Below are positions 1 through 64,000 of a stretch of 64,000 nucleotides of DNA, in pieces. Source of the DNA: Dyella sp. 2HG41-7 (GTDB taxonomy: Bacteria; Pseudomonadota; Gammaproteobacteria; Xanthomonadales; Rhodanobacteraceae); contig NZ_JAJEJV010000004.1 of assembly GCF_021390675.1 (NCBI RefSeq), positions 2,046,001 through 2,110,000 of the forward strand, in the 5' to 3' direction. Numbering within the stretch: the stretch's first letter is position 1; every line of letters begins with the position of its first letter. Below the pieces are notes generated by a model that saw nothing but the letters and a program-made list of their open reading frames with translations, was not told the DNA's origin and searched no databases. Made by a program: the position numbers and the translations under genes.

Positions 1-804
1 TATACGGGGCATGTGAATGATCCGGAGACGAATCTTGTTTACATGCAGGCGAGATACTACGACCCGGCTACTGGGCGTTTTTTGAGTGTCGATCCTATAG
101 GTCTTAGCTCTCAAACGTCGTTTGAAATCGCTCGTTACACCTATGCAGGCAATAATCCAATTGGAAATTCGGACCCGACTGGCGCATTCACAGAAGGTAT
201 GACTGGAGGTCAGATCGAATGCGAAGTTTACAGTTGTCAAATAACAGGCTCCGACTCAGCGCAGGTGCAACGTGCGCAGACCGCAATGAACGAGGCGAAT
301 GATGCCCTCAAGGATCAAGGAGTTCTTGGTCACCCTTATGACGCTGAAAACAATCTGGTCACCGCATGGGCCAATGCCGTAGTGCCTGTTACGAAGAGAA
401 TGCGTGTGGAGCTTCAATCGGACATTATGTATTTGCAAAATAGCGGATTTTTCAGCTCCGCAGCGTACAGTACAGGAAATCAAACCAATGTAGATGTTGC
501 GAATTTTCAGGTTAAAGTGCAGGCGGCAGGGAAAAAGGTCGCTGAGATTCATACGCACCCTTTTAACAATGAATTCTCAGGTATGACGGCGTATGTAATG
601 CCATTCGATCCGAATGCGCATGCTGCAGGACAAAATTATTGTTGTGATTTAAATAGGTATTATGGAAACGGTATCGATGGGTATGTGGCGATGCCAAATG
701 GATCGATATATGGCTGGAACTACAGGTCGTTCAAACAAAGAGCAGACGAACATGGGCCGACAACGTTGGGCAGCGGAGTTTTTACTGTAAGGGTAGGGCA
801 TTGA
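1..804 (+). CDS. RHS-repeat protein, C-terminal end (5' truncated by window)
   Basis: The frame is open from base 1, so this is the last 267 codons of a larger gene. The first ~55 residues are the RHS core-associated region, with the signatures ARYYDPATGRF and YAGNNPIGNSDPTG. RHS cores wrap and release a variable C-terminal toxin. The tail after DPTG has an EIHTHPFNNEFSGMT motif followed by a FDPNAHAAGQN stretch, like the DUF4329 domain of RHS tips and resembling a JAB/MPN-type HxHP metal site. A GTG at 13 is only an internal codon. The next gene starts 1 nt after the stop, as immunity genes do. RHS identity is firm; the toxin activity is inferred. Confidence 0.85.
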   Translation, partial: YTGHVNDPETNLVYMQARYYDPATGRFLSVDPIGLSSQTSFEIARYTYAGNNPIGNSDPTGAFTEGMTGGQIECEVYSCQITGSDSAQVQRAQTAMNEANDALKDQGVLGHPYDAENNLVTAWANAVVPVTKRMRVELQSDIMYLQNSGFFSSAAYSTGNQTNVDVANFQVKVQAAGKKVAEIHTHPFNNEFSGMTAYVMPFDPNAHAAGQNYCCDLNRYYGNGIDGYVAMPNGSIYGWNYRSFKQRADEHGPTTLGSGVFTVRVGH

Positions 805-805
805 C

Positions 806-1297
806 ATGAAAAAAAGTTTGACTCTTCTTGCGCTAGTGATGCTCTGCATCTTTACACCCATGGTTAACGCCGGTGATATCGATCGATTCTGTTTCGATCG
901 GGGCGACACCAACGAGAAGGTTTGTGCGGTTCCTTTGACGGTGTTGATCGCACGAGGTGAAGACTTCAATGGCAAGCTTGTGCTCTTGCATGGGTATTTT
1001 GCAAATGGAGCGGTGCCGGTGCTCTTTGCCAGTAACGAAGACTTTCTTACATCAAACGTCGAAAATGGCGTGGTTGTACGCGTTCAAAAAGATAGCCCGA
1101 TAGCGGCAAGGCTGTTCGAATTAAATCATAGATCAGTGGACATATTGGGTAGATATGATGCTAGTCCCGTCGATCTGACCAGTTATCATGCTGGCAGAGC
1201 AAGCGGAAGTATTTCGAGCATTCGGCTGGTTGGCGATGCTTACGCACCTTGGGGCTTCAACGAATACGGCCCCATGTTGATAACTCCAAAACAGTAG
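806..1297 (+). CDS. Secreted protein, candidate immunity partner of the RHS toxin
   Basis: 163 aa with a clear N-terminal signal peptide (MKKSLTLLALVMLCIFTPMVNAG, written in part: K-rich start, hydrophobic core, cleavage after VNA). The mature part has short beta-strand-like segments (GKLVLLHGYF, SVDILGRYDA) that could form a small OB-like barrel. It begins 1 nt after the RHS stop codon, so the two are co-transcribed. A periplasmic protein directly behind a polymorphic toxin is typical of an immunity protein, but I recognise no immunity family. The role is inferred from position only. Confidence 0.6.
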   Translation: MKKSLTLLALVMLCIFTPMVNAGDIDRFCFDRGDTNEKVCAVPLTVLIARGEDFNGKLVLLHGYFANGAVPVLFASNEDFLTSNVENGVVVRVQKDSPIAARLFELNHRSVDILGRYDASPVDLTSYHAGRASGSISSIRLVGDAYAPWGFNEYGPMLITPKQ

Positions 1298-1427
1298 ACT
1301 GAACAACACGGCCTCGTCGTATTGACGTTAACCTAATCGAATCGCTGGGTTAGGTGTCCGATACACGCATAGTTCGTGCCGAAGTGACCGTCAAACGAAG
1401 TCAAATAAATTGAGTGACGTTGAGTGA

Positions 1428-1847
1428 CTACCAGTCGAGCTGTTCTTGTCGCTCACGGTTGCTGATGGCGAGCTCGTGCGCAGCTTCGGCAACGGGGCAC
1501 TGCGCACTGCGATGAGTGCCGTGGAGATGTCTGCGCAGGCCCTCAGGGTAGGTAAACCCGGGCCCGTGTTTGTAGAAGTTTTGCGCCTCAGCGCGACACA
1601 GCGGACATATCGCTCGCTCTTCGCTGTACTTTTCATTGCCGACCGTAATGACGTCCGCGAGCTCTAGCACTTTCTCGACGGCATCGCGAAACCAGGTGTA
1701 CACGGCGCCCGGCTCGCAGAAGTCGGATCGTGGATATAACACCTTTTCGAATTTGGGTCCGGTCAATTCGATGATTGCCACGCGCGCCATAAAAAGATCG
1801 CTCTCCAGCTTACGGATTCGCGCCTCGAGCTCTGATTTGGCTCTCAT
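1428..1847 (-). CDS. Hypothetical protein with C2H2-like cysteine/histidine cluster
   Basis: 139 aa, starting at ATG 1847. The N-terminal 40 residues look like a coiled coil (SELEARIRKLESDLFMAR). The C-terminal half has CPLC, then LRRHLHGTH and a later CPV, a spacing that could hold one zinc ion. It is divergent from the gene at 1983, and the inverted repeat GATAACG...CGTTATC (1868-1903) lies between them. Family not recognised; function unknown. Confidence 0.55.
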   Translation of the reverse strand: MRAKSELEARIRKLESDLFMARVAIIELTGPKFEKVLYPRSDFCEPGAVYTWFRDAVEKVLELADVITVGNEKYSEERAICPLCRAEAQNFYKHGPGFTYPEGLRRHLHGTHRSAQCPVAEAAHELAISNRERQEQLDW

Positions 1848-1867
1848 GTGTGCGCCTCGGGCAGAGT

Positions 1868-1903
1868 GATAACGACTGACAAGAATTTTTATCGATCGTT
1901 ATC
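1868..1903. promoter_or_regulatory. Inverted repeat between divergent genes
   Basis: GATAACG (1868-1874) and CGTTATC (1897-1903) are perfect 7-nt inverted arms around an AT-rich spacer, in the gap between the minus-strand gene starting at 1847 and the plus-strand gene at 1983. It could be an operator serving both; no factor is identified. Confidence 0.35.
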
Positions 1904-1982
1904 GTAGACCCGTTGGGCGGTATATTGACCCTTGGCTACGGGTTACCCACAGTGGTGTCATCGCCCCCGCACTGGAGGTTTC

Positions 1983-2288
1983 ATGAGCGATCAAAATTCG
2001 AACGGCGCACAGCCGACTGGGCCTTTAGCAGCGATGGCAGCACAGTTATTGGATGTCACACAGCATGCGTATGCACTGGAAGCGGTGCTCATGACCTTGA
2101 CCCTTACTGTCATTCGCAGTCATCCAGATCCAGATCGATTTCGTGAGGAATGGGATCAGAACATTGCGGCAATGTGGTCGACGGCCGCTGTGATGAGCGG
2201 AACAGGAAATCCGGTGCTGCCGATAATCCAGCGCATAAAAGAGCAGATTGAATCAGGATTTCCAGAACGCCGTACGTCGGAAGAATAA
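1983..2288 (+). CDS. Small hypothetical protein
   Basis: 101 aa from ATG 1983, preceded by a good ribosome site (ctggaggttt). The frame opens further upstream at 1932, but that extension has no ribosome site. The protein has a helical middle (LLDVTQHAYALEAVLMTLTLTVI) and a charged tail. No family recognised. It stands alone, transcribed toward the tRNA-Thr terminator. Confidence 0.55.
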   Translation: MSDQNSNGAQPTGPLAAMAAQLLDVTQHAYALEAVLMTLTLTVIRSHPDPDRFREEWDQNIAAMWSTAAVMSGTGNPVLPIIQRIKEQIESGFPERRTSEE

Positions 2289-2357
2289 TTCGAAGCCAAT
2301 TACTTGGCTGTGCGAAGATCTGTGGGTAGATATGTGGGTACTACAAACGCGAAACGC

Positions 2358-2386
2358 AAAAAAACCAAGGCCTGTCAAGACCTTGG
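2358..2386 (-). terminator. Rho-independent terminator of tRNA-Thr
   Basis: On the minus strand, CCAAGG...CCTTGG hairpin arms are followed by a run of seven T, 11 nt past the tRNA CCA end. Confidence 0.8.
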
Positions 2387-2396
2387 CTTCGTAGTT

Positions 2397-2472
2397 TGGT
2401 GCCGGAAATAGGAATCGAACCTACGACCTACGCATTACGAATGCGCCGCTCTACCAACTGAGCTATTCCGGC
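2397..2472 (-). tRNA. tRNA-Thr (anticodon CGT)
   Basis: The minus strand folds as a complete 76-nt tRNA: acceptor GCCGGAA paired with TTCCGGC, D-arm AGCTCAGTTGGTAGAGC, anticodon arm CGCATTCGTAATGCG with anticodon CGT (threonine ACG codon), T-arm GTAGGTTCGATTCCTAT, and an encoded CCA end at 2397-2399. It is followed by its own terminator. The gene is intact, unlike the tRNA-Ala at 22,063. Confidence 0.95.
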
Positions 2473-2617
2473 GGAGCCGCCTAGTTTACGGGGGAGGCCC
2501 ACGGCCTGCAAGGGTTGATGGCGCGGCTGAATCGGACCGCGCGATGGGGCGGCGGCCGACTGACGCGGATGCTCCGGCGCGGCGACAGTGGGGATCGGTT
2601 CAACAGGGATCGCGTCC

Positions 2618-3130
2618 ATGTCGCGTTCGAGGCATCAGCAAGGCGTCACGCTGATCGAAGTTCTCACGGCCATGCTTGTCTTCAGCGTGGGTTTGATCGG
2701 CGCGGCCGAGTTGATGCTGGTGGCGTCGCACGTCAACCATACCGCCTATTTGCGCACGCAAGTCGCGTTTGTCGCGCAAAACATGGTTGAGCGCATGCAA
2801 GCCAATCTCACGGGCGTGTGGCGCGGCGACTACAACGGCACGTATCCCGATAGCAGCGCGCAAGATTGCTCCGCTGGCTGCACGCCGCAGAGATTGGCGC
2901 TGCATGATCGGCAACTTTTTGGCGATCAGCTCAAAACGTTTCTACCGCCGAATGCGCAGGCGCGCGTTCTTTGCAGCAACGGTGGACTCGCCTATGTGCC
3001 GACGCCGGAACAATGGGCGTGGCGACCTCCGTACGGCGGCAACTGCGCGATGACCGTTACGTGGATCGAGCGACGGTTAGGGAGTGCAATTCCCTCGGCG
3101 GAAACGCTCGCCTGGGAATTCCAACCATGA
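2618..3130 (+). CDS. pilV: Type IV pilus minor pilin PilV
   Basis: Minor pilin of the type IV pilus, thought to prime pilus assembly in the inner membrane. From ATG 2618 the protein opens with a short basic leader and the prepilin site QG|VTLIEVL with Glu at +5 of the mature form, then the hydrophobic helix LTAMLVFSVGLIGAAELML. 170 aa is normal for PilV. The frame opens earlier (2588), but the extension MGIGSTGIAS is not leader-like. Its stop overlaps the pilW start by 4 nt (ATGA). A fimT-type gene, often first in this operon, is absent; the tRNA-Thr occupies that side. Confidence 0.88.
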   Translation: MSRSRHQQGVTLIEVLTAMLVFSVGLIGAAELMLVASHVNHTAYLRTQVAFVAQNMVERMQANLTGVWRGDYNGTYPDSSAQDCSAGCTPQRLALHDRQLFGDQLKTFLPPNAQARVLCSNGGLAYVPTPEQWAWRPPYGGNCAMTVTWIERRLGSAIPSAETLAWEFQP

Positions 3131-4479
3131 AGCGATGCTGTCACGGGCTATCGCTAGTGGAGTTGATGATCGCGATGGCGCTCGGATTGTTGCTAAGCGC
3201 AGGCATCGTTGCAGTATTTACCGCGACGTCCGCCCAACGCAAGGTGCAGGAGCAACTGGCGCTACTGCAAGAAGAAGGGCGCTTTGCCATCACGCAAATC
3301 AAGAACGATCTCGCCATGGCCGGCGCGCAATACTGCGCCGGAACGGGAGGCGATGCGCACGCCAGCGGAGCAGGTCCCTACCTGGATCAACTGCGAGCTC
3401 CCACTGTTTATGCAAGCGATCCCAGCGTGCTTATGAGGGCCTTGAATGATGTCACCACACCTTGGGGCGGCGCGTATCCATCGGCGCCGAGCGAGCCGTA
3501 TTCCTTTCCTTCGTTTCTCGCCATGCGCGGTTATGACTGCACTTCGACTGCTTGCACGCCGATGGACCCAAGCAATAAGCGCAATCCAAGTGGGTTCAGC
3601 ATTGCCGCTATGGGTAAGGCGATCGATAGTCGAGTTATCGGTACATCAGTCATTACTGTGCGCTACATCAATCCTTCAGGCGGTTGGAAAGTCGCTTCGA
3701 ACGATAGTGCTGGAGGAAGCAAAATCGATAGTCATGCCGATGGATCGATCGGTATCAGCTTGCATCCCGGCGCCGGTGAATTGGCTGTCGACAAGGTCAA
3801 GGCAGAAGAGCCATTGATGTTGCTGGCTGATTGCTCCAGTGCGCAGATCTTCGATGCATCAGGGCAGGGTGGCTCGCAACTCTTCTCTACGGGTAACAAT
3901 TTTGTCCAGCCGCGCGTGATGCAAAACATGGTTGCGCCAAAGTTATTCGACCTCAGTCGCGATCTTCGAACCGTTACTTACTTCTTGAGGGTGGTAGATA
4001 CCGGGGACGGCGCGGGGCATAAGACGGGTGCGCTGGTTCGTCGCCTCAATGGAGGCAACACGGCTTTTCGTGACGGACTATCAGAAGAAATTGCGCGTGG
4101 CGTCGAGCGCCTCGATTTCAAATACGGCGTGCAACACGCCGATGGCACCGTCCGCTACTACACAGCAGCTCAAGTCGATAACAGTACGAGCGCCGATTGC
4201 CCCAGGGTCCCGCTGCCGATTCCGGGCAGCAACGATCATGGTTGTCTCTGGCGTGCCGTAAGTTTGATCGAGATCGATCTGTTGATGGACGGTCAAAAGC
4301 CTTTGTATTCGCTCACTCCAGACGAATTGGCGTACAGCTATGCCGCGGACGGCATTCACAGTCCGGAATCTCCTTCTTCTTCAAGGCGAAAGGTAACGCC
4401 GGAACAACAGGGATTTCCGTTGCCGATGTTGCGTCGCGAGTTTACGGCTGTCGTGGCCGTGCGTAACGCCAATCCATGA
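3127..4479 (+). CDS. pilW: Type IV pilus minor pilin PilW
   Basis: 450 aa from ATG 3127, overlapping the pilV stop. It has the prepilin motif HG|LSLVELMIAMALGLLL and a long variable C-terminal domain, typical of the large minor pilin PilW. It acts with PilV, PilX, PilE and PilY1 at the pilus tip. An in-frame opening from 2971 lies inside pilV and is not used. Confidence 0.88.
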   Translation: MKRCCHGLSLVELMIAMALGLLLSAGIVAVFTATSAQRKVQEQLALLQEEGRFAITQIKNDLAMAGAQYCAGTGGDAHASGAGPYLDQLRAPTVYASDPSVLMRALNDVTTPWGGAYPSAPSEPYSFPSFLAMRGYDCTSTACTPMDPSNKRNPSGFSIAAMGKAIDSRVIGTSVITVRYINPSGGWKVASNDSAGGSKIDSHADGSIGISLHPGAGELAVDKVKAEEPLMLLADCSSAQIFDASGQGGSQLFSTGNNFVQPRVMQNMVAPKLFDLSRDLRTVTYFLRVVDTGDGAGHKTGALVRRLNGGNTAFRDGLSEEIARGVERLDFKYGVQHADGTVRYYTAAQVDNSTSADCPRVPLPIPGSNDHGCLWRAVSLIEIDLLMDGQKPLYSLTPDELAYSYAADGIHSPESPSSSRRKVTPEQQGFPLPMLRREFTAVVAVRNANP

Positions 4480-4504
4480 TTCCAATCGTTGCAAGGATGC
4501 AAGC

Positions 4505-5146
4505 ATGCGCGTTTTACGTAATGACCGACGATTTTTCCGTGACGGCACTTGCAACGGGTTCGCGTTGTTAATGGCTTTAATCTTTTTGTTGTTGATCAGC
4601 ATGTTTGCCGTGGGAGCATCCGAGTACGCGTTGTTGCAGCAACGTATGGCCGGCAATCTGCGGAATGCGCAGCAGGCACGAATGAGTGCGGAATCGGCGC
4701 TACGAGGTGCGGAATACAAATTGTGGTCGACAGCGAATCAGCCAGCCACACGTTTGCATTGTCTGGACGCCGCCGTGTCGCCCGACGATGGCTGCGTCGT
4801 CTACCGCGGCGATGGCGCGCTTTACGCGACGAACGGTGCAGTGACTCGTTTTCAATCGGCGGCAGGTTGGATAGCCGGTATCGGTGTGTCGTATCCGCTT
4901 TCATCGAATACGCAGGAGCCGACAGAAGCGTTGGCGAAAGATCCCGTCTATCTCATTGAAGATTTAGGCGCAGAACATCCGCCTGGGACAACGGGCTTGC
5001 ATGAATCCGGCAACACCGGGCCGAACAATGCTGCCCAGGCGCAGGTTGCCATTCACATGTATCGCATTACGGCGCGTGGCGTTGGTGGCAATTCGAATAC
5101 GGTTAGCGTCGTGCAGAGTACATTCGATGCGCCAGTCAATCCTTAA
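4505..5146 (+). CDS. pilX: Type IV pilus assembly protein PilX
   Basis: 213 aa. PilX-type proteins have a longer cytoplasmic head before the membrane helix, and here that is MRVLRNDRRFFRDGTCNG followed by FALLMALIFLLLISMFAVG and ALLQQRMAGNLRNAQQA, the usual PilX N-terminal pattern. The glutamate at position 5 of the mature form is not obvious (sequence CNG|FALLMA), as in other PilX proteins. It sits between pilW and pilY1; pilY1 begins within its last codons. Confidence 0.85.
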   Translation: MRVLRNDRRFFRDGTCNGFALLMALIFLLLISMFAVGASEYALLQQRMAGNLRNAQQARMSAESALRGAEYKLWSTANQPATRLHCLDAAVSPDDGCVVYRGDGALYATNGAVTRFQSAAGWIAGIGVSYPLSSNTQEPTEALAKDPVYLIEDLGAEHPPGTTGLHESGNTGPNNAAQAQVAIHMYRITARGVGGNSNTVSVVQSTFDAPVNP

Positions 5147-7355
5147 TTCCTTCCGTCCGCTGGTGTCGCTTTCGTTGGCGGCAACGATAGGTCTGACGTC
5201 GTTTGCAAAAGCGCAAAACACCGTAGAGCTGAGTCCGCTGCCATTGGACCGTTCACAAGAAGCGCCGTCTCTCGCGATTCTGGGGCTGAATAGCAATGTG
5301 CTTGGAGAGGGCTCGCTCGCTTTTGAAGGCGGCTACAACTCTGCCGACTGGTCAGGTGTACTCAAAGCGGTGACTGTGAATGGTGGCGGCGTCGCAGGCG
5401 AGACGATGTGGGATGCGGGCGCGTTGCTTACCGATCCAGACATATCCTCTCCCGAAGGGCGGACGGTGCTCACGGCAAGACGTGGCGATGGCGGCGCGAT
5501 TACTGGCATGGGTTTCGAGCCGCAAGCCGACTTTGATGACGTCGAAATGCATGGCTTGATGTCGCCCGCGTCGGAACACGCTGCAGACACGATGATGGCG
5601 CGTGTGAACTATCTGCGTGGCGACCGGATATCCGAAACGGATGGCGGGATGCGCAAACGTATCAGCCTACTGGGCGCGATACTGCATTCGCAGGCAATCT
5701 ATGTAGGCTATCCGTCTAGCAACTATATCGACACGTGGCCGAAACAAATCGGTGGCGTGATCGTGTCCGCGCCCGAAGCCCAACCCGGCGCGCAGCGTTA
5801 CGCAGATTTCGTCTCGAAGCACGCAAATCGTCCACCGGCTTTGTACGTCGGCGCCAATGACGGCATGTTGCATGTGTTTCACGCGCCGATTCCAGCGTGC
5901 AAAACGCGAGATTCGAATAATCGCTGCACTGCGTACAACGCCGTCACAAATGCGGGCAGGGAGTGGTGGGCCTACGTGCCGCGCGCGGTGTATGGCAATC
6001 TCGGCAATCTGACATCGGCGAATCATTTCCACTTTCAACCAACAGTGGATGCTACACCGGTGGTGCGAGATGTCTTTTTCAGCGAACGTGGGCATCACGA
6101 ATGGCACACCTTGCTGGTGGGCGGTCTTCGGCTCGGTGGGCGCGGCGTCTATGCGTTGGATATTACCGACCCTGATGCAGCAAGCGAAGCATTTCCAAGG
6201 CGCACGGTGTTGTGGGAGTTTGATGCCGATTCGGCGCCCGGCACAACGCCGTCGAACGTCGCGTACAACCCGGTGGATCTCGACTATACCTATGGGCAGC
6301 CGGCGATTGCGCGTCTTGCGAATGGTCGATGGACGGTATTGATTCCCAGCGGATATTTCGCCGACTGCAGCGCCAAGGACAAACCGATTCATTGCGAAGA
6401 ATCGAGCGGGACGCCACCTGCCGCTTACAGCGCTTTGTTCGTATTGGATGCGCAAACGGGCGAAGTTATCGCCGAACTGAAAACGCCGACGTCGATCGAC
6501 GGTGTTAGGAGTTATGGGCTCACGACGCCGGTACTTGGCGACTACAACAACGATCAAGTCGACAATGTGGCTTTCGCAGGCGACCTTGCCGGGAATTTGT
6601 GGCGCTTCGATCTATCTTCGCCCAATCCATCGAAGTGGATGGTTGCGCTGGCTTATCGGGCCGCCGCGCAAGGCGCTCAACCCATCACGAGCATGCCGCG
6701 CCTTTTTCCCGATCCGGCGACAAATCGATTTATCGTCGTGTTCGGCACGGGTAAATACCTTGGCGATGACGACAAGGCCAACGAGGACGTCGCAACGCAG
6801 TCGATCTACGGCATTCGAGATAAGCTCGATGCGGAAGAGCAACCGATAACATCCACGCGGCAAGACTTGCAGTCCCAAATGCTTACTGAAAGTGTGGCGG
6901 CGGATCAAAACGGGCAGGGCGCAAGTGCGACTGTACGCAGTCTCACGTCAAATCCCATCCTCGCCAAAGCGGGCGGTTGGTTTATCGACCTGAACGTTAT
7001 TGCGGGCGAGCGCGTTGTCGCGACGCCTGGCGCCGTCTTCAACACCAACGTTGCATTGGTCAGTACGCTGATCCCTCATGCCGACAAACCAGGCGGCGCG
7101 ATCATGGCGATCGACGCCGCGACAGGTCGCTCGGCATCGATCGTTTCGTTCGGTGGGACATCGTATGCAGGCGCTCTCGTCGAAACCCCGCTCACGACCG
7201 GTACATTGCCCGCCGCGGCGCGAATGGGTGGCGGGAAGCTGATCTTGCCAGACCTCAAATTGAGAGGCGTCAAGAACGGCTTGGACACACCTGTATCACT
7301 CGACAGCTCGTTATGGCGTCGTCGTTCGTGGCAGGTACTGACGCCGGATTCTTGA
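5127..7355 (+). CDS. pilY1: PilY1-type pilus tip adhesin, short form
   Basis: 742 aa from ATG 5127, with a signal peptide (RPLVSLSLAATIGLTSFAKA). The C-terminal ~500 residues are the PilY1 beta-propeller (ALYVGANDGMLHVFHA, YVPRAVYGNL, VLDAQTGEVIAEL, GDLAGNLWRFDL). The calcium loop DYNNDQVDN follows the family pattern DxNxDxxxD. The N-terminal part is only ~200 residues, and I see no von Willebrand A domain, which the ~1,160-aa Pseudomonas protein carries. It overlaps pilX by 20 nt. PilY1 is exported and sits at the pilus tip, controlling retraction and adhesion. Confidence 0.88.
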   Translation: MRQSILNSFRPLVSLSLAATIGLTSFAKAQNTVELSPLPLDRSQEAPSLAILGLNSNVLGEGSLAFEGGYNSADWSGVLKAVTVNGGGVAGETMWDAGALLTDPDISSPEGRTVLTARRGDGGAITGMGFEPQADFDDVEMHGLMSPASEHAADTMMARVNYLRGDRISETDGGMRKRISLLGAILHSQAIYVGYPSSNYIDTWPKQIGGVIVSAPEAQPGAQRYADFVSKHANRPPALYVGANDGMLHVFHAPIPACKTRDSNNRCTAYNAVTNAGREWWAYVPRAVYGNLGNLTSANHFHFQPTVDATPVVRDVFFSERGHHEWHTLLVGGLRLGGRGVYALDITDPDAASEAFPRRTVLWEFDADSAPGTTPSNVAYNPVDLDYTYGQPAIARLANGRWTVLIPSGYFADCSAKDKPIHCEESSGTPPAAYSALFVLDAQTGEVIAELKTPTSIDGVRSYGLTTPVLGDYNNDQVDNVAFAGDLAGNLWRFDLSSPNPSKWMVALAYRAAAQGAQPITSMPRLFPDPATNRFIVVFGTGKYLGDDDKANEDVATQSIYGIRDKLDAEEQPITSTRQDLQSQMLTESVAADQNGQGASATVRSLTSNPILAKAGGWFIDLNVIAGERVVATPGAVFNTNVALVSTLIPHADKPGGAIMAIDAATGRSASIVSFGGTSYAGALVETPLTTGTLPAAARMGGGKLILPDLKLRGVKNGLDTPVSLDSSLWRRRSWQVLTPDS

Positions 7356-7368
7356 AAGGAGAAACGCG

Positions 7369-7788
7369 ATGGATCGCACCCGCGGATTTACATTGTTCGA
7401 ATTGATCGCCGCTGTGGCGATCGCTGCGATATTGGCCGCTGTGGCTACCCAATCCTATGTGCGATATGCGAGCCGCTCCCGTCGTACGGACGCACATCAT
7501 ATGCTTATGACAATTGCCAGCAGCGAAGAACGTTGGTACGCCACTTACAACCGTTATACGGATGATCCAGGAAAGTTGGGCTACGCAACCCCGACCTTGT
7601 CGCCGCATGGTTATTACGAAGCGACAGTGACGGTCACTGACGATGACGGTCAGGCGTTTATTGCGACGGCCATACCGATCAAACAACAGGCCGGCGATGC
7701 ATGCGGTACGCTTTCTATAGACAACGCCGGCCACAAAACGCCGGCCAAGTCGGATGCAGCGGCCAATGCAAACGGGAACTGCTGGTAG
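7369..7788 (+). CDS. pilE: PilE-like minor pilin
   Basis: 139 aa, preceded by AAAGGAG 7 nt before the ATG. The N-terminus MDRTRG|FTLFELIAAVAIAAIL is a class III prepilin signal with Glu5 in the mature protein, followed by Y-rich alpha1-C (WYATYNRYTDD) and a disulfide-capable pair (DACGTL...GNCW), as in PilE minor pilins at the end of this operon. It is the last gene of the pil cluster and converges with recD. Confidence 0.88.
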   Translation: MDRTRGFTLFELIAAVAIAAILAAVATQSYVRYASRSRRTDAHHMLMTIASSEERWYATYNRYTDDPGKLGYATPTLSPHGYYEATVTVTDDDGQAFIATAIPIKQQAGDACGTLSIDNAGHKTPAKSDAAANANGNCW

Positions 7789-7849
7789 CTTGTTGGCTGA
7801 GCGTATTGTTCGGCTGGATTCAACCCAATGCGGTCGAGTCGCATAGCCG

Positions 7850-9823
7850 CTACATGGGGGGCAATCGCTCCGCCAACCCGGAGTAGCGCCGCGTGCGCTG
7901 CGCCAACGCCTGTTCGATCGAAGCACGGCTTGCGATGAGCGTGAGCCAGCGTCGCGCACGGGTAACTCCGGTGTACAACAACTCGCGCGTAAGCATGGCT
8001 GGTGCGTCGTCCGGCAATATTAGGGCTGTGTGTTCGAATTCGGATCCTTGGGATTTATGCACCGTCATCGCATAAACCGTTTCCACCTCGCCAAGGCGCG
8101 AAGGCAGCACACAACGCACCTGTGCGTCATCGTCGAGCGGTGCGGTCGACGCCGCGCCCCGCGTGACGGGAAATGCTACATACAGCCGAAGTTCCCCGTC
8201 GACGCCCCGCATTCGCAACGCGATGCCGATATCCCCGTTCATAAGGCCGAGGCTGTAATCGTTGCGCGTCATCATGACGGGGCGGCCTTCGTACCAGCCG
8301 CGATCCGTATCGATAAGACCGGCCGCAACCAGCGCCGCCGCAACGTCACGGTTCAAACGCTCAGTACCAAATGGACCCTGGCGCACCGCGCACAGCAATT
8401 GAAAGCGATTGAAGGCTTCCAGTACGTCGTGCGCCCATCGACGGTAATGCGCGCTATCCGCATCGAGAGGTGGGCGTTGCTGCTTTAGGCGCTCGAGATA
8501 GTAGCGAAAACTTTGCGGTGCATGATCTGTTGCTCGCGACGAAAACCAATCGGCATGACCGTCTACCATCGATGGCGCGATCATGAGGGCGTTGGTGCTG
8601 GAAGAAATCCAGGCGATATCGCCGGGCGGGGCGTCGAGCAACTGATCGACCGCATTCGCATCGCCATGGTTCACGGCGGCAGCAAGTCGACCGATGCCGC
8701 TTTCCGCGCCGAAACGATGACTGCTACGCAACATGGCGACATGTTGATCGAGCGGTTGTGCGTCTTCCCGAACAAACGACGTGATGTCGTCGCCGCTCAC
8801 GAGGCGCAACCACGCTGCGGTTGCAGCGTCGTAGTGGCCATCCTCGGCGCGCTGCCCCAAATCGCCGAGCACGGCGCCGGCTTCCACCGATGAAAGCTGA
8901 TCCTTGTCGCCGATAAGAATCAAGCGTGCATGAATGGGGAGCGCATCGAGCACCGCGGCCATCATTTCTAGGTCGATCATCGACGCCTCGTCGATCACCA
9001 ACACATCCACATGCAGAGGATGTTGCGCATCGTGCGTATAGCGGCGGCTGTCGGGGCGTGCGCCAAGCAGACGGTGCAAGGTTTCCACTTCAAGCGGTAT
9101 CGCCTCGCGCACGTGTTCATCGACGTCGAGCGCGGCGATTTGTCGAGCGATGGAGGCGTTCAGTCGTGCGGCAGCCTTGCCTGTGGGCGCGGCCAGGCGA
9201 ATACGTAGAGGCGTAGCCTGCTGGCGTAATTGCAACGTTTGCAGCAAGCCGAGCAAGCGTACGACGGCGGTGGTTTTTCCGGTTCCGGGTCCGCCTGTGA
9301 CGACACTGAAAAGCCCATGTGCCGCAAGGGCGCACGCGACGCGAGGCCAGTGGACGGGGTTGTCTTGCTGAACGGGGAAAAAGCGCTGCAATTCGACGCG
9401 CAGGGCGTCGTCTGGCGTTTCGACAGGGCGAAGTCGCGTTGAAATGCCAGTTGCCACGCGACATTCGTACTGCCAGTAGCGACGCAAGTACAAACGATGG
9501 CGATCCAGTACAAGGGGCGCATCCAGCGGTAGACCTTGAGAATCGGCAACTAAGGGCGATGCGGGAGCTGATTCGGCGGCAAGCATGCCTACCCATGAGG
9601 CGGGCCATTCCTGCGCTGTCGCCAACGCATCCAGCGCTTGCAGATCGAGACAAGGGTGACCGTCGCCAAGCTGTCGGCTCGCCAGCGCAGCCATCAATAA
9701 CAGCGGCGGTTCGGCGTTCGGATCGCATTCGGCGATAAAGCGTGCAAACGCGAAATCCAACGCACGCAGCACGCGTCGTGACACGGCGTCGGCGATCATG
9801 GCGAGCATGGTGTCACGCGACAT
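7850..9823 (-). CDS. recD: RecBCD enzyme subunit RecD (exodeoxyribonuclease V alpha)
   Basis: 657 aa from ATG 9823, with GGAG 9 nt upstream. A TTG 21 nt earlier is possible but weaker. RecD is the 5'-3' SF1B helicase of RecBCD, which repairs double-strand breaks and degrades linear DNA. Walker A is TGGPGTGKTTAVVRLLG; motif II region is VLVIDEASMIDLEMM; GDKDQLSSVEAGAVLGDL and the late VHKSQGSEFEHTALILPD and YTGVTRARRWLTLI motifs are all intact. It overlaps recB by 11 nt, the third gene of a recC-recB-recD operon. Confidence 0.95.
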   Translation of the reverse strand: MSRDTMLAMIADAVSRRVLRALDFAFARFIAECDPNAEPPLLLMAALASRQLGDGHPCLDLQALDALATAQEWPASWVGMLAAESAPASPLVADSQGLPLDAPLVLDRHRLYLRRYWQYECRVATGISTRLRPVETPDDALRVELQRFFPVQQDNPVHWPRVACALAAHGLFSVVTGGPGTGKTTAVVRLLGLLQTLQLRQQATPLRIRLAAPTGKAAARLNASIARQIAALDVDEHVREAIPLEVETLHRLLGARPDSRRYTHDAQHPLHVDVLVIDEASMIDLEMMAAVLDALPIHARLILIGDKDQLSSVEAGAVLGDLGQRAEDGHYDAATAAWLRLVSGDDITSFVREDAQPLDQHVAMLRSSHRFGAESGIGRLAAAVNHGDANAVDQLLDAPPGDIAWISSSTNALMIAPSMVDGHADWFSSRATDHAPQSFRYYLERLKQQRPPLDADSAHYRRWAHDVLEAFNRFQLLCAVRQGPFGTERLNRDVAAALVAAGLIDTDRGWYEGRPVMMTRNDYSLGLMNGDIGIALRMRGVDGELRLYVAFPVTRGAASTAPLDDDAQVRCVLPSRLGEVETVYAMTVHKSQGSEFEHTALILPDDAPAMLTRELLYTGVTRARRWLTLIASRASIEQALAQRTRRYSGLAERLPPM

Positions 9824-12800
9824 TCGCGGATGCTCCCTGCGCAAACAGTCGGTCCATGGCGTCGATCAATGCAAACGGCAAGCGCTCCGCATGAACGCCG
9901 TGGCCGGACGAATCGATGCCGCGCAAATACAAGTAAAGAACGCCGCCCATATGGCGCTCGTAGTCGTATCCCGGAAGTCGCGCGCGAAGTTGGCGATGTA
10001 GCGCAAGCGTATAGATCGCGTACTGAACGTCGTAGCGTGCTTGCAGCGTCGCCTCGCGCATGGCTTTAGGCGTGTAGGCCTCTGCGCTGTCGCCCAGCCA
10101 ATTGGATTTGTAGTCGATCACGTAGTAGCAACCGTCGTGTTCTACGATTAAATCGATAAATCCTTTGAGCATGCCGTTCAGGCGATTCGGGGGCAGCGAA
10201 GGGCGTTTCGCGCCGGCGAGCGTGTGCCGGGTGATCAAGCGGTCGAGTTGCGACGTATCCACGTGGTTCGCTTCGAACCAGAATTCGAGTTCGGCCTGGA
10301 AGTGCTTGCGCTCGGCGATATCGGCAAGCGCAAACGAATGGCCACCATTCCATACGAGTGGTGTGCGCAGCAGGGAAGGCAGCCATTGGCTAAGCGGTGT
10401 TATCCATGCCTGCCAGTCGCGACGTTGGCAACGGCGGGCTATCTCTTGCGTCAAACCGTTGGTGTTTTCCACGACGGATGAAAAGCCCGCGTCGGCCACC
10501 CACTCCAGTAAATCGTGCAGAAACGTGCCCGGTTCCGCGCCACGGGGAAAGGCATGCATGCCGTAGTTATTGTCTGCGGCGATTCGGTCCATAGACTCGC
10601 GACCGGTCTCCGCGAGCACGTCTTGCGTCGCGGTGTCCGGTGCGGTTTGTCGCGCCGAATCGGTTTCGCCATGCGTCAGCGCGCTGTAGCTCGCGATCCA
10701 CCAAGGTTCCGGAGCCGACAACGTATAACGTCGCGCTTGCCATGCGCCGGATGCGTGGCGTTGCGGGTGATAGACGCGTACGCCGGCGGACTCCTCGGCG
10801 ACATGCAGAAGTATCTCGCTCGGATCTCCGCCCAGTGTCGCGAGTCGTGGCATAAGATCTTTTGGCTCGACTTGTTTTCCGCCTGATAGCAAATAGCCGA
10901 ATGCCGTGCGATGGAATACCGGTGTTCGGCTGCGACCGTCTACAACGCATGCCACGCCGAGCCAGCATGCATGCTCAGCGCGCGTAAGCGCGACGTAGAG
11001 CAATCGCAAATCTTCCTGCAAGCGTTCGCGTTCCACACGTCGTTGCGCGTCGTCGTCTGGCAACAGGTCGATCCAGGTGCGGCCCTGATCGTCATGCCAC
11101 GGTTGGACGCTACCCTTGGGCGCGTCTTGAAAACGGCTGACGAAGGGCAGGATGACGACCGGATATTGCAAGCCTTTTGATTTGTGGATGGTGATGACTT
11201 TGACCAAGTCGGCTTCGCTTTCCAGACGTACAACCTGTTCTTCGGCGGTGTCCGTATCGCGTTCTTGCGCGCGCGTTATTTGCGAGGTCAGAAAGTGGAT
11301 CAGCGCATGCTCGCCGTCCAAATCGGTCGCTGCGTGTTGCAGCAGCTCCGCCAGATGTTGCACGTTGGTGAGCACGCGCTCGCCATGCGATTTAGTCAGC
11401 AAGCGCGCGGGCAATTCGAAGGTGTGAATCAAATTGTGCAGCATGGCGAGCACGCCATGCCGCTGCCACTGCGCTTGCAGAGAACGAAGCTGATTTCCGC
11501 ACCATTCCCAATAACCTTCGTCGTGATTGAGTCGGTCGAGCTCCGCCAGACTTCGTTCCATGGTCGCGCTGGCGAGTGCCGCGCGCATGGCGCGGTCGGA
11601 GGTGGGCGCGGCGCATGCTTGCAGCCATAACAATACGTCCGGCGCTTCATCCGATGCGTAAACCGAATCGTTTTCCGAAAGGTACACGCTCGCCACGCCG
11701 CGCTGCCGTAGCGCTGCGCGGATGCAAGCGGCTTCCCGCCGGTTGCGCACCAACACGGCGATTTCGCGTGGGCGCAGCGCCGTTTGCGCACCTTGCGCTT
11801 CAACGAAACCGCAGCGTCCGGCCTGCGCCGATTCCAGCAAGTCAACGATGCGCGCGGCCGCGTGAGCGCCAGCGGCATCCAGGTACGTGCCGGTGCTCAG
11901 CGGCTTGTCTCCCTGGAACACTTCCATATGCAAGGCTGTGATGGGTTTGCCGTTGTAGTGCAACGTGCGTGACGTGCCTGCGGCGAGAATGGGCTGGAAA
12001 GGTACGCTATGTGCGCCGTGACCAAACGCGAACGCGCCTAACGGCCATTGATCGGCGTGTTGGAAGAGTCGATTCACGGCGCCGACGAGCGGTGCGGTGG
12101 ATCGATAGTTGGTGGTCAGCGTCCAGGTCGGGAATAGCGCTTGATCGCGCGCCTCCAGATACGTGTGAATGTCCGCGCCGCGAAATCCATAGATCGCTTG
12201 TTTGGGATCGCCGATCAACAACAGATTGGTTTCTGAGCGGTCGGCATAGATATGGTGGAAGATGCGCCACTGCAGCGGATCGGTGTCCTGAAACTCGTCG
12301 ATCAATGCAACGGGATACTGGTCGGCGATCGTGTCGGCGAGTTGCGCCCCGTGTGCGCTTTGCAATGACGCGTCGAGCTGGCGCAGCATATCGTCGAAAC
12401 CGGGTTTTGCCTGGCGTTCGCGAATCTGATCGACGCGATCGGCGATCCACGGAATGGCATGCGCAAGCAGCAGTGGAGCAAGTGGCGGCTCAATGTTCCA
12501 TGCGTCGAGTAGCGTTTGAACGGCTTCGAATGCTGGATGCTTGAGTGGTGCATTGCCTTTGCTTATCGCACTGTCCAGCTTCGCCTGCGTATAACGTTCG
12601 AGCAATGCTTGGTCGGCATCCAGTCCGCTGGCCCATTCGCGTAGTGAATGTAATTCCCGCACGACGGTATCGGGTTTGAAGATGGATTGTTTGAGAACTT
12701 TGGTTTGTACGGCGGTGTCGAGCATCGACGCGATCGCGTCCGCATCCGCTCGCCAAATGGCGCGAGCTGCGTCTTCCGCCTGACGGCGTGGCCCATGATG

Positions 12801-13469
12801 GCTACGCAATGTTTCGGTGAGATCGTCGACGGTCGGCAGCGGATGTCCCTGAATTCGAATGTGGCGTACAGGCTGACGCAGCAAAGGGCGCAGAGCGCTT
12901 TGCAAAGCCTGCGGACTGCGCCAAAGCGCCGCAACGCACGCGGCATCCGTTTCGTCGAGCGGTGCGTAGAAGCAACGCCAATAGTCGCGCACGGCTTCGG
13001 CAAGGCGAGCATTTTCATCGGCGATGTCGTCGACCGAATCGCTGCCTTCGAAAGCATGCTGGGCCAGCATGCGCTGACTCCAGCCATGGATGGTGTAGAT
13101 GGCCGCTTCATCCATCCACTGCGCCGCCAGTTCCAGTTGACGCGCAGCCGCCGCGCGTTCGTCTGCGCTCGGGTACTCGCCGATCAGTCGCTGCAGGAAT
13201 TCATCGGCGTCACGGGGATCTCGAAACGCGGCGGCTGCGGTGGCGAGACGTTCGCGAATGCGTTCGCGCAGCTCCGCCGTGGCGGCGCGGGTAAACGTCA
13301 CCACAAGTATTTGTGCCGGCAAACGCGGAGGCTGTCCGCCATGGCCGAGCACCAGGCGCAAATACAACGCGGCTAGCGTCCAGGTTTTACCCGTGCCGGC
13401 GCTGGCTTCAATCAGGCGAATGCCCTGAAGAGGTACGCACAAAGGGTCGAGCGGCGTCATTGCACTCAT
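9813..13469 (-). CDS. recB: RecBCD enzyme subunit RecB (helicase/nuclease)
   Basis: 1,218 aa, full length. The N-terminal UvrD-type helicase has Walker A EASAGTGKTWTLAALYLR and DEFQDTDPLQWRIFHHIY; motif VKVITIHKSKGLQYPVVILP follows. The C-terminal nuclease has the RecB motif GFIDLIVEHDGCYYVIDYKS around residues 1,095-1,125, with the catalytic D and DYK. It starts within the recC stop (ATGA) and runs into recD, so translation is coupled. Confidence 0.95.
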   Translation of the reverse strand: MSAMTPLDPLCVPLQGIRLIEASAGTGKTWTLAALYLRLVLGHGGQPPRLPAQILVVTFTRAATAELRERIRERLATAAAAFRDPRDADEFLQRLIGEYPSADERAAAARQLELAAQWMDEAAIYTIHGWSQRMLAQHAFEGSDSVDDIADENARLAEAVRDYWRCFYAPLDETDAACVAALWRSPQALQSALRPLLRQPVRHIRIQGHPLPTVDDLTETLRSHHGPRRQAEDAARAIWRADADAIASMLDTAVQTKVLKQSIFKPDTVVRELHSLREWASGLDADQALLERYTQAKLDSAISKGNAPLKHPAFEAVQTLLDAWNIEPPLAPLLLAHAIPWIADRVDQIRERQAKPGFDDMLRQLDASLQSAHGAQLADTIADQYPVALIDEFQDTDPLQWRIFHHIYADRSETNLLLIGDPKQAIYGFRGADIHTYLEARDQALFPTWTLTTNYRSTAPLVGAVNRLFQHADQWPLGAFAFGHGAHSVPFQPILAAGTSRTLHYNGKPITALHMEVFQGDKPLSTGTYLDAAGAHAAARIVDLLESAQAGRCGFVEAQGAQTALRPREIAVLVRNRREAACIRAALRQRGVASVYLSENDSVYASDEAPDVLLWLQACAAPTSDRAMRAALASATMERSLAELDRLNHDEGYWEWCGNQLRSLQAQWQRHGVLAMLHNLIHTFELPARLLTKSHGERVLTNVQHLAELLQHAATDLDGEHALIHFLTSQITRAQERDTDTAEEQVVRLESEADLVKVITIHKSKGLQYPVVILPFVSRFQDAPKGSVQPWHDDQGRTWIDLLPDDDAQRRVERERLQEDLRLLYVALTRAEHACWLGVACVVDGRSRTPVFHRTAFGYLLSGGKQVEPKDLMPRLATLGGDPSEILLHVAEESAGVRVYHPQRHASGAWQARRYTLSAPEPWWIASYSALTHGETDSARQTAPDTATQDVLAETGRESMDRIAADNNYGMHAFPRGAEPGTFLHDLLEWVADAGFSSVVENTNGLTQEIARRCQRRDWQAWITPLSQWLPSLLRTPLVWNGGHSFALADIAERKHFQAELEFWFEANHVDTSQLDRLITRHTLAGAKRPSLPPNRLNGMLKGFIDLIVEHDGCYYVIDYKSNWLGDSAEAYTPKAMREATLQARYDVQYAIYTLALHRQLRARLPGYDYERHMGGVLYLYLRGIDSSGHGVHAERLPFALIDAMDRLFAQGASANVA

Positions 13470-16400
13470 GCGTCGCCTTCCAGTGCCGCGGCATCAAGAA
13501 GCGGACGATAGAGCGGAAGCCAACGCTCGAAGCCATCGGCATAGAGCGCAGCGAAGTTTCGCCAACTGCGCGCGAGATAAGGGTCGCGTGTCATTTCGCC
13601 GGGGGGCGCTTGCGGTATGTCGCTTCCTTCGTAGCCGCTTTGCGCTGCCTCGTAGGGTGGCTTTCCGTTTCGTTCGGCCAACAGCCATGCGTAAGCGGTG
13701 CGGCGAGAGATCGGCAAGGGCGCTTGCATACCTTGCTTCCACGCATCGATGAGTTGGCCAAGCAGCATCGCAGCTTCGTCGCTTGCAATAGGTTTCAGCA
13801 CAACGGTGCCGTCGGATGCAAGGAAACGAGTGCTTAGAGCGATGTCGTCGGCGTTCGCGAGAAGCTGAAGCACCCAGGCTGGAAGAAGTTTGTCGTAGCG
13901 AATGGCTTTGCCGTGGCAGATGCGACCAGCCAACGGCAACAACCGCACGTATTCCGCTCTGGCATCGGTGCGCAGATCGTCGCACCAACCTTCTACGGTT
14001 AAATCGTCATGCGTGTGACTGAATTCCTGCGCGGACATTGTCTGCGGCCACCGCGTGATAGCGGTGAGCCATCGCTGCAGAACGCGCTGCACGTCGGCGC
14101 TGATATCCTCCATGAGGAGCGCACCGAACCCTCCGGACGGCAGAGCGCCTTGTTGCCGTAGATGTTGTGCGGCATCGGCGAGTGCGGGTTTGGTTTGCGC
14201 ATGGTCCGAAGCGAGGGCGTTTTCCAATAGCGCTTGCGTTGCGGCGTAATTTTCCAGCCCGTCCAAGGAAAATGGCTCGTCATCTTCAAGACCGGTGTCG
14301 AAATCTTCGAATCGCACCTTCAGGCGTTCGTTATAAAAGCAAGCGGCGGGTTTCGTAAGAAAACGTTGCAGTGCGCTAACAGGCAATTTGGATTCGAATT
14401 GCCAAGGACTGAGTGGAGCCGTCTCAACCTCAGCGGTGGCCTTGCGGGCGCGCGCCCATTCCGATGCATAACTAAACCAAGGCGTAGCCGGATCGCTGTT
14501 GAAGTAGCGTTCGCTGAACGCTTGCAGGGGATGTGTGGTGGTGATGGTGTCGAGCGTACGTTGGCGCGATGCTTTGTCGTCGGCGTCATGAGAAGCGCAC
14601 CATCCGGCGGCAAGGTAATCGCGCAACTGACCGACCAATACGGAAGGCGGCAGTTCGCTATTGTCGCGCACGCTATGACCGACCCAGCTGATGTGAAGTA
14701 CATCGCGCGCCGAAAGCATCGCTTCCAGAAACATGTAGCGATCGTCTTCGCGTCGAGAACGATCGCCGGGACGATATTGCCCTGCATAAGCCATCAAATC
14801 GAAATCCGGCGGCGACATGCGGCGCGGGTAATCGCCGTCGTTCATGCCTAACAAGCACACCACGCGAAATGGTATGGCGCGCATTGGCAGCAGCGTGCCG
14901 AAATTCACCGCGCCACCCATAAAGCGTTGCGACAGATGATTCTGATCGATGGCCTGCAACCAGTCTTCGCTCACGATGGAGAGCGGAATGGCTTGAGCGA
15001 AGCCCGCTTCGTGGCAGGCGTCGAGCCAGGTGTCGAGCGCGTCTTCCAAGCGGTCGATGCGTAGTGTGTCTGCATCGTCGCCGCGCGTATCGAAGCAATC
15101 GCGCAGCAGATGGCGCAGGCGTTCGCTCCATTGCGCGGGCGTGGCTGGAGAAGCGAACAACTGCCAGTAGTGTGCCAAGGTATCGAGTAGCTGACTCAGT
15201 GGACCAATCAGCACGGCGTCCAGGCCGCCCAGATCGGCGTAGGGCGCGATGCCGTTGAGCGAAGGGCCGTCGCCGGTGGCGTAGCCGAGCAGCATGCGCC
15301 GCACACCGAAGCGCCAGCTGTTTTGTTCGTCGGGCGGAAGACCGAACCGCTGTTTTTGCTTGCCGTCCAATCCCCAGCGTATGCCGGATTCCACAATCCA
15401 TCGACGCAACGTAGGGAGGTCGTCTTCGGCCACGCCGAATCGGCGGCGCAGCGATGGCACATCCAGCAAGTCCAGCACGTCGCTGGCGGTGAAGCGCGAT
15501 TCGGCGATACCGAGCAGACGCTCCAGCGCGGTCAGCAGCGGCGAGGCGCCGCGTCCCGGTTGATCGGCCACGCTATAGGGCAGGTAACGCGGATCGTCGG
15601 GGGCGATGCGTCCGAAGACCGCTTGCACGTGCGGCGCGTAAGTTTGGATATCCGGCACCATCACCATGATGTCGCGCGGCGATAACGGCCGACCTTCGCG
15701 GGAAGCCTGTTCGAACTGCGCAAGCAGCTGGTCGTGCAGAATTTCCACTTCGCGTTGCGGACTGTGCGCGATATGAAAGTGCAGCGATCGCGTCTCGGGC
15801 AACACTTTTCGTTGCACTGGATCGGTGGGTACGGGCTGCAGATCCAACACGGCCTGTTGCACCTGATGCAGCAGGGTATCCGTGCCTACGTTTTCAAACA
15901 AATCGATGCTGCGCTTGATGGACGCGAAATGGTGACGGTAGCGCTCCGGTTGATCGAACGCGTCGAGCTGACGAATAAAATCGCGGCCTTGCTTGCCCCA
16001 CGCGGCCAGCAATGGATTGGCATGCAGATGCAGATCTTCGTAGCGCGGTTCGGGCGGCAACCCGGGTTTGTTGGCGTGTCGCCGGTGTTCGGCGAGCAAC
16101 AGCTCGCGATCTTCGATGATATCGGCCCAGTAATGTCGACACGGGTTGGTGACCAACAGCAAGACCTGGCTGTATCGCGCCAGCGCCGTGAGCGCCTCCA
16201 ACACCTGCTGCGGCAATGAGGTGATGCCGAAGACCACGATGCGCCGCGGCAGGGTCGTTGCCGTCAATTGGGAGGACGCCATGTGTTGCATAAAGCGTTG
16301 GTGCACGCCTGCACGATGGCTGTTCCGTTGTGCCGAAGGAACATCGTCAAGCAGCCGCCGCCAGAGTTTGGGCTGCCAGCGTTGCGCGTCGGGCAGGTCG

Positions 16401-16957
16401 CTCACGCGATTGCGCAGGCTGTCGCGCAGCACATCGTTGCGGTGCTCCCAATCGTGCAGCCAGTCCGCGCGAAACACCTGGTATTGGTCGAATAGATCGG
16501 CCACCTGCATTGCGAGTCGGTATTGCCGTCGCCAGTCGCTGGCGTCGCCGAGCAAAGCCCGCAGCGATGCAAAAAGGGGTTCGTCCAGATGCTGCGGGAG
16601 CAATCGCAGCAATCGCCAGACCAGCCGGGACTTGTCGAACGGCGAGGTGGCCGGCACGCCGGTTTCGCCGAGGACGGCGCGGTAGGCGTTCCATAGAAAT
16701 CGGCCGGGCAACTGCATGTCGACCGCGGCGCTGATGCCCATGCCGCCGGCTTCGATGGGGCGCGCCAGCGCCAGCTTCAGCCATTGGGCGATGCCGTTGC
16801 TCTGCACCAGCATCACCTCGTTCTCCAGCGGAAGCAGCGGGGTGCGCTGCAGCCAGGCGACGAGCAAGTCGCGTAGATCCTCCTGGCGATTGCCGTGAAT
16901 CACCATCAGGCCAGGTTCGATCGCGTGAAGGTGAGGCTGTTGCTTGGATGCACTCAC
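13466..16957 (-). CDS. recC: RecBCD enzyme subunit RecC
   Basis: 1,163 aa, about the family length. RecC is the Chi-recognising scaffold between the RecB and RecD motors. It shows typical N-terminal features: VAWLQRTPLLPLENEVMLVQ then SNGIAQWLKLALA, IHNRxQ-like HGNRQEDL, and GVNFGTLLPMRAIPFRVV-like GAVNFGTLLPMRAIPFRVVC (family block) with LLGMNDGDYPR. Starts at GTG 16957. It is the first gene of recCBD. Confidence 0.95.
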   Translation of the reverse strand: MSASKQQPHLHAIEPGLMVIHGNRQEDLRDLLVAWLQRTPLLPLENEVMLVQSNGIAQWLKLALARPIEAGGMGISAAVDMQLPGRFLWNAYRAVLGETGVPATSPFDKSRLVWRLLRLLPQHLDEPLFASLRALLGDASDWRRQYRLAMQVADLFDQYQVFRADWLHDWEHRNDVLRDSLRNRVSDLPDAQRWQPKLWRRLLDDVPSAQRNSHRAGVHQRFMQHMASSQLTATTLPRRIVVFGITSLPQQVLEALTALARYSQVLLLVTNPCRHYWADIIEDRELLLAEHRRHANKPGLPPEPRYEDLHLHANPLLAAWGKQGRDFIRQLDAFDQPERYRHHFASIKRSIDLFENVGTDTLLHQVQQAVLDLQPVPTDPVQRKVLPETRSLHFHIAHSPQREVEILHDQLLAQFEQASREGRPLSPRDIMVMVPDIQTYAPHVQAVFGRIAPDDPRYLPYSVADQPGRGASPLLTALERLLGIAESRFTASDVLDLLDVPSLRRRFGVAEDDLPTLRRWIVESGIRWGLDGKQKQRFGLPPDEQNSWRFGVRRMLLGYATGDGPSLNGIAPYADLGGLDAVLIGPLSQLLDTLAHYWQLFASPATPAQWSERLRHLLRDCFDTRGDDADTLRIDRLEDALDTWLDACHEAGFAQAIPLSIVSEDWLQAIDQNHLSQRFMGGAVNFGTLLPMRAIPFRVVCLLGMNDGDYPRRMSPPDFDLMAYAGQYRPGDRSRREDDRYMFLEAMLSARDVLHISWVGHSVRDNSELPPSVLVGQLRDYLAAGWCASHDADDKASRQRTLDTITTTHPLQAFSERYFNSDPATPWFSYASEWARARKATAEVETAPLSPWQFESKLPVSALQRFLTKPAACFYNERLKVRFEDFDTGLEDDEPFSLDGLENYAATQALLENALASDHAQTKPALADAAQHLRQQGALPSGGFGALLMEDISADVQRVLQRWLTAITRWPQTMSAQEFSHTHDDLTVEGWCDDLRTDARAEYVRLLPLAGRICHGKAIRYDKLLPAWVLQLLANADDIALSTRFLASDGTVVLKPIASDEAAMLLGQLIDAWKQGMQAPLPISRRTAYAWLLAERNGKPPYEAAQSGYEGSDIPQAPPGEMTRDPYLARSWRNFAALYADGFERWLPLYRPLLDAAALEGDA

Positions 16958-17370
16958 GGTGGGCTGCGCTTCCTTGTTGTTCTACTAATTGCTTCGGATG
17001 GGGTATGGCCACTTTGCCTTATCCCAGTCGCGCGGCCTGCGACAACCGTGCACGGGTGATGCGACGAGCGCCGGGAATTTTAGCCAGAATCAGGCGCGGC
17101 CGGTCCGAAGGTTCGGGCAGCTCGAAAATGCCTGCCGTCATCGACCTCATAAGGTCGTACTTTCGTAGTCGCGCCGATCCCTGTGATATGCATCGCAAAA
17201 CGGAAACAAGCTGGAAACAAGATGAGACGCAATCCCCGCCAGAACCCTTGTGCGGCCTCGCGTTTCACCACAGTTTCACACCCCGCATCGAATCATCCCG
17301 CCGGTTGCAAGATCAAGCCGACATGTGGGGGTATGGGGCGGTCGTCGGTCAAAAATATATGGGGTGATCG
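16958..17370. other. Intergenic region between divergent recC and MASE1 gene
   Basis: 413 nt. It must carry the recC promoter (minus) and that of the MASE1 gene (plus). A tandem GGAAACAAG-type duplication lies at about 17,205-17,222. I see no small gene, hairpin terminator or RNA that I can support. Confidence 0.4.
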
Positions 17371-18969
17371 ATGGGGAAAGTACTTTGGGCGAACGTTTGG
17401 TTTCGTCATATCGCCATAGCCGTGACCTACGGGATCGCGGTGGTGCTGTTTCGAGAACTTTCGGTCTCGTACTGGATGATTCTCGCTGGGTTGCGCCTTA
17501 GTGTTTTCCTGTTGACGCCCTACCGTTACTGGCCTGCATTGATGGTCGGCGAATCGGGCTACTTTGTTTGGTTGAGCTACGAGTGCGCCGGCGTGTGGGG
17601 ATCGACCTGGGCGGTCGCCAATCTCGCCCCACCCGCAGTGGTGCTTGCGCCGTTGATCTACGGCGTGCGGGAGCGCTGGCAGCCCATCAAAAAGAACGCC
17701 ATCAACATGGGCGCCGTACTGACGTGCGCCCTGATGGTGTCGCTGGTGTCGATGCTGAAAGACCTGCTGATGGTTCGCCTGATGGTGCTGCCGACGGGTT
17801 ACGAGCTCCACTTCGGCGAAACGGCGGCCCGTTATTTTATCGGCAGCTATTTGGGCATTCTGACCGTCACGCCTTTGGTATTGGCCGCTTATCAAGTCAC
17901 CGTGCGCGGGGGCTGGCGTCAGTTGTACGCCAAGGTGGCTGCCAGCCGTCTCGTGTACGAAAGCACGTGTCTTGGGTTGCCGCTGCTGGCGTTTCTGTTG
18001 TGGATCGGCGCGTCCGCGCCTGCGCTTAGCGAAACGCGCCAGATGGTGCAGGTCGCGATGTTCTTGCCGGTGGTCTGGCTTGCGTTGCGTCATGGATGGC
18101 AGGGCGCCGCCATCGGCGGAGCCGTCGCCAGCTGCGCCGTCAAGGCCTTGATGCCCGCGCTTTACGATCACACCACCATCCAATCCGAAATTCTGGTGGC
18201 GTTTGCCATCTCGACCATGCTGTTGGCCGGAGCGCGAATCGCCGCGCTCGACCGGAGAGCGGAACAGGAGAGCGCCGATGTGCGCTCCGCGCTCGCGCTC
18301 GCGCAGCGTAATGTCTATCTCGGCGAAATGCAGATGCGCATGGCGTCGCAGACACTGGAGCAAGTGCGCGAAACGGTGCAAGTCGGTTTCACCATGGTGC
18401 TAGGACGGCTGCGCCATTTGCAGCCGGCACTGGACGACCGCGGCTATCAACGTCATGCGCTAGTCGCCCAAGAACAATTGCATCGGCTGGCCGACAGCTT
18501 GTATCCCACCACCATGCGGGAACGCGGGCTGCCTACTGTGCTGCGCGAAGGTGCGATGGCGCGGCTGCTCGACGAAGCCGGTGTCGCCTATTCGTGCGAC
18601 GTGCGCGGTTCGCTCAGTCCGTTGTCGCACGCGGTGCGTATGACGATCTACCGCATCGTGAGCGATGTGATCGCCGATGCATGCTCGCGGCGAGACGTCA
18701 GCGATATTCGCGTGCGCATCCACGGCAAGGAAAAGGATGGGCGTCGTGGCGCGATGATCAGCGTGCATCTACGCACGGACCCTGTCGGCATTTCATTGGT
18801 GCACTGGGACGATCTGCTGGCCTACATCGCACGGACGACTAGCGGCTTGGGCTTGCGCTCGATTCAAGATCGCGCGGGCATTTTCGAAGGAAGCGTAAAA
18901 ACGCGCACGTCCCCGGAGGGACGTTGCATTAGCGTATTTCTGCTCGATCCCATTTCCGGCGGCGGCTAG
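17371..18969 (+). CDS. MASE1-domain membrane protein with degenerate histidine-kinase-like C-terminus
   Basis: 532 aa. The first ~300 residues are a MASE1-type sensor with about eight membrane helices (YWPALMVGESGYFVWLS, ARYFIGSYLGILTVTPLVL). A linker helix 300-350 is followed by a region laid out like a HisKA_3/HATPase_c kinase: AVRMTIYRIVSDVIADAC matches the usual IYRIVQEALNNA block and GLGLRSIQDRAGIFEGSVK the G2 block. The phosphoacceptor ELHD is not present and the N-box asparagine is replaced (SDVIAD), so catalysis looks lost. No response regulator gene is adjacent. Confidence 0.75.
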   Translation: MGKVLWANVWFRHIAIAVTYGIAVVLFRELSVSYWMILAGLRLSVFLLTPYRYWPALMVGESGYFVWLSYECAGVWGSTWAVANLAPPAVVLAPLIYGVRERWQPIKKNAINMGAVLTCALMVSLVSMLKDLLMVRLMVLPTGYELHFGETAARYFIGSYLGILTVTPLVLAAYQVTVRGGWRQLYAKVAASRLVYESTCLGLPLLAFLLWIGASAPALSETRQMVQVAMFLPVVWLALRHGWQGAAIGGAVASCAVKALMPALYDHTTIQSEILVAFAISTMLLAGARIAALDRRAEQESADVRSALALAQRNVYLGEMQMRMASQTLEQVRETVQVGFTMVLGRLRHLQPALDDRGYQRHALVAQEQLHRLADSLYPTTMRERGLPTVLREGAMARLLDEAGVAYSCDVRGSLSPLSHAVRMTIYRIVSDVIADACSRRDVSDIRVRIHGKEKDGRRGAMISVHLRTDPVGISLVHWDDLLAYIARTTSGLGLRSIQDRAGIFEGSVKTRTSPEGRCISVFLLDPISGGG

Positions 18970-18996
18970 CGCCGCCGGTAGGTTTGTTCGCAGGAT

Positions 18997-19467
18997 TCAC
19001 GGCGAACCGGCGCCGCACTGCTCGGGATCCTGGCAAGTTGCCGCAGTATTCGCCGACGCGGCATTCAGTGTGGTGATTCCGCTGGTTTGCGGCGTTGCAG
19101 TCAGAACCATCGAGCTGTCGCGATAGACCGTGGTCGCTGCGCTCGTTGCGGAAACCGACGGCGCGTGCGCGGCACTTTGCTGTGGCGTGGCCACATATTG
19201 CGAAGCGTTGCCGATGGGCAACGTAATGAATTGGCCGCCCGCCGTACCCACGGCGCCAATCACGTTGCCATTGAGGTCGTTGACCTGCACGTATTCGATA
19301 CCGTTCAACACAAACACATAAACGTGCCAATGCGGACTCGCGCTAACGTCCACGGCATTCGGCCAAGCCTGGCCCAAACCCGTGGTGGGCGGCGCCGCAG
19401 CAGCGGCCACTCCGGACAATCCCATTGCCAGAAACAGGCCGAGCGTGGCACGAGTTATTTTTTGCAT
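18997..19467 (-). CDS. Secreted hypothetical protein
   Basis: 156 aa with a signal peptide (TLGLFLAMGLSGVAAAA). The middle WHVYVFVLNGIEYVQVNDLN looks like beta strands, and the tail is S/T/A-rich and low complexity with two cysteines (CQDPEQC). It converges on the MASE1 gene from the opposite strand. Family not recognised; probably periplasmic. Confidence 0.6.
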   Translation of the reverse strand: MQKITRATLGLFLAMGLSGVAAAAAPPTTGLGQAWPNAVDVSASPHWHVYVFVLNGIEYVQVNDLNGNVIGAVGTAGGQFITLPIGNASQYVATPQQSAAHAPSVSATSAATTVYRDSSMVLTATPQTSGITTLNAASANTAATCQDPEQCGAGSP

Positions 19468-20019
19468 GATGTTTTCCCCTTGCGATGGTGAACGTTGAGT
19501 TGCCGCAATCTAGCTCCGTTTCGGCATGGAAACGGTGATGAATAAACCGCCCAAAAGGGAGGGGCGTTCAGCAGGCCACAGAGATATGTGACGGGGTTGT
19601 GAAAATGCCTGCGGCGATTTAACTGGCGGAGGGGAACTCATCCAATACGTTGGAGTATTGGTGCGATTTGAAGGATGTAACCCATTGGTTTGGACGTGCT
19701 CGTTTGCAGGGTTTCGGTCCCCATGGGGTCAAGCGAATTTCGGCTGATTATCTGGAACGATTCGCAGCGACAATATGTCTGTGCAATGTCGCGCGATATT
19801 TAAAATCGTTCGTTATTGCAAGAGGTTCGATATAGCTTGGATGATGCGGAGCGCAAATGAATCATTATTTTCTATTAGTGTCGCGGCGCATATCGGCATT
19901 TGATTTTTAGGTCGCCGGCATAGCTAGTGGAACGCGCGTATACCTGTGCACACGCATTCCCTGTCAGGCACGTGAAATGCTAAGTTGAGCGACTGACCAC
20001 TCGATTGCCGGAGCCCTTC
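19468..20019. other. AT-richer intergenic region without a supported gene
   Basis: 552 nt between two divergent secreted-protein genes. It must hold their promoters. A 61-codon open frame at 19,650-19,835 has no ribosome site or recognisable product. The stretch 19,800-19,920 is notably AT-rich for this chromosome. Nothing else supported. Confidence 0.4.
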
Positions 20020-21978
20020 ATGTCTCGTGTCACCCCCGTCGCTGCCGCCGTTGCCATGCATCGCAGGTTTTCGCGCCTTGCTTTGGCCGTAGCGATAGCG
20101 CTCTCTGCCGGAGGGGCTGCTGCGCAACAGACGCACGCAGACAACGTGCCGCCGCCGCAAGACACGCCATATCCCGGCACCGTGACGCTGCATGTCGACG
20201 CCAATGACACCGCGCAAGGCATCTTTCGCGTCAAGGAAACGATTCCGGTGAAGGCGGGCGCGTTGACGCTGCTGTATCCGCAGTGGATTCCCGGCGACCA
20301 CTCGCCGACCGGTCCGATCAACATGCTTGCCGGCCTCACGCTCAGCGCCAACGGTAAACCGCTGGCGTGGAAGCGCGACGAGTACAACGTGTATGCGTTC
20401 CATATCGACGTGCCTGCAGATGTTTCCAGCATCGATGCGTCGTTCCAATACGTGTCCGGTCGTAGCGATAGCGAAGGCTTCGAGATGACCGATCGCATGA
20501 TGGACATGGAATGGAGCAAGGTGGCGCTCTATCCGGCAGGCTATTTTTCGCGCGGCATCACGTTCGCGCCGAGCGTCACATTGCCTCATGGCTGGCAGCT
20601 CGGCACGGCGTTGGAAACGTCCTCGCAATCGGGCGATACCACCACCTTCAAGCCCGTGACGTTCAACAACCTGGTCGATTCGCCGATTTACGCAGGCGAA
20701 TACTTCAAGCGTGTCGACCTCAATCCCGGCGGCGATGCGCCGGTGCATCTGGATATTGTTGCGGACGCGCCGAAATATCTGGAGATGACGCCCGAGCAGC
20801 TTAAGGTGCACCGCGGTCTGGTCACGCAGGCCGTGAAACTGTTCGGCTCGCATCATTACGATCATTACGACTTTTTGTTTTCGCTCTCGGATCAGTTGAG
20901 CGGCAACGGTACGGAACATCATCAATCCAGCGAAAACGGTCTGGGCGCCGACTACTTCACTGCGTGGAACGAAGGTGCGCCCGACCGCGACTTGCTACCG
21001 CACGAATACACGCATTCGTGGAACGGCAAGTTCCGTCGCCCCGCCGATTTGTGGACGCCCAATTTCAACGTGCCGATGGGCGACTCATTGTTATGGGTCT
21101 ACGAAGGGCAGACGCAATACTGGGGCTTTATTTTGACCGCGCGTTCCGGCATGTGGTCGGCGCAGCAATTCCGGGATGCGTTGGCGATGGTGGCGGCCAA
21201 CTACGACCGCAATCGCGAAGGTTTCCAGTGGCGCACGCTGGAAGACACGACCAACGATCCGACCGCCGCACGTCGTTCGAGTTTGCCGTACCGCAGCTGG
21301 CAGATGAGCGAGGAGTACTACAGCGGCGGACAGATGATGTGGCTCGAGGTGGACGCCAAGCTACGCGCGCTGACGCACGACCGCAAATCGCTGGACGATT
21401 TTGCGCATGCGTTCTTTGGTGTCGACAATGGCAGCTACGTCACGAAGACCTATAACTTCGATGAGGTGGTGTCGACGCTCAACGGTGTGGCTCCCTACGA
21501 CTGGGCGAGTTTCTTGCGCGCACGCGTCCAAACGCTCAACCCGCCGCTACTGAACGGTATCTCCGGCACCGGCTGGAAGCTTGTCTATACCGATAAGGAA
21601 AGCGACTACGAGAAGGATTACAACAGCCGCCCGCAATCGTCGCGGCATTTGTATAACTTCGCCTGGTCGATCGGCTTGACGATGACCGACAAAGGACAAG
21701 TCAACGACGTGCGCTGGAATGGTCCGGCATTCAAGGCCGGCGTCAGCACCGGCGCGACGCTGATGGCGGTGAATGGCAAGGATTATTCAAGCGATGCGCT
21801 CAAAGCTGCGATTACCGCCGCGAAGGGTGGCAAGGAGCCGATCCAATTGCTGTTGAAATATCAGGGCGGCTATCGCACGGTATCGGTCGACTATCACGAC
21901 GGCCTGCAATACCCGCACTTGGTGCGCGTGGAAGGGACGCCCGATTACTTGAGCGAAATCATCGCGCCGCGCAAGTAG
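20020..21978 (+). CDS. Secreted M61-family metallopeptidase with PDZ domain
   Basis: 652 aa from ATG 20020 (a possible start at 20005 is weaker). Signal peptide RLALAVAIALSAGGAAA. The N-terminal M61 domain contains YPQWIPGDHSP; the zinc site HEYTH is at about residues 328-332, followed by SWNGKFRRP and the third ligand in VYEGQTQYWG (about residue 362). A PDZ-like module closes the protein (GPAFKAGVSTGATLMAVNG). Family members are glycyl aminopeptidase-like enzymes; it is likely periplasmic. Confidence 0.88.
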   Translation: MSRVTPVAAAVAMHRRFSRLALAVAIALSAGGAAAQQTHADNVPPPQDTPYPGTVTLHVDANDTAQGIFRVKETIPVKAGALTLLYPQWIPGDHSPTGPINMLAGLTLSANGKPLAWKRDEYNVYAFHIDVPADVSSIDASFQYVSGRSDSEGFEMTDRMMDMEWSKVALYPAGYFSRGITFAPSVTLPHGWQLGTALETSSQSGDTTTFKPVTFNNLVDSPIYAGEYFKRVDLNPGGDAPVHLDIVADAPKYLEMTPEQLKVHRGLVTQAVKLFGSHHYDHYDFLFSLSDQLSGNGTEHHQSSENGLGADYFTAWNEGAPDRDLLPHEYTHSWNGKFRRPADLWTPNFNVPMGDSLLWVYEGQTQYWGFILTARSGMWSAQQFRDALAMVAANYDRNREGFQWRTLEDTTNDPTAARRSSLPYRSWQMSEEYYSGGQMMWLEVDAKLRALTHDRKSLDDFAHAFFGVDNGSYVTKTYNFDEVVSTLNGVAPYDWASFLRARVQTLNPPLLNGISGTGWKLVYTDKESDYEKDYNSRPQSSRHLYNFAWSIGLTMTDKGQVNDVRWNGPAFKAGVSTGATLMAVNGKDYSSDALKAAITAAKGGKEPIQLLLKYQGGYRTVSVDYHDGLQYPHLVRVEGTPDYLSEIIAPRK

Positions 21979-22019
21979 TTCGATGCGCGTTCGTAAATGT
22001 GCTAGACGATGAAAACAAA

Positions 22020-22050
22020 ATCGGCGCGCCATGTGACATGGTGCGCCGAT
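22020..22050. terminator. Strong hairpin terminator at the tRNA-Ala 3' side
   Basis: 15-nt arms, near-perfect inverted repeat ATCGGCGCGCCATG...CATGGTGCGCCGAT with one mismatch. Read on the minus strand, it is followed by TTTTGTTTTC, so it terminates the original tRNA-Ala transcript. It may also stop the M61 transcript from the other side. Confidence 0.7.
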
Positions 22051-22062
22051 ATGTCGAATGAG

Positions 22063-22107
22063 TGGTGGAGCGGAGGAGGATCGAACTCCCGACCTCTGCA
22101 TTGCGAA
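22063..22107 (-). other. attachment site: 3' half of tRNA-Ala(CGC), left end of the integrated element
   Basis: On the minus strand this matches the 3' half of a tRNA: anticodon loop TTCGCAA (anticodon CGC), stem TGCAG, variable loop AGGTC, T-arm GGGAGTTCGATCCTCCT, acceptor CCGCTCC, A and CCA. Directly before the loop the pairing CTGCA that an intact anticodon stem needs is missing; the sequence is instead ...CTCC. So the tRNA is cut at its anticodon loop and the integrase gene follows 78 nt away. The full tRNA-Ala should be rebuilt at the far end of the element, outside this window. Confidence 0.85.
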
Positions 22108-22184
22108 GGAGGTGACAGGCGAGCAAAATAGCGGCCTGCCGGCCCTTGTGGGCCAAATTTGGGCCAAGGCCCGAAGGGAAACGC

Positions 22185-23534
22185 ATGGCACGCAAGTCCG
22201 AATTGCCCCCCGGCCTGGAAGACCGCAAGCCCTCCAACGTGATCCGGGCTCGCCTGCGACAGCAGGACGCCAAGGGGGAAGTGCAGAACCTCAGGGCCTC
22301 TTTTCCCTACAACGAGGACGTGGCGGCCAGTCACCCCCAGTCTCGCACCAGCGCGATCGTTGCGGCGAAGGCGTGGCTAGAAGAACAGCGCCGCGCCCTC
22401 CGCTTCGATGGCACCCCCGTGGGCTCCCGTCTGCAAGACCAGACCCTGGGCGGGTGGGTGCAGCGCTACATCGATGAAGCCGAGGAAGCGATGGTGGAAC
22501 TGGCCGCGATGGCCCAAGCCAAAGCCGACGGCCAGCCTCGCGCCGCGAAGCGGCCCATTCCGGCCCACGCTCGAAAGAAAGGAATCGCCCAGGAATGCAC
22601 CGTGCTGCGTTCTTACCTGCGCGAGTTCCCCAAGCTGATGGCCCGGGCGCCCGATCAGGTGACCCGTGAGCACCTGGATCAGGTCCGGGACTGGCTGCGC
22701 TATGAGCGCACCTACCGCGATGGCACGCCGGCCACCGTGAAGCCCGCCTCGATCAATCGCAACATGGACATCTTGTCAGCGGTCTACAACACCGCGCGCA
22801 AGGATCGAAACTGGAACTTCGACGTGGCCAACCCGATTAAGGGCCTGCCGAAGCTCAAAGCCGAGACCGCAAAGGAGCAGCCCCGCAAGGGTGAGCTAGT
22901 GACCAACGCCGAACTCACTCAGATCTTGGCCAAGATCCCCGAGGCCAGCCTGGAAACCCGGTGCTGTATTTGCTTTCTCCGATGGAGTGGAGGTCGTCGC
23001 AGTGAGGCCCTGCGTCTCGACTGGTCCGACGTGGATTTCGACAAGGAGATTCCAGAGGTCACCTTCCGCGACACGAAGGATCCGCTGGGCCGTCAACGCC
23101 AACGCACCATCCCTCTCAACAGGCATGCGGTCCAGGCGCTCTACGAACTCCTGGCCGGCAAACCCAAGCCGGCGAAGGGGCGGGTGTTCCCGCTCGCCAA
23201 GGACACCCCAACGCAGGCTTTCATCCGCGGCCGCGATCGCGCTGGCATCCACAAGCGCCTCCACGACATGCGCCACACGCGCACCACCGAAGTCACCAGT
23301 GACTTGCCTGTGCACGAGGCCCAGCAGATCACGGGCCACCTCGATGCGCGCATGCTGATGCACTACTACCACCCCGACGCCCAGCACCTGGGCGCCAAGC
23401 TCGAAAAGGCCGACGCCGAACGCGCCGCGGCGGCTGTCAACAAGCAGGTGGGCGACAAGGGCCTGCTGACCCTCACCCCCGAGCAGCTCACGGCGATGAT
23501 CACCAAGGCTGTCGCCGACGCGCTGAAAGGATAA
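22185..23534 (+). CDS. int: Site-specific tyrosine integrase of the element
   Basis: 449 aa from ATG 22185 (ribosome site GAAGGGA); the open frame upstream to 22146 lies in att DNA. The C-terminal catalytic domain shows RWSGGRRSEALRLDW (catalytic Arg about 271), HDMRHTR (His360, Arg363), ITGHLDAR (His385) and MHYYHPDA (nucleophile Tyr394 or 395). The N-terminal part holds the arm and core-binding domains. It sits next to the cut tRNA-Ala and reads inward, the common layout for tRNA-targeting integrative elements. Confidence 0.93.
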   Translation: MARKSELPPGLEDRKPSNVIRARLRQQDAKGEVQNLRASFPYNEDVAASHPQSRTSAIVAAKAWLEEQRRALRFDGTPVGSRLQDQTLGGWVQRYIDEAEEAMVELAAMAQAKADGQPRAAKRPIPAHARKKGIAQECTVLRSYLREFPKLMARAPDQVTREHLDQVRDWLRYERTYRDGTPATVKPASINRNMDILSAVYNTARKDRNWNFDVANPIKGLPKLKAETAKEQPRKGELVTNAELTQILAKIPEASLETRCCICFLRWSGGRRSEALRLDWSDVDFDKEIPEVTFRDTKDPLGRQRQRTIPLNRHAVQALYELLAGKPKPAKGRVFPLAKDTPTQAFIRGRDRAGIHKRLHDMRHTRTTEVTSDLPVHEAQQITGHLDARMLMHYYHPDAQHLGAKLEKADAERAAAAVNKQVGDKGLLTLTPEQLTAMITKAVADALKG

Positions 23535-23560
23535 ACGGCGAGTAAATCCTCGCCGTTTTC
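23535..23560 (+). terminator. Terminator after int
   Basis: AACGGCGAG and CTCGCCGTT arms (23534-23557) with a 6-nt loop, followed by TTTTC. Confidence 0.75.
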
Positions 23561-23597
23561 GCGCACCGTCGCACCCGTCGGCGCCCGTGGGCTGGGC

Positions 23598-23695
23598 GTC
23601 GGAACAGCGCCCGCTGCAGTCGGAAATAGTCGGAAGTCGCTTCGCGGAATCGGCGCTACGGCGCCGTTTTGCATTTGGGCCTGGCGCTGTCGGAA
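23598..23695 (+). repeat. Four GTCGGAA heptamers downstream of int
   Basis: GTCGGAA occurs at 23598, 23619, 23629 and 23689, all on the plus strand within 98 nt of otherwise gene-free DNA. Short direct repeats near an integrase can be arm-type binding sites or an operator. Which applies here is not shown. Confidence 0.4.
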
Positions 23696-23765
23696 GTTCC
23701 GGCTCCAAGGACCCCACGTGACTCACCGCATGCCGCGGTGGGCGCGAAGGGGCCAGGAGACCCAC

Positions 23766-24116
23766 ATGAGCACGGAAATCCAACCCTTCCTCCGCGTCAT
23801 GCTCGATGCCAACTTCGCTCACGTGCCCCAGCACGAAATCGAAGCCCTGAAAGCCATGGCTTGGGACTCGGACGTCCGCATTGGCAACTTCCATGGGCAA
23901 GTCACCTGGGGTGAGTTCAACGCGCTGGTGCACCTCAGCGTCGGCTTGGAACTGGATGCCACGCAAGAAGAGATCGACGCGGCATGGGACCAGGAGCTGG
24001 AAGGCGTCAGCGAGGGCTTGGCAGGCCTGATCCGCATGGCGATCGCCCATGGCGCCGAGTGGCTCAACCTCGACCAGGACGGGCAGCGCTACGACCTGCC
24101 GATCTATGACAGGTGA
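23766..24116 (+). CDS. Hypothetical acidic protein
   Basis: 116 aa from ATG 23766 with the ribosome site CAGGAG; an in-frame start at 23718 gives an unlikely basic extension. It is acidic and mostly helical (TQEEIDAAWDQELEGVSEGLAGLIRMAIAHG). No family recognised. It is the first gene after the integrase and stands alone. Confidence 0.6.
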   Translation: MSTEIQPFLRVMLDANFAHVPQHEIEALKAMAWDSDVRIGNFHGQVTWGEFNALVHLSVGLELDATQEEIDAAWDQELEGVSEGLAGLIRMAIAHGAEWLNLDQDGQRYDLPIYDR

Positions 24117-24180
24117 CCTGTTGAAAGAAATGCAGCAAGTGAAGCTTCCTTAGTTAGTAGCGACGTCCACCTCTGCATCT

Positions 24181-24203
24181 CTCAACGCGCCCAGGGCGTT
24201 GAG
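24181..24203 (+). terminator. Hairpin between hypothetical genes
   Basis: CTCAACGC (24181-24188) and GCGTTGAG (24196-24203) are perfect 8-nt arms. No clear T-run follows, so termination is uncertain. Confidence 0.4.
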
Positions 24204-24286
24204 CCTCTAAACCCTCCCAGAAACCGATCCCCCAACACTGCCGCGCGCGGTGACGGGGAAGTCATGCCCAAACACAAGGAAATCCC

Positions 24287-24817
24287 ATGAACATCACCCC
24301 TCGCATCGCCCTCCGCCGGTTCGCCGCTGACGTCTGGAACGAAATCCTGACGCACGCCCCGCGCCTCGAACTGGAAGTGGACAACCCCGGTTGCCTCAGC
24401 ACGGTCCTGGGCTTCCTGCGCCGGTATCAAAACCAGCTTCCCGGTGCGTGGTTCGTCGTCACCATCGTCACGCCGACGCTGCTGATGATCGAGCAGCCGA
24501 AGGAACAGCCCACCAATCCCATGACGGGCAAGCCCTGCGCGATCCGCGTGAACGCGGCCACGACCGTCAATGAAACCGGCGTCGTGGAAGAGCTGGCCCA
24601 GGTGGCCACGACGTTTCCCGAACACCTGACCCGGGCGGCCTTCCGCGCGTTCCTGCGCGAGCAGTTCGGCGCACATGTGTTGAAGCACCGCCGCAAGCTC
24701 CGCGCCCTGGGCCTCGATTACGAAGCCATGCGCAACCTGGCCTTGGGCCTGTTCGACAAGAGTGCCGCGAGCTTGGAACAGCAGGCGCTGCGCGTGCTGA
24801 CGGGAGAAGTGGCATGA
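24287..24817 (+). CDS. Hypothetical protein
   Basis: 176 aa, ATG 24287 preceded by AAGGAAAT. Contains a helical C-terminal half (AAFRAFLREQFGAHVLKHRRKLRALGLDYEA, in part). No family recognised and no membrane segment. Its stop overlaps the start of the next gene (ATGA at 24814), so the two are translationally coupled. Confidence 0.6.
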   Translation: MNITPRIALRRFAADVWNEILTHAPRLELEVDNPGCLSTVLGFLRRYQNQLPGAWFVVTIVTPTLLMIEQPKEQPTNPMTGKPCAIRVNAATTVNETGVVEELAQVATTFPEHLTRAAFRAFLREQFGAHVLKHRRKLRALGLDYEAMRNLALGLFDKSAASLEQQALRVLTGEVA

Positions 24818-25092
24818 AGCGGTCCGCTATTTACGGCTACATCGTCGAAAGTAAGGAAGAGATTTTCTGGATGGAGCGCGATGCCAAGACAGCTCTGAAA
24901 ATCATGCAAGCCCTGGAGTGTTTCACAGGCGATTTCTTCGGGGTCTGCCCGGCTGAACGCCGCTTGTGCGTGGACTGGCGGACCCTGGGGGGTGTGGGCG
25001 GCTGGAAAGTCGAAGAGCGCCTAGTCAAGGGCAAGGTGATGGAAATCGCCGTGGTGGACGAGGACGGCAACAAGGATGCGGATGACCAGTGA
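24814..25092 (+). CDS. Small hypothetical protein, coupled to the preceding gene
   Basis: 92 aa starting inside the stop of the 24287 gene. It has a mixed composition with an acidic tail (VVDEDGNKDADDQ). No recognised domain. Confidence 0.55.
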   Translation: MKRSAIYGYIVESKEEIFWMERDAKTALKIMQALECFTGDFFGVCPAERRLCVDWRTLGGVGGWKVEERLVKGKVMEIAVVDEDGNKDADDQ

Positions 25093-25105
25093 TGGTTCGG
25101 TCACA

Positions 25106-25140
25106 GTAAAAAATCCCCGGCCGGTTGCACCCAGCCGGGG
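25106..25140 (-). terminator. Terminator-like GC hairpin
   Basis: CCCCGGC...GCCGGGG arms flank a 12-nt loop at about 25115-25140. The T-run lies on the minus strand side (AAAAAAT precedes it on the plus strand), yet no minus-strand gene is seen to the right. It may mark the end of the 24287-25092 pair. Confidence 0.45.
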
Positions 25141-25255
25141 CTCTGTCCAAACCACGATGGTGAGGTTGATGAGGCCTCACACCTTCACCTTACCGTTCAT
25201 TCGCCCGTTCGCAATCGAACTGGACGTCCGATTTTCTAGGTTTCTGCATCCCTCG

Positions 25256-25280
25256 AAAAACGTTGCACGACAACGCTTTT
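25256..25280. terminator. Symmetric hairpin, possible bidirectional terminator
   Basis: AAAA-CGTTG-cacga-CAACG-C-TTTT: perfect 5-nt arms bordered by A- and T-runs. It lies in the gap 25,093-25,391, which otherwise must contain the promoter of the RHH gene at 25,392. Confidence 0.4.
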
Positions 25281-25391
25281 GAAGGGATTTCGGGCGACGA
25301 AGGAACACATGGGGAAGGGAAGTGGGGTTGCGCGATCGAGGGGCAGGACTAGAACAAATAACACGCAGATAAATCAACGCCGGAGAAAGAA

Positions 25392-25595
25392 ATGACCCTC
25401 ACCGCCAAGACCCCACGACGTCCCCGCGGTCGCCCGGTTGTGGGCACGCGCAAGGACTTTCCGATCCACGGATTGATTGATGAAGACACCCGAAAGGGTG
25501 TTGAGGCGCTGATTGCGCGGCGCCAGGAAACCCAGTCCGGGTTCGTGCGTCGCGCGGTGCGGGAGTTGCTCGAACGCGAAATGCAAGCCGCTTAA
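25392..25595 (+). CDS. Small ribbon-helix-helix-like DNA-binding protein
   Basis: 67 aa. A basic head (TPRRPRGRPVVGTRK) is followed by a strand-helix-helix pattern (FPIHGLIDEDTRKGVEALIARR, then SGFVRRAVRELLEREM), as in CopG/Arc-type repressors. It lies directly upstream of the primase-helicase gene and could regulate replication. An alternative is a plasmid-type copy-control protein. Family assignment is by pattern only. Confidence 0.6.
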   Translation: MTLTAKTPRRPRGRPVVGTRKDFPIHGLIDEDTRKGVEALIARRQETQSGFVRRAVRELLEREMQAA

Positions 25596-25600
25596 AAGAA

Positions 25601-25628
25601 GAAAGCCAGCCCTGGCAGGCCGGCTTTC
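25601..25628 (+). terminator. Hairpin between RHH and primase-helicase genes
   Basis: GAAAGCC-a-GCC and GGC-c-GGCTTTC arms with a 6-nt loop make a 10-bp stem with one mismatch. No T-run; it may be an attenuator or partial terminator. Confidence 0.45.
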
Positions 25629-25657
25629 GGATGTCCCCACTTCGAAAGGAACACAAG

Positions 25658-27430
25658 ATGTCTACCCAAGATCATATCCAGGATGCGCCTGGAGTCAACA
25701 CCATCGCTGACGATGTGCCATTCATCGTCGGCAGGGGTGGAAAAGTCACATCCATGGACGAGCACCGCGCCGCGCGCGAGCAGGCCAAGGCGGAACCGGC
25801 CTTGGATCCGGCTGAGATCACCTCGGATCCTGCGCTGCAAGAAATCATCCGCCTGGGCATGAAATCCTGGGATCGCCAGGAGCGCCGCAAAGCCAAGAAG
25901 GAAGGCGGTGGCGAGGGCGGTGGCCAATCCGCCACCAGCAACGACGACTCGTTGCAGTTGCGCTACGCCCGCCACTTCTTTGTGAACGAAGACATCCGCA
26001 TTGGCGGCAGCCTCGACGGTGGGCGCAGCGTCTATGTGTGGGACGGGCGCGAGGATCGGTGGGTCGTGCAGAACGACGACCAGGCCCGTTCCCACGCGAC
26101 GCGGTGGTTGTCGAACAACGCGGGGCAGAAGACAGACGCCGATTTGGCAAAGAAGTGCTTGAAGACAGCGCTCGACCTGTATGCCGATGACACCGCCAAG
26201 CGGATGCCTGAGCGTGACTCCCGCCACCCCATCCTGCCTGTGATCGGGGCTTACTTGCGCATCGGCGACGATGGCCTGATCCGAGCCAGTCGCCCGAGCA
26301 TGCAGGCCGGCGTGACTCATCGCGTGCCAGCGAAGCTGGACTGGTCACGGGTGGATCCCGAAACGGGGATCTACACGCCGCGACCGCTGCCGGCGGACAG
26401 TCGCATGGCTGAGTATCTGAACCTGTTTGTGCCCAACAAAGATGTGCAAAACCTGCTGCAGGAGGCGGTGGGCAGCAGCCTGATGCCTGGCGCGGGCTGG
26501 CACAAAGCCTTCGGCCTGATCGGGGGCAGCCAGTCTCAGTTCGAGGACGGCAGCAATGGCAAGAGCACGTTGCTGAAATTCCTGAAAGCGTTGCACCCGG
26601 CGAACATTTCCTTGGACCTTGAAATCCTGCACAAGGCCGCGGATCAAATCGCGGACCTGGAAGGGAAGACGCTGGCCCTTTCCACGGAGACGCCCGATCA
26701 CCTGGGCAAACAATCGGAGCAGCGTTTCAAGGCGATTTCCGCGGGCGATTGCATCCGGGGGCGTGGCCTGTATCAGAGCGCCCGCTACTTTGAGCCTGAA
26801 TGCCAGATCTGGTTTGCCAAAAACGGCGGCGCGCTCAAGCTGCACGACCGCAGCCCAGCGATGCAAGAGCGCATCATCTACTTCCCTTTCAACGTCCGCA
26901 TTCCGCGCAACAGCGACAAGGAGATCAAGAACTTCTCAAGCCTGGTCACTGATGATCCGGTCCAGCTTTCTTTCTTGCTGGATTGGGCACTGGCTGGGGT
27001 GGCCCGGCTGTGCCGCAACGGCAAGCGGTTCTCCGTAAAGCCGGCCTGCATGCAAGCGGCCGATGAAGTGCAGCGAATGGAGACGGATCCGACCTACGCC
27101 TGGCTGGTGGACAGTGGCATTGCCGCGTCGCCCAGTCGGGAAACGGCGAAATCCTCGCTCTACCAGGCCTACAAGCGAGCCCTGCTGGACGGGGAGTATT
27201 ACCCCCTCAGTGAAGCCGCTTTCTGGCGCACGGCCCGCGGCTTTGTCGAGTCCCGTGGCGGCAAGTTCCAGGAACGGCAACCCTCCGCCCCGCGCCACCT
27301 GCCGCGTCCGGGTCGCACATGCAACCTGGTGATCCAGGGGGTGCCGGATCAGGATTACCGGTGGAACGTCCAGCCGGCGGATGCCATGCCCCAGGATGTG
27401 GCGGATCAGGTGGCCGAACCCCTGTTCTGA
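25658..27430 (+). CDS. P4/D5-family primase-helicase (replication protein)
   Basis: 590 aa from ATG 25658 (ribosome site AAAGGAAC). SF3-type helicase: Walker A GSNGKSTLLKFL at about 298-309, then LSTETPDHLGKQSEQRFKAIS and GRGLYQSARYFEPECQIWFAKN, the order seen in the D5/P4 alpha C-terminal domain. The N-terminal ~250 residues do not show a clear TOPRIM or AEP motif, so primase activity is not proven. These enzymes start replication of phages, plasmids and some integrative elements. The iteron-like region directly downstream suggests its target. Confidence 0.85.
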   Translation: MSTQDHIQDAPGVNTIADDVPFIVGRGGKVTSMDEHRAAREQAKAEPALDPAEITSDPALQEIIRLGMKSWDRQERRKAKKEGGGEGGGQSATSNDDSLQLRYARHFFVNEDIRIGGSLDGGRSVYVWDGREDRWVVQNDDQARSHATRWLSNNAGQKTDADLAKKCLKTALDLYADDTAKRMPERDSRHPILPVIGAYLRIGDDGLIRASRPSMQAGVTHRVPAKLDWSRVDPETGIYTPRPLPADSRMAEYLNLFVPNKDVQNLLQEAVGSSLMPGAGWHKAFGLIGGSQSQFEDGSNGKSTLLKFLKALHPANISLDLEILHKAADQIADLEGKTLALSTETPDHLGKQSEQRFKAISAGDCIRGRGLYQSARYFEPECQIWFAKNGGALKLHDRSPAMQERIIYFPFNVRIPRNSDKEIKNFSSLVTDDPVQLSFLLDWALAGVARLCRNGKRFSVKPACMQAADEVQRMETDPTYAWLVDSGIAASPSRETAKSSLYQAYKRALLDGEYYPLSEAAFWRTARGFVESRGGKFQERQPSAPRHLPRPGRTCNLVIQGVPDQDYRWNVQPADAMPQDVADQVAEPLF

Positions 27431-27450
27431 TCCCTCAGCAGTCAGCATCC

Positions 27451-27484
27451 AAAGAAGCGCCCGGCTCAGGCCGGGTTTCTTTTT
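27451..27484 (+). terminator. Terminator after the primase-helicase gene
   Basis: CCCGGC-tcag-GCCGGG hairpin (27460-27475), flanked by AAAGAA and followed by TTTCTTTTT. Confidence 0.85.
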
Positions 27485-27488
27485 GCCC

Positions 27489-27805
27489 GTTGCACAAGTG
27501 GAACCCCCGTTGCACAAGTGGTTGCACAACCGGTTTTGAGGGCACCTGTGCAACCGAAACCCTTGTGGCACAAGGCCTAGCGGGGGTGTTGCACAGGAGA
27601 ACAGGTGAAACAGACCACAAACATTTTTGCAGGAGATTGTTCTCTTCCACCGGTCAAGAACGACCCTCTCTTAGGTGAATATTTTCCAGAATAGTTTTTT
27701 GACCTGTTCTACTTGTTCTCTTGTGCAACGGCCTTGAAACCCTTGTGGGACAAGGGTTCCGGTTGCACAAGTGGTTGCACAAGTGGAAGGGTTTGCTTGT
27801 GCAAC
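27489..27805. repeat. Iteron-like repeats flanking an AT-rich core: candidate replication origin
   Basis: The 13-mer GTTGCACAAGTGG occurs at 27489, 27509, 27762 and 27774, with a variant (GTTGCACAACCGG) at 27521. The inverse CTTGTGCAAC occurs at 27720 and 27796. Two pairs are in 12-nt register. Two palindromes, CCTTGTG-g-CACAAGG (27561-27575) and CCCTTGTGGGACAAGGG (27740-27756), carry the same core. Between the clusters, 27,600-27,720 is strikingly AT-rich for this element (TTTTTT, ATATTTT). Repeats plus an easily melted core next to a replicative helicase gene match iteron origins. Confidence 0.65.
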
Positions 27806-28016
27806 GAGGTTAGGGAGGAGCTGAGGAACCGCTTCGCGGTGAAGCCAAGAGCGCCGAGGGGAAGGCAGGATGAAAACCCGTCGCGGCGCGACCAGTGGTT
27901 TTGTCCAAGCCGTGTCCAGGCCCTTGGACAAACGCTGCGGCTTGAAACCATCCCCAAGGGTCGACGGATCCCTCGCTGGGTTTAGACTTCACCCGGCAAG
28001 CAACGGGGGATGCCAG

Positions 28017-28226
28017 GTGAACAAGACCAGCAAGATCCAGGTGATCGGCGGCATCGTTTGCCTCGCCATGGCGCTTTACTTTGGCCTCAACGCCACGCGC
28101 CGGGTGCCCAGCGACGTCTACGGCAACGAACGGGCGGCGGTCACTGACTGGGGCCGGGTCGCCCTGACGCTGGTTTTCGGTTTCGCAGGCGTGGGCGCAC
28201 TCTGGGCCGGCATGCGCAAAAGCTAG
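28017..28226 (+). CDS. Small membrane protein
   Basis: 69 aa from GTG 28017 with the ribosome site GGGGGA. Two hydrophobic helices (VIGGIVCLAMALYFGL and VALTLVFGFAGVGALWAGM) joined by a polar loop. The longer upstream frame has no start signal. No family recognised. Confidence 0.55.
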   Translation: MNKTSKIQVIGGIVCLAMALYFGLNATRRVPSDVYGNERAAVTDWGRVALTLVFGFAGVGALWAGMRKS

Positions 28227-28262
28227 GACCGCACACCCAACACCGGAACAGGGGATAGATCC

Positions 28263-28601
28263 ATGAAGATCCGCGCACTGATCGCCGCGGCGCTGATGCT
28301 GCCAGGTCTGGCGAGCGCACAGCAAAGTCCAGCCCCGCCTTCCGTCACCGCCCAGGTGGCCAGGTGCGAGGAAGTGGGCAAGATGATCGCCACCATCGTC
28401 CGGGCGCGGGACCAGGGTGTCCCGATGAGTGGGGTTTTACAGAGCCTGCAGCAGGCATCCGGCCACGCACCGGACATGAACGATCCGGCTGATCGTGCCG
28501 TCGTGCAGTATGTGGCCGCCCTCTACACCGAACACGACACACCGGAAGCTTCCCAGCAGCGTTACACCAACGGCTGCATCCAGGGCGTCACCAAGGGCTG
28601 A
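28263..28601 (+). CDS. Hypothetical periplasmic protein
   Basis: 112 aa with a signal peptide (IRALIAAALMLPGLASA|QQS). The mature part has two cysteines (ARCEEVGKM and TNGCIQG) that could pair in the periplasm. Overall layout (signal, C...VGKMIA, short helices, C near the end) recalls small conjugation-associated periplasmic proteins, but I cannot name a family. Confidence 0.6.
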   Translation: MKIRALIAAALMLPGLASAQQSPAPPSVTAQVARCEEVGKMIATIVRARDQGVPMSGVLQSLQQASGHAPDMNDPADRAVVQYVAALYTEHDTPEASQQRYTNGCIQGVTKG

Positions 28602-28703
28602 GGCCGATTTCGCTTCAAAATCGTGTCGCCCGCTTGAATCGTCCTGAGCCCAGGCGCATCTTCACCTTGCAGGTGCAAGGGGAATCCGTTGGGGAAATCG
28701 AGT

Positions 28704-29018
28704 ATGAAATCGCAAGACGAACGAGCGTTGGGCACGGCGGGTGCCCTCCATCAAATGTCCTATCGGGACGATCTGGTCCACGAGCTGGACGAGCACAGCG
28801 CCAATACCTTGATGGCTCGGGCCTTCGAGGAAGGCGGTGTGAACTATCCGCGCTGGAAAGTCGAAATCCTGGTCGAGGGCTTCAATCACCTCCTTCAGGG
28901 GCGTTGCGACCTGGAAGGCACGCACAAGCGCGCCATGGCCAAGGCTCGCGCCGCATCCGCCGAGATGCTGCGGCAGGTTCTGGCCGGCGAAACCCAGGGG
29001 GCACCCGAACACGCATGA
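28704..29018 (+). CDS. Hypothetical cytoplasmic protein
   Basis: 104 aa from ATG 28704 (GGGGAAA upstream); the earlier TTG at 28689 is unlikely. Helical and charged (RAFEEGGVNYPRWKVEILVE). No family recognised. A strong terminator follows 24 nt after the stop. Confidence 0.55.
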   Translation: MKSQDERALGTAGALHQMSYRDDLVHELDEHSANTLMARAFEEGGVNYPRWKVEILVEGFNHLLQGRCDLEGTHKRAMAKARAASAEMLRQVLAGETQGAPEHA

Positions 29019-29041
29019 GCGCCGTGGGGTCAGTGCAATGA

Positions 29042-29064
29042 AGCCGGGGCGACCCGGCTTTTTT
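29042..29064 (+). terminator. Terminator (copy 1 of a repeated terminator)
   Basis: AGCCGGG-gcga-CCCGGCT stem followed by TTTT. Almost identical to the terminator at 35576, and both are followed by the same dispersed repeat. Confidence 0.85.
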
Positions 29065-29084
29065 GTGGGCGTTTGCCGTCCTGG

Positions 29085-29173
29085 CCGCTTCGCGGCATGT
29101 CGGCAGAGGCGCAGAGGGGAAGAGCAGGGCTGGGGGCGATGCTCGGCAGGGCCTCGCCTGGCGCGCCCCTGGT
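29085..29173 (+). repeat. Dispersed element repeat, copy A
   Basis: Block with GGGGAAGAGCAGGGC then GCTCGGCAGGGCCTCGCCTG. The same block recurs near 31870, 35650 and 40590, each time between a gene end and a shared-architecture promoter. This copy is followed by a minus-strand gene instead. Confidence 0.7.
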
Positions 29174-29266
29174 GAATTACTGTCCGGTACCGTTTCGACC
29201 CGTTTAGAAATTAGCCAGGGGAGGGCAGGAGTAAACGGCCTCACCCAACGACCGTCGATGCCTAGA

Positions 29267-29599
29267 TCAGGAATTGGGCGCGAGCAAATAGGTCGCCAGT
29301 AGGGTGGCCAGGGCGATAGCCAAAGTGAGCCACATCACGCGAAGGGACCTTTTACCAACCGTCAGCGACTGGTTGGCGACGGTGAGCGATTGGTTGGCCA
29401 CCCGCAGCGATTCACTGGCAGCCTTCGCGGCTTCCGCCTCCCGCGAAACCCGGATGCCTTCGAGCCATTCCATGGCCTTTTCGACCTGGTGGGGCGTCCA
29501 GCCATTTGAAGGCAGCGCAAGAAGGGTCTTGACCCTCACCTCACCGAGCCCGTCGAAGTCCACGGGCACACTCTTTCCTTCGTCATCCCGATTTGTCAT
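29267..29599 (-). CDS. Membrane-anchored protein with heptad-like repeats
   Basis: 110 aa from ATG 29599 (AAGGGGAAATGG upstream). A cytoplasmic head is followed by repeated ANQSLTV units (SLRVANQSLTVANQSLTVG), a coiled-coil-like stalk, and a C-terminal membrane helix (LTLAIALATLLATYLL), so it is tail-anchored. It is the only minus-strand gene of this zone. Function unknown. Confidence 0.6.
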   Translation of the reverse strand: MTNRDDEGKSVPVDFDGLGEVRVKTLLALPSNGWTPHQVEKAMEWLEGIRVSREAEAAKAASESLRVANQSLTVANQSLTVGKRSLRVMWLTLAIALATLLATYLLAPNS

Positions 29600-29664
29600 T
29601 CCATTTCCCCTTGTCCGAGCTCCGCATCCTGCCCGGTGGCCCTGGGCCGATCAAGTTTGAAACC

Positions 29665-29700
29665 GGTGGGGTGTAGGAAAACGACCACGCCAAACGGGTG
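29665..29700 (+). repeat. Dispersed element repeat, copy E (promoter-proximal part)
   Basis: GGGGTGTAGGAAAACG-type block followed by a CCACGC...GTGTCGATG block; matched at 30645, 31961, 35738 and 40668, always just upstream of a shared promoter. Confidence 0.6.
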
Positions 29701-29722
29701 TCGATGCCTTCACCGGGCACTC

Positions 29723-29777
29723 TTGCGCATCTCGAAGATCGGCCTAAGTTGGACTCAAGACGTGATCGAAAGATCAC
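29723..29777 (+). promoter_or_regulatory. Shared promoter-operator, site 1
   Basis: -35 TTGCGC (29723-29728), 16-bp spacer, -10 TAAGTT (29745-29750), operator GTGATCGAAAGATCAC (29762-29777). Drives the 29805 gene. Confidence 0.75.
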
Positions 29778-29804
29778 ATGAAATCCAGCCGATGGAGAAG
29801 AAGC

Positions 29805-30464
29805 ATGATCAGTGACCGACTTGCCGCAGAAATTGCCACCGACATCTCAGCTATCAATAGCGGTGCCCTGACACGCCGAGATTTAACCGAAGCGTTGACC
29901 GATCGTGGGCTGCTCCATGATCAAGATGCACGCGCATCCGTTAAACGCATCCATGCGCTGAAAACGGCCCGGTGGGCGCACCGAACCTTGGATCCGTTGT
30001 TGCTGGCCGCCTCCTATCGCCAGACGAAAGCCCAACGTTTGCGTGAAGAGCGGCGGCGCCAAGCCGACACCGATGCCTATCTGGCCCTGCCCATCGCCGC
30101 ACACTGGCGCTCAGATCGGCGGGCGGCCGTGGCCAAGGCCACCTTCGATCAGGATTGGGCCCTGGATGAGGCCATCGCCGCCACCTTGGAGGCTGTGACG
30201 CGACTGGCACGGAAGTGGGGGTTTGAGCGTCGGCATACCTCACGGAGTTCGGGCCAGGCGGACAGCCGCTACCTGGTGCTGCCAGGCGTGGGGGAGGTTC
30301 GCATCAGTGACCATGAGATCCCGGTCTACGGTGAGCGTGCTTTTCGTTATGAGCAAAACGGTGGCCCAGGGTGGGGTGAAGTGATCATCCAGCGCAAGGA
30401 GCTCGCTTGGAGCCCAGTCCGTTGGCGGCGCGAACTCATCCTGCGTGCAGCAGGGCGGCGGTGA
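29805..30464 (+). CDS. Hypothetical protein
   Basis: 219 aa from ATG 29805, with GGAGAAG 4 nt upstream. An N-terminal helical part has the pattern LTRRDLTEALTDRGLL and a basic helix (YRQTKAQRLREERRRQAD). The C-terminal part is probably beta-rich (YLVLPGVGEVRISDHEIPVYG). No family recognised. First gene under shared promoter site 1; probably an operon with the next small gene. Confidence 0.6.
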   Translation: MISDRLAAEIATDISAINSGALTRRDLTEALTDRGLLHDQDARASVKRIHALKTARWAHRTLDPLLLAASYRQTKAQRLREERRRQADTDAYLALPIAAHWRSDRRAAVAKATFDQDWALDEAIAATLEAVTRLARKWGFERRHTSRSSGQADSRYLVLPGVGEVRISDHEIPVYGERAFRYEQNGGPGWGEVIIQRKELAWSPVRWRRELILRAAGRR

Positions 30465-30466
30465 GG

Positions 30467-30652
30467 ATGAACACCACGAAGCGCCGTCAACGGTGGCACC
30501 TGTGGACGATCCGCGGCGTCCCCTACTACTTGAACACCCAGCGCCACCGACGCGCGATGAAATGGGGGTGGGAGGACTACGTCTTTTCAGGCCAATCCGT
30601 GCTGGCATCGGAGCGGCCAGTTGCCACCAGAGCATCCATGGGTGGGATGTAG
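30467..30652 (+). CDS. Small basic protein
   Basis: 61 aa from ATG 30467, 2 nt after the previous stop. Rich in R, W and Y (TTKRRQRWHLWTIRGVPYYL). The stop lies inside the dispersed repeat that precedes promoter site 2, so the last residues may be incidental. No family recognised. Confidence 0.45.
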   Translation: MNTTKRRQRWHLWTIRGVPYYLNTQRHRRAMKWGWEDYVFSGQSVLASERPVATRASMGGM

Positions 30653-30690
30653 GAAAACTCGCACGCAAAGTGTGGTCGATGTCAGCGGTT
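30638..30690 (+). repeat. Dispersed element repeat, copy F
   Basis: GGGTGGGATGTAGGAAAAC then CACGCAAAGTGTGGTCGATG, matching the copies at 29665, 35730 and 40668. Confidence 0.6.
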
Positions 30691-30697
30691 TTAGGTC

Positions 30698-30752
30698 TTG
30701 CGCAACTCGAAAATCGGCCTACGTTGAACTTATACCGTGATCGAACGATCAC
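30698..30752 (+). promoter_or_regulatory. Shared promoter-operator, site 2
   Basis: -35 TTGCGC (30698-30703), 16-bp spacer, -10 TACGTT (30720-30725), operator GTGATCGAACGATCAC (30737-30752). The leader then carries the ribosome site CCAGGAG before the acidic-protein gene. Confidence 0.8.
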
Positions 30753-30777
30753 GCCTAACCCCGCCAGGAGAATGACC

Positions 30778-31446
30778 ATGTCTACCGATTCCCGCTTTGA
30801 AGTCTATGTTGACGGATACGAGTTCAACGATGTTGACCTGTCCGAAGCGAACAGCGCTTATGAGGCCTGGGATCAGGTGACAGACTGGCTCCTGGAAAAC
30901 TCAGAGGAGCAGCTTGACGAAGTGCAAACCAAGACCATCGGTTTTGATGTGTCAGTGACCGACTTGGATGACGACAGCGAGTTCAATCAGGACATTTACG
31001 TCCATCCCGATGAACCGTCGGATGCCGATGGCGATTGGGAATACCTCGGCCGTCTCAACAACATTGAATATCGCGTGTGCGATTCGTCGAACGGTGAGGA
31101 CCGCTGGTATTGGATTGAAGACGAGAACAACCCGGCAGACTTCGGCGGCCAGGCCAACCGGACTTACACCCAGGACACTTCCATGATCCCGGACGAGTTC
31201 GTGGTGGAAGACGAGGCCCGTTTCACGATCGAAATCGACGGTGAGGAAGTGGACGAGCGTGAAGTGTGCCGCTGGGAAGGCATCGCCGACCTGGACGATA
31301 TCGAAGACGCCGACGCGATGCTGGATGCCGTCTTTGAATACCTCTCGCAGGGGCATCGCGGCAACGAAGACGGGACCCGTGTCGAAATCACCGTGGAATC
31401 CAACGAGGAGGACGAGGACACGGCTGAGGGATCGTTTGAGTTTTGA
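30778..31446 (+). CDS. Highly acidic protein, possible DNA mimic
   Basis: 222 aa from ATG 30778. By hand count about 30% of residues are Asp or Glu (runs such as DLDDDSEF, SNEEDEDTAEG) with few Lys/Arg. Such a charge is typical of DNA-mimic anti-restriction or anti-nucleoid proteins, but I see no ArdA or Ocr signature, so the role is a guess. It is directly controlled by shared promoter site 2. The longer open frame to 30445 crosses that promoter and is not real. Confidence 0.65.
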   Translation: MSTDSRFEVYVDGYEFNDVDLSEANSAYEAWDQVTDWLLENSEEQLDEVQTKTIGFDVSVTDLDDDSEFNQDIYVHPDEPSDADGDWEYLGRLNNIEYRVCDSSNGEDRWYWIEDENNPADFGGQANRTYTQDTSMIPDEFVVEDEARFTIEIDGEEVDEREVCRWEGIADLDDIEDADAMLDAVFEYLSQGHRGNEDGTRVEITVESNEEDEDTAEGSFEF

Positions 31447-31503
31447 ACCACAATGACCGTAAGGGGTGGCGACACCCCACCCACCACTTCCAGGAGCCCC
31501 GCC

Positions 31504-31839
31504 ATGTCCACGATCACCTTTGAATACCTTGCCGACCTGACCCAACGTGCCTGGCGCTTTGCTCAGCACGAATGGCCCTTGCTCCCCGGTGGGCCCATGC
31601 CCGTGTTCGAGTTGAAGACGAAGGCCGACAGCAAGAACCAGGGCATCGGCTACTCGATGTCCGAGATGCAGGACCTGGACCATGACGACGTGATGTTCCG
31701 CGTCCTCCACGAAGTGAGTGTTTTTGCCACCCTCTTGCGCGGGGCGGATCCGAAGCAGGTGGAGGCGACCTTTGACACCCTGGTGGCCCGCATCAATGAA
31801 GCCACGGAGGCGGAAGCTGGCCAGGCCACGAAGCACTGA
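31504..31839 (+). CDS. Hypothetical protein
   Basis: 111 aa from ATG 31504 with CAGGAG upstream. No membrane or signal segment; central part SKNQGIGYSMSEMQDLDHDD. In the same transcription unit as the acidic protein. No family recognised. Confidence 0.6.
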   Translation: MSTITFEYLADLTQRAWRFAQHEWPLLPGGPMPVFELKTKADSKNQGIGYSMSEMQDLDHDDVMFRVLHEVSVFATLLRGADPKQVEATFDTLVARINEATEAEAGQATKH

Positions 31840-31859
31840 ACACCCGAGAGACCCAGAGC

Positions 31860-31970
31860 AAACGCCAGGATGGGAAGAGCAGGGATGGGCAGGGCTCGGC
31901 AACGCCTCGCTTGTCGTGCCCTCACACCCTGAAAAGGATCGACGTCGTCACACCTCACACGTAGGAAAAG
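31860..31970 (+). repeat. Dispersed element repeat, copy D
   Basis: GGGAAGAGCAGGGATGGGCAGGGCTCGGCAACGCCTCGC-like block (31877 on), and GTAGGAAAAGG at 31961. More diverged than copies B and C. Lies upstream of promoter site 3. Confidence 0.55.
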
Positions 31971-32010
31971 GATGACGTCACGTGTCTTGAAAGTCAGCGG
32001 GTTGTAGGTC

Positions 32011-32065
32011 TTGCGGGTCTCGAAAATCGGCCTACGTTGGAATCATGAAGTGATCGAACGATCAC
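32011..32065 (+). promoter_or_regulatory. Shared promoter-operator, site 3
   Basis: -35 TTGCGG (32011-32016), 16-bp spacer, -10 TACGTT (32033-32038), operator GTGATCGAACGATCAC (32050-32065), then the same leader with CCAGGAG as site 2. Confidence 0.8.
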
Positions 32066-32090
32066 GCCGAACCCCGCCAGGAGAATGACC

Positions 32091-32333
32091 ATGCAAGGCA
32101 CCTACACCAAACTCAAAGATGGAAGCTGGGGCGTCTGGATCAACCAGGCCGCCACCGACATTCAGCCAGGCGACGTGGTTTTTGTCCTGCCCAAGAACGG
32201 CGGCGTCAAGCACGAAATCGTCCGCCATGTGCTGTGGTCCGGCGAGGATCGGACCCTGTGTGCAATCGAGACCGGCAACCGCAAGCGCCTCATGACCGTG
32301 CTGCGTAACGGCTGCTCCTACGGTCACATCTGA
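32091..32333 (+). CDS. Small hypothetical protein, paralogue of the 36894 gene
   Basis: 80 aa from ATG 32091, which has better spacing from CAGGAG than the ATG at 32085. LKDGSWGVWIN and DIQPGDVV align with LPDGTWGACIN and DVQPNDRV of the 36894 product, so the element holds two copies of one small, probably all-beta fold. Function unknown. First gene behind promoter site 3. Confidence 0.6.
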   Translation: MQGTYTKLKDGSWGVWINQAATDIQPGDVVFVLPKNGGVKHEIVRHVLWSGEDRTLCAIETGNRKRLMTVLRNGCSYGHI

Positions 32334-32346
32334 GGGAGAACCCGCC

Positions 32347-32616
32347 ATGAACACCTCGATCAACAACCTGGAAAACTACTGTGCTGCGGCCAAATCGGGC
32401 CGATGCACCAGTGGTCAAGAGCGAGGTCAAGGGTCAGTGCTGCATGCGGTTCCTCGCGGCACGATCTTGACCACCACCCAATCTGACGCCAAAGCATTGT
32501 GTGGCGCGAAGCCGGGCGCGCGAAGTGCCGGGTGGTCTTCCACGCCGCGGCCGATCGACCAAGTGACCTGCCCGCGGTGTCTAAATGCGATCGCAAAACT
32601 GGCCTTGGAGGGCTGA
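32347..32616 (+). CDS. Small protein with C...CPRC cluster
   Basis: 89 aa. Two cysteine pairs or near pairs (ALCGAKPG and VTCPRCL) suggest a zinc-binding tail. Starts 13 nt after the previous stop with GGGAG before it. No recognised family; same transcription unit as its neighbours. Confidence 0.55.
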   Translation: MNTSINNLENYCAAAKSGRCTSGQERGQGSVLHAVPRGTILTTTQSDAKALCGAKPGARSAGWSSTPRPIDQVTCPRCLNAIAKLALEG

Positions 32617-32619
32617 ATC

Positions 32620-32940
32620 ATGGACCGCACTTACATCACCACCGCCGACGGTCACGAGCTCCCCATGGGCTCGGACCGCAACCCCGCCGCCGCCCTCCAT
32701 TTCGCCCAGGTGCGCACCACCAGCACCGGTGCCCAAGTGTGGGAGTGCCGCACGATCCAGGGCCGCCACCTCGCCTTGCGCCTGACCTTCACCAGCCGGT
32801 TCACCGATGAGCACGTGCGCCGCACGGGGTGCCCGATGGGTGAGCTGCTCTACAAGCAGATGTGCAAGCAGGAAGAGGTGGCCGCCTGGGAAGAAGAATT
32901 GGCCACCATTGGCTGGCACTCGCACGCCGCCGTGGCCTAA
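32620..32940 (+). CDS. Hypothetical protein
   Basis: 106 aa, starting 3 nt after the previous stop. Beta-rich first half (QVWECRTIQGRHLALRLTF), helical second half with a Glu-rich segment (KQEEVAAWEEELA). No family recognised. Last gene of the site-3 unit. Confidence 0.55.
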   Translation: MDRTYITTADGHELPMGSDRNPAAALHFAQVRTTSTGAQVWECRTIQGRHLALRLTFTSRFTDEHVRRTGCPMGELLYKQMCKQEEVAAWEEELATIGWHSHAAVA

Positions 32941-32964
32941 CCCCAAAGCCCGATCGATATGCCC

Positions 32965-33018
32965 TTGCGCATCACGAAAATCGGCTTAGCGTAAATCTAG
33001 GTGTGATCTAACGATCAC
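32965..33018 (+). promoter_or_regulatory. Shared promoter-operator, site 4
   Basis: -35 TTGCGC (32965-32970), 16-bp spacer, -10 TAGCGT (32987-32992), operator GTGATCTAACGATCAC (33003-33018). Confidence 0.8.
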
Positions 33019-33045
33019 GAACAACAACCCATAAGGAACCCCGAC

Positions 33046-33510
33046 ATGTCCATCCGCACTTCCATCACCGCCTTAGCTCTCACCTTGGTTTCCCTGTCCG
33101 TGTGTGCGACCCCGAGCAGGGAGGGCGTTTCCAATCAAGCCAGCGACACCCTGGCGTTGATCCAGCAGGTTCGCGCGTCCCATCCCAAGGGCAATTTCAC
33201 CGACATCGATCACCCCGTGAGCAAGTCCTACGCATGGGGGCAAGTGAATTTTGTAGGCCTGAAGAGAATGGGAAACACTCAAAGCCTCGCCGTCCAGACT
33301 GCCTACCTCCCCGCGGGCGCCGCTTGCATTCACTACGTGCAGGCCATCTCTGCTGCCGCGCCCGTGACGGATGCTTTCGTGACCGACCCCACCTCCCGCT
33401 TCGGCACGGGCGTTCGCGTTTTCTCGAACGGGCACCTCGATCCCGTGCTCCTGGACCGGGCGTGTCGCAAGCCTTCATCCCCCGTCTTCATCGACTTTGA
33501 CATTTCCTGA
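33046..33510 (+). CDS. Secreted hypothetical protein
   Basis: 154 aa with a signal peptide (SITALALTLVSLSVCA|TPS). The mature part has two cysteines (AACIHY and RACRKPS) and a beta-rich central region. ATAAGGAA ribosome site. First gene under promoter site 4. No family recognised; likely periplasmic. Confidence 0.6.
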   Translation: MSIRTSITALALTLVSLSVCATPSREGVSNQASDTLALIQQVRASHPKGNFTDIDHPVSKSYAWGQVNFVGLKRMGNTQSLAVQTAYLPAGAACIHYVQAISAAAPVTDAFVTDPTSRFGTGVRVFSNGHLDPVLLDRACRKPSSPVFIDFDIS

Positions 33511-33524
33511 AACCGGAGCCCGCC

Positions 33525-33713
33525 ATGTATCACGCCTTCAACCCCCGCCCGATCCCCGCCGGCCTGCAGAACATGCCCAGCCAAGTGGCCCTCGAAGCCT
33601 ACGCCATGCTCACGCGTGAAGAGCGCGCCCTGGAATACGTGGACCGGGACGCATGGTGGGCCGCCTTTCACGCCCACGCGCTGACCCTGATGGCCCGCTA
33701 CGGCCTGAACTAA
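33525..33713 (+). CDS. Small hypothetical protein
   Basis: 62 aa, 14 nt after the preceding stop. Helical, aromatic-rich (DRDAWWAAFHAHALTLMARY). No family recognised. Confidence 0.5.
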   Translation: MYHAFNPRPIPAGLQNMPSQVALEAYAMLTREERALEYVDRDAWWAAFHAHALTLMARYGLN

Positions 33714-33732
33714 CCCCTCCCGGAGAACCCCC

Positions 33733-34215
33733 ATGAACCCCGCCACCGAACACCTCTTCGACGCCATCACCGACGCCAACCCAGCCGGCGTCCGCCTCGC
33801 CCTGGCCGAAGGCGCCGACGTCAACGCGCGCCATCCCCTGGGCCAGCTCACGCCGCTGCATCTCGTGTGTTGGATGCACGGGAAGCGCACCTATCGATCC
33901 TTCCACCGCTCGCCCGAGACCGAGCTGATCACCGAACTCCTGCTGGCCGCCGGTGCGGATCCCACCGCCCGCGATGGCATGGGCGCCCTGGCCAAGCGCG
34001 CTGGGATGAATTCGAGCTGCCACATGCCGGCGGCCTGGTGCGAAGGCGGTGACGTGCCCCGGTGCCTGGTGCAGCGCATGGCCGAGCTCACCGCCGCGCA
34101 ACGGTGGCCTGAGCCGGAAACGGATGGCACAGCCAATCCGGCAAACAACGGAAAAGTGGGCTCTTACGTGGGCCGCAACATCTACCGCAAGGATCGCTAC
34201 CGGGTCGCCGCTTGA
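33733..34215 (+). CDS. Ankyrin-repeat protein
   Basis: 160 aa. The first half shows ankyrin units: DANPAGVRLALAEGADVNAR, QLTPLHLVCWMHG, and ELLLAAGADPTARDGMG. Ankyrin repeats bind other proteins. This is one of four ankyrin genes in the element (also 52105, 58705, 59069). Partner unknown. Last gene of the site-4 unit. Confidence 0.7.
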   Translation: MNPATEHLFDAITDANPAGVRLALAEGADVNARHPLGQLTPLHLVCWMHGKRTYRSFHRSPETELITELLLAAGADPTARDGMGALAKRAGMNSSCHMPAAWCEGGDVPRCLVQRMAELTAAQRWPEPETDGTANPANNGKVGSYVGRNIYRKDRYRVAA

Positions 34216-34268
34216 CTCCAGGCGGAAAGGGAATAGTGTCCAGCGTGCAGCAGTGATCTAACGACCAC
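34212..34268 (+). promoter_or_regulatory. Shared promoter-operator, site 5 (parA)
   Basis: -35 TTGACT (34212-34217, inside the ankyrin stop), 16-bp spacer, -10 TAGTGT (34234-34239), operator GTGATCTAACGACCAC (34253-34268) with one changed base. A looser second half-match, GTGACCTAACCACC, begins at 34279. Confidence 0.7.
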
Positions 34269-34313
34269 GGCAAACACAGTGACCTAACCACCCCTACAGC
34301 GAAGGAGCAACCT

Positions 34314-34937
34314 GTGACGCACACGATCCATGTGCACGGCCGCAAAGGCGGATCCACCAAAACCCTCACCACCCTCACGCTCGCCGGTGCCCTTGCCTCC
34401 CTGGGCGCCGACGTGCTGGTGGTGGACCTCGACCCGAACGGTGCCGACGGCGGAAGTTTGCGCTGGGCCTCTCTGGCGCACGCCAATGGTCGGCAGCCCG
34501 CGTTCACCGTGTGCCCGGCCCTCCCGCGCAGGGTAGAGGCGGACGTGGTGATCTTCGACCATCCGCCGGGGCAGCCCAGCCGGTTGCCGGAGGGCTTGAT
34601 CGTGATTCCTACATCCTTGGATCCAGGCAATGTCATTTCGGCGATGAGGCTTCAGGCGCAGTTGGCTAAGCGGAAGCCTGCGCCCATCGTGGTGGCCAGC
34701 CGCGTGCGCCTCGATCGTGCGGAGCCCCGGAAGATGCTGGCGCAGCTCGAAGGCGTCCACGCCGTCCGGGATCGGGCGATCTACCCGACGAGCTACGGCG
34801 CGGGACAGACGATCTACGACATGTCCGGGCCGCATGCCGAAGCCGCACGCCAGGAGCATTTGCCGGTGGTGCAGCAGGTGTTGGCCGCCCTGGGGAACCC
34901 GACCTTTGCGCCGGTCCAGGCAGGAGGGGTATCGTGA
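34314..34937 (+). CDS. parA: ParA-family partition ATPase
   Basis: 207 aa from GTG 34314 (ribosome site AAGGAG). Deviant Walker A GRKGGSTKTLTTLTLAGALA at residues 9-28 (K11 and K16 of the KGGxxKT pattern), Walker A' VLVVDLDPNGADGG, and VVIFDHPPG as motif B. Plasmid-type ParA moves DNA by nucleoid binding; in integrative elements it stabilises the excised form. It overlaps the next gene by 4 nt and is controlled by promoter site 5. Confidence 0.85.
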   Translation: MTHTIHVHGRKGGSTKTLTTLTLAGALASLGADVLVVDLDPNGADGGSLRWASLAHANGRQPAFTVCPALPRRVEADVVIFDHPPGQPSRLPEGLIVIPTSLDPGNVISAMRLQAQLAKRKPAPIVVASRVRLDRAEPRKMLAQLEGVHAVRDRAIYPTSYGAGQTIYDMSGPHAEAARQEHLPVVQQVLAALGNPTFAPVQAGGVS

Positions 34938-35569
34938 ACCAGAGGTCAGAAGGTATCTTGTCGCCATCCCAACCCGCTTGGATGGCCGAAGCTGTGAAGA
35001 TCAATCGTGACGAAAATGGACGCCGGAAGCCACGAAAGGCGAACCAGGAGGCGCGGCAGAGTGTTCAGGGCCAAACCTTCAAGTTCGAGGAAATCACTGG
35101 CAACGGCAGCGTGTTCATGGGTGCCGAAATCCGCGCGGATGCCCGAGGCACCCAGGTGGCCTTCCACCCCGAGCTGGCGAAGCGGCTCAAGGACGTCACG
35201 CACAACGTCAACTGGTCCACGGCGCCGATGGCCTTGGCGGATTACGCGATGGACCAGTTGAAAGGCAAGCGCGTCACGTTTGTCGCCCGGGACGCAGACA
35301 AGGGCACGGGGCCGCTGGTCACTTATACGCTCGCAGACACCCGGGGCACGCGCATTGTGATGGAAGGCAAGATGCCCGTGTGTGGCAATGAAGGCCGGCG
35401 CCGTGTGGCGGTTCCCCTCGACGTTCGCCGTCGCATCGAAGCGGCCATCGATGACACTTTGCCATTCAGTCATGCCGTGATGGCGTTGACGTGCTGGGCG
35501 CTGGATGACTTGAAACGGCGCAAGAAGACGCTGGTGGTGCCCAAGCGTGAAGGTGAAGAGGAAGCGTGA
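34934..35569 (+). CDS. Putative partition partner with internally duplicated domain
   Basis: 211 aa from GTG 34934, overlapping parA. Not a classical ParB: no ParB nuclease motif. Two segments align with one another: VAFHPELAKRLKDV...MALADYAMDQLKGKR (residues 75-113) and VAVPLDVRRRIEAA...MALTCWALDDLKRRK (158-197). The helices MALxxxAxDxLK could form an RHH-like or helical DNA-binding unit in tandem. Position after parA suggests a centromere-binding protein. A terminator follows. Confidence 0.65.
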   Translation: MNQRSEGILSPSQPAWMAEAVKINRDENGRRKPRKANQEARQSVQGQTFKFEEITGNGSVFMGAEIRADARGTQVAFHPELAKRLKDVTHNVNWSTAPMALADYAMDQLKGKRVTFVARDADKGTGPLVTYTLADTRGTRIVMEGKMPVCGNEGRRRVAVPLDVRRRIEAAIDDTLPFSHAVMALTCWALDDLKRRKKTLVVPKREGEEEA

Positions 35570-35575
35570 ACAAAG

Positions 35576-35598
35576 AGCCGGGGCAACCCGGCTTTTTT
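35576..35598 (+). terminator. Terminator (copy 2 of a repeated terminator)
   Basis: AGCCGGG-gcaa-CCCGGCT then TTTT; same as the one at 29042 apart from the loop. Confidence 0.88.
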
Positions 35599-35604
35599 GT
35601 GCGC

Positions 35605-35780
35605 GATTGAAAACCAGGTCGCTGCGCGGCTGATCCCAAGAGCAAAGGCGCAGACGGGAAGAGCAGGGCGCATGGCTCGGCAAGGCCTCGCCTGGGGCGC
35701 GCCAGTTGAAAAACATCGATAGAACGAAGGGGCCGGGTTGTAGGAAAACACCCACGCAACGCGTTGTCGATTTCAGTAGT
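35605..35780 (+). repeat. Dispersed element repeat, copy B (full length)
   Basis: Order: GCGGCTGATCCCAAGAGCAA, GGGAAGAGCAGGGC, GGCTCGGCAAGGCCTCGCC, TTGAAAAACATCGAT, TGTAGGAAAACACCCACGCA, GTTGTCGAT. The first ~100 nt match copy C at 40555 nearly base for base. It runs straight into promoter site 6. Confidence 0.8.
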
Positions 35781-35788
35781 TGTAGGTC

Positions 35789-35843
35789 TTGCGCATCTCG
35801 AAAATCGGCCTACGTTGGAATCATGAAGTGATCGTTCGATCAC
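35789..35843 (+). promoter_or_regulatory. Shared promoter-operator, site 6
   Basis: -35 TTGCGC (35789-35794), 16-bp spacer, -10 TACGTT (35811-35816), operator GTGATCGTTCGATCAC (35828-35843), the same palindrome as sites 2 and 3 read from the other strand. Confidence 0.8.
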
Positions 35844-35868
35844 GCCTAATCCAACCGAGGAGATACCC

Positions 35869-36102
35869 ATGAGCAACTATTTTTCCAGCGCCTCCGACGC
35901 CGCTTCTTTCATGAGCAAGCTGTTGCGCAACGACTATTTCCAGGACTTCTCGGCCCAAGACCGCGTCGAGGATCCGGATGGGATCTATGCGATTGAAGCA
36001 GAGATGCCGCACTGGGGCGAAATGGAGCGCGAGGCATTCGGGTTGTTTGCTGAAGCCACCCCTGCCGAGCGCGCCGAGCTTTTCGAGACCTGGGGTAACT
36101 GA
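35869..36102 (+). CDS. Small acidic hypothetical protein
   Basis: 77 aa from ATG 35869 (ribosome site GAGGAGAT). Acidic and helical (AEMPHWGEMEREAFGLFAEA). No family recognised. First gene under promoter site 6. Confidence 0.6.
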   Translation: MSNYFSSASDAASFMSKLLRNDYFQDFSAQDRVEDPDGIYAIEAEMPHWGEMEREAFGLFAEATPAERAELFETWGN

Positions 36103-36188
36103 GCAACAAGGGCGCCAGAACCCCCTGGCGCCTTCCCCCTCGCACCACCCGCAAGACCCCCCACACCCAGCACCAAGAGGACCCCGCC

Positions 36189-36500
36189 ATGACCACCTCG
36201 ACCTACACCACCCCCATCTACGACACCGCCCCTGGCGGCCACTCCCTCTTCGAGACTTTCCTTGTCATCGTGCTGCTGGCCATGCTCAGCGCCGGGGCTT
36301 GGTATGTCTTTGGCCAGATGCCGGCTTACGGTGGCCAGCCGACGCCACCGCCGGTGAACACGCTAGTCATGGCCCCCGCACCTGCGCCGCTGTGCTTCGA
36401 CCGCACGCGTGAGCAAGTCATCGCCCAAGGTGCCGAGGCGGGTTGCCCGACGGACCCGATGGCCTATCACCCGGCCACCCTGCGCGCCAACCAGGGTTGA
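36189..36500 (+). CDS. Small membrane protein
   Basis: 103 aa with one membrane helix near the N-terminus (TFLVIVLLAMLSAGAWYVFG) and a Pro-rich outer part with two cysteines (PLCFDR, AGCPTDP). AAGAGG ribosome site. No family recognised. Confidence 0.55.
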   Translation: MTTSTYTTPIYDTAPGGHSLFETFLVIVLLAMLSAGAWYVFGQMPAYGGQPTPPPVNTLVMAPAPAPLCFDRTREQVIAQGAEAGCPTDPMAYHPATLRANQG

Positions 36501-36510
36501 GGAGGGTGGC

Positions 36511-36897
36511 ATGCACAAGACCCAAACCTACTTGGAAGCCCTCACGGCCTGGGAGCACGGCGAACGCGCCTACCCACCGGTCTATCCAGACCTCAACGCT
36601 TTGCCCGTGGACTACCTGGCGCCCCGATTGATCGGTGCCTTGCGCAAACGCCAGGTGCGGTTTCTCCGCGAAAATGGCATGCCGTCCAAAGAGGCCTTTG
36701 ACCTGGCCGGCGAACTCTACCCGGACAACCCGGTGTTGTTGGCCATGGCTGCCCGCGACCAGGCGGACCGCTACCGCATCGTCCGGGAGCATGTGCACCA
36801 GACCGACGCCAGCGCATACGACCTGGAACAGATCGACAAGCTCAACAAGTGGCCCGTCAGCTTCGGCCTGGGCGTCTACGTCGGGGGTGTCCAATGA
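36511..36897 (+). CDS. Hypothetical protein
   Basis: 128 aa from ATG 36511 (GGAGGGTGGC). Helical N-terminal part with a motif RKRQVRFLRENGMPSKEAFD, which resembles a small HTH-like unit. Its stop overlaps the next start by 4 nt. No family recognised. Confidence 0.55.
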   Translation: MHKTQTYLEALTAWEHGERAYPPVYPDLNALPVDYLAPRLIGALRKRQVRFLRENGMPSKEAFDLAGELYPDNPVLLAMAARDQADRYRIVREHVHQTDASAYDLEQIDKLNKWPVSFGLGVYVGGVQ

Positions 36898-37088
36898 TCG
36901 CCGGACATCCGGTTCGGCTGCCGGACGGAACCTGGGGCGCCTGCATCAACGGAGTCGATGACGTGCAACCCAATGATCGCGTGGCCATGACCTCTGCACG
37001 AGGGGAGACCTGGACCGCCGCGGTCACGGACGTCATCGAGAGCTACCGCGGCACCTTCCTGGTGAAAGTGCGACGGTTGGCCCCTTGA
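36894..37088 (+). CDS. Small hypothetical protein, paralogue of the 32091 gene
   Basis: 64 aa from ATG 36894, overlapping the preceding stop. LPDGTWGACIN and DVQPNDRV match the 32091 product. The stop overlaps the -35 region of promoter site 7. Function unknown. Confidence 0.55.
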   Translation: MIAGHPVRLPDGTWGACINGVDDVQPNDRVAMTSARGETWTAAVTDVIESYRGTFLVKVRRLAP

Positions 37089-37138
37089 CGATTGTGAACT
37101 TCGGCCTAGCTTGAAAATAACTGTGATCGAACGACCCC
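37085..37138 (+). promoter_or_regulatory. Shared promoter-operator, site 7
   Basis: -35 TTGACG (37085-37090), 16-bp spacer, -10 TAGCTT (37107-37112), operator GTGATCGAACGACCCC (37123-37138); the right half is degenerate, so binding may be weaker. Confidence 0.65.
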
Positions 37139-37154
37139 TGTAAGGAGCCCCGCC

Positions 37155-37295
37155 ATGCACCTGCAACCCATCGACCCGCATTCCATGCTTAAACCCATCC
37201 TGGTGATGGCTCTGATGTGCTGGGGGCTTCTGACCGTCGCGCTCACCGATCACCCGCACCCCCATCCAATCCCCGTGGCTCAGGAGGCCCAGTGA
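37155..37295 (+). CDS. Very small membrane peptide
   Basis: 46 aa from ATG 37155 (TAAGGAG upstream). One hydrophobic helix (PILVMALMCWGLLTVAL), then a His/Pro tail (DHPHPHPIP). Its TGA overlaps the GTG of the HTH gene (GTGA), so the two are coupled. No family recognised. Confidence 0.5.
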   Translation: MHLQPIDPHSMLKPILVMALMCWGLLTVALTDHPHPHPIPVAQEAQ

Positions 37296-37702
37296 AAACC
37301 CAGAAGCTCAACCCATCCCAAGTGCGCGCCGCCCTCCTGGCTGGTGAACACGACGTCACCATTGCTCGCGCCCAAGGGGTGACCCGACAGCGCATCAGCC
37401 AACTTCGGCACGAATGGGGCATCCCATCCCACCGGGCCCCGATCGACGTAAAGGTTGTGCGCCCGCTGGTCATGAAGGGCCTGGGAGATTGCGAAATCGG
37501 GCGACGGTTGGGTGTCACGGATAACCGAGTGCGCCACCTCCGGCACACCCACGGCTGGCCCACGGCCATCCGGATCCGGGAGCAGCAGGTCCGTGCCGCC
37601 TCACAGCATCACGTCACCCAGCGAGAGATTGCGGAACGCGTGGGCCTGTCGGAAGCCACCGTGGGCGACATCCGGCGACGGTTGGGGTTGAGCGACGTTT
37701 AA
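37292..37702 (+). CDS. DNA-binding protein with three HTH repeats
   Basis: 136 aa from GTG 37292. Three helix-turn-helix units about 45 residues apart: TIARAQGVTRQRISQLRHEW (23-42), EIGRRLGVTDNRVRHLRHTH (68-87), and EIAERVGLSEATVGDIRRRL (112-131). Each resembles the homeodomain-like units of resolvases and transposases, but no catalytic domain is present. It is a candidate regulator of the shared operators. The 41185 gene encodes a second protein of this design. Confidence 0.75.
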   Translation: MKTQKLNPSQVRAALLAGEHDVTIARAQGVTRQRISQLRHEWGIPSHRAPIDVKVVRPLVMKGLGDCEIGRRLGVTDNRVRHLRHTHGWPTAIRIREQQVRAASQHHVTQREIAERVGLSEATVGDIRRRLGLSDV

Positions 37703-37722
37703 AAAGTGGGACAGCGGTCATC

Positions 37723-37778
37723 TTGACGACCTCGAAGATCGGCCTAGCGTTTCAGTAAGACTGTGATCTAACGATCAC
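37723..37778 (+). promoter_or_regulatory. Shared promoter-operator, site 8
   Basis: -35 TTGACG (37723-37728), 16-bp spacer, -10 TAGCGT (37745-37750), operator GTGATCTAACGATCAC (37763-37778). Confidence 0.8.
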
Positions 37779-37810
37779 GTAAATCGAAAAATCCACATCG
37801 GAGACCCGCC

Positions 37811-38104
37811 GTGACAAACAAGATCGTCGTTCTGAAAGACCAACGCACTCCCGTTGAAGGGACCCCTTATGTCATAGACGAATTTCAGGCTTTGGTTGCC
37901 CAGGACGGCATGGGCACCCTGGCCGCTGATTTCCAGCCCATGAAAGCTCACCTGACCAGCAAGACCGCACCACTGTTTCCGATGCCGGACTCGATCCCGG
38001 AGCGCAAAGTCATCATCGACCAAGCCCTGAGCATCCTGCGCGGACTGCGCGCCCGCGATGCCGAGAGTGCGGCGACGCTGGCCAACGAAGTCTTGGGCTA
38101 CTGA
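37811..38104 (+). CDS. Hypothetical protein
   Basis: 97 aa from GTG 37811 (CGGAGAC upstream). No signal or membrane segment; the C-terminal half is helical (IIDQALSILRGLRARDAESA). First gene behind promoter site 8. No family recognised. Confidence 0.55.
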   Translation: MTNKIVVLKDQRTPVEGTPYVIDEFQALVAQDGMGTLAADFQPMKAHLTSKTAPLFPMPDSIPERKVIIDQALSILRGLRARDAESAATLANEVLGY

Positions 38105-38182
38105 TCCCGCACAACCCTCACCCTCGGTGGGCATCGATTTCATCGCCCACTGATCCCTCAAACACAACCAAGGAGCAACCCC

Positions 38183-38581
38183 ATGAATATCTATGCAGAA
38201 GCGGGCATCTATCTGTCCGTCGTCATGATCGGAATGCCAGCCTACTTTTATTCAATGAATGTTCTGCTCAACTCCCTGGACGACCGCCGGCAGGCAAAAC
38301 GCCAAGCCAAGCTCAATGCCCAAATGGCCCGTGTGGCAGCTCGTATCAAGACACATGTGGTGGCCATCCCTCACACCCCCATCGAGCCGCCCCACAGCAT
38401 CTGGGATGAGTGGTCGGAAATCGTGATCGCCTTGGCCAAGCGTGAAGGGTTGCCCCTGAACACGTTTGAGGAGTGCCGAGAAGCCGTGGCCCTCTGGCAA
38501 CCGCACCTGGATGAAGGCCTGGGCCAGTCGGTGGCGGCCACCATGGCTTACCGGTTGAAACACTTGCGACTGGTCGCCTGA
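38183..38581 (+). CDS. Membrane-anchored hypothetical protein
   Basis: 132 aa. One N-terminal membrane helix (AGIYLSVVMIGMPAYFYSM), a basic coiled segment (DDRRQAKRQAKLNAQMARVAARI, in part) and a soluble C-terminus. AAGGAGCAACC ribosome site. No family recognised. Confidence 0.55.
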   Translation: MNIYAEAGIYLSVVMIGMPAYFYSMNVLLNSLDDRRQAKRQAKLNAQMARVAARIKTHVVAIPHTPIEPPHSIWDEWSEIVIALAKREGLPLNTFEECREAVALWQPHLDEGLGQSVAATMAYRLKHLRLVA

Positions 38582-38663
38582 CCCCGCTGTAACTCGCCGG
38601 AGGCGGATCCAACCCGCCAATGATCCGCTCCGGCGCCCCACAAACGAATCCAAAGACCCCGCC

Positions 38664-39077
38664 ATGCGTCTTTTCCTCATCGTCCTCATCTATCTGTTGC
38701 CAACACTGGCCAGCGCCGGCAGCGTCACCGCAACCCTCGAAATCCGAGCCACGGTGGTCGCAAGTTGCAACGTCTCCACTCAGCCGCTCACCCTCACCCC
38801 GCACTCCACCGGTTCCGCATCCCCAACCGGCACCGTCACCGCCGGGAGCATCGACCTGCGTTGCACACGCGGCACCCCCGTCACCGTTTCCCTGGAACAG
38901 GGGCCGCTTACCGGACCGGGCGGGGCAACGCTGGCCTACACGCTCAGCGCGCCGAGCTCGGCGATCGGGCAGGGAGCGCGTGTGGTGTCCCTGCCGGTGA
39001 CCGGGAACGTGCAGGGTGGGCAGGAGGTGCCGGTGGGGGACTACGCGGGAACGGCGGTTGTGCGGGTGACCTACTGA
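38664..39077 (+). CDS. Secreted SCPU (spore coat U)-domain-like protein
   Basis: 137 aa with a signal peptide (LFLIVLIYLLPTLASA|GSV). The mature protein reads ATLEIRATVVASCNVSTQPL, IDLRCTRGTPVTVSLEQG, LPVTGNVQGGQEVPVGDYAG and ends VRVTY. This is the pattern of SCPU-domain proteins, which form chaperone-usher-like (Csu) surface fibres. No chaperone or usher gene is nearby. It overlaps the convergent gene by 7 nt. Confidence 0.72.
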   Translation: MRLFLIVLIYLLPTLASAGSVTATLEIRATVVASCNVSTQPLTLTPHSTGSASPTGTVTAGSIDLRCTRGTPVTVSLEQGPLTGPGGATLAYTLSAPSSAIGQGARVVSLPVTGNVQGGQEVPVGDYAGTAVVRVTY

Positions 39078-40489
39078 CCCATCCCGTCATTGCTGTCGTG
39101 GGTTTCCTGAAACGCCAGCTCCTCTGCCAGTGGGATAGGATCGTCAGCCGGCTGGATGAGGGTGCGCGACTTGAGGATGCTGTGTTTGAAGAAACGCTGG
39201 CAATCCATGACCCCATCGACCGGAAGCCAGTGGTCGGCTTCGGGAAAGAGCGCTGGATTGATGGGGTGTTTGGCGTTGGGATTGTGGAAAACCTCCAACT
39301 CGGCCGTCCAGGGCTCGTAGGGATAGGGAGTCCAGAGCGCACGGTATTCATCCGTGTTCACGTCCATGCTGAAAGGGATGCCCCGCAAGGCCCCTGGGGT
39401 GAAATCAGCGAACTCCCCAATCCGCACATAGCGAAAATCCCCGGTGGGACCCCCGAAGGACATCGGCACGCGGCTGAGCTTGGCGAGCGTTGCCCCGTTA
39501 GAGAAGATCACGGCCGACAGGTCTACCCCTTCCGGTCTGAGGAAGAGCCCAGCGGGAATGTGCTGATCTCCCAGCAGCGTTTCGACGTCCTCATGCACCG
39601 CCACCGTTTTTCCATCTACATCCACTTCGCGGGCGTAGATCCCGTAGAGATACCCCATTAACGCGGAGCGGCTCCACACCATCGAACCCGGTGCGTGGAA
39701 ATCGGCGACCGCGAGCGCAAAGGGCCGTCCCGCAACATGGGGCATCTGCGCGTAGCCCTTTTCCATCTTGCTCTTGATCGTTTTTGCAAATCGAACCGCC
39801 GCCGTGCCCAGCATCAGCTCCCGGCGCTCGGTGGGCATCGGGGTTTCCTTGGCTTTGGCGTGGTCGTAACGCACCGCAGGATTGGCGGTCACGGCCTCGA
39901 CCCATGCCTCACCTCCCTTGCGATTGGACACATGAAAATCAGGTGAGGGATGGTCCTGAGTCACCAGGAGCCCCTGCTCGCGGAAGCTGGCCAGCAACAG
40001 TGCTTCCCACAGTCGGGTGTGGAAATTCTCCGTGCGGCAGTCGCTGGCCCAGTTGTCGTCGGGGTTCGGTAGGGCCAGATACAACTGATTGAGCATCCAC
40101 GCGCCGCGCTCACGAAAGGGGTGAGCCAGAAGCTTGAAGATGCCGCTGGGCTCTTTGCCTCTGAAATCGGGGAGTGCAGGGCGCCTTTTCACGCCAGGTG
40201 GAACGGGGACCCGGTCTGCGTTTTCGTCGCACGCCTGGCGAAGGATCTCCATGGCCTCCTCTTCGGTGAAAGCATCGTCCTCCCGACGAAGCACGGCCCA
40301 GACGTCGTCGACCCGCCGCCGCATGATCAGGACGCCATGCCGCTGCGAGGTTGCATTCCGGGTCAGCGCGCCAACGGTGATCCCATCCGCACCCGCCCAG
40401 GCGTTGACCGGAGGGTTCTCGCCGAAGCCCAGGCCGCGCGGCAGCGAGAGGGCGAACACATCGAAAATGCTGCGGGGAAGCGGATCCAT
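39071..40489 (-). CDS. Large hypothetical protein with possible PD-(D/E)xK nuclease core
   Basis: 472 aa from ATG 40489 (AGGGATGG upstream); an in-frame ATG lies at 40498. The longer frame to 40687 crosses dispersed repeat C. Residues 153-201 read RTENFHTRLWEALLLASF, then SPDFHV and GEAWVEAV, which could supply E162, D184 and E198 of a PD-(D/E)xK fold, with Val instead of Lys. No methylase or partner gene is adjacent. A single large gene opposite to its neighbours is typical of cargo such as defence. Function not proven. Confidence 0.55.
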   Translation of the reverse strand: MDPLPRSIFDVFALSLPRGLGFGENPPVNAWAGADGITVGALTRNATSQRHGVLIMRRRVDDVWAVLRREDDAFTEEEAMEILRQACDENADRVPVPPGVKRRPALPDFRGKEPSGIFKLLAHPFRERGAWMLNQLYLALPNPDDNWASDCRTENFHTRLWEALLLASFREQGLLVTQDHPSPDFHVSNRKGGEAWVEAVTANPAVRYDHAKAKETPMPTERRELMLGTAAVRFAKTIKSKMEKGYAQMPHVAGRPFALAVADFHAPGSMVWSRSALMGYLYGIYAREVDVDGKTVAVHEDVETLLGDQHIPAGLFLRPEGVDLSAVIFSNGATLAKLSRVPMSFGGPTGDFRYVRIGEFADFTPGALRGIPFSMDVNTDEYRALWTPYPYEPWTAELEVFHNPNAKHPINPALFPEADHWLPVDGVMDCQRFFKHSILKSRTLIQPADDPIPLAEELAFQETHDSNDGMGQ

Positions 40490-40740
40490 GGCAACCATCC
40501 CTGTGGTGTTGTGCCGAACATACCGAACGCATGGGGGCGGGTCACCTGTCCGGCCGCTCCGCGGCTGATCCCAAGAGCAAAGGCGCTGGTGGGGAAGAGC
40601 AGGGCGCAAGGCTCGGCATGGCCTCGCCGGGGCACCACTTGAAAAACATCGATGGTGAACGTGGGTGGAGTGTAGGAAAAGACCCACGCAATGCGTTGTC
40701 GATGGCGCACAAAAAGATTGAAATTATTTTCCTGAAAAGG
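40490..40740 (+). repeat. Dispersed element repeat, copy C (full length)
   Basis: GCGGCTGATCCCAAGAGCAA, GGGGAAGAGCAGGGC, GGCTCGGCATGGCCTCGCC, TTGAAAAACATCGAT, TGTAGGAAAAGACCCACGCA, GTTGTCGAT in the same order as copy B. The repeat also holds the 5' flank of the minus-strand gene that starts at 40489. Confidence 0.78.
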
Positions 40741-40741
40741 C

Positions 40742-40798
40742 TTGACAGATTTTCAGGCGAGCCTAGGTTGGAGTCATGAGGTGTGATCTATGAATCAC
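40742..40798 (+). promoter_or_regulatory. Shared promoter-operator, site 9
   Basis: -35 TTGACA (40742-40747), 16-bp spacer, -10 TAGGTT (40764-40769), operator GTGATCTATGAATCAC (40783-40798) inside a longer palindrome GTGTGATCTATGAATCACAC. The -35 is a consensus hexamer, so this may be the strongest of the set. Confidence 0.75.
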
Positions 40799-40853
40799 AC
40801 AACGACTTAGCCACCGCACGGGTGGCACACACAACCCAATCGAGGAAATCACT

Positions 40854-41129
40854 ATGAAAATCCACGCTGAAATCATCACCTCCGAAGCCCGCTACATCGT
40901 GGTCGAGACTGGCACGAGTAGCGGCGGCAAGTGGGGCTTCCCGGTCAAATTGAGCACCGTAAAGCTGCCCGTGGGTGTCGAGTATGTGCATGCCCGCCAG
41001 GCGACTGCTGAAGTCATCGAGAGCTGGAAGGTGGACTCGCGCAACCAGGGCCCGAAGTCGAATTACGGCCGCACGCTGCAAGCGCTGATCCAGGAGCTGC
41101 CCGGTCACGCGTTTCCAAAGGCCGCCTGA
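40854..41129 (+). CDS. Hypothetical protein
   Basis: 91 aa from ATG 40854 (CGAGGAAAT). Beta-rich first half (EARYIVVETGTSSGGKWGFPV), helical tail. No family recognised. First gene behind promoter site 9. Confidence 0.58.
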   Translation: MKIHAEIITSEARYIVVETGTSSGGKWGFPVKLSTVKLPVGVEYVHARQATAEVIESWKVDSRNQGPKSNYGRTLQALIQELPGHAFPKAA

Positions 41130-41184
41130 TCCCACCCATCCACAAACGAGGGCCGGCATGGAGGCTGGCCCGAAGGAGACTGAC

Positions 41185-41706
41185 ATGAAGCCCAGTTTGG
41201 ACCCGCTTCACTGGTCGCGTTTGAAGTTCTATCCCCGCCTGTTGCGGATCGGGTGGGAGCGCTACAAGGAGCTCGACCCCGCCACGCAACGCCAGGTAAA
41301 GGGCATCGTGAAGGGCCGGATTCGCGGCGATCACTACAAGGCCATCTCGGAAGCTGTGGGCCTGAACACGTATTACGTGGAGCATTACACGAAGATCCTT
41401 GGCCTCCCTTCGACCCGCGCGTTCCGGATGCGCAAGGTGGCCAAGCTCCGTTACCACGGGCTCTCTGCGCCCGAGGTCGCCGCGCGCATGGGCTTGACGG
41501 TTCGTGCGGTGAACATCCTGCGCGCTCACATGCGCCTCCCGCCTTTCGCGCGCGAAAAGCGACCGCCACGGCACCGCTCCCCGTTGCGCGGCCACATCGC
41601 CACGCTTCACGCGCAAGGGCTCCCGGCCGCCGAGATAGCGGAACGTCTGGGCGTGTCTCGGCAAACCGTGCACATCTGGATCAAGCGGATCACGCGCGCC
41701 GCTTGA
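41185..41706 (+). CDS. Second DNA-binding protein with three HTH repeats
   Basis: 173 aa from ATG 41185 (AAGGAGAC upstream); the ATG at 41158 lacks a site. HTH-like units at about 52-73 (AISEAVGLNTYYVEHYTKIL), 97-116 (EVAARMGLTVRAVNILRAHM) and 150-169 (EIAERLGVSRQTVHIWIKRI). Same design as the 37292 product and also preceded by a shared promoter. It could be the regulator or a regulated member. No catalytic domain. Confidence 0.75.
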   Translation: MKPSLDPLHWSRLKFYPRLLRIGWERYKELDPATQRQVKGIVKGRIRGDHYKAISEAVGLNTYYVEHYTKILGLPSTRAFRMRKVAKLRYHGLSAPEVAARMGLTVRAVNILRAHMRLPPFAREKRPPRHRSPLRGHIATLHAQGLPAAEIAERLGVSRQTVHIWIKRITRAA

Positions 41707-41725
41707 AAAACATCGACAGCAAATG

Positions 41726-41748
41726 AAAAAGGGCCCTGGGGCCCTTTT
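41726..41748. terminator. Bidirectional terminator
   Basis: AAAAAGGGCCC-tgg-GGGCCCTTTTC: perfect 6-bp stem bordered by A- and T-runs between convergent genes. Confidence 0.88.
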
Positions 41749-41767
41749 CATTGCGGACCGCTGCGAT

Positions 41768-42109
41768 TTACGGCTGAGGCTTGCAGGACATCACGATGGC
41801 GTTGTGCACGTTCAGCGCCATCGCGCTGCCCATGGCCGCCTGACCTTCCATGTAGCGATCGACCTTGGCGGTCAAATCAGCCACGTCCGCCCCCTTCACG
41901 CACGACTGGATGGCAGCGAAACCCTGGGGGACGAGAACGCTTTCAGCGTCGAGGATGCCCGCCACGTATTTCTCGCGCGCGTCCTGGCTCAGGGCCTTGT
42001 AATGCGTCGGGGTGATGAACTGAATCACCGAGACCTGGGCAAACAGGGCAGGGGTGGCCAGCGCCAGGGCGGCGCCGAAAACGATTTTCTTGATCAAGAC
42101 GAGCTCCAT
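41768..42109 (-). CDS. Small periplasmic protein, Rap1a/Tai-like
   Basis: 113 aa with a signal peptide (KKIVFGAALALATPALFA|QVS). The mature part shows YVAGILDAESVL, then SCVKGADVADLTAKVDRYM and a final cysteine (VMSCKP), similar in layout to Rap1a/Tai immunity-type proteins, which protect the periplasm from T6SS amidases. The match is by pattern only; a pilus or entry-exclusion role is also possible. Confidence 0.55.
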   Translation of the reverse strand: MELVLIKKIVFGAALALATPALFAQVSVIQFITPTHYKALSQDAREKYVAGILDAESVLVPQGFAAIQSCVKGADVADLTAKVDRYMEGQAAMGSAMALNVHNAIVMSCKPQP

Positions 42110-42585
42110 GTTGCCGGCGTCCTGCCGGTTTCACCCTGTATCGGCCAGCAGCGCGAAAGATGAAGTCACGAGCCGGTGCACGATGCCCGCTGGGCACCGC
42201 GTGGACAGCCGGATGGACGACACGTGGACAAGCCTTCGGCTTCCCCACCTGATCGCCCACGCGCCTGCCCACCCTTCGCGCACCGAAAGTCCAAAACACC
42301 ATCTGCAACCACGCCTGGGGCTCGCGGGGCCCCTGGCTCACAAGAGCAATCGATCAAAGGCAAAAGCAGCCCTCACGCTCGGCTTCCCCGGTCAAGAGAC
42401 GCTCGGGGGTCCGTGTCAGTCGGCCGCCCGTGTCACTTCGTTCCCGCGCCATGCGGCCTCCATCCCGCTCCAACCCCCTCTCTTCTGCTCTTGACCGCGC
42501 CTCTCTCCGGGCGGGGCGGCTGCCATCGGCAGCGTGTTCGCACCCGCTGCCCTTACAGGGCCAGCAATGACAAAGGAGAGGAAGC
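42110..42585. other. Gene-free region with small repeats
   Basis: 476 nt between divergent genes. It contains GCCCGCTGGGC, a direct repeat GTGGACA-GCC / GTGGACAAGCC around 42200-42230, and a ribosome site for the 42586 gene at its right end. Open frames through it are shadows without starts. No shared operator. Nothing else supported. Confidence 0.4.
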
Positions 42586-42771
42586 ATGTTCCACACACTC
42601 GGCTATCGCGGCCATCACATCCAGCTCAGCACCCCCGATCGGCACTCGAAGGAAGAGATCCGCGTGCGCATCGGTCACACGGACGGCGGTTTCCACCTGG
42701 TGCAAGTCCGCACATTGATCGGTGCCATGCGCGCCATCACCCGCCACGTTCGCCAGGAGAAGCAGGCATGA
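42586..42771 (+). CDS. Small hypothetical protein
   Basis: 61 aa, ATG 42586 with the strong ribosome site AAAGGAGAGG. Basic, His-rich start (YRGHHIQLSTPDRHSKEEIR). Overlaps the next gene by 4 nt. No family recognised. Confidence 0.55.
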   Translation: MFHTLGYRGHHIQLSTPDRHSKEEIRVRIGHTDGGFHLVQVRTLIGAMRAITRHVRQEKQA

Positions 42772-43202
42772 GCGACAACGCCGGCAATCCGTTTGAAGGG
42801 GCTCCGATCATCTTTGCTTACACCCGAAAGATGGCGCTGGCCGATGGTGTGCTCGTTGAGCTGAAGGAAGCTCCGCACCAGGGTTTCAAGATCCACACCG
42901 CTTGCACCGAGCGCGTGTGGGCCTCCCTGATCGCCTGGCCGTTCGCCAGCAACAAGGAGGGCATGCAGCGGATCCGGGAAGAAGCCCTGTTGCGCGCCGC
43001 GTTCCTGTCTGTTCGGACGAAGATCCAGATGGAGCGGGCAGGGGTGCCGGATGCCCAGCCCGACCGTTGCGATTTTCACGTGCAAGCCGTGATCTACGAC
43101 GAAGGTGAACCGGTCACGCGGGACGTGCAGCTCTACATGATGATCGGACCTGGTGACACACCGCAGCCGGTGTCCACGATCATGTTCGTGGACGAGGACT
43201 GA
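42768..43202 (+). CDS. DUF6573-like hypothetical protein
   Basis: 144 aa from ATG 42768, overlapping the previous stop. The N-terminus IIFAYTRKMALADGVLVELK resembles the small plasmid-borne family that begins IYSYTRxxAxxDGVLxD (DUF6573-type). Function of that family is unknown to me. Confidence 0.6.
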   Translation: MSDNAGNPFEGAPIIFAYTRKMALADGVLVELKEAPHQGFKIHTACTERVWASLIAWPFASNKEGMQRIREEALLRAAFLSVRTKIQMERAGVPDAQPDRCDFHVQAVIYDEGEPVTRDVQLYMMIGPGDTPQPVSTIMFVDED

Positions 43203-43205
43203 CTC

Positions 43206-43553
43206 ATGGCCGACGTCTACTCATGGCACGAGGGCACCCTTTGGGGTGTCCTCGATGATGACCTGAGGGTGCGCCTGGGCGTGTGCGAGCAGGCCGGGGG
43301 AATCTGGATTGGGGTCGATGCGCGCTTGTGGGATGACCGCCCCGACCAAGCCAGCTACACGCACGACGACTTCAACCGCTACCAACCGGACGAAATCACC
43401 GTGGGGGACGACGGGCTGCTCACGGCCTTGCATCGGCACGCCACCGCCCAGCCCGTCGAGTTTCGATCGGGGTTCACGGTGCGGATGCCCGTGGCCTTCG
43501 TTGAGCCATTGCGCGCCGCGTTGGCTGCCGTGACCGCCCAACTCAAGGGGTAA
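43206..43553 (+). CDS. Hypothetical acidic protein
   Basis: 115 aa, 3 nt after the preceding stop. Trp- and Asp-rich (GIWIGVDARLWDDRPDQASY). No family recognised. Converges on the GIY-YIG gene. Confidence 0.55.
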   Translation: MADVYSWHEGTLWGVLDDDLRVRLGVCEQAGGIWIGVDARLWDDRPDQASYTHDDFNRYQPDEITVGDDGLLTALHRHATAQPVEFRSGFTVRMPVAFVEPLRAALAAVTAQLKG

Positions 43554-43568
43554 AGAGCACCCCGGCGA

Positions 43569-44009
43569 TCAAACGGGGTGGCGCAGGATCAGCACAACAC
43601 TGGCCAGCGCCGCTCCCTGCCAGGCTGCCCATTGCAGCCACCAAGGGATGCTCCATCCGTTGCGCCGGTGTGCGCGCGGCCACTTGCACGTGGCGGCGAG
43701 CCGGTAGCGATCGGGTGTCATCCGGTTAGTGGCGTTGACGGTGAATGTGTTGTTCTGGCGGTCGCGGGCGACGATGGTCCAGCCGGCTGACTGCCCGACA
43801 TAGCGCCAGGCGTATTCGTGTTCCTCTGCATCCGCGAGGGTGCCCTGGCAATCCCCGAGGTGCACCATCTTGAAGGGTTCGCCCCAAGCCTTGCTGTGCT
43901 GACTCTGGCGACGACGCAGGTCTACGGATTGCCCAATGTAGGCTCTTCCAGATCGCCAGAGGAGCGCGTAGAGGTGGCGCGTGCGCGTGCGGTAGGCTTG
44001 ATCACTCAC
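43569..44009 (-). CDS. GIY-YIG-type nuclease with C-terminal membrane helix
   Basis: 146 aa. YALLWRSGRAYIGQSVDLRR matches the GIY-YIG core (second YIG intact, first triplet changed to YAL), with the catalytic-type Arg in DLRRRQSQH and a Glu in ADAEEHEYAWR. The C-terminus has a hydrophobic segment (WWLQWAAWQGAALASVVLIL), unusual for this family and suggesting membrane anchoring. Overlaps the HNH gene, so it is the third gene of a minus-strand operon RHH-HNH-GIY. Confidence 0.65.
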   Translation of the reverse strand: MSDQAYRTRTRHLYALLWRSGRAYIGQSVDLRRRQSQHSKAWGEPFKMVHLGDCQGTLADAEEHEYAWRYVGQSAGWTIVARDRQNNTFTVNATNRMTPDRYRLAATCKWPRAHRRNGWSIPWWLQWAAWQGAALASVVLILRHPV

Positions 44010-44961
44010 GGTTGCGCCTCCGGTATGGCTTCCACTTGGGCTTGTTGCGCTTGGGGCGATCCTTCGCCAATTCGCGTTTCACGAGGTCGCGGAAATTGGG
44101 CGACCACATCCGCCAGTCCGAGGCACCCTGGGGCGCGAGGTGCGGGAAGCCGTCGAGTTCCAGGGACAGGACCCACGCATTGATGTCGATGAGGGACCAG
44201 ATGGCTTCGAGGGCGGCCGTTGGCTTGTCGAACGTGAAGCCGATGACCCCAGATCCATCATTGAGCGGTTCCCCCTTCAATCCCTTGAGGATGAACAGGG
44301 CAGCCTGTGGCACATGCCAGCCCAGCTTCCAGCCGATGAACGTGCCAGCCGTCGTCATCGAGGCATAGACCTTAAAGCGAGGGTGTTGCCATCGGGCTTC
44401 CAGCATCCGGCCAATCATTCGATCCGTCCTCACCTTCACCGGATCGCGGCTGAAGTGATTGAAGGCACGGCGATGCTCGGCCATGCGCAGCGCGAGCAGC
44501 CGCTTGCGCACATTTGGGGACCGGGCCTTGCCCCATTCCAACCAATCGAGACTGCCCTTGAGCGTGTTGCAGGAGTAGCAGGCCAACACCGTTGCACCGT
44601 TGAGCATTCCCCCCGAGGCATGCGGGAGCAGGTGATCCGCACACGGGCGCAAGCGACGTTCCGTGGGGGTGGCCTCATCCGGGTGCAAGAGCTTGACGCC
44701 GCAATAGGCGCACTTGCCGCCCCACTCTTTGAAGAGCTTTCGGTGACTCCAAGCCTGCCCGCCGTGGCTCCATGGCTTCATCCGCGCGATCTTGCCCGTG
44801 AACGCCGCGAGGGCCTCCGGGTTCACCGGCACGGTCCACTCAGGGGTCCATGGGCGGGGCGGTGGGTTGGCCGCCAGCTCACGGATGCTGGGCAACGAGC
44901 GCAGGTGGTCAATGATGTCCTGAGCCTGCTCACGCGTGATGGAGAAGAGCGGGTGGGCCAT
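44002..44961 (-). CDS. HNH endonuclease
   Basis: 319 aa from ATG 44961; a GTG lies one codon before. HNH domain: CAYCGVKLL (zinc pair), ADHLLPHASGG (catalytic DH), NGATVLACYSCNTLKGS (N and zinc pair), at about residues 84-140. The C-terminal half is unrelated to what I know. It starts inside the stop of the RHH gene. Homing, restriction or DNA-nicking roles are all open. Confidence 0.78.
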   Translation of the reverse strand: MAHPLFSITREQAQDIIDHLRSLPSIRELAANPPPRPWTPEWTVPVNPEALAAFTGKIARMKPWSHGGQAWSHRKLFKEWGGKCAYCGVKLLHPDEATPTERRLRPCADHLLPHASGGMLNGATVLACYSCNTLKGSLDWLEWGKARSPNVRKRLLALRMAEHRRAFNHFSRDPVKVRTDRMIGRMLEARWQHPRFKVYASMTTAGTFIGWKLGWHVPQAALFILKGLKGEPLNDGSGVIGFTFDKPTAALEAIWSLIDINAWVLSLELDGFPHLAPQGASDWRMWSPNFRDLVKRELAKDRPKRNKPKWKPYRRRNRE

Positions 44962-45299
44962 CACTCACCCCCAGAAAGTTTTTCAAGCGGCGCACGGACA
45001 CCACGGGGGCCACGATCCTTGGAGCGCGGATGCACCTGCAGCAGATAGCGCATGCGGGCCTCATGGATGTGTGCCGACATTTCCCCGTGATGACGTTGAG
45101 CCAGAAGGATGGCCGCCGTCAGATAAGTGGAGTCGCTCACATCAAGGGCGGAAGCGTCCTGCTCCAGAATGGCTGAGGCACCCGTGGGCAGGTGGAACGT
45201 GCGAATGCCACGGTCGTCCTTGTGCTTCTCCTTCCAACGGCGCTTTCGTTCGGAAGGAGAGAGTGGACGACCATCAGGGCGAACGAGTGGCGTGGACAT
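44961..45299 (-). CDS. Small basic protein, possibly ribbon-helix-helix
   Basis: 112 aa from ATG 45299. A basic head (SERKRRWKEKHKDDRG) is followed by strand-helix-helix order (IRTFHLPTGASAILEQDASA, then SDSTYLTAAILLAQRH), as in RHH or regulators of toxin/nuclease operons. Leads the minus-strand operon with the two nuclease genes; may control it. Confidence 0.55.
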   Translation of the reverse strand: MSTPLVRPDGRPLSPSERKRRWKEKHKDDRGIRTFHLPTGASAILEQDASALDVSDSTYLTAAILLAQRHHGEMSAHIHEARMRYLLQVHPRSKDRGPRGVRAPLEKLSGGE

Positions 45300-45766
45300 G
45301 AGGGAACCGAGTGAAGGGGAGGGATACCTTCAAGCTCCCAAAAATCCGCTCCTTGGCAACCCCCAAAACCGAAGCAAGAGCCGACCCCAGAGCAAAAGCA
45401 AAATGCCGCCACTGAAAAGCTGTGGCGGGAAAAGCATGAAGCCAAGAACGTCCTCGATGTTCCATATCACTTAGTTGTATGTAGAACATCTGAGGACACA
45501 CGCTGCGCTCCTTCGGAGGGGTGACAGAACGTAATACGCAAAAGCAGGAAAACCCAATCCCCACAAGCGCCAAGCCGCACTGCACGCCGGCATGCGCTGC
45601 GCGCCCCCTGCTGACTGACACGCGCCCCCAAAAGCACGGAAAACCCCTTGTTTTGCAGGCCCGAGCGCGAGATACGCCCCGGGGGCTTGCCAAGCGGCGA
45701 TTTTCTGCAAGGTTGGATCTACAGAGGTCGAGCGACCTCTCCACTTTCGCCGAGCCCCGCCGCCTC
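45300..45766. other. Gene-free region with inverted repeats: candidate origin of transfer
   Basis: 467 nt without a supported gene, between the nuclease operon and a TrwA-like RHH gene. Inverted repeats: CCGCCAC...GTGGCGG (45406-45428), GATGTTC...GAACATC (45456-45490, AT-rich loop), CTCC-ttc-GGAG (45508-45518), AGAGGTCG-ag-CGACCTCT (45723-45740). The minus strand at 45544-45521 reads TTTTGCGTATTACGTTCTG, which shares TGCGTATT with the nic region of the MOBF plasmid R388 as I recall it. The element has a MOBF relaxase. This is an inference, not proof. Confidence 0.45.
45723..45740. promoter_or_regulatory. Palindrome before the RHH gene
   Basis: AGAGGTCG-ag-CGACCTCT, 8-nt perfect arms with a 2-nt spacer, 27 nt before the RHH start at 45767. 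A likely autoregulatory operator or relaxosome site. Confidence 0.5.
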
Positions 45767-46150
45767 ATGTCCACGTCCGTTTCCCTTCGCTTGTCCCCCG
45801 GCCAGCTCGCCGCCCTGGATGCATTGGTGCGTCAAGAGGGCGGCACGGTCACCGGCCACATCCGCACGGGTCTGACCTTCCGCCTCGACCTGGGTGAGCA
45901 CCGCAAGGCCATTCGACAGATCGTCAACGAGGAGCTGAAAGCCGCACTCGCCGAACAGCAAGCCGAGTGGGCCGGTGTGCGCGAGCAGATGGTCGAGGCC
46001 AACGCCATCACCGTTGAAAGCTTCGGCCAGCTCCTCGCCAGTTTCTTGAACAAGCTCGGCGACCTCGCCCCGCACGTGCCGGCTCCGGCGCCTTCCGACA
46101 CCTCCACCACTTCCACGGGCGGCAGCGACATGCCGCGCCGCTCCCGCTGA
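45767..46150 (+). CDS. Ribbon-helix-helix protein, TrwA-like relaxosome accessory candidate
   Basis: 127 aa from ATG 45767; the frame upstream to 45521 runs through the candidate oriT. The N-terminus STSVSLRLSPGQLAALDALV then TVTGHIRTGLTFRL is an RHH fold like TrwA of R388 (IQVRLSPEKQALLE). The C-terminus is a helical stalk and an S/T tail. In MOBF systems such a protein binds oriT and represses its own promoter. Position beside the inverted-repeat region supports this. Confidence 0.65.
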   Translation: MSTSVSLRLSPGQLAALDALVRQEGGTVTGHIRTGLTFRLDLGEHRKAIRQIVNEELKAALAEQQAEWAGVREQMVEANAITVESFGQLLASFLNKLGDLAPHVPAPAPSDTSTTSTGGSDMPRRSR

Positions 46151-46169
46151 TCCCCTACGAGGCCTGCCC

Positions 46170-46739
46170 ATGTTTGCCCACGATCCCGACAAAGACCTCC
46201 CGACCGAACGTGAACTGGCTGTTGCCGAAGAGGTGCGCTTGTTCGCCACCATCCAACGCGCCTGGCTCTTCCCGCGCATCGGGGCGACGTTCAACGCGCA
46301 CGCCACCGAGAAGCTGGTGCACGTGTGGAGCACGCTGATTGATGGCATCGAGCAAAGCACCCGGCGCATCACGGGCGCCCGCCTGTCGCTGCCCACCCGA
46401 CACATCGATGCGCTGCTGAAGGACAACGCCGACCCGCAGGCCATCCGCGTGCTGCCGCTCATTCGTGTGCTCCCAGTGATCGGCGCTTCGGTGCAGACGG
46501 GCCCCGTGGGCGCCCTGGAACTGATCACGCGCCTGGTGGACGCCGGCTACCGGGTGAGCGGCGAAGAAGTGGACGCCATCACCGCAGCGTTCGGCCATTC
46601 CATCAACCAGGCGCTGTCCGGCGCGGAGTGGCTGGCCGCCGGCTGTCCCTCGGTCGTCCTGCACAACGTGGATGCCGAACAGCACACGGTCACCCCGACT
46701 GTCGCCGCCGGTGCGACCGAAGCATCCCGTTCCTGCTGA
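46170..46739 (+). CDS. Hypothetical protein
   Basis: 189 aa, 20 nt after the RHH gene. Helical (AEEVRLFATIQRAWLFPRIG), no signal peptide or membrane helix. No family recognised. Likely same transcription unit as the RHH gene and the membrane proteins that follow. Confidence 0.58.
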   Translation: MFAHDPDKDLPTERELAVAEEVRLFATIQRAWLFPRIGATFNAHATEKLVHVWSTLIDGIEQSTRRITGARLSLPTRHIDALLKDNADPQAIRVLPLIRVLPVIGASVQTGPVGALELITRLVDAGYRVSGEEVDAITAAFGHSINQALSGAEWLAAGCPSVVLHNVDAEQHTVTPTVAAGATEASRSC

Positions 46740-46783
46740 CCCCGTTTCGCTGCCATCCCTCTCAACCCGCCAAGGAGCCCTTT

Positions 46784-46999
46784 ATGAAAACCCCCTCACT
46801 CCCCGCCATCGCCAGGATCGCCATTGCCTTCGCTGCTGTCGTGGCCCTCGCTGTTAGCTCCGTCCATTTCTTCCAAATCCCGGCCACGGTCTTCATGGCC
46901 GCCGGTTGGTGGTGGATGGACATCGCCGGGTTGCTGATCAGCACGACGGTGTGGATCCACCGCGCGACCCGCACCGCGCCGGTTCCCCTTCCGGCCTGA
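46784..46999 (+). CDS. Small two-helix membrane protein
   Basis: 71 aa from ATG 46784 (CAAGGAG upstream). Two hydrophobic stretches (IAIAFAAVVALAVSSVHFF and VFMAAGWWWMDIAGLLI) with a short basic tail. No family recognised. Confidence 0.55.
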   Translation: MKTPSLPAIARIAIAFAAVVALAVSSVHFFQIPATVFMAAGWWWMDIAGLLISTTVWIHRATRTAPVPLPA

Positions 47000-47067
47000 G
47001 TCGTTCGGACCGATCCCCACGGTCTGCCCCGCAACACCCACTTCCCACATCGAAAGAGGTAACACCC

Positions 47068-47733
47068 ATGAACCACAAGATCACTCGGGCCACCTTGGCC
47101 CTCACCATCAGCGTCGCCCTGGCTGTGACCAGCGGTTGCGCGACGATCGATAGCACCACGCAGTCGCTGGGGCATGCGGTCGGGATCAAGAACGACAACA
47201 CCGCCTCGGCCGTCTCCGGCGGCGTCATCGGTTGCGGCGCTGGCGCCCTGATCGGCCATTTCCTCGGGAAGAGCGCGCTGGCCGGTTGCGCTGTGGGCGC
47301 AGCCACGGGTGCCATTGCGTCGGTGCAGATCCACAAGCATGAACTGGAGAAGGCCCGTGCCCTGGCCGCCGAAGCCGAAGCCACCAAGGGTGTGACCGCC
47401 ACGGTCGCCACCAAGACCGTCGATGCGAAGGACGACAACGGCCAGCCGACGAAGACCGAAGCGCTCGACAAGCTGACCATCACGCTGCCGGGCAAGGACG
47501 TCCAGACGCATGCGCCGGCCGTGCAGCGCATCCTGGAGAAGGCCGCGACTGTGGCCGACAGCTCGGCTGAGCAGACGACCATTGAGGTCAAGGGCACGTT
47601 GTCCGAGCGCACGTGGATGACGTCGCAGCTTCGCGGGGCGTTCAAGGTGGACAGCACGGTCAAGCTGATCCAGACCGATGCCCAGGTGCCCAGCCTGGTG
47701 ATCAGCCCGATCCCGACCCCGGCGCAGCACTGA
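47068..47733 (+). CDS. Lipoprotein with glycine-zipper segment
   Basis: 221 aa from ATG 47068 (GAAAGAGG). Signal with lipobox VTSGC (lipidated Cys24). Residues 45-85 are a Gly-zipper (SGGVIGCGAGALIGHFLG and GCAVGAATGAIAS), as in YiaD-like outer-membrane proteins. The C-terminal part (THAPAVQRILEKAATVADS, IEVKGTLSERTW) has loose OmpA-like spacing. Likely an envelope component of the transfer machine. Its stop overlaps the next start. Confidence 0.65.
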   Translation: MNHKITRATLALTISVALAVTSGCATIDSTTQSLGHAVGIKNDNTASAVSGGVIGCGAGALIGHFLGKSALAGCAVGAATGAIASVQIHKHELEKARALAAEAEATKGVTATVATKTVDAKDDNGQPTKTEALDKLTITLPGKDVQTHAPAVQRILEKAATVADSSAEQTTIEVKGTLSERTWMTSQLRGAFKVDSTVKLIQTDAQVPSLVISPIPTPAQH

Positions 47734-47903
47734 TGGTCACCTTTGACCCCGCCCTGCGTGCCGAGCTGGCCTGGTTGCCGGTGTTCCTCGCCAGCGAGGC
47801 GCACCAGCACCCGGTCCTCTCGGCCTGCATCGTCGTGGTGGAGCAGGGGCGCTTCGTGCGTCCCCTGGCCTCGGCCGACGAGTGCCCTGTAGATAAGGAG
47901 TAA
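47733..47903 (+). CDS. Very small hypothetical protein
   Basis: 56 aa starting at ATG 47733, overlapping the lipoprotein stop (TGATG). It keeps an open frame with a normal codon pattern and ends 3 nt before the next gene. No family recognised. Confidence 0.48.
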   Translation: MVTFDPALRAELAWLPVFLASEAHQHPVLSACIVVVEQGRFVRPLASADECPVDKE

Positions 47904-47906
47904 GTC

Positions 47907-48587
47907 ATGTCCAGACTTTTGAAGCAGTTCAACGGAGGCAGCACGACCGCTGCCCCACCGACCCAGGCTCCCGCGACGGCCTCTACCGATTTCTTCTCAA
48001 CGGACACGAAAGCCCGCGCTCATGAAGCGGCCAAGGTCGCGCGCGAGACCTTCGCTCAGGGCAAGGAACGCCTGGCCAACCTGACGTTGCCCAAAGTCTC
48101 GATGCCGAAGATTCCCGCCAAGGTCCTGGGTGCTGGGATCGCCGTGCTGGCACTCGCGGCGGGAGCAGGGTGGTGGTTCACCCGTGCACCAGCGCCGAAG
48201 CCGGCGCCGATCGCGGTGGCACCTTCCACGCTGGCACCGGCTCTCGTTGTCGTGGCGCCTTCGACGCCGAAGCCTGCACCGGCCGTCAGCGCGCCGACGC
48301 CTGCAGTGGCGATCGCGCCGCAACCCGTGACTCCCGCTCCCGCACCGGTGACCCCGGTTGCCCCCGTGGCACAGGTGACCCCATCGCCCATTTCCGCGCC
48401 GACTCCAGAGGTTGAAGGATCACAGAAAGCCGCGCCGGTGCCGGTCAAGAGTCCGACGCCGGAGGAGATCCGCGCACGGTGGGCCCAGAACGTCCACGTG
48501 GTGAAACCGACGCCGAAGCCCGCGGCCAAACCTAAATACGAGCAGGACGCAGACGCGGCGTTGAACGCCTGGAAAAAAAGTCACTGA
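47907..48587 (+). CDS. Membrane protein with long Pro/Ala-rich periplasmic arm
   Basis: 226 aa. A cytoplasmic head of ~70 residues, one membrane helix (VLGAGIAVLALAAGAGWWF), then ~110 residues rich in Pro, Ala and Val (APAPKPAPIAVAPST) and a charged tail (KYEQDADAALNAWKKSH). The layout recalls TonB or VirB10 arms that span the periplasm, but no VirB10/TrbI fold is visible. AAGGAG ribosome site. Confidence 0.6.
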   Translation: MSRLLKQFNGGSTTAAPPTQAPATASTDFFSTDTKARAHEAAKVARETFAQGKERLANLTLPKVSMPKIPAKVLGAGIAVLALAAGAGWWFTRAPAPKPAPIAVAPSTLAPALVVVAPSTPKPAPAVSAPTPAVAIAPQPVTPAPAPVTPVAPVAQVTPSPISAPTPEVEGSQKAAPVPVKSPTPEEIRARWAQNVHVVKPTPKPAAKPKYEQDADAALNAWKKSH

Positions 48588-48627
48588 GCAGGGATTGCCA
48601 AGCAGCTTTTTTCTGCAAAAACATTTG

Positions 48628-48650
48628 AGAGGGCTCCGGCTCTCTCTTCT
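48628..48650 (+). terminator. Hairpin after the Pro-rich membrane protein gene
   Basis: GAGAGgGctccgg-CTCTC arms followed by TTCTCC; the T-run is short, so termination may be partial. Confidence 0.4.
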
Positions 48651-48670
48651 CCCCGCCTCAAGAGAGCCCC

Positions 48671-49423
48671 ATGGAAACGATCTCCCTTACCTCAAAAGTC
48701 CTGCACCGCCTCGGTTCGATCTTTGTCGGAACGCCCGAGTCCTTGGGCATGGACGCGGATTTCTATTTCGACATGGGCGACCGCGTGCAGCCCTTGCCCC
48801 AGGACATCCGCAAGCGCGACGTGCTCGCGGACAAGCTCATGACGAACGTCTACCGCCTCAGCCTGACCAACCGCCTTGGGCTGGTCCTGAGCGGCCTGTG
48901 CTTCGCCGTCGTCCTGGGTCTGAGTCTGGTGAGTGTGCAACTCACCAAGTGGGGGATGGACATCAAGACCAAATACGAGGCGCATGAGGTGAAGGTGGAG
49001 GCCCAGCACAAGGCGGATGCGATCAAGGCCCTCGGCGACATCACTCAAGCCAACTGCGCGTCGCATCTCAGCGACATCAATGACCTGTCGAGCAACCAGA
49101 AGCCGATCAAGGACTGGTCCGACGACGACCACGCGCTCATGAATTTCACTCAGAACTGCGTGGCCCAGGAATTCGTCGCGGCCTCGACCACCCTGCCGGT
49201 GCAATACCACGTCCGGAAGTTCTCCCAGACCTCCCTCGGTGTCGTGGGCCCGCAAACCTGCCAGGCGCACGTGGCCGACTTCAATGCGCTCACGGCCAAG
49301 GATCACTGGCGCTACAGCATCGACCCGGACGACATCGCCTTGGGCAGTTTCCTGTCGAGCTGTCAGCTTCGCGGCTTCATCCGCACCGCGGACATGAACG
49401 CTCCCCACCCCGTTTATCAATGA
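48671..49423 (+). CDS. Single-pass membrane protein
   Basis: 250 aa. Cytoplasmic N-terminus, one membrane helix at about 66-90 (NRLGLVLSGLCFAVVLGLSL) and a periplasmic part with cysteines at four positions (ANCASH, QNCVAQ, QTCQAH, SSCQLR), which could form disulfides. No family recognised. Belongs to the membrane-protein cluster that ends with the TraG-like ATPase. Confidence 0.6.
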   Translation: METISLTSKVLHRLGSIFVGTPESLGMDADFYFDMGDRVQPLPQDIRKRDVLADKLMTNVYRLSLTNRLGLVLSGLCFAVVLGLSLVSVQLTKWGMDIKTKYEAHEVKVEAQHKADAIKALGDITQANCASHLSDINDLSSNQKPIKDWSDDDHALMNFTQNCVAQEFVAASTTLPVQYHVRKFSQTSLGVVGPQTCQAHVADFNALTAKDHWRYSIDPDDIALGSFLSSCQLRGFIRTADMNAPHPVYQ

Positions 49424-49433
49424 GGACCCCGCC

Positions 49434-50321
49434 ATGCTGGATTTCTTAAAACTGGGCCGCTGGCTCGATCACGGACAAATGGGTGAGCGGGCCGTGCAGA
49501 CCGCACAGAGTGTCGCCACGCGCTGGGACGTGATCCAGGGTGAGCGCAAGCCAGGTCAGCCCGACGATGACGACACCCCTTACATCAAGATCGGCAAGGA
49601 GTGGTTTCCGATTCCTCCGGACCTCCGCGACACGCGCCCGCGCCTCTACCGCACCGCGCCCGATCCCGTCACGGGGCGCCAGGGTCGCGTGGCTGGCCGC
49701 ATCCTGCCCGATGACCTGGTGAGTGGCTCCCCGTCCAGCGCGGTGCCCATCCTCTTCGCGGCGGTGCCCTTCGTTGGTTTCTTGATCTACTGTGCCAGTG
49801 CCCTGGACTCAATCGGAGTCATTGCCCCTGTGCTGGGGGTGCTGGGCCTGCTCCTGGCCTTTATCTCAAACGCCACGCAATCCGTGGGCAAGGGCTGGGT
49901 GCTCTTGTCCGCCCTGGCTGCGCTGCTGCCCCTGAAAACATTGACCGACCACGCCCTGAGCATGACGGGTGATTGGGACTCAGTGGGGTTTGCGGTCAAG
50001 GCCGGGGTGATCGTCGGCCTTGCTCTCCTCTTCGGTGGCCTGCGCAACGCCCGCACGGCCGTCGGCGGCTTGCTCTTGCTCACCATCGTCCTGCTGCTGT
50101 CCTCCGTGGCGCCCGATGCCCTCAAACCCGCCGTGCTGCTGATCCCCGCCTGCGCGTTGCCTTGGGCATGGGCGTTCTTCCTCCGCCGTGCCCGCGGCAT
50201 CGAGCTCGCCGTCTACGGCACCACCTGCAACTGGGAAGACAGCGCCAATGGTCTCGGCCACGTGGACGCCCGTCGTGCTCAAACCCTCCGCGCCGCTAAG
50301 GAGTATGCGTCATGCAAGTGA
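49434..50321 (+). CDS. Polytopic membrane protein
   Basis: 295 aa, ~110 soluble residues then about five or six membrane helices (VPILFAAVPFVGFLIYCASA, GLLLAFISNATQ, VLLPLKTL..., GVIVGLALLFGGLRNA, LLLLTIVLLLSSVAP, VLLIPACALPWAWAFFL). No family recognised. Its last codons overlap the start of the ATPase gene, so the two are translationally coupled and probably form a membrane complex. Confidence 0.6.
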   Translation: MLDFLKLGRWLDHGQMGERAVQTAQSVATRWDVIQGERKPGQPDDDDTPYIKIGKEWFPIPPDLRDTRPRLYRTAPDPVTGRQGRVAGRILPDDLVSGSPSSAVPILFAAVPFVGFLIYCASALDSIGVIAPVLGVLGLLLAFISNATQSVGKGWVLLSALAALLPLKTLTDHALSMTGDWDSVGFAVKAGVIVGLALLFGGLRNARTAVGGLLLLTIVLLLSSVAPDALKPAVLLIPACALPWAWAFFLRRARGIELAVYGTTCNWEDSANGLGHVDARRAQTLRAAKEYASCK

Positions 50322-52108
50322 ACCCCCTGCCTTACACCGTCAAAAATCTTCCGTATGCCGGCATGCTGCATTTCGGCACCGCCACGGGGTTCCTCAGTTT
50401 GAACCGCTGGGATGGCTTCGCACCTGATCCGGGTCTTCCCGTCTTGATGGAGCCCAGTGCTCTCGCGCAACACATGATCATTTTGGGCGCGAATGGTGTG
50501 GGCAAAACTGTCCTTCTTAAACAGCTTATTCAGGACTACATCCGCGCAAACATCGGCGGACTCGTGATCATGGACGGCAAAGGGGCGTTGCCCGCCGAGT
50601 TCCGGCACCTGAAAAACTACATCTTCATCGATCCTCGCGTGTGCGTCATCTCGCTCTACGAAGGCTTGGAACCCGAGGGCGTCACGACGGCTTATGCGCA
50701 AATCAATATGCGCCCGGACGCCAAGGATCCCATTTGGCAGAACAGCACCAGTGACGTGATCTACAACACCGCCGTGATCCTCTGGTGGCTCGTGAAGTAT
50801 GCCGATGCCATGAACACGCCCGAAGAAGACCGGGTGTGGAACTGGTGCATGTATGACCACGATCGACTGGCCCAGTTGGCGCTTTCCGATAAGGACGCCG
50901 ACCGAGTCGAGGTGGGCAAATACCTGGAATTCTTGAAGGCGCAATACCCCGGTGAAATGTCGGGTCTGCTGGGCGGTGCCATCAACTATGTTGAGAACAC
51001 CATGGGCGGATGGGCTGACACGGTCCGCGGCTCGGTGCTGGCGACCTACGGTGCTTGGACGACGCCGTTGTTGTCGCAGAAGGACATTCAGCGCTGGGCG
51101 CGCGCGGTGCACTCTGAGAAAGATCCAGAGGCCTGTTTGTTCGGGGGGATTATTGGAATCAATTTGGGGGAGGTCCAGTTTGGACGCGCGGGAATTTTGG
51201 CCTCGAGTTTCCTGAAGAACCGAATTTACACAAAGGGTAAGAAGCGCGCCGACTTCGGCAACGACTGGGCCGCGGCAATTCCTGGCTCGACGCCGGTGTG
51301 GGTGGTGCAAGACGAGTATCCGGCCATTGCCACCGAGGCGGAGGTCACCATCGCGCTGCAGGGCCGTTCGCTCGGTTTGTGGCTGTGCTGCCTGGCCCAG
51401 AACATCGAGGCGATTTACGCCACAAATCACAACAAATCGAGCCTGGATGCCTTCTTGGGTAACCTGCTCAGCCGCATTGTGATGCAGACCACCCCGATCA
51501 CGGCCAAGTGGTTGCAGGACACCGTGGGCCCCGTGTGGATCCCGGGCTGGATGAAGAACACGCAGGGCATCGATTACATCAGCTCCGCGTCGAACGCCCT
51601 GGGCAGCGTGCTCTACGACACCAGCCATCCCGACCGCGCGTTCCTTAAGTCCTTGTTGCGTCGTGGCTTCGGCACGTTCCAGAAAGTCCATTTCAAGCCC
51701 GGCACGGTGCAGCGGGTGACGGAGGACGACCACGCCGAAAGGGCCTCTCGGCACGCCGTGGTCACGGGCGGGCAGTGGGTGGAAGAGCCGCTGATCAGTT
51801 TGGCTGATTTCCTCAGCAAGACCCAAAAGATCACCAAGGGCGGCAACGGACTCGAACCCGAAGGCGGCGTGGCCTTCGTGCAGGTGATGCGTGCCGGCGC
51901 TATCCGCCGCGACTTCGTGCAACTCCTGCCCCCGGGCCCGATCGCCGCTGACCTCTTGGATCCGACAGTCACCGAGGAACAGCGGAAGAAGCACGAAGCG
52001 GACATGCAAAAGATCAAGGAGCAAGTGGCCGCATTCAACGCGCAAGAGGCGGCGGACAAGGCCAACGCTGAGGCGGAAGCCGAGGCCGCCGCGGAGGTGA
52101 CCGCATGA
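50312..52108 (+). CDS. TraG/FtsK-like conjugation ATPase
   Basis: 598 aa. Walker A GANGVGKTVLLKQLI at about 59-73, then GGLVIMDGKG; Walker B VWVVQDEYPAIATEAEV; a later GRSLGLWLCCLAQN matches the TraG/VirD4 RecA-core block in which old ATPases read ARSxGIxxxxxxQ. No N-terminal membrane helices; the gene upstream may supply them. The C-terminal 60 residues are an Ala/Glu coiled tail. It is a second coupling-type ATPase besides TraD at 59500, so its substrate is open. Confidence 0.72.
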   Translation: MQVNPLPYTVKNLPYAGMLHFGTATGFLSLNRWDGFAPDPGLPVLMEPSALAQHMIILGANGVGKTVLLKQLIQDYIRANIGGLVIMDGKGALPAEFRHLKNYIFIDPRVCVISLYEGLEPEGVTTAYAQINMRPDAKDPIWQNSTSDVIYNTAVILWWLVKYADAMNTPEEDRVWNWCMYDHDRLAQLALSDKDADRVEVGKYLEFLKAQYPGEMSGLLGGAINYVENTMGGWADTVRGSVLATYGAWTTPLLSQKDIQRWARAVHSEKDPEACLFGGIIGINLGEVQFGRAGILASSFLKNRIYTKGKKRADFGNDWAAAIPGSTPVWVVQDEYPAIATEAEVTIALQGRSLGLWLCCLAQNIEAIYATNHNKSSLDAFLGNLLSRIVMQTTPITAKWLQDTVGPVWIPGWMKNTQGIDYISSASNALGSVLYDTSHPDRAFLKSLLRRGFGTFQKVHFKPGTVQRVTEDDHAERASRHAVVTGGQWVEEPLISLADFLSKTQKITKGGNGLEPEGGVAFVQVMRAGAIRRDFVQLLPPGPIAADLLDPTVTEEQRKKHEADMQKIKEQVAAFNAQEAADKANAEAEAEAAAEVTA

Positions 52109-53412
52109 ACCGCAACCTCTTCATCCATCGCGTCCAACTCCCGCAACGGGAGCGTCAGGAGGTGTCCAACGATCACACACCGATCCCCGGGATGAACCTG
52201 TTTGGACCCACCTCGGCGCCGACCCTCGAACCGAACACTCAACAGCAGGGGGAGGTCCCCATGAAAATCGAACACGAAGACCAGCGTCTGGAAGAAGCCC
52301 GGGCGCGTTTCGGCCAGGCCTTCGACCAGGCCCGTGACCGCGTCGCGGAATTGCGCGAACTTAATCTCGTTCAGCCGTCGCAAACGAATGAAGACCTGTT
52401 GCAGCAATCGAGCATCGAACTGCCCGGCGGATCCAAAGTGTCCCTCATCGACTTCAAGGATCCGATGGCGCCCGCGATCGACAAGGCATTGGCCCACCAG
52501 GCCAGCAATGTGGACTTCGATCACGCCACAGACGAAACCACGCCCCTGCACTCCGCGGTGGCGGACAACAAGTTGGGCCTGGTGCAACGCCTCTTGGACC
52601 ACGGGGCGGATCCGAACTTCCAAATCTCGGAGTATGCCGCGAATGCAGACGCGCCTCTTGTTCCGCTCATGCGCGCCAAGTCCCCCGAGATGGTGGATCT
52701 GCTCTGCAACAACGGGGCCGATGTTCAGAAGTGCCTTTGGCATCAAGACATGCTCGCCAACCCGCAGGTGACCCAAGCTTTCCTGGATCGGGGCCTCCAT
52801 CCGAATGCTCGCACCCAAGAACAACACATGGATGCGGACGAAAGCACTCAGGGCGAAAGCGCGTTGCATCTGGCCCAGGATCCCGAAGTGGCTCGGCGCC
52901 TGGTGCTCGCCGGGGCTGACATCCAGGCCAACGCGGGCACGCGCGAGAAACCCTTGTCCGTCACTCAGAAATGGGCCGAGGACCCTGAGAGTTTCGGCCT
53001 GATCCCCGTGAGCAAGGGCCCCGCATTCGAGCAAGCGGTTCGGGACGCCTCGGCGGAGCGACAGCACCTTCAACATCAGCAACAGGAGAATCCCGTGGAA
53101 AAGAACATGAAACCCGACGAACAGATGCAGCGCGTCCCGCCAACTTTGGCCACCGCCGTGGCCAATGGCATGGTCATGCCCAAGCGTCACGCCAGCTTGG
53201 GTGAAGCGGCCGCCGCAGCCACTGGGCAGGGCAAGAGTGAAGGGGAAGGGCAGGGCGGTCGCCAGGGTGGCCAGGAACGTCCGAGCCACAGCTCTTACTA
53301 CAACCCCGTGCCCGTGGGTGGGATGGCGATGCCGCAGCGGAGCAACACGATCGGGGACGCCGTGGTGCAGCGTGAAGCCGCCCAGAAGCGTCGGCGCACG
53401 CAGAGCATCTGA
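52105..53412 (+). CDS. Large ankyrin-repeat protein
   Basis: 435 aa from ATG 52105, overlapping the ATPase stop. Ankyrin units at about 145-270: TTPLHSAVADNKLGLVQRLL, HGADPNF, PEMVDLLCNNGADVQK and ESALHLAQDPEVARRLVLAG. The N-terminal ~130 residues are charged and helical, and the C-terminal ~100 are disordered (GQGKSEGEGQGGRQGGQER). Coupling to the ATPase gene suggests it is an effector, adaptor or regulator of that machine. Confidence 0.7.
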   Translation: MNRNLFIHRVQLPQRERQEVSNDHTPIPGMNLFGPTSAPTLEPNTQQQGEVPMKIEHEDQRLEEARARFGQAFDQARDRVAELRELNLVQPSQTNEDLLQQSSIELPGGSKVSLIDFKDPMAPAIDKALAHQASNVDFDHATDETTPLHSAVADNKLGLVQRLLDHGADPNFQISEYAANADAPLVPLMRAKSPEMVDLLCNNGADVQKCLWHQDMLANPQVTQAFLDRGLHPNARTQEQHMDADESTQGESALHLAQDPEVARRLVLAGADIQANAGTREKPLSVTQKWAEDPESFGLIPVSKGPAFEQAVRDASAERQHLQHQQQENPVEKNMKPDEQMQRVPPTLATAVANGMVMPKRHASLGEAAAAATGQGKSEGEGQGGRQGGQERPSHSSYYNPVPVGGMAMPQRSNTIGDAVVQREAAQKRRRTQSI

Positions 53413-53435
53413 CCCAACCCTCCACCCATCACCCG

Positions 53436-53453
53436 GGGCCGCGCAAGCGGCCC
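53436..53453 (+). terminator. GC hairpin after the ankyrin gene
   Basis: GGGCCGC-gcaa-GCGGCCC followed by TTGGTGTTTGT; weak T-run but good stem. Confidence 0.5.
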
Positions 53454-53501
53454 TTGGTGTTTGTGCGCCTTTTCTGACATCGACCGACGATCGATCCTGC
53501 A

Positions 53502-53558
53502 TTGACAGCGACCCCCTTTCCCTTAGCCTGGAGATAGAGACAGTGATCTAACGATCAC
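53502..53558 (+). promoter_or_regulatory. Shared promoter-operator, site 10
   Basis: -35 TTGACA (53502-53507), 16-bp spacer, -10 TAGCCT (53524-53529), operator GTGATCTAACGATCAC (53543-53558). It lies 12.7 kb from the nearest other site and has no upstream dispersed repeat. Confidence 0.8.
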
Positions 53559-53588
53559 GGCAAAAGTTTAACAAGTGAGACCCCGCCT

Positions 53589-54209
53589 ATGTTCGATCTA
53601 CCGCCACCCCAAGTCTTGGACCACGCCCTCAGTTCCGCCGTGTGCGCCGCGGGCCACATGCCCGAACGGCTCTTGATTGCCGACATGCACGAGCGCAACT
53701 CCAAACCCCGGCTGTGGGCACTGGACCTCTCGGATCCCCAGCATCCCCAGGTGGTGTTGCAGACCTGGGTGGAGCACGGCAGCGGCTCCGATCCCAAGCA
53801 CACCGGCTACGCCAGCGTGTTTGGCAACCAGCCCGACAGCCAGATGACGAGCCTGGGCCTCTACGCGGTGGGCGAGCGCTACCGCAGCATCCAATACGAT
53901 CGGTGGAGCTATCAGCTCCTGGGGCTCGACAAGACCAACTCCAACGCCTTGGTGCGCGGCATCGCGCTCCACCCGTCCAAGTTCGTCACTGCAACCCACC
54001 AAGACTTCTCGGAAGGGTGCGCCGCCGTTCCCACCGATGCCCTGCCCAAACTGGAAAAGGCATGGGGCAGTGTCAGTGGCACCTACCTTTACATCGACGG
54101 CAAAGGCGCCCCTGTGCGCACATGCGCCGCCTATCCGCACTGGCCCACGACCGCGAGTGTCGTGTGGCAGAAACCCAAGAATGTTTGCACCGCCGGAGAA
54201 CCCTCATGA
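53589..54209 (+). CDS. L,D-transpeptidase-like protein (YkuD_2 type) without a signal peptide
   Basis: 206 aa. EHGSGSDP, FGNQPDSQMTSLGLY, LVRGIALHPSKFV (His128) and DFSEGCAAV (catalytic-type Cys144) match the murein L,D-transpeptidase catalytic domain family (YkuD_2). These crosslink or anchor to peptidoglycan in the periplasm. Here the N-terminus (MFDLPPPQVLDHALSS) is not a signal peptide, so export is unexplained. First gene under promoter site 10; next gene overlaps by 4 nt. Confidence 0.7.
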   Translation: MFDLPPPQVLDHALSSAVCAAGHMPERLLIADMHERNSKPRLWALDLSDPQHPQVVLQTWVEHGSGSDPKHTGYASVFGNQPDSQMTSLGLYAVGERYRSIQYDRWSYQLLGLDKTNSNALVRGIALHPSKFVTATHQDFSEGCAAVPTDALPKLEKAWGSVSGTYLYIDGKGAPVRTCAAYPHWPTTASVVWQKPKNVCTAGEPS

Positions 54210-54661
54210 ACCCCGCCACGACCACTATGCTGCTCTTTGTCCCCTTGGACCCGCGCACCCTGGAACCCCGGGAAGAGTCCGTGTTCCTGGAAGCCTTCGC
54301 CGGCTGTCTAGCAGGGTGCACCCTGGGCTTCATGGGCCTCGATCATCTGAAGCACCTGGTGGACATGCATGACATGCTCGGCCAGTTGCGGGACACCGTG
54401 CGACCCCAGGTCACGCAGGGCGCCTTGGCGCGGGCCGTGAACGCTTACCGGATGAACCCCACTCCGTTCCCGCCCGGCACCACGCCGGGGGTGTATGTGC
54501 CCATCTATGTGCCCAGACTCCGCCTGGATGCCACGATGGCTCGGCTCTACCCCGAGCTCGGGGTGAACTGGCGCACCCCGAAGCCGGCAAGCGCGGACGT
54601 GCCCTGGCGCCAGACCCGCCGGTGCGCGCCCCGGTATGAACTTCGGCCGCCCCGGTTCTGA
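54206..54661 (+). CDS. Hypothetical protein
   Basis: 151 aa from ATG 54206, overlapping the transpeptidase stop. A weakly hydrophobic segment (EAFAGCLAGCTLGFMGL) and a basic C-terminus (RQTRRCAPRYELRPPRF). No family recognised. Operon partner of the L,D-transpeptidase-like gene. Confidence 0.55.
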   Translation: MNPATTTMLLFVPLDPRTLEPREESVFLEAFAGCLAGCTLGFMGLDHLKHLVDMHDMLGQLRDTVRPQVTQGALARAVNAYRMNPTPFPPGTTPGVYVPIYVPRLRLDATMARLYPELGVNWRTPKPASADVPWRQTRRCAPRYELRPPRF

Positions 54662-54718
54662 GATCCCGCCTGGGAGCGTATCCTTGGACCCTTGCGAACA
54701 GGCTCAGGGGGCCGACAC

Positions 54719-56617
54719 ATGGAAGCGCACGCACGCGATCTTGAGAAGATTTTTGATCGGGCCATTCAATACCAAATCCCGTTGTTCCAAAGGCCTTACG
54801 TCTGGGATGTGGACAAGGGTTGGCAAGAGCTCTGGGAAGACATCGAGGATCTGCTCAACCGCGAGCTGACCCGGGGCAAGGTGCACCCGCACTTCATGGG
54901 CGCCGTGGTGTTGGAGCAATTGGGCAACGCCACGGGCGCCGTGGAAACGCGACAGATCATCGACGGCCAGCAGCGCTTCACCACGCTGCAAATTGTCATG
55001 ACTGTGTGCCGCGATCATGCCTTGGGCCTGGACAGCGAAAAGTTCGGGGAGCGGTTCGGGGATTTGGTCTGCAACCGGGAAAACCGCATCGACAAGGCCG
55101 ATGAAGCCTTCAAGGTCTGGCCGACGAACTCCGATCGCGGCGCCTATCGCCTCATCCAGGCCAGTGGTTCCCCGGCTGAGCTCGAAAAGCAGTTGAAGGC
55201 CCACCCCACGTTGCGCAGCTCCAACATCATCGGCGCCTATCTCTATTTCGCTCAGCGCCTGGCCACCTGGTTCAAGAGCGAGCTGGAAGGGGAGGACGGC
55301 CCGCTGGCCGATCAACCCGACGTCGCGCGCCGCCTGGAAGCGCTGTGGACCGTCATGCGCGGCAAGCTGCAACTCGTGGTCATCGACCTCGACAAGCAAG
55401 ACGAGGCGCAGGTGATTTTCGAGACGATGAACAGCCTGGGCGAACCCCTGCTGCCGTCAGACCTGATCAAAAACTACCTGTTCCGCCGGGCCATGGCCGA
55501 GGATGCGGACGTGGAGAAACTCTACGCGCAGCATTGGGCCTTTTTTGATGAAAAGCCCTGGCGCGTGGAAGTGAAACAGGGTCGCATCACCCGTCCCCTC
55601 ATCGACATCTTTCTCAACCACTACCTCGCCCTGACCACGCAGGACGATGTGAAATCCACGCACCTGTTCAATGCCTTCAAGGGCTATGTCCAGGACGAGG
55701 AACAGAAAGAAAACAAGCTCATTGGCTCAGCCAGCACCGCCGAGGAACACATGGCGATGCTGGCCCGGTTCGGGCGCATCTATCGGAGCTGGGGTGAAGC
55801 CAGTGCGCACCCGCGCCTGGCCACGTTCCTCCGGCGCCTGGATGCGGTGGACACGACCACCGTGTATCCGTTCCTGCTGATGGCGCACGATCACCTGATG
55901 CCGGACAACCCGGCTGAGTTCGATAAGGTTCTGCAGGTGATTGAGTCGTTCCTGGTGCGCCGCATGGTCTGCCAGTTGACGACGAAGAACTACAACAAAC
56001 TCTTCATTGACCTGATCAAGGGCGTGGCCAAGAGTGGCGTGCTCACCGCAGAGAGCGTGGGCGCCTGGTTGGCCAAGAGCAAGGCCGACAGTTTGAAGTT
56101 CCCGAACAACGAGGATTTCGGCAGCGCCATCGCCATCTCCGCGATCTACAAGAACCTCAGTCAAAAGAAAGTGCGCGCCATCCTCGAAGCCGTGGACGCA
56201 TCCTTGCAGAACAAGAAATCCGAAGCGGTCCCGCTGCCCAGTGGCCTGACGATCGAGCATGTCATGCCGCAGGAGTGGCAAGATCACTGGCCGATGCCGG
56301 AGAAGATCGGCACCGACCCGGAGGCCATCAAGAAGTGGAAGGATCGTCGTGAGGCCTTGTTGCAAACTCTGGGCAACCTCACCCTCATCACCGGGTCCTT
56401 GAACCCGTCGCTGAGCAATGGCCCCTGGAACGAAAAACGGCCCGAGCTCTTGAAGTTCTCCAAACTCAATCTGACGCAGTATTTCCACGACGAGGCCAAA
56501 GCGGCGGTGTGGAACGAAGACGCCATCATCAAGCGCGGCATTGAGCTGGTCGGCCTGATGCTGGCGATCTGGCCGGACGTGGCCCGGGAAACCGAGACCG
56601 AAGCCGAACCGGCGTAA
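54719..56617 (+). CDS. GmrSD-type (DUF262/DUF1524) restriction protein
   Basis: 632 aa from ATG 54719. N-terminal DUF262: IPLFQRPYVWD (20-30) and RQIIDGQQRFTTLQI (about 78-92), the nucleotide-binding/cleaving DGQQR motif. C-terminal DUF1524 HNH-like nuclease: TIEHVMPQEW (His about 514) and LGNLTLITGSLNPSLSN. Fused GmrS-GmrD proteins are type IV enzymes that cut modified phage DNA. A single gene on its own; likely defence cargo. Confidence 0.85.
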   Translation: MEAHARDLEKIFDRAIQYQIPLFQRPYVWDVDKGWQELWEDIEDLLNRELTRGKVHPHFMGAVVLEQLGNATGAVETRQIIDGQQRFTTLQIVMTVCRDHALGLDSEKFGERFGDLVCNRENRIDKADEAFKVWPTNSDRGAYRLIQASGSPAELEKQLKAHPTLRSSNIIGAYLYFAQRLATWFKSELEGEDGPLADQPDVARRLEALWTVMRGKLQLVVIDLDKQDEAQVIFETMNSLGEPLLPSDLIKNYLFRRAMAEDADVEKLYAQHWAFFDEKPWRVEVKQGRITRPLIDIFLNHYLALTTQDDVKSTHLFNAFKGYVQDEEQKENKLIGSASTAEEHMAMLARFGRIYRSWGEASAHPRLATFLRRLDAVDTTTVYPFLLMAHDHLMPDNPAEFDKVLQVIESFLVRRMVCQLTTKNYNKLFIDLIKGVAKSGVLTAESVGAWLAKSKADSLKFPNNEDFGSAIAISAIYKNLSQKKVRAILEAVDASLQNKKSEAVPLPSGLTIEHVMPQEWQDHWPMPEKIGTDPEAIKKWKDRREALLQTLGNLTLITGSLNPSLSNGPWNEKRPELLKFSKLNLTQYFHDEAKAAVWNEDAIIKRGIELVGLMLAIWPDVARETETEAEPA

Positions 56618-56660
56618 TCGACAAGGGTGGGGTGGTGCAATGCCACCCCATCTCGGCCCG

Positions 56661-57113
56661 TCAGGGCGCCTTGAAGTGCACCGCGCGCACCTTGAGCGGT
56701 TTCGCCAATTGCTTGATGGTTGCGAAAGAGCCGAAGGGGAGAAGGGGCATCGACACCAGCCACTTTTCTCCGCCTGGATCCAGCGACGTAAGGGTAAGTT
56801 CATCCCGGTAGAACTGGCTGGCCAGCAGTTCGGTGAAACTCACGGGATCCACTTTCCCGACGATCAGCGTGTGGTCGTAGAAGTGTTCCTTCCCGCAGCT
56901 CAGCGCTTCCACATCGAGTTTCAGCGGAGCCAGCACGGCTGACACCGCATCGGCCACACGGGCCGGGTCCTCCGAAGAGTCCACTTCCACCAGTGCATGG
57001 AGACCCGCGCGCAGCAGCCGCACCTGGTCGTAGGGCAACGTGATCAGCGCTTCCGTGGTCCTGGCGACCTTGGACGCAGGGAGCTGAGGAAGCAAAAAGA
57101 GGTGCGGGACCAT
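56661..57113 (-). CDS. Hypothetical protein
   Basis: 150 aa on the minus strand, convergent with the GmrSD gene and divergent from the ArdC operon. Beta-alpha pattern (ITLPYDQVRLLRAGLHALVEVDS, FYDHTLIVGKVDPVSF), no signal or membrane segment. No family recognised. It overlaps no known signature. Confidence 0.55.
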   Translation of the reverse strand: MVPHLFLLPQLPASKVARTTEALITLPYDQVRLLRAGLHALVEVDSSEDPARVADAVSAVLAPLKLDVEALSCGKEHFYDHTLIVGKVDPVSFTELLASQFYRDELTLTSLDPGGEKWLVSMPLLPFGSFATIKQLAKPLKVRAVHFKAP

Positions 57114-57117
57114 CGGG

Positions 57118-57145
57118 TTGCCAACCGGCTGAAATCGACTAGGAC
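57118..57145 (+). promoter_or_regulatory. Possible promoter of the ArdC unit
   Basis: TTGCCA (57118-57123), 16-bp spacer, TAGGAC (57140-57145): same spacing as the shared promoters, but no GTGATC palindrome follows. The ArdC unit could therefore escape the common control. Confidence 0.4.
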
Positions 57146-57174
57146 ATTAGGAGTATCCCCGTGGAACCTTCCCC

Positions 57175-57357
57175 ATGTCCAACCCCTTCCGCAAGAAGCC
57201 GGCGGCGCCTGCGCCTGACCGTCCCACGCTGACCCTGCAACATCGGGTGCGCCGCTTCACACCCGAAGAAGCGGAAAACCTCGGCTGCTTCACCGAAGAC
57301 GCACTGAGCTACGAAGACGCCCTGGCGGCGCGCGAGCCGGAAGAGGTGGGGCCATGA
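57175..57357 (+). CDS. Small hypothetical protein before ArdC
   Basis: 60 aa from ATG 57175. Pro-rich basic head (FRKKPAAPAPDRP) and acidic tail (ALSYEDALAAREPEEVG). Overlaps the ArdC start by 4 nt, so the two are coupled. No family recognised. Confidence 0.5.
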   Translation: MSNPFRKKPAAPAPDRPTLTLQHRVRRFTPEEAENLGCFTEDALSYEDALAAREPEEVGP

Positions 57358-58343
57358 AGGACCAGAACCGCCTGCCCTATCGGCAACAGACCAACCTGGA
57401 TTTGCTGGACAAGATCCAGAACGGCACCTGTCAGTGGATCAAGCCTTGGGAGCCAGGGATGGGGGAAGCTCCTTACAACCCTACGTCAGGCAAGTCTTAT
57501 CGCGGAATCAATTCGGTCGTCCTTGAGGCCGCTGGCTACGAGGATAAGCGGTGGATGACTTACTTGCAGGCCCAGAGCATCGGGTGCCAAGTCAAGCGCT
57601 CACCGGAGTCCACCCGGCTGATCGAGTATTGGCCTCCACCGAAGAAGGAAGAAAACAAGGAAACCGGTGAGATTGAGCTGGTTCGTCGGAAGCCGATTTA
57701 CAGCTACGTGTTCAACGGTTCGGAAATTCTCGGGTTGCCCGAATACAAACCAACGGAGCCCACGTGGGAGCCGAACGCTCGTGCCGATGATCTGATCCAG
57801 GCCTCAGGCGCGATCATCGAATACCGTAACGGCAACGCTGCGTTTTACAGCCCAGCCTCTGATCGCATCGTCGTGCCCGAGATGGGGCAGTTCCCCCAGA
57901 TGGAGCACGCCTATGCAACCGTGCTTCACGAACTTGGGCATTGGACTTCACATCCAGACCGGTGCAACCGCGAGATTGGTAAGGCAGGGTTCGGGACCCC
58001 CGATTATGCTCGTGAGGAGTTGGCGGCGGAGCTGACGTCGCACTTCATGTGCCGCAACATGGCGCTCAGCCGACCCGGCCTGGACGAGCAACATGCCGCC
58101 TATTTGCGGAGTTGGTTGGAAATTCTCGAAAAGGATCCCAACGAGATTTTCCGCGCCGCTCACAAGGCCGATGTGGCCACACAGTTCCTGATGCAGTTCG
58201 ATCGCTACCAGGTGCACGAGCAGGCCATGATCGAGGCCCGCAAGATCGAACCGATCGAACGCGCTCCCGAGGCCGAGCAGGCCCAGCAACAGCAGCGCCG
58301 CTCGCGCACCCCCGAACCCATCGCCGCCGGAGCCGCCCGATGA
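57354..58343 (+). CDS. ArdC-like antirestriction protein
   Basis: 329 aa. The N-terminal ssDNA-binding domain has QQTNLDLLDKIQNGTCQW, PWEPG, and SGKSYRGINSVVL. The C-terminal zincin-like domain has VLHELGHWTSHPDR (HELGH at about 192-196) and AREELAAELTSHFMC. ArdC proteins protect incoming conjugative DNA from restriction and bind ssDNA; the metallopeptidase-like part is a typical partner. Leading position in a transfer region fits this. A disordered Gln/Arg tail ends the protein. Confidence 0.85.
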   Translation: MKDQNRLPYRQQTNLDLLDKIQNGTCQWIKPWEPGMGEAPYNPTSGKSYRGINSVVLEAAGYEDKRWMTYLQAQSIGCQVKRSPESTRLIEYWPPPKKEENKETGEIELVRRKPIYSYVFNGSEILGLPEYKPTEPTWEPNARADDLIQASGAIIEYRNGNAAFYSPASDRIVVPEMGQFPQMEHAYATVLHELGHWTSHPDRCNREIGKAGFGTPDYAREELAAELTSHFMCRNMALSRPGLDEQHAAYLRSWLEILEKDPNEIFRAAHKADVATQFLMQFDRYQVHEQAMIEARKIEPIERAPEAEQAQQQQRRSRTPEPIAAGAAR

Positions 58344-58708
58344 ACCGCGCTGGCATCCTTCGTGAAGCCCTGTTGCGTGCGGCCCACGCGTGCCTGTGGG
58401 CAGAAGAAAACGCTGTGTGGCACACGCACACTCCCGACGCACCGGAACATCAACGCGCGCGTCACCAGGCGCATCTGCGCGTGGAACGCGTGATCACACA
58501 GGCCGGCGTCGAAGGGCTCCTGGATGCCGCTGGCCAGCGCCGCTTGCTCGGCCGCGTCATGGAAGCCCTGGTGCAGGTGCGGTGGCGGCATCAGCCGCGC
58601 CACAAGGATGACGTGCCGACTTTCCCAGAGATCGAACGATCCCTGGAACATGACTTGCGCAAGGCATGGAGCCACTCCGTTCGCCTGTTCTGGAGGATCG
58701 CCGCGTGA
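58340..58708 (+). CDS. Hypothetical basic protein
   Basis: 122 aa from ATG 58340, overlapping ArdC by 4 nt. His- and Arg-rich, helical (LREALLRAAHACLWAEENAV). No family recognised. Overlap chains it to the ankyrin gene behind. Confidence 0.58.
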   Translation: MNRAGILREALLRAAHACLWAEENAVWHTHTPDAPEHQRARHQAHLRVERVITQAGVEGLLDAAGQRRLLGRVMEALVQVRWRHQPRHKDDVPTFPEIERSLEHDLRKAWSHSVRLFWRIAA

Positions 58709-59079
58709 ACATGTCGCAACTCTTTCTCCTGGCCGCCAGAGACGGTGACCTGTGGACCATGGGCATCACGCTCCTGTTAGGCGCGGACATCAACGCTCAG
58801 ACCTACCCGGAGCAGGAAACGGCCCTGATCCTTGCGGTCGATCGGGAGGATGTGGAAGCCGTCCGCTGCCTGTTGTCCTGGGGCGCGGACGTCAACCTGA
58901 CCGACCGCGAAGGCATGTCACCGCTCCATCACGCAGCGAAGCGATCGTCGCTGATCTGGTCCCTCCTGGTTGATCACGGCGCGAGCGATGACCTCAAGAA
59001 CAACCAGGGCCTGACGGCGCAACAGTTGCGTGCCGGCCTGACCGCACGACAGAACCGGAGAATGAGCCATGGCCTCTGA
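58705..59079 (+). CDS. Ankyrin-repeat protein
   Basis: 124 aa from GTG 58705 (GGAGG 8 nt upstream) or ATG 58711. Three ankyrin units: LFLLAARDGDLWTMGITLLL, GADINAQ, TALILAVDREDVEAVRCLLS, GADVNLTDREGMSPLHHAAK. Overlaps the previous gene and the next ankyrin gene, so it is one of a tandem pair. Confidence 0.72.
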   Translation: MNMSQLFLLAARDGDLWTMGITLLLGADINAQTYPEQETALILAVDREDVEAVRCLLSWGADVNLTDREGMSPLHHAAKRSSLIWSLLVDHGASDDLKNNQGLTAQQLRAGLTARQNRRMSHGL

Positions 59080-59500
59080 CCAATCACCCCACCAAGCCCT
59101 TCACTACGCGACCGCCATGGGCAATCTCGACGGCATGCGGGAAGCCCTGGCGAACGGGGCCGGCGTCAACTTCCAGTCGTTGCACATGCAGGACACACCC
59201 TTGCATGTGGCCATCATGGCCAAGAGCGTCGATGCCGTGCACCTGCTCCTGGATGCGGGCGCGGAACTCAATGTGCCGAACCGCGATGGACGCACGGCTC
59301 TGCACGAAGCTGCTTTCGCGTATCAGAAGCAACCCGAAATCTGGCAAGCGCTGGTGGAGCGGGGCGCTCGAACGGACATCCCCGACCATGACCGGCAAAC
59401 CCCACAGCAGTTGCGGGACACCTTGGTTTACGGGCCGGCGATGATCGCGTTGGCGAAAGAACAGGGCGACCGCGCGATGGGCCTTGATCGGGGCCGCTGA
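59069..59500 (+). CDS. Ankyrin-repeat protein, tandem neighbour
   Basis: 143 aa. Ankyrin units: HQALHYATAMGNLDGMREAL, ANGAGVNF, TPLHVAIMAKSVDAVHLLLD, GAELNVPNRDGRTALHEAAF. The start overlaps the preceding ankyrin gene by 11 nt, and the last base is the first of the TraD gene. The close coupling to the coupling protein suggests a transfer-linked role, but none is known. Confidence 0.72.
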   Translation: MASDQSPHQALHYATAMGNLDGMREALANGAGVNFQSLHMQDTPLHVAIMAKSVDAVHLLLDAGAELNVPNRDGRTALHEAAFAYQKQPEIWQALVERGARTDIPDHDRQTPQQLRDTLVYGPAMIALAKEQGDRAMGLDRGR

Positions 59501-61611
59501 TGGCCCAGAAAGAAGTCCTCAACCTTTTCCTGACGAGTGTGCCGGCGGACCATCCCCCGGCGATCCCGATTCGTCGGGTGGATGCCGCGATCGGGCTGGG
59601 GCTTTTCGTGGCCGCATTGGTGAGCCTGGCGATCGGTTGGGTGCTCTGGCATCCGATGTTCGGTTCGCCTGTGCCCGCCGGGGGTTTGCTCTGGCAGTGG
59701 CTGCACTATCCCACCCTCCTGGTGGCTCAGCTCCATCCGCATGCCGTCACGGTGTGGACGGACAACCCCGCGAGTGACCTTTCCACCCCCGCTGCCGTGC
59801 ACCTGCGATTGCTCCCCGGTCTCCTGGTGGGCCTCGTTGCCGGTGGCTTCGCGCTTCGTGCAGGCCTCCACCCTTACTCGCGCATGCGACACCTCGAAGG
59901 CCCAAAGCTCATCCTTGATCCGAAAGAGGCGCTGCAAGAACTGATGCGCGCCGCCGCCGAGGAGCTCGCCGGCAAGGAGCCTTTCATGCAGCTCCTGCCA
60001 GGCGTGTGGCTGCCGAAGCAGCGATGGACGCGTGGGGTCTTGTTGTATGGATCGCCGGGTTCGGGGAAAACCCAATCCCTCATCCCCATCTGCGAGCAAC
60101 TGATCGCAGCGGGCCCAGCGGGCCAGGGACATCGCGCCTGGATTTACGATGTCAAAGGAGACTTCTCAAGTTATTGGCTTGGCGGCACGGTGGGGCTGAT
60201 TTGTCCCCAAGATCGCCGCTCGTTGACGTGGGACATCGGCGCGGATGTGCGCACCCCCAGTGATTCTCAGGTGTTTGCATCGTCCCTCATTGGTGAAGCC
60301 GGCGGCGAAGGCAAGTTCTGGTCAGAGGCTGCCAAGTCTCTGCTCGAAGGCACGTTGATTTCCTTGCAGAACGAACTGGGCACCAATTGGGGCTGGTCAA
60401 CTCTGGCTGATCGTTTGACCGCAGATGCCCCCTCATTTGCCGAACGAATGGCCAAACACGCCCCGCTCGCCGCCTTGCTGGTTGCGGACGCGCAGAGCAG
60501 CACCACCAGTTCCGTGCTCGCTACCCTCAGCGCTTACACAAAAGTCGTGCATGACCTGGCACGTGCATGGGGCGATGGCCGCGATGACGCGGGTCGCATG
60601 CGCCCGTCCATCTCCTTGCGCGCCTGGGCCAGCGATGGTTATGAAGGCAAGATCCGGCAGCTCATTTTCCAGGCCGGCCCGGATGCCTCCATGAACACCG
60701 CGCTCGGTTCGGCGATGCTTAATCTCGTGCTCCCACAGATCCTGAGCGCAGCCACGCCCGATGATGAACTCGGGCGCACGATCGCGTTTGTGATCGACGA
60801 AATGCCCTCACTTGGACCCATCCCGTTCAAGGCGGCGCTCGAAAGGGGCAGGTCGAAAGGGTGCATTTTCGTCGGCTGTTGCCAAGACCTCTCACAAATA
60901 AAAGAAGTCTGGGGCGAAGAAACCATGCGATCTCTGGGCAGCATGTTGGGCACGCATCTGGTGTTCCGCATCCAGCCCGGTGCGACCCGCGATGACGTCG
61001 CGGACCAGTTCGGTAAGGCCCGCTGGGCTGTTACCGCGGTCAGCACATCGAACAGTGGTCAGAGCACTTCTTTGCACGAGGAAAACCGTGCCGTGGTGGC
61101 ACCCCATGAGCTCTCCGAACTCGGATCCGTCAAGGACAAAAAACTGCCGCTGGGTTGGGGTGTCACGGCCATCGTCGCCGGCATCGGCCCCAACCTTGTG
61201 CGCGCGGTGTTCCCGGGCGTGTCCCCGACGAAGCGCCGCACGCCACATCGCCCGGCAAAATGGACCCTGGGCCCCGCTCAGCCCGGCATGACGCCCGAAC
61301 TCACCAAGGTGGAGCGGGAGGCCAAGGCGGCAGCCATCCGCAAGGAGAACGAGGAGAAGGCAAAGCAGAAGCAGGCGGAGCTGGAAGCCAAGCGTGCGGC
61401 GTCCCGTGATGCACGCAACGCGGACGCGGAATGGCGCGCGGGGCGGAAGCCGGCGGGCAACCGGGCCAACTTCACATACGAAAACACATACGAGCCGGAA
61501 CCTGGCCTGGACGCCGAAGCCTCGCCGTTCCCACCCGTCATGACCCCCGCTGAGCGCCTCCTGGAAGAGGTCAAGGCCAATCCCTTGGCGAAGGCTCGGC
61601 AGACCGGCTGA
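59500..61611 (+). CDS. traD: TraD/VirD4-type coupling protein (T4CP)
   Basis: 703 aa. N-terminal membrane part (two or three helices, e.g. AAIGLGLFVAALVSLAIGWVLW and LLPGLLVGLVAGGFAL). Walker A GSPGSGKTQSL at about 184-194, DVKGDFSSYW, Walker B IAFVIDEMPSLGPI, and later RSKGCIFVGCCQDLSQI. T4CPs hand the relaxase-DNA complex to the type IV secretion channel. The C-terminal 200 residues are charged and disordered. It starts at the last base of the ankyrin gene. Confidence 0.9.
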   Translation: MAQKEVLNLFLTSVPADHPPAIPIRRVDAAIGLGLFVAALVSLAIGWVLWHPMFGSPVPAGGLLWQWLHYPTLLVAQLHPHAVTVWTDNPASDLSTPAAVHLRLLPGLLVGLVAGGFALRAGLHPYSRMRHLEGPKLILDPKEALQELMRAAAEELAGKEPFMQLLPGVWLPKQRWTRGVLLYGSPGSGKTQSLIPICEQLIAAGPAGQGHRAWIYDVKGDFSSYWLGGTVGLICPQDRRSLTWDIGADVRTPSDSQVFASSLIGEAGGEGKFWSEAAKSLLEGTLISLQNELGTNWGWSTLADRLTADAPSFAERMAKHAPLAALLVADAQSSTTSSVLATLSAYTKVVHDLARAWGDGRDDAGRMRPSISLRAWASDGYEGKIRQLIFQAGPDASMNTALGSAMLNLVLPQILSAATPDDELGRTIAFVIDEMPSLGPIPFKAALERGRSKGCIFVGCCQDLSQIKEVWGEETMRSLGSMLGTHLVFRIQPGATRDDVADQFGKARWAVTAVSTSNSGQSTSLHEENRAVVAPHELSELGSVKDKKLPLGWGVTAIVAGIGPNLVRAVFPGVSPTKRRTPHRPAKWTLGPAQPGMTPELTKVEREAKAAAIRKENEEKAKQKQAELEAKRAASRDARNADAEWRAGRKPAGNRANFTYENTYEPEPGLDAEASPFPPVMTPAERLLEEVKANPLAKARQTG

Positions 61612-61623
61612 TGGACAGGGCAC

Positions 61624-61638
61624 GGTCGTGACACGACC
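61624..61638. promoter_or_regulatory. Palindrome before the CoiA-like gene
   Basis: GGTCGTG-a-CACGACC, a perfect 7-1-7 inverted repeat in the gap between traD and the next gene; operator or part of a terminator. Confidence 0.4.
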
Positions 61639-61661
61639 ATCTCCCCATTGCACAACAGGGA

Positions 61662-62462
61662 ATGTCCATGTCTTACGTCGAATGCATCGAAGCCCTCCAC
61701 GTCAACGGCGGCACGGTCAACGCGCTCAAAATGACCCCTGCCGAATGGCGGCAGTTGCAGGACACCTACACGATGGGTGAACTACAAATGCCGTGCTGCA
61801 AGGGCAGCGCCGTGCCGAAGGTCAGCCCCAACGGCCACCCGTTCTTTGCCCACGCGTCCGGCGCGTGCAGTGAGTCCGAGGAAAGCCAGTGGCATCAAGC
61901 GGCGAAGCACACCGTCCGGGCCACCCTCGAAGCACTCGGCTGTGTGGCCACCTTGGAGCAGCCCGGCCAGGGCGAGCTTGGCCGCTGGCAAGCGGACGTG
62001 TGGGGTGAGCGCGGGGACATGCGCATCGCTGTGGAAATCCAGCGCTCCTACCAGCACTCGCGCGATTACCTGGATCGCCAGGAGAAATACCGAGCGGCGG
62101 GCGTCAGGACCGTGTGGCTGTTGCGCCTGGATCGTTACCGCACCCTGCTCATGTCCCTGGCCAAAGAGAAGTGGCGCGCCGATCGGCACAACCCAAACCT
62201 GGAACGACAGGGCGCCTGCCATCCCGACCTGCCCATGGCCATCCTGACGCTGGATGACGCAGGGGAGGCCAAGGTCACCGGCGCCAGTGGCTTTGAAGCC
62301 ACACTGCCCGAGCTCCTGGACGCCGTGATGTCCGATCGGTTCCTGTGCCTCGAAGGCCTGTGGTGCATCGACAACCTGGACGCGATGAAAGAACGGATGC
62401 GCCTGGCGCGGGAGGCCAACGCGGCCAAGGGTCCACCACCGGCACGCAGGCGGCGTCGATAG
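61662..62462 (+). CDS. CoiA-like nuclease-fold protein
   Basis: 266 aa; starts at ATG 61662 or 61668. HPFFAHASGACS, ESEESQWHQAAKHTV, then WQADVWGERGDMRIAVEIQ and RDYLDRQEKYRAAGVRTVWL follow the CoiA-family pattern: a cysteine/histidine head and a PD-(D/E)xK core (D in ADVW, E-I-Q). CoiA is a competence gene in Gram-positives; homologues in mobile elements are presumed nucleases. It sits between T4CP and relaxase genes. Confidence 0.75.
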   Translation: MSMSYVECIEALHVNGGTVNALKMTPAEWRQLQDTYTMGELQMPCCKGSAVPKVSPNGHPFFAHASGACSESEESQWHQAAKHTVRATLEALGCVATLEQPGQGELGRWQADVWGERGDMRIAVEIQRSYQHSRDYLDRQEKYRAAGVRTVWLLRLDRYRTLLMSLAKEKWRADRHNPNLERQGACHPDLPMAILTLDDAGEAKVTGASGFEATLPELLDAVMSDRFLCLEGLWCIDNLDAMKERMRLAREANAAKGPPPARRRRR

Positions 62463-62525
62463 GCCTGGGATTGCCAACCGGCGGAATTTTGAGAAGTTGG
62501 AGGGAACCCACGCGGATCCCTTCAC

Positions 62526-64000
62526 ATGTTCACAGCAGCAGAACTCAAGACCAGTGCAGACGACGGCACGTGCGGTGACCTGAGCCAATATTTCGGCGCG
62601 GGTGCGAAAAGCTATTACTGCGACGCGAAGGGCGAGAAGAAGAGCGTGTCCCAATGGTGCGGCAAGGGAGCCGCAGCCCTCGGCCTCACGGGTCGCGTGG
62701 ACGAGGATGTGTTTTCCAACCTCCTCATGGGGATTGGCCCGAGAGGGGAACAGTTGCGCCAGAACGCGGGCGAAAAGCCCCATTGGATCGCGGCCAAAAA
62801 TCGTGACGGCACGCCGAAGCTCGATGACAAGGGCGAACCCGCTGGCCATTTCCAGGAGATGCGCATGGGCTACGACCTGTGCTGCTCTCCTGAAAAAACC
62901 GTGTCGAATGCGTGGGCCATCGGCATGGCCAGCGATGACCCCAAAGAGCGGGCCCTCGGGGAACTGATCCACCAGATCCACGAGCGCAATGCCCTGAAGG
63001 CCATCACCTTCATTGAGGACCACGCAGAAACGCGCCGGGGCGCTGGCAGCAACGACTACTTGAAGGGCGAAGGCCTGGTGATTGGGGCGTTCCATCACTT
63101 CACCGCACGCGCGCACGATCGCGGACAGGACTCGGAGGCGGACACCATCGATGAGCAGTTACACACCCACTTTGTCGTGATGAACACCTGCATGGCCGAC
63201 GGCCGCTTTTCCTCGCTCGAAGCGCAGGAGATGCTGGGAGTGCTGCGCACGGCCAGCGCGATCTATCGCGCGGGCATGGCCAAAGACCTGCAGGAAGCGC
63301 GGTTCGGCTTGGACTTCACCGAGCAGCTCGACAAGAACGGTCAACGAATCGAGGGTGCCTACAAGCTTGTCGGCATTCCCGAAATATACCGCCGCGAGAA
63401 ATCCGGGCGGCGGCAGCAGATCGAAGCGTTCCTGGAGGAAAACCCCGGCGCGAGCAGCCAGGAAGCCAACTTGGCCACCCGCAAGGCCAAGAGGGAACCG
63501 GAGTTTGAGGAGTTGATCCACGACTGGCGCAAGAGCCAGGCCGACTTCCGGCGCCGTCACCCCGAGTTGAACCTCCCCGAGCGCCTGTCCGACATGCTGG
63601 GCCTGGCGCCCTCGGAAGAGGAGCAGCTCCGGCGCCTACAGAAAGCCCAGCAGACGCAGGAGGAGTTTGACGGCGAAGTCTTGGACAAACTCCACGAAAC
63701 CCAATCGGTGTTCCGCAAGCGCGACCTCGTGCGCGTGATCGCTGACAAAACAGCAGGCGACTACGACGCCAAGGGCATCATCAAACTCGCCAATGACTTC
63801 CTGGCGCGCCAGGACGACCTGGCGGTGATCGAGCGCGAGCAGGTGCACGAAGATGACCGTGTGGAAAAACCCTCCATGCGTTTCAAGGAATACCGGTTCG
63901 CGTCCAAGAGCCGCGTGCTCGACATGGAGAAGGATTTGGCCGAAGGGGCCAAAGCCCGTCAGCACGAGACCCACCAGCGCCTGGATCCCAAGGTCGTGGA
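62526..64000 (+). CDS. MOBF-family relaxase (TrwC/TraI type), 3' truncated by window
   Basis: Open to the window end, 491 codons seen from ATG 62526. The N-terminus has the conserved Tyr region DLSQYFGAGAKSYYCD and WCGKGAAALGLTG. The relaxase block MRMGYDLCCSPEKTVSNAWA matches the MOBF DLxxSxPKSVS region, and QLHTHFVVMNT supplies the metal-binding histidines (His-x-His), with HHF and HDR nearby. MOBF enzymes nick oriT and pilot the strand. A helicase domain is expected beyond the end. A fixed ribosome site is not evident. Confidence 0.9.
   Translation, partial: MFTAAELKTSADDGTCGDLSQYFGAGAKSYYCDAKGEKKSVSQWCGKGAAALGLTGRVDEDVFSNLLMGIGPRGEQLRQNAGEKPHWIAAKNRDGTPKLDDKGEPAGHFQEMRMGYDLCCSPEKTVSNAWAIGMASDDPKERALGELIHQIHERNALKAITFIEDHAETRRGAGSNDYLKGEGLVIGAFHHFTARAHDRGQDSEADTIDEQLHTHFVVMNTCMADGRFSSLEAQEMLGVLRTASAIYRAGMAKDLQEARFGLDFTEQLDKNGQRIEGAYKLVGIPEIYRREKSGRRQQIEAFLEENPGASSQEANLATRKAKREPEFEELIHDWRKSQADFRRRHPELNLPERLSDMLGLAPSEEEQLRRLQKAQQTQEEFDGEVLDKLHETQSVFRKRDLVRVIADKTAGDYDAKGIIKLANDFLARQDDLAVIEREQVHEDDRVEKPSMRFKEYRFASKSRVLDMEKDLAEGAKARQHETHQRLDPKVV

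Follow-up and report, generated by a model that had tools for sequence, protein, structure and literature searches.

The window, that is, the whole 64,000-nucleotide stretch of Dyella sp. 2HG41-7 that was analysed (contig NZ_JAJEJV010000004.1, positions 2,046,001 to 2,110,000), overlaps a mobile element encoding a tyrosine integrase on its left side (22185-23534, forward strand; Phage_integrase 4.9e-19), a relaxase (TrwC 3.9e-52) and a coupling protein (TrwB_AAD_bind 1.5e-48). Judged from these proteins, the element is apparently integrative and conjugative. No VirB4-type protein was matched among the element proteins scanned, which were part of the set, and no attachment repeat (a common repeat of 14-40 bases) was found between the two end stretches compared. 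Ten promoters of the element are each followed by a copy of the site GTGATC-N4-GATCAC, referred to here as the operator. They are given below with the genes that they head, which come from the analysis's own gene caller and are grouped into putative units by gene order.

29723-29777, forward strand: promoter (TTGCGC-16-TAAGTT) and operator GTGATCGAAAGATCAC (29762-29777), heading 29805-30464
30698-30752, forward strand: promoter and operator GTGATCGAACGATCAC (30737-30752), heading the putative unit 30778-31446, 31504-31839
32011-32065, forward strand: promoter and operator GTGATCGAACGATCAC (32050-32065), heading the putative unit of 32091-32333 and small genes
32965-33018, forward strand: promoter and operator GTGATCTAACGATCAC (33003-33018), heading the putative unit 33046-33510, 33525-33713, 33733-34215
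33733-34215, forward strand: ankyrin-repeat gene, third in the putative unit of promoter 32965
34212-34268, forward strand: promoter and operator GTGATCTAACGACCAC (34253-34268, one mismatch), heading parA and its partner gene
35789-35843, forward strand: promoter and operator GTGATCGTTCGATCAC (35828-35843), heading the putative unit of 35869-36102 and small genes
37085-37138, forward strand: promoter and operator GTGATCGAACGACCCC (37123-37138, two mismatches), heading 37155-37295 and the tandem-HTH gene 37292-37702
37723-37778, forward strand: promoter and operator GTGATCTAACGATCAC (37763-37778), heading the putative unit of 37811-38104 and further genes
40742-40798, forward strand: promoter and operator GTGATCTATGAATCAC (40783-40798, one mismatch), heading 40854-41129 and the tandem-HTH gene 41158-41706
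53502-53558, forward strand: promoter and operator GTGATCTAACGATCAC (53543-53558), heading the L,D-transpeptidase gene and 54206-54661
53589-54209, forward strand: L,D-transpeptidase (YkuD_2, 1.3e-23)

The common geometry claimed in an earlier note on this DNA was found at all ten of the -35 starts that it named: TTGNNN, exactly 16 bp and TANNNT (10/10), with -35 boxes TTGCGC (four), TTGACG (two), TTGACA (two), TTGCGG (one) and TTGACT (one). GGCC, said to precede the -10 box in many promoters, lies immediately 5' of it in six of the ten, and the gap from the -10 box to the operator measures 10-13 bp rather than 10-14 bp. Seven of the ten operators are exact, those at 34253 and 40783 have one mismatch each and that at 37123 has two; the central bases are TAAC (four), GAAC (three), GTTC, GAAA and TATG (one each).

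Four promoters (29723, 30698, 32011 and 35789) are close copies of each other, which would fit a recent multiplication of one cassette that gave rise to all ten, the palindrome being an inherited, functionless passenger. We give this almost no credence, since the operator is the only thing common to the six most diverged promoters, with an identity of 0.86 against 0.25-0.32 in the flanks. The values over all ten promoters are 0.86 and 0.27-0.36, respectively. Because the flanks of the six are near chance while their operators are 0.86 identical, the operator is under selection.

Within the element, the best recurring palindrome with 6-bp arms is present in seven exact copies, whereas 25 shuffles gave no more than two. 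With up to two mismatches allowed, the operator matches 13 times in the window, at the ten promoters and three further places; in 100 shuffles the mean was 2.86 and the maximum 8. A motif search of the 4.26-Mb genome revealed that the operator is not equally frequent on the chromosome, as all seven exact copies (7/7) lie inside a stretch of about 24 kb of the element. Exactly one mismatch is found at eight further places, three in the element (34253, 40783 and 71207, the last, on the window scale, inside a gene) and five elsewhere; the two-mismatch matches of the whole genome (147, versus 17 for the reversed control) are taken to be mostly chance. TTGNNN-16-TANNNT was found 8-14 bp upstream of random element positions in 0.16% of 20,000 draws.

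Homologues of the ParA protein were found at ten places, of which nine loci were read (G023 was left out); four have a clear regulon and one a weak one. Related elements share the promoter layout, each with a different site. In G271 the site is GGGGTG-N4-CACCCC, with all 18 exact genome copies within 1983450-2045566 (reversed control 0); in G198 it is GGGAGCCC-N5-GGGCACCC, with 4/4 within 5.4 kb (control 0), and keeps an A-A mismatch; in G095 it is GAAGCA-N5-CACCCCA, with 6/6 within 18 kb, and is not a palindrome. When one mismatch is tolerated, the reversed control of the G095 pattern gives 14 matches and the pattern itself 8, so its exact copies alone carry weight. In G267, TAAGAGGGGNCC occurs at the ankyrin-parA and transpeptidase genes and at one more place, too few to count, and repeated palindromes were seen in G001, G228 and G231, those of G228 resembling terminators. 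A single match in G261, adjoining genes that by eye are dnaN/dnaA-like, was taken as chance.

Promoter counts are from a test in which every site was taken without selection. TTGNNN-16-TANNNT lies upstream of 9/10 own sites and 10/26 G271 sites (both with up to one mismatch), at 5/6 places in G198 (up to two mismatches) and at 6/6 in G095; with 15-19 permitted, the spacer is 16 in every promoter oriented with its site in the four elements. In an earlier test 31 of 32 chosen sites had passed; the G271 share of these was ten sites preceding a called gene plus 16845, picked because its flank resembles a promoter. Left out, with all other G271 sites, were 16181, 32592, 35928 and 47745, which are likewise positioned ahead of a gene. 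Eight of the 18 exact G271 sites pass the promoter test and a ninth, 21633, is without the final T; four are inside genes, parA included, and five are elsewhere between genes, three of these upstream of another -35 box. Repression is thus not the whole story in G271, because only about half of its exact sites stand at promoters.

The core target units also recur. Operators precede parA in all four elements, either directly or with up to three called genes in between, and the L,D-transpeptidase gene in the own element, G271 and G095; the G198 transpeptidase gene has a site with three mismatches only. The G271 homologue of 30778-31446 is 82% identical and stands under a different operator. The G271 site GGGGTG-N4-CACCCC occurs once in the own genome, at window position 31463, and there too it lies before a gene.

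The element-wide regulon and repressor-like operator position proposed in the earlier note are therefore supported in three respects: the exact sites are confined, the operator alone is conserved, and the layout recurs in three relatives. On this comparison of sequences we consider it likely that the palindromes act at the DNA level, as operators for a single repressor that the element encodes and whose recognition is element-specific. Dam methylation of GATC was dropped as an explanation, as GATC is missing from the operators of the other elements.

The palindromes would lie at the extreme 5' end of the transcripts and, judged from their sequence, might fold into a stem of 6 bp closed by a loop of four bases, so that they might instead be mRNA hairpins affecting stability or translation. 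This is very improbable: deviations are uncompensated (the left half is intact in 10/10 own operators and the right in 7/10; 11 and 9, respectively, of the 11 sites given for G271), a hairpin does not need a stem that is uniform within an element and different in its relatives, and the A-A mismatch of G198, the absence of a palindrome in G095 and the four exact G271 sites within genes all argue against it. Single-strand promoters of the Frpo/Ssi type, active on entry into the recipient, would make sense of inverted repeats in a transferred element and of early expression, but here the repeat is 3' of the -10 box, both boxes are outside it and are ordinary as duplex, and the G095 sites are no inverted repeats; we hold this to be more improbable still. 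A primary role of the sites as centromeres for partition by the ParA system, with promoter control secondary, is unlikely, even with operators before parA in four elements, 4/18 exact G271 sites inside genes (parA itself among them) and plasmid RHH partition proteins that, in the excerpts of PMC9499535, bind promoter-overlapping sites. Partition alone needs no fixed position after a promoter, as found for 10/10 of the own sites named in the earlier note, 6/6 in G095 and 8/18 exact sites in G271, and the sites here are single, whereas full activation of the pSM19035 ParA ATPase requires at least four adjacent repeats according to the same excerpts.

If the palindromes are operators, several proteins of the element could be the repressor; they are listed here together with the ParA ATPase.

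34314-34937, forward strand: ParA-type ATPase, 207 aa (Pfam CbiA 4.6e-9, AAA_31 8.6e-8)
34934-35569, forward strand: ParA partner, 211 aa, leading regulator candidate, showing strand-helix-helix twice in a model of low confidence
37292-37702, forward strand: tandem-HTH protein, 136 aa, second candidate (HTH_23 1e-10, KORA 8.8e-6)
41158-41706, forward strand: tandem-HTH protein, 182 aa, second candidate (HTH_23 1.2e-16)
25392-25595, forward strand: ribbon-helix-helix (RHH) protein before a DUF5906 gene, weak candidate (RHH_1 2.1e-4, above the cut-off)
45767-46150, forward strand: RHH-like protein before transfer genes, weak candidate, class assigned by eye

In our judgement the ParA partner has a little less than an even chance of being the regulator. 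Its gene adjoins that of a short ParA ATPase (207 aa, CbiA 4.6e-9), as in type Ib partition, in which ParA works with an RHH partner. At all nine loci read, the gene after parA or, in G001, the one after that encodes a protein that is similar over a C-terminal stretch (20-40% identity between stretches cut by hand). The partner matched no family at E ≤0.1 in Pfam or NCBIfam, nor at 0.01 in PHROGs, and gave no match in plasmids or viral contigs; a scan of genome contigs with it as query gave one locus. It possibly has an RHH fold: one model (mean pLDDT 56.9) has the order strand-helix-helix twice, while a second (mean pLDDT 68.6) has two helices with the strand absent, and two fold searches with these low-confidence models gave no match at E 0.001. 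The non-palindromic G095 site argues against the partner, as a simple RHH dimer would prefer a palindrome.

It is conceivable, if doubtful, that the tandem-HTH proteins are the repressors, like KorA and ArdK in plasmids, and that the partner serves partition only. Both genes lie in putative units headed by operators (37123 and 40783), homologues are in operator-headed units in G198 and G095, and another is present in G001. The asymmetric G095 site suits such a protein better than an RHH dimer, and ArdK binds direct as well as inverted repeats (PMC9723621, in part), G198 having one direct-repeat variant of its site at 12796. The match of 37292 to KORA (8.8e-6) scores 26.3 bits, however, just below the cut-off of 26.7 and so short of a KorA/TrfB assignment, and KORA is absent from the best 25 of 30 families for 41158. 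Moreover, no such gene was found in 80 kb of G271, despite its 18 exact sites, where the best match is an XRE protein (0.02), and the one HTH match in G267 (5.4e-9) is by eye a transposase.

We judge it rather improbable that the regulator is neither the ParA partner nor a tandem-HTH protein. The RHH protein at 25392-25595 was rejected, as its presumed recognition strand is nearly identical in the own element and G198 though their operators differ, and like genes precede DUF5906 genes (by eye) in G308 and G242, where palindromes have at most three copies, a weak test that would miss asymmetric sites such as that of G095. The protein at 45767-46150 has no match at 0.01 in Pfam and PHROG searches. 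An XRE protein outside the window (L005:14023-14364) was rejected as general regulator: the only homologues that it has in G095 and G267 at E 1e-6 are remote from the stretches read, by about 380 kb or on a separate contig, and its own upstream regions have different palindromes (by eye).

In the mechanism we propose, an element-encoded repressor would bind just 3' of the -10 box, at about +2 to +20, and so block ten units, comprising parA and its partner, the tandem-HTH genes, many small proteins and the unit of the L,D-transpeptidase. Since the units of the candidate regulators themselves carry the operator, such a circuit would limit itself. By analogy with RK2 and R388, the units may be silent in a settled host and briefly active on entry into a repressor-free cell. 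As relatives combine the same promoter class with a different operator, repressor and operators would have co-evolved, and repression of one element by another would not be expected.

These comparisons define a candidate regulon of 23 called genes, most of them uncharacterized, which is probably used during establishment in a new host, and suggest that every element carries a private lock that keeps these genes quiet. A single ParA-linked regulator could be both partition protein and element-wide repressor, with an element-specific operator on a constant promoter architecture and constant core target units, an idea that we put forward only tentatively. If it is true, each element belongs to a regulatory group of its own, comparable to the immunity groups of phages; relatives can then coexist in one cell, or enter an occupied one, without mutual silencing, and cassettes moving between elements fall under the resident operator, as with 30778-31446. 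Four elements with four operators on one promoter scaffold are a comparative set for the joint change of repressor and site, and allow one to ask whether conjugative elements have phage-like exclusion groups.

Judged by their titles, the papers listed in a literature search do not deal with this family of elements. The earlier note could name no such regulon; close parallels do exist in RK2, R388, pSM19035 omega and the mycobacteriophage stoperators, and global repression of this kind is already known from RK2 (KorA/KorB) and R388 (ArdK/StbA). According to the parts of PMC7314908 and PMC11790492 available, RK2/RP4 (IncP-1) has global repressors with 7 and 12 operators, KorB works with the ParA-type IncC, and maintenance operons are induced in new recipients. 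The regulon of KorA and KorB (and KorC and TrbA) resembles the present one in its operators dispersed over one element and its ParA-type protein, and differs in the operators themselves and in that the ParA partner here is without a family match; the KorA site is at the -10 box (PMC9723621, in part), while the operator here comes after it. In R388 (IncW), as described in the available parts of PMC3937220 and PMC9723621, a single repressor acts on its own promoter and on others that drive genes for maintenance and new-host invasion, expression overshoots after transfer, and operators differ widely across the KorA/ArdK family. The ArdK/StbA/KorA network resembles the proposed regulon in its single repressor over many promoters and its variable operators, whereas the sites of ArdK lie at the -35 box as direct repeats and no ArdK orthologue is shown here. 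In pSM19035 the RHH ParB protein omega, partner of the ParA protein delta, is also a regulator whose sites overlap promoters (excerpts of PMC9499535), which is similar to a candidate ParA-partner regulator with sites near promoters; its runs have 7-10 seven-base repeats, in contrast to the single bipartite sites and the putative RHH fold of the partner here. Finally, Cluster A mycobacteriophages have many stoperators per genome for one repressor, with a motif that drifts from one related genome to the next along with the repressor (PMC6550527, in part), and there is a precedent for the reading of an asymmetric site by a two-domain monomer (PMC9283540, in part). Those are phages with other proteins, and their motifs are alike between genomes whereas those of the elements here are quite different; furthermore, all ten named own sites follow promoters (10/10), as do about half of those in G271.

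The ten promoters of the integrative, apparently conjugative element share the uniform geometry described in the earlier note, TTGNNN-16 bp-TANNNT, in 10/10 cases at the positions first given. The palindromic operator GTGATC-N4-GATCAC, a proposed repressor site, is placed constantly after the -10 box as claimed, the measured gap being 10-13 bp and not 10-14 bp. The operator is common to all ten sites: seven match it exactly, with a single mismatch in two others and two mismatches in 37123, which also has TTGNNN-16-TANNNT upstream. The genome-wide motif search (4,255,517 bases) that had been proposed as a check was run, and it found seven exact copies, all in this stretch of the element. At one mismatch eight more places were found, of which three belong to the element and one of those three is within a gene; the two-mismatch matches (147 vs 17 for the control) were taken as mostly chance. 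The best recurring palindrome with 6-bp arms had seven copies, compared with at most two in 25 shuffles.

Copying of a single promoter cassette can account for four promoters but not for the other six. In the six promoters that have diverged most (33003, 34253, 37123, 37763, 40783 and 53543; our choice, with the four close copies left out), the operators had a mean pairwise identity of 0.86 and the adjoining stretches one of 0.25-0.32; the respective values for all ten were 0.86 and 0.27-0.36.

The left boundary of the element is near the integrase at 22185 and, by our reading of the gene content, the element extends out of the window, as far as roughly 94.3 kb in window coordinates. No attachment repeats were found between the end stretches compared. 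The element encodes a TrwC-type relaxase with helicase, a coupling protein, an ArdC-like protein, a YadA-like protein and a UmuD-like gene, together with UmuC-like and pilin-like genes assigned by eye. Gene units were inferred from gene order, using genes from our own simple caller. Sixteen proteins from the ten units were scanned with Pfam, and five had a match that passed the family cut-off (ParA, both tandem-HTH proteins, the L,D-transpeptidase and an ankyrin protein); a PHROGs scan of eight of the 16 gave no match. Three further genes were observed:

39071-40489, minus strand: matches the defence model PD-T7-1 (3e-66); flanked by two regulon units, which have the opposite orientation.
54719-56617: matches the Orf5 (4.5e-100) and type IV restriction (4.8e-72) defence models; directly after the L,D-transpeptidase unit, with homologues in the genomes G198 and G267.
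42768-43202: DUF6573 protein, present here and in G198, G271 and G267; matches in 133 plasmid records, 97 of which are Xanthomonas.

Relatives were found with the ParA partner as query (4/398 genomes of the order, this one included), a DUF5906 protein (10/233 genomes of the family, four strong) and a ParA profile (9/398 genomes, 10 places). The recurring palindrome in G271 is GGGGTG-N4-CACCCC, with 18 exact copies genome-wide, all in the element. In G198 it is GGGAGCCC-N5-GGGCACCC, with all four exact copies in the element; the element also has a direct-repeat variant with two mismatches, and a place with one mismatch lies elsewhere. The G095 site is asymmetric, GAAGCA-N5-CACCCCA, and its six exact copies (6/6) are within one 18-kb stretch; the 35 kb that were read contain no exact match to the reversed pattern. 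Only exact copies are counted for G095, because at up to one mismatch the reversed control gave 14 matches genome-wide and the pattern eight.

The geometry test took all sites without selection, up to one mismatch for this genome and G271 and up to two for G198, and allowed spacers of 15-19 bp. TTGNNN-16-TANNNT was present upstream of 9/10 sites here, 10/26 in G271, 5/6 places in G198 and 6/6 in G095. All promoters that were found in the same orientation as their site had a 16-bp spacer, a length that is more variable in ordinary promoters; two matches with 19-bp spacers (15452 in G198 and 15093 in G095) were in the opposite direction. Of the 26 G271 sites, 19 are between genes and seven in genes, none of the latter with a promoter. 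Among the 18 exact G271 sites, eight satisfy the promoter test and one more would do so but for the absent last T. By eye, three others precede another -35 box by about 20 bp; two are elsewhere between genes and four are inside genes. These counts therefore indicate conservation of the promoter scaffold and replacement of the operator; G271 has many additional sites.

The replacement is seen at gene 30778-31446, which is 82% identical in G271 and stands under GTGATC-N4-GATCAC here and under GGGGTG-N4-CACCCC there. There is evidence against a strict rule of one operator per element, since this element holds a lone G271-type site, GGGGTG-GCGA-CACCCC (GGGGTGGCGACACCCC, 31463-31478), between 30778-31446 and 31504-31839, and G271 has a version with one mismatch at the corresponding position. 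The site may be left over from a different specificity or may be a conserved hairpin. For the promoter operators themselves, action of the palindrome as an RNA hairpin is disfavoured, as changes in one half are uncompensated: the left, promoter-proximal half is intact in 10/10 sites here and the right half in 7/10, and in a set of 11 G271 sites the figures are 11/11 and 9/11.

Another promoter-like class, in which TTGCC/TTGAC precedes a TTTTGAGAGG-like stretch (48588-48670 and 62463-62525), was seen by eye; it is ahead of transfer and pilus-like genes in this element (also in stretch L005), G271 and G198, and in three G271 examples an operator precedes the -35 box by about 20 bp.

Candidate regulators were compared by presence across the four elements in which the regulon is clear (this one, G271, G198 and G095):

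34934-35569, plus strand: ParA partner, 211 aa, following parA (34314-34937), in an operator-headed unit; 4/4 elements.
37292-37702 and 41158-41706: tandem-HTH proteins, partly KorA-like; here (two), G198 and G095; not found in 80 kb of G271.
L005:14023-14364: XRE protein, outside the window; here, G271 and G198; not found in the G095 stretch.
25392-25595: ribbon-helix-helix (RHH) protein; in all three of these elements that were searched (here, G198 and G271), and in G267.
45767-46150: RHH-like protein (class by eye); short proteins resembling it in the corresponding position in 4/4 elements.

Few protein families were common to all four elements at E 1e-4, and ParA was the sole one tied to DNA partition or regulation; its partner itself falls short of this threshold in G095. 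The ParA partner, with a putative RHH fold, is the best-fitting candidate regulator; it is in all four elements and in an operator-headed unit, and plasmid RHH partition partners that double as regulators are described (PMC9499535). The asymmetric G095 site and the G198 direct-repeat variant are more in keeping with a KorA/ArdK-type protein (PMC9723621). The G271 ParA homologue (stretch L023, 934-1533, minus strand), with an operator directly upstream of its ATG, has its Walker A motif (VHVVNTKGGVGRSTISL) at the C-terminus and none at the N-terminus, an arrangement that resembles a circular permutation.

In the most likely mechanism, a repressor of the element, dimeric or multi-domain, would bind just after the -10 box and block RNA polymerase. 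The protein behind the off-promoter G271 sites may have a second role as an activator, roadblock or partition protein.

We conclude that the element-wide set of promoter operators is real and that its presumed function is of a known kind. As for membership in known families, the KORA score was below the cut-off and the ParA partner had no family match. What is unusual is the four different operators in related elements, with one promoter scaffold and core target units kept. RP4 is reported to have seven operators for KorA and 12 for KorB, and leading-region operons, korA-incC-korB, kla and kle among them, to be induced within 10 min of mating in new recipients (PMC7314908). Five promoters of R388 are described as repressed by ArdK, with which StbA, from a segregation operon, overlaps, and the overshoot after transfer as arising from negative feedback (PMC3937220, PMC9723621). 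Operator sequence, topology and spacing are all given as variable in the KorA/ArdK family (PMC9723621), and for Cluster A mycobacteriophages, which have numerous dispersed sites, the site motif is reported to drift along with the repressor (PMC6550527). The present element would work like these three systems, the likeness being one of presumed function.
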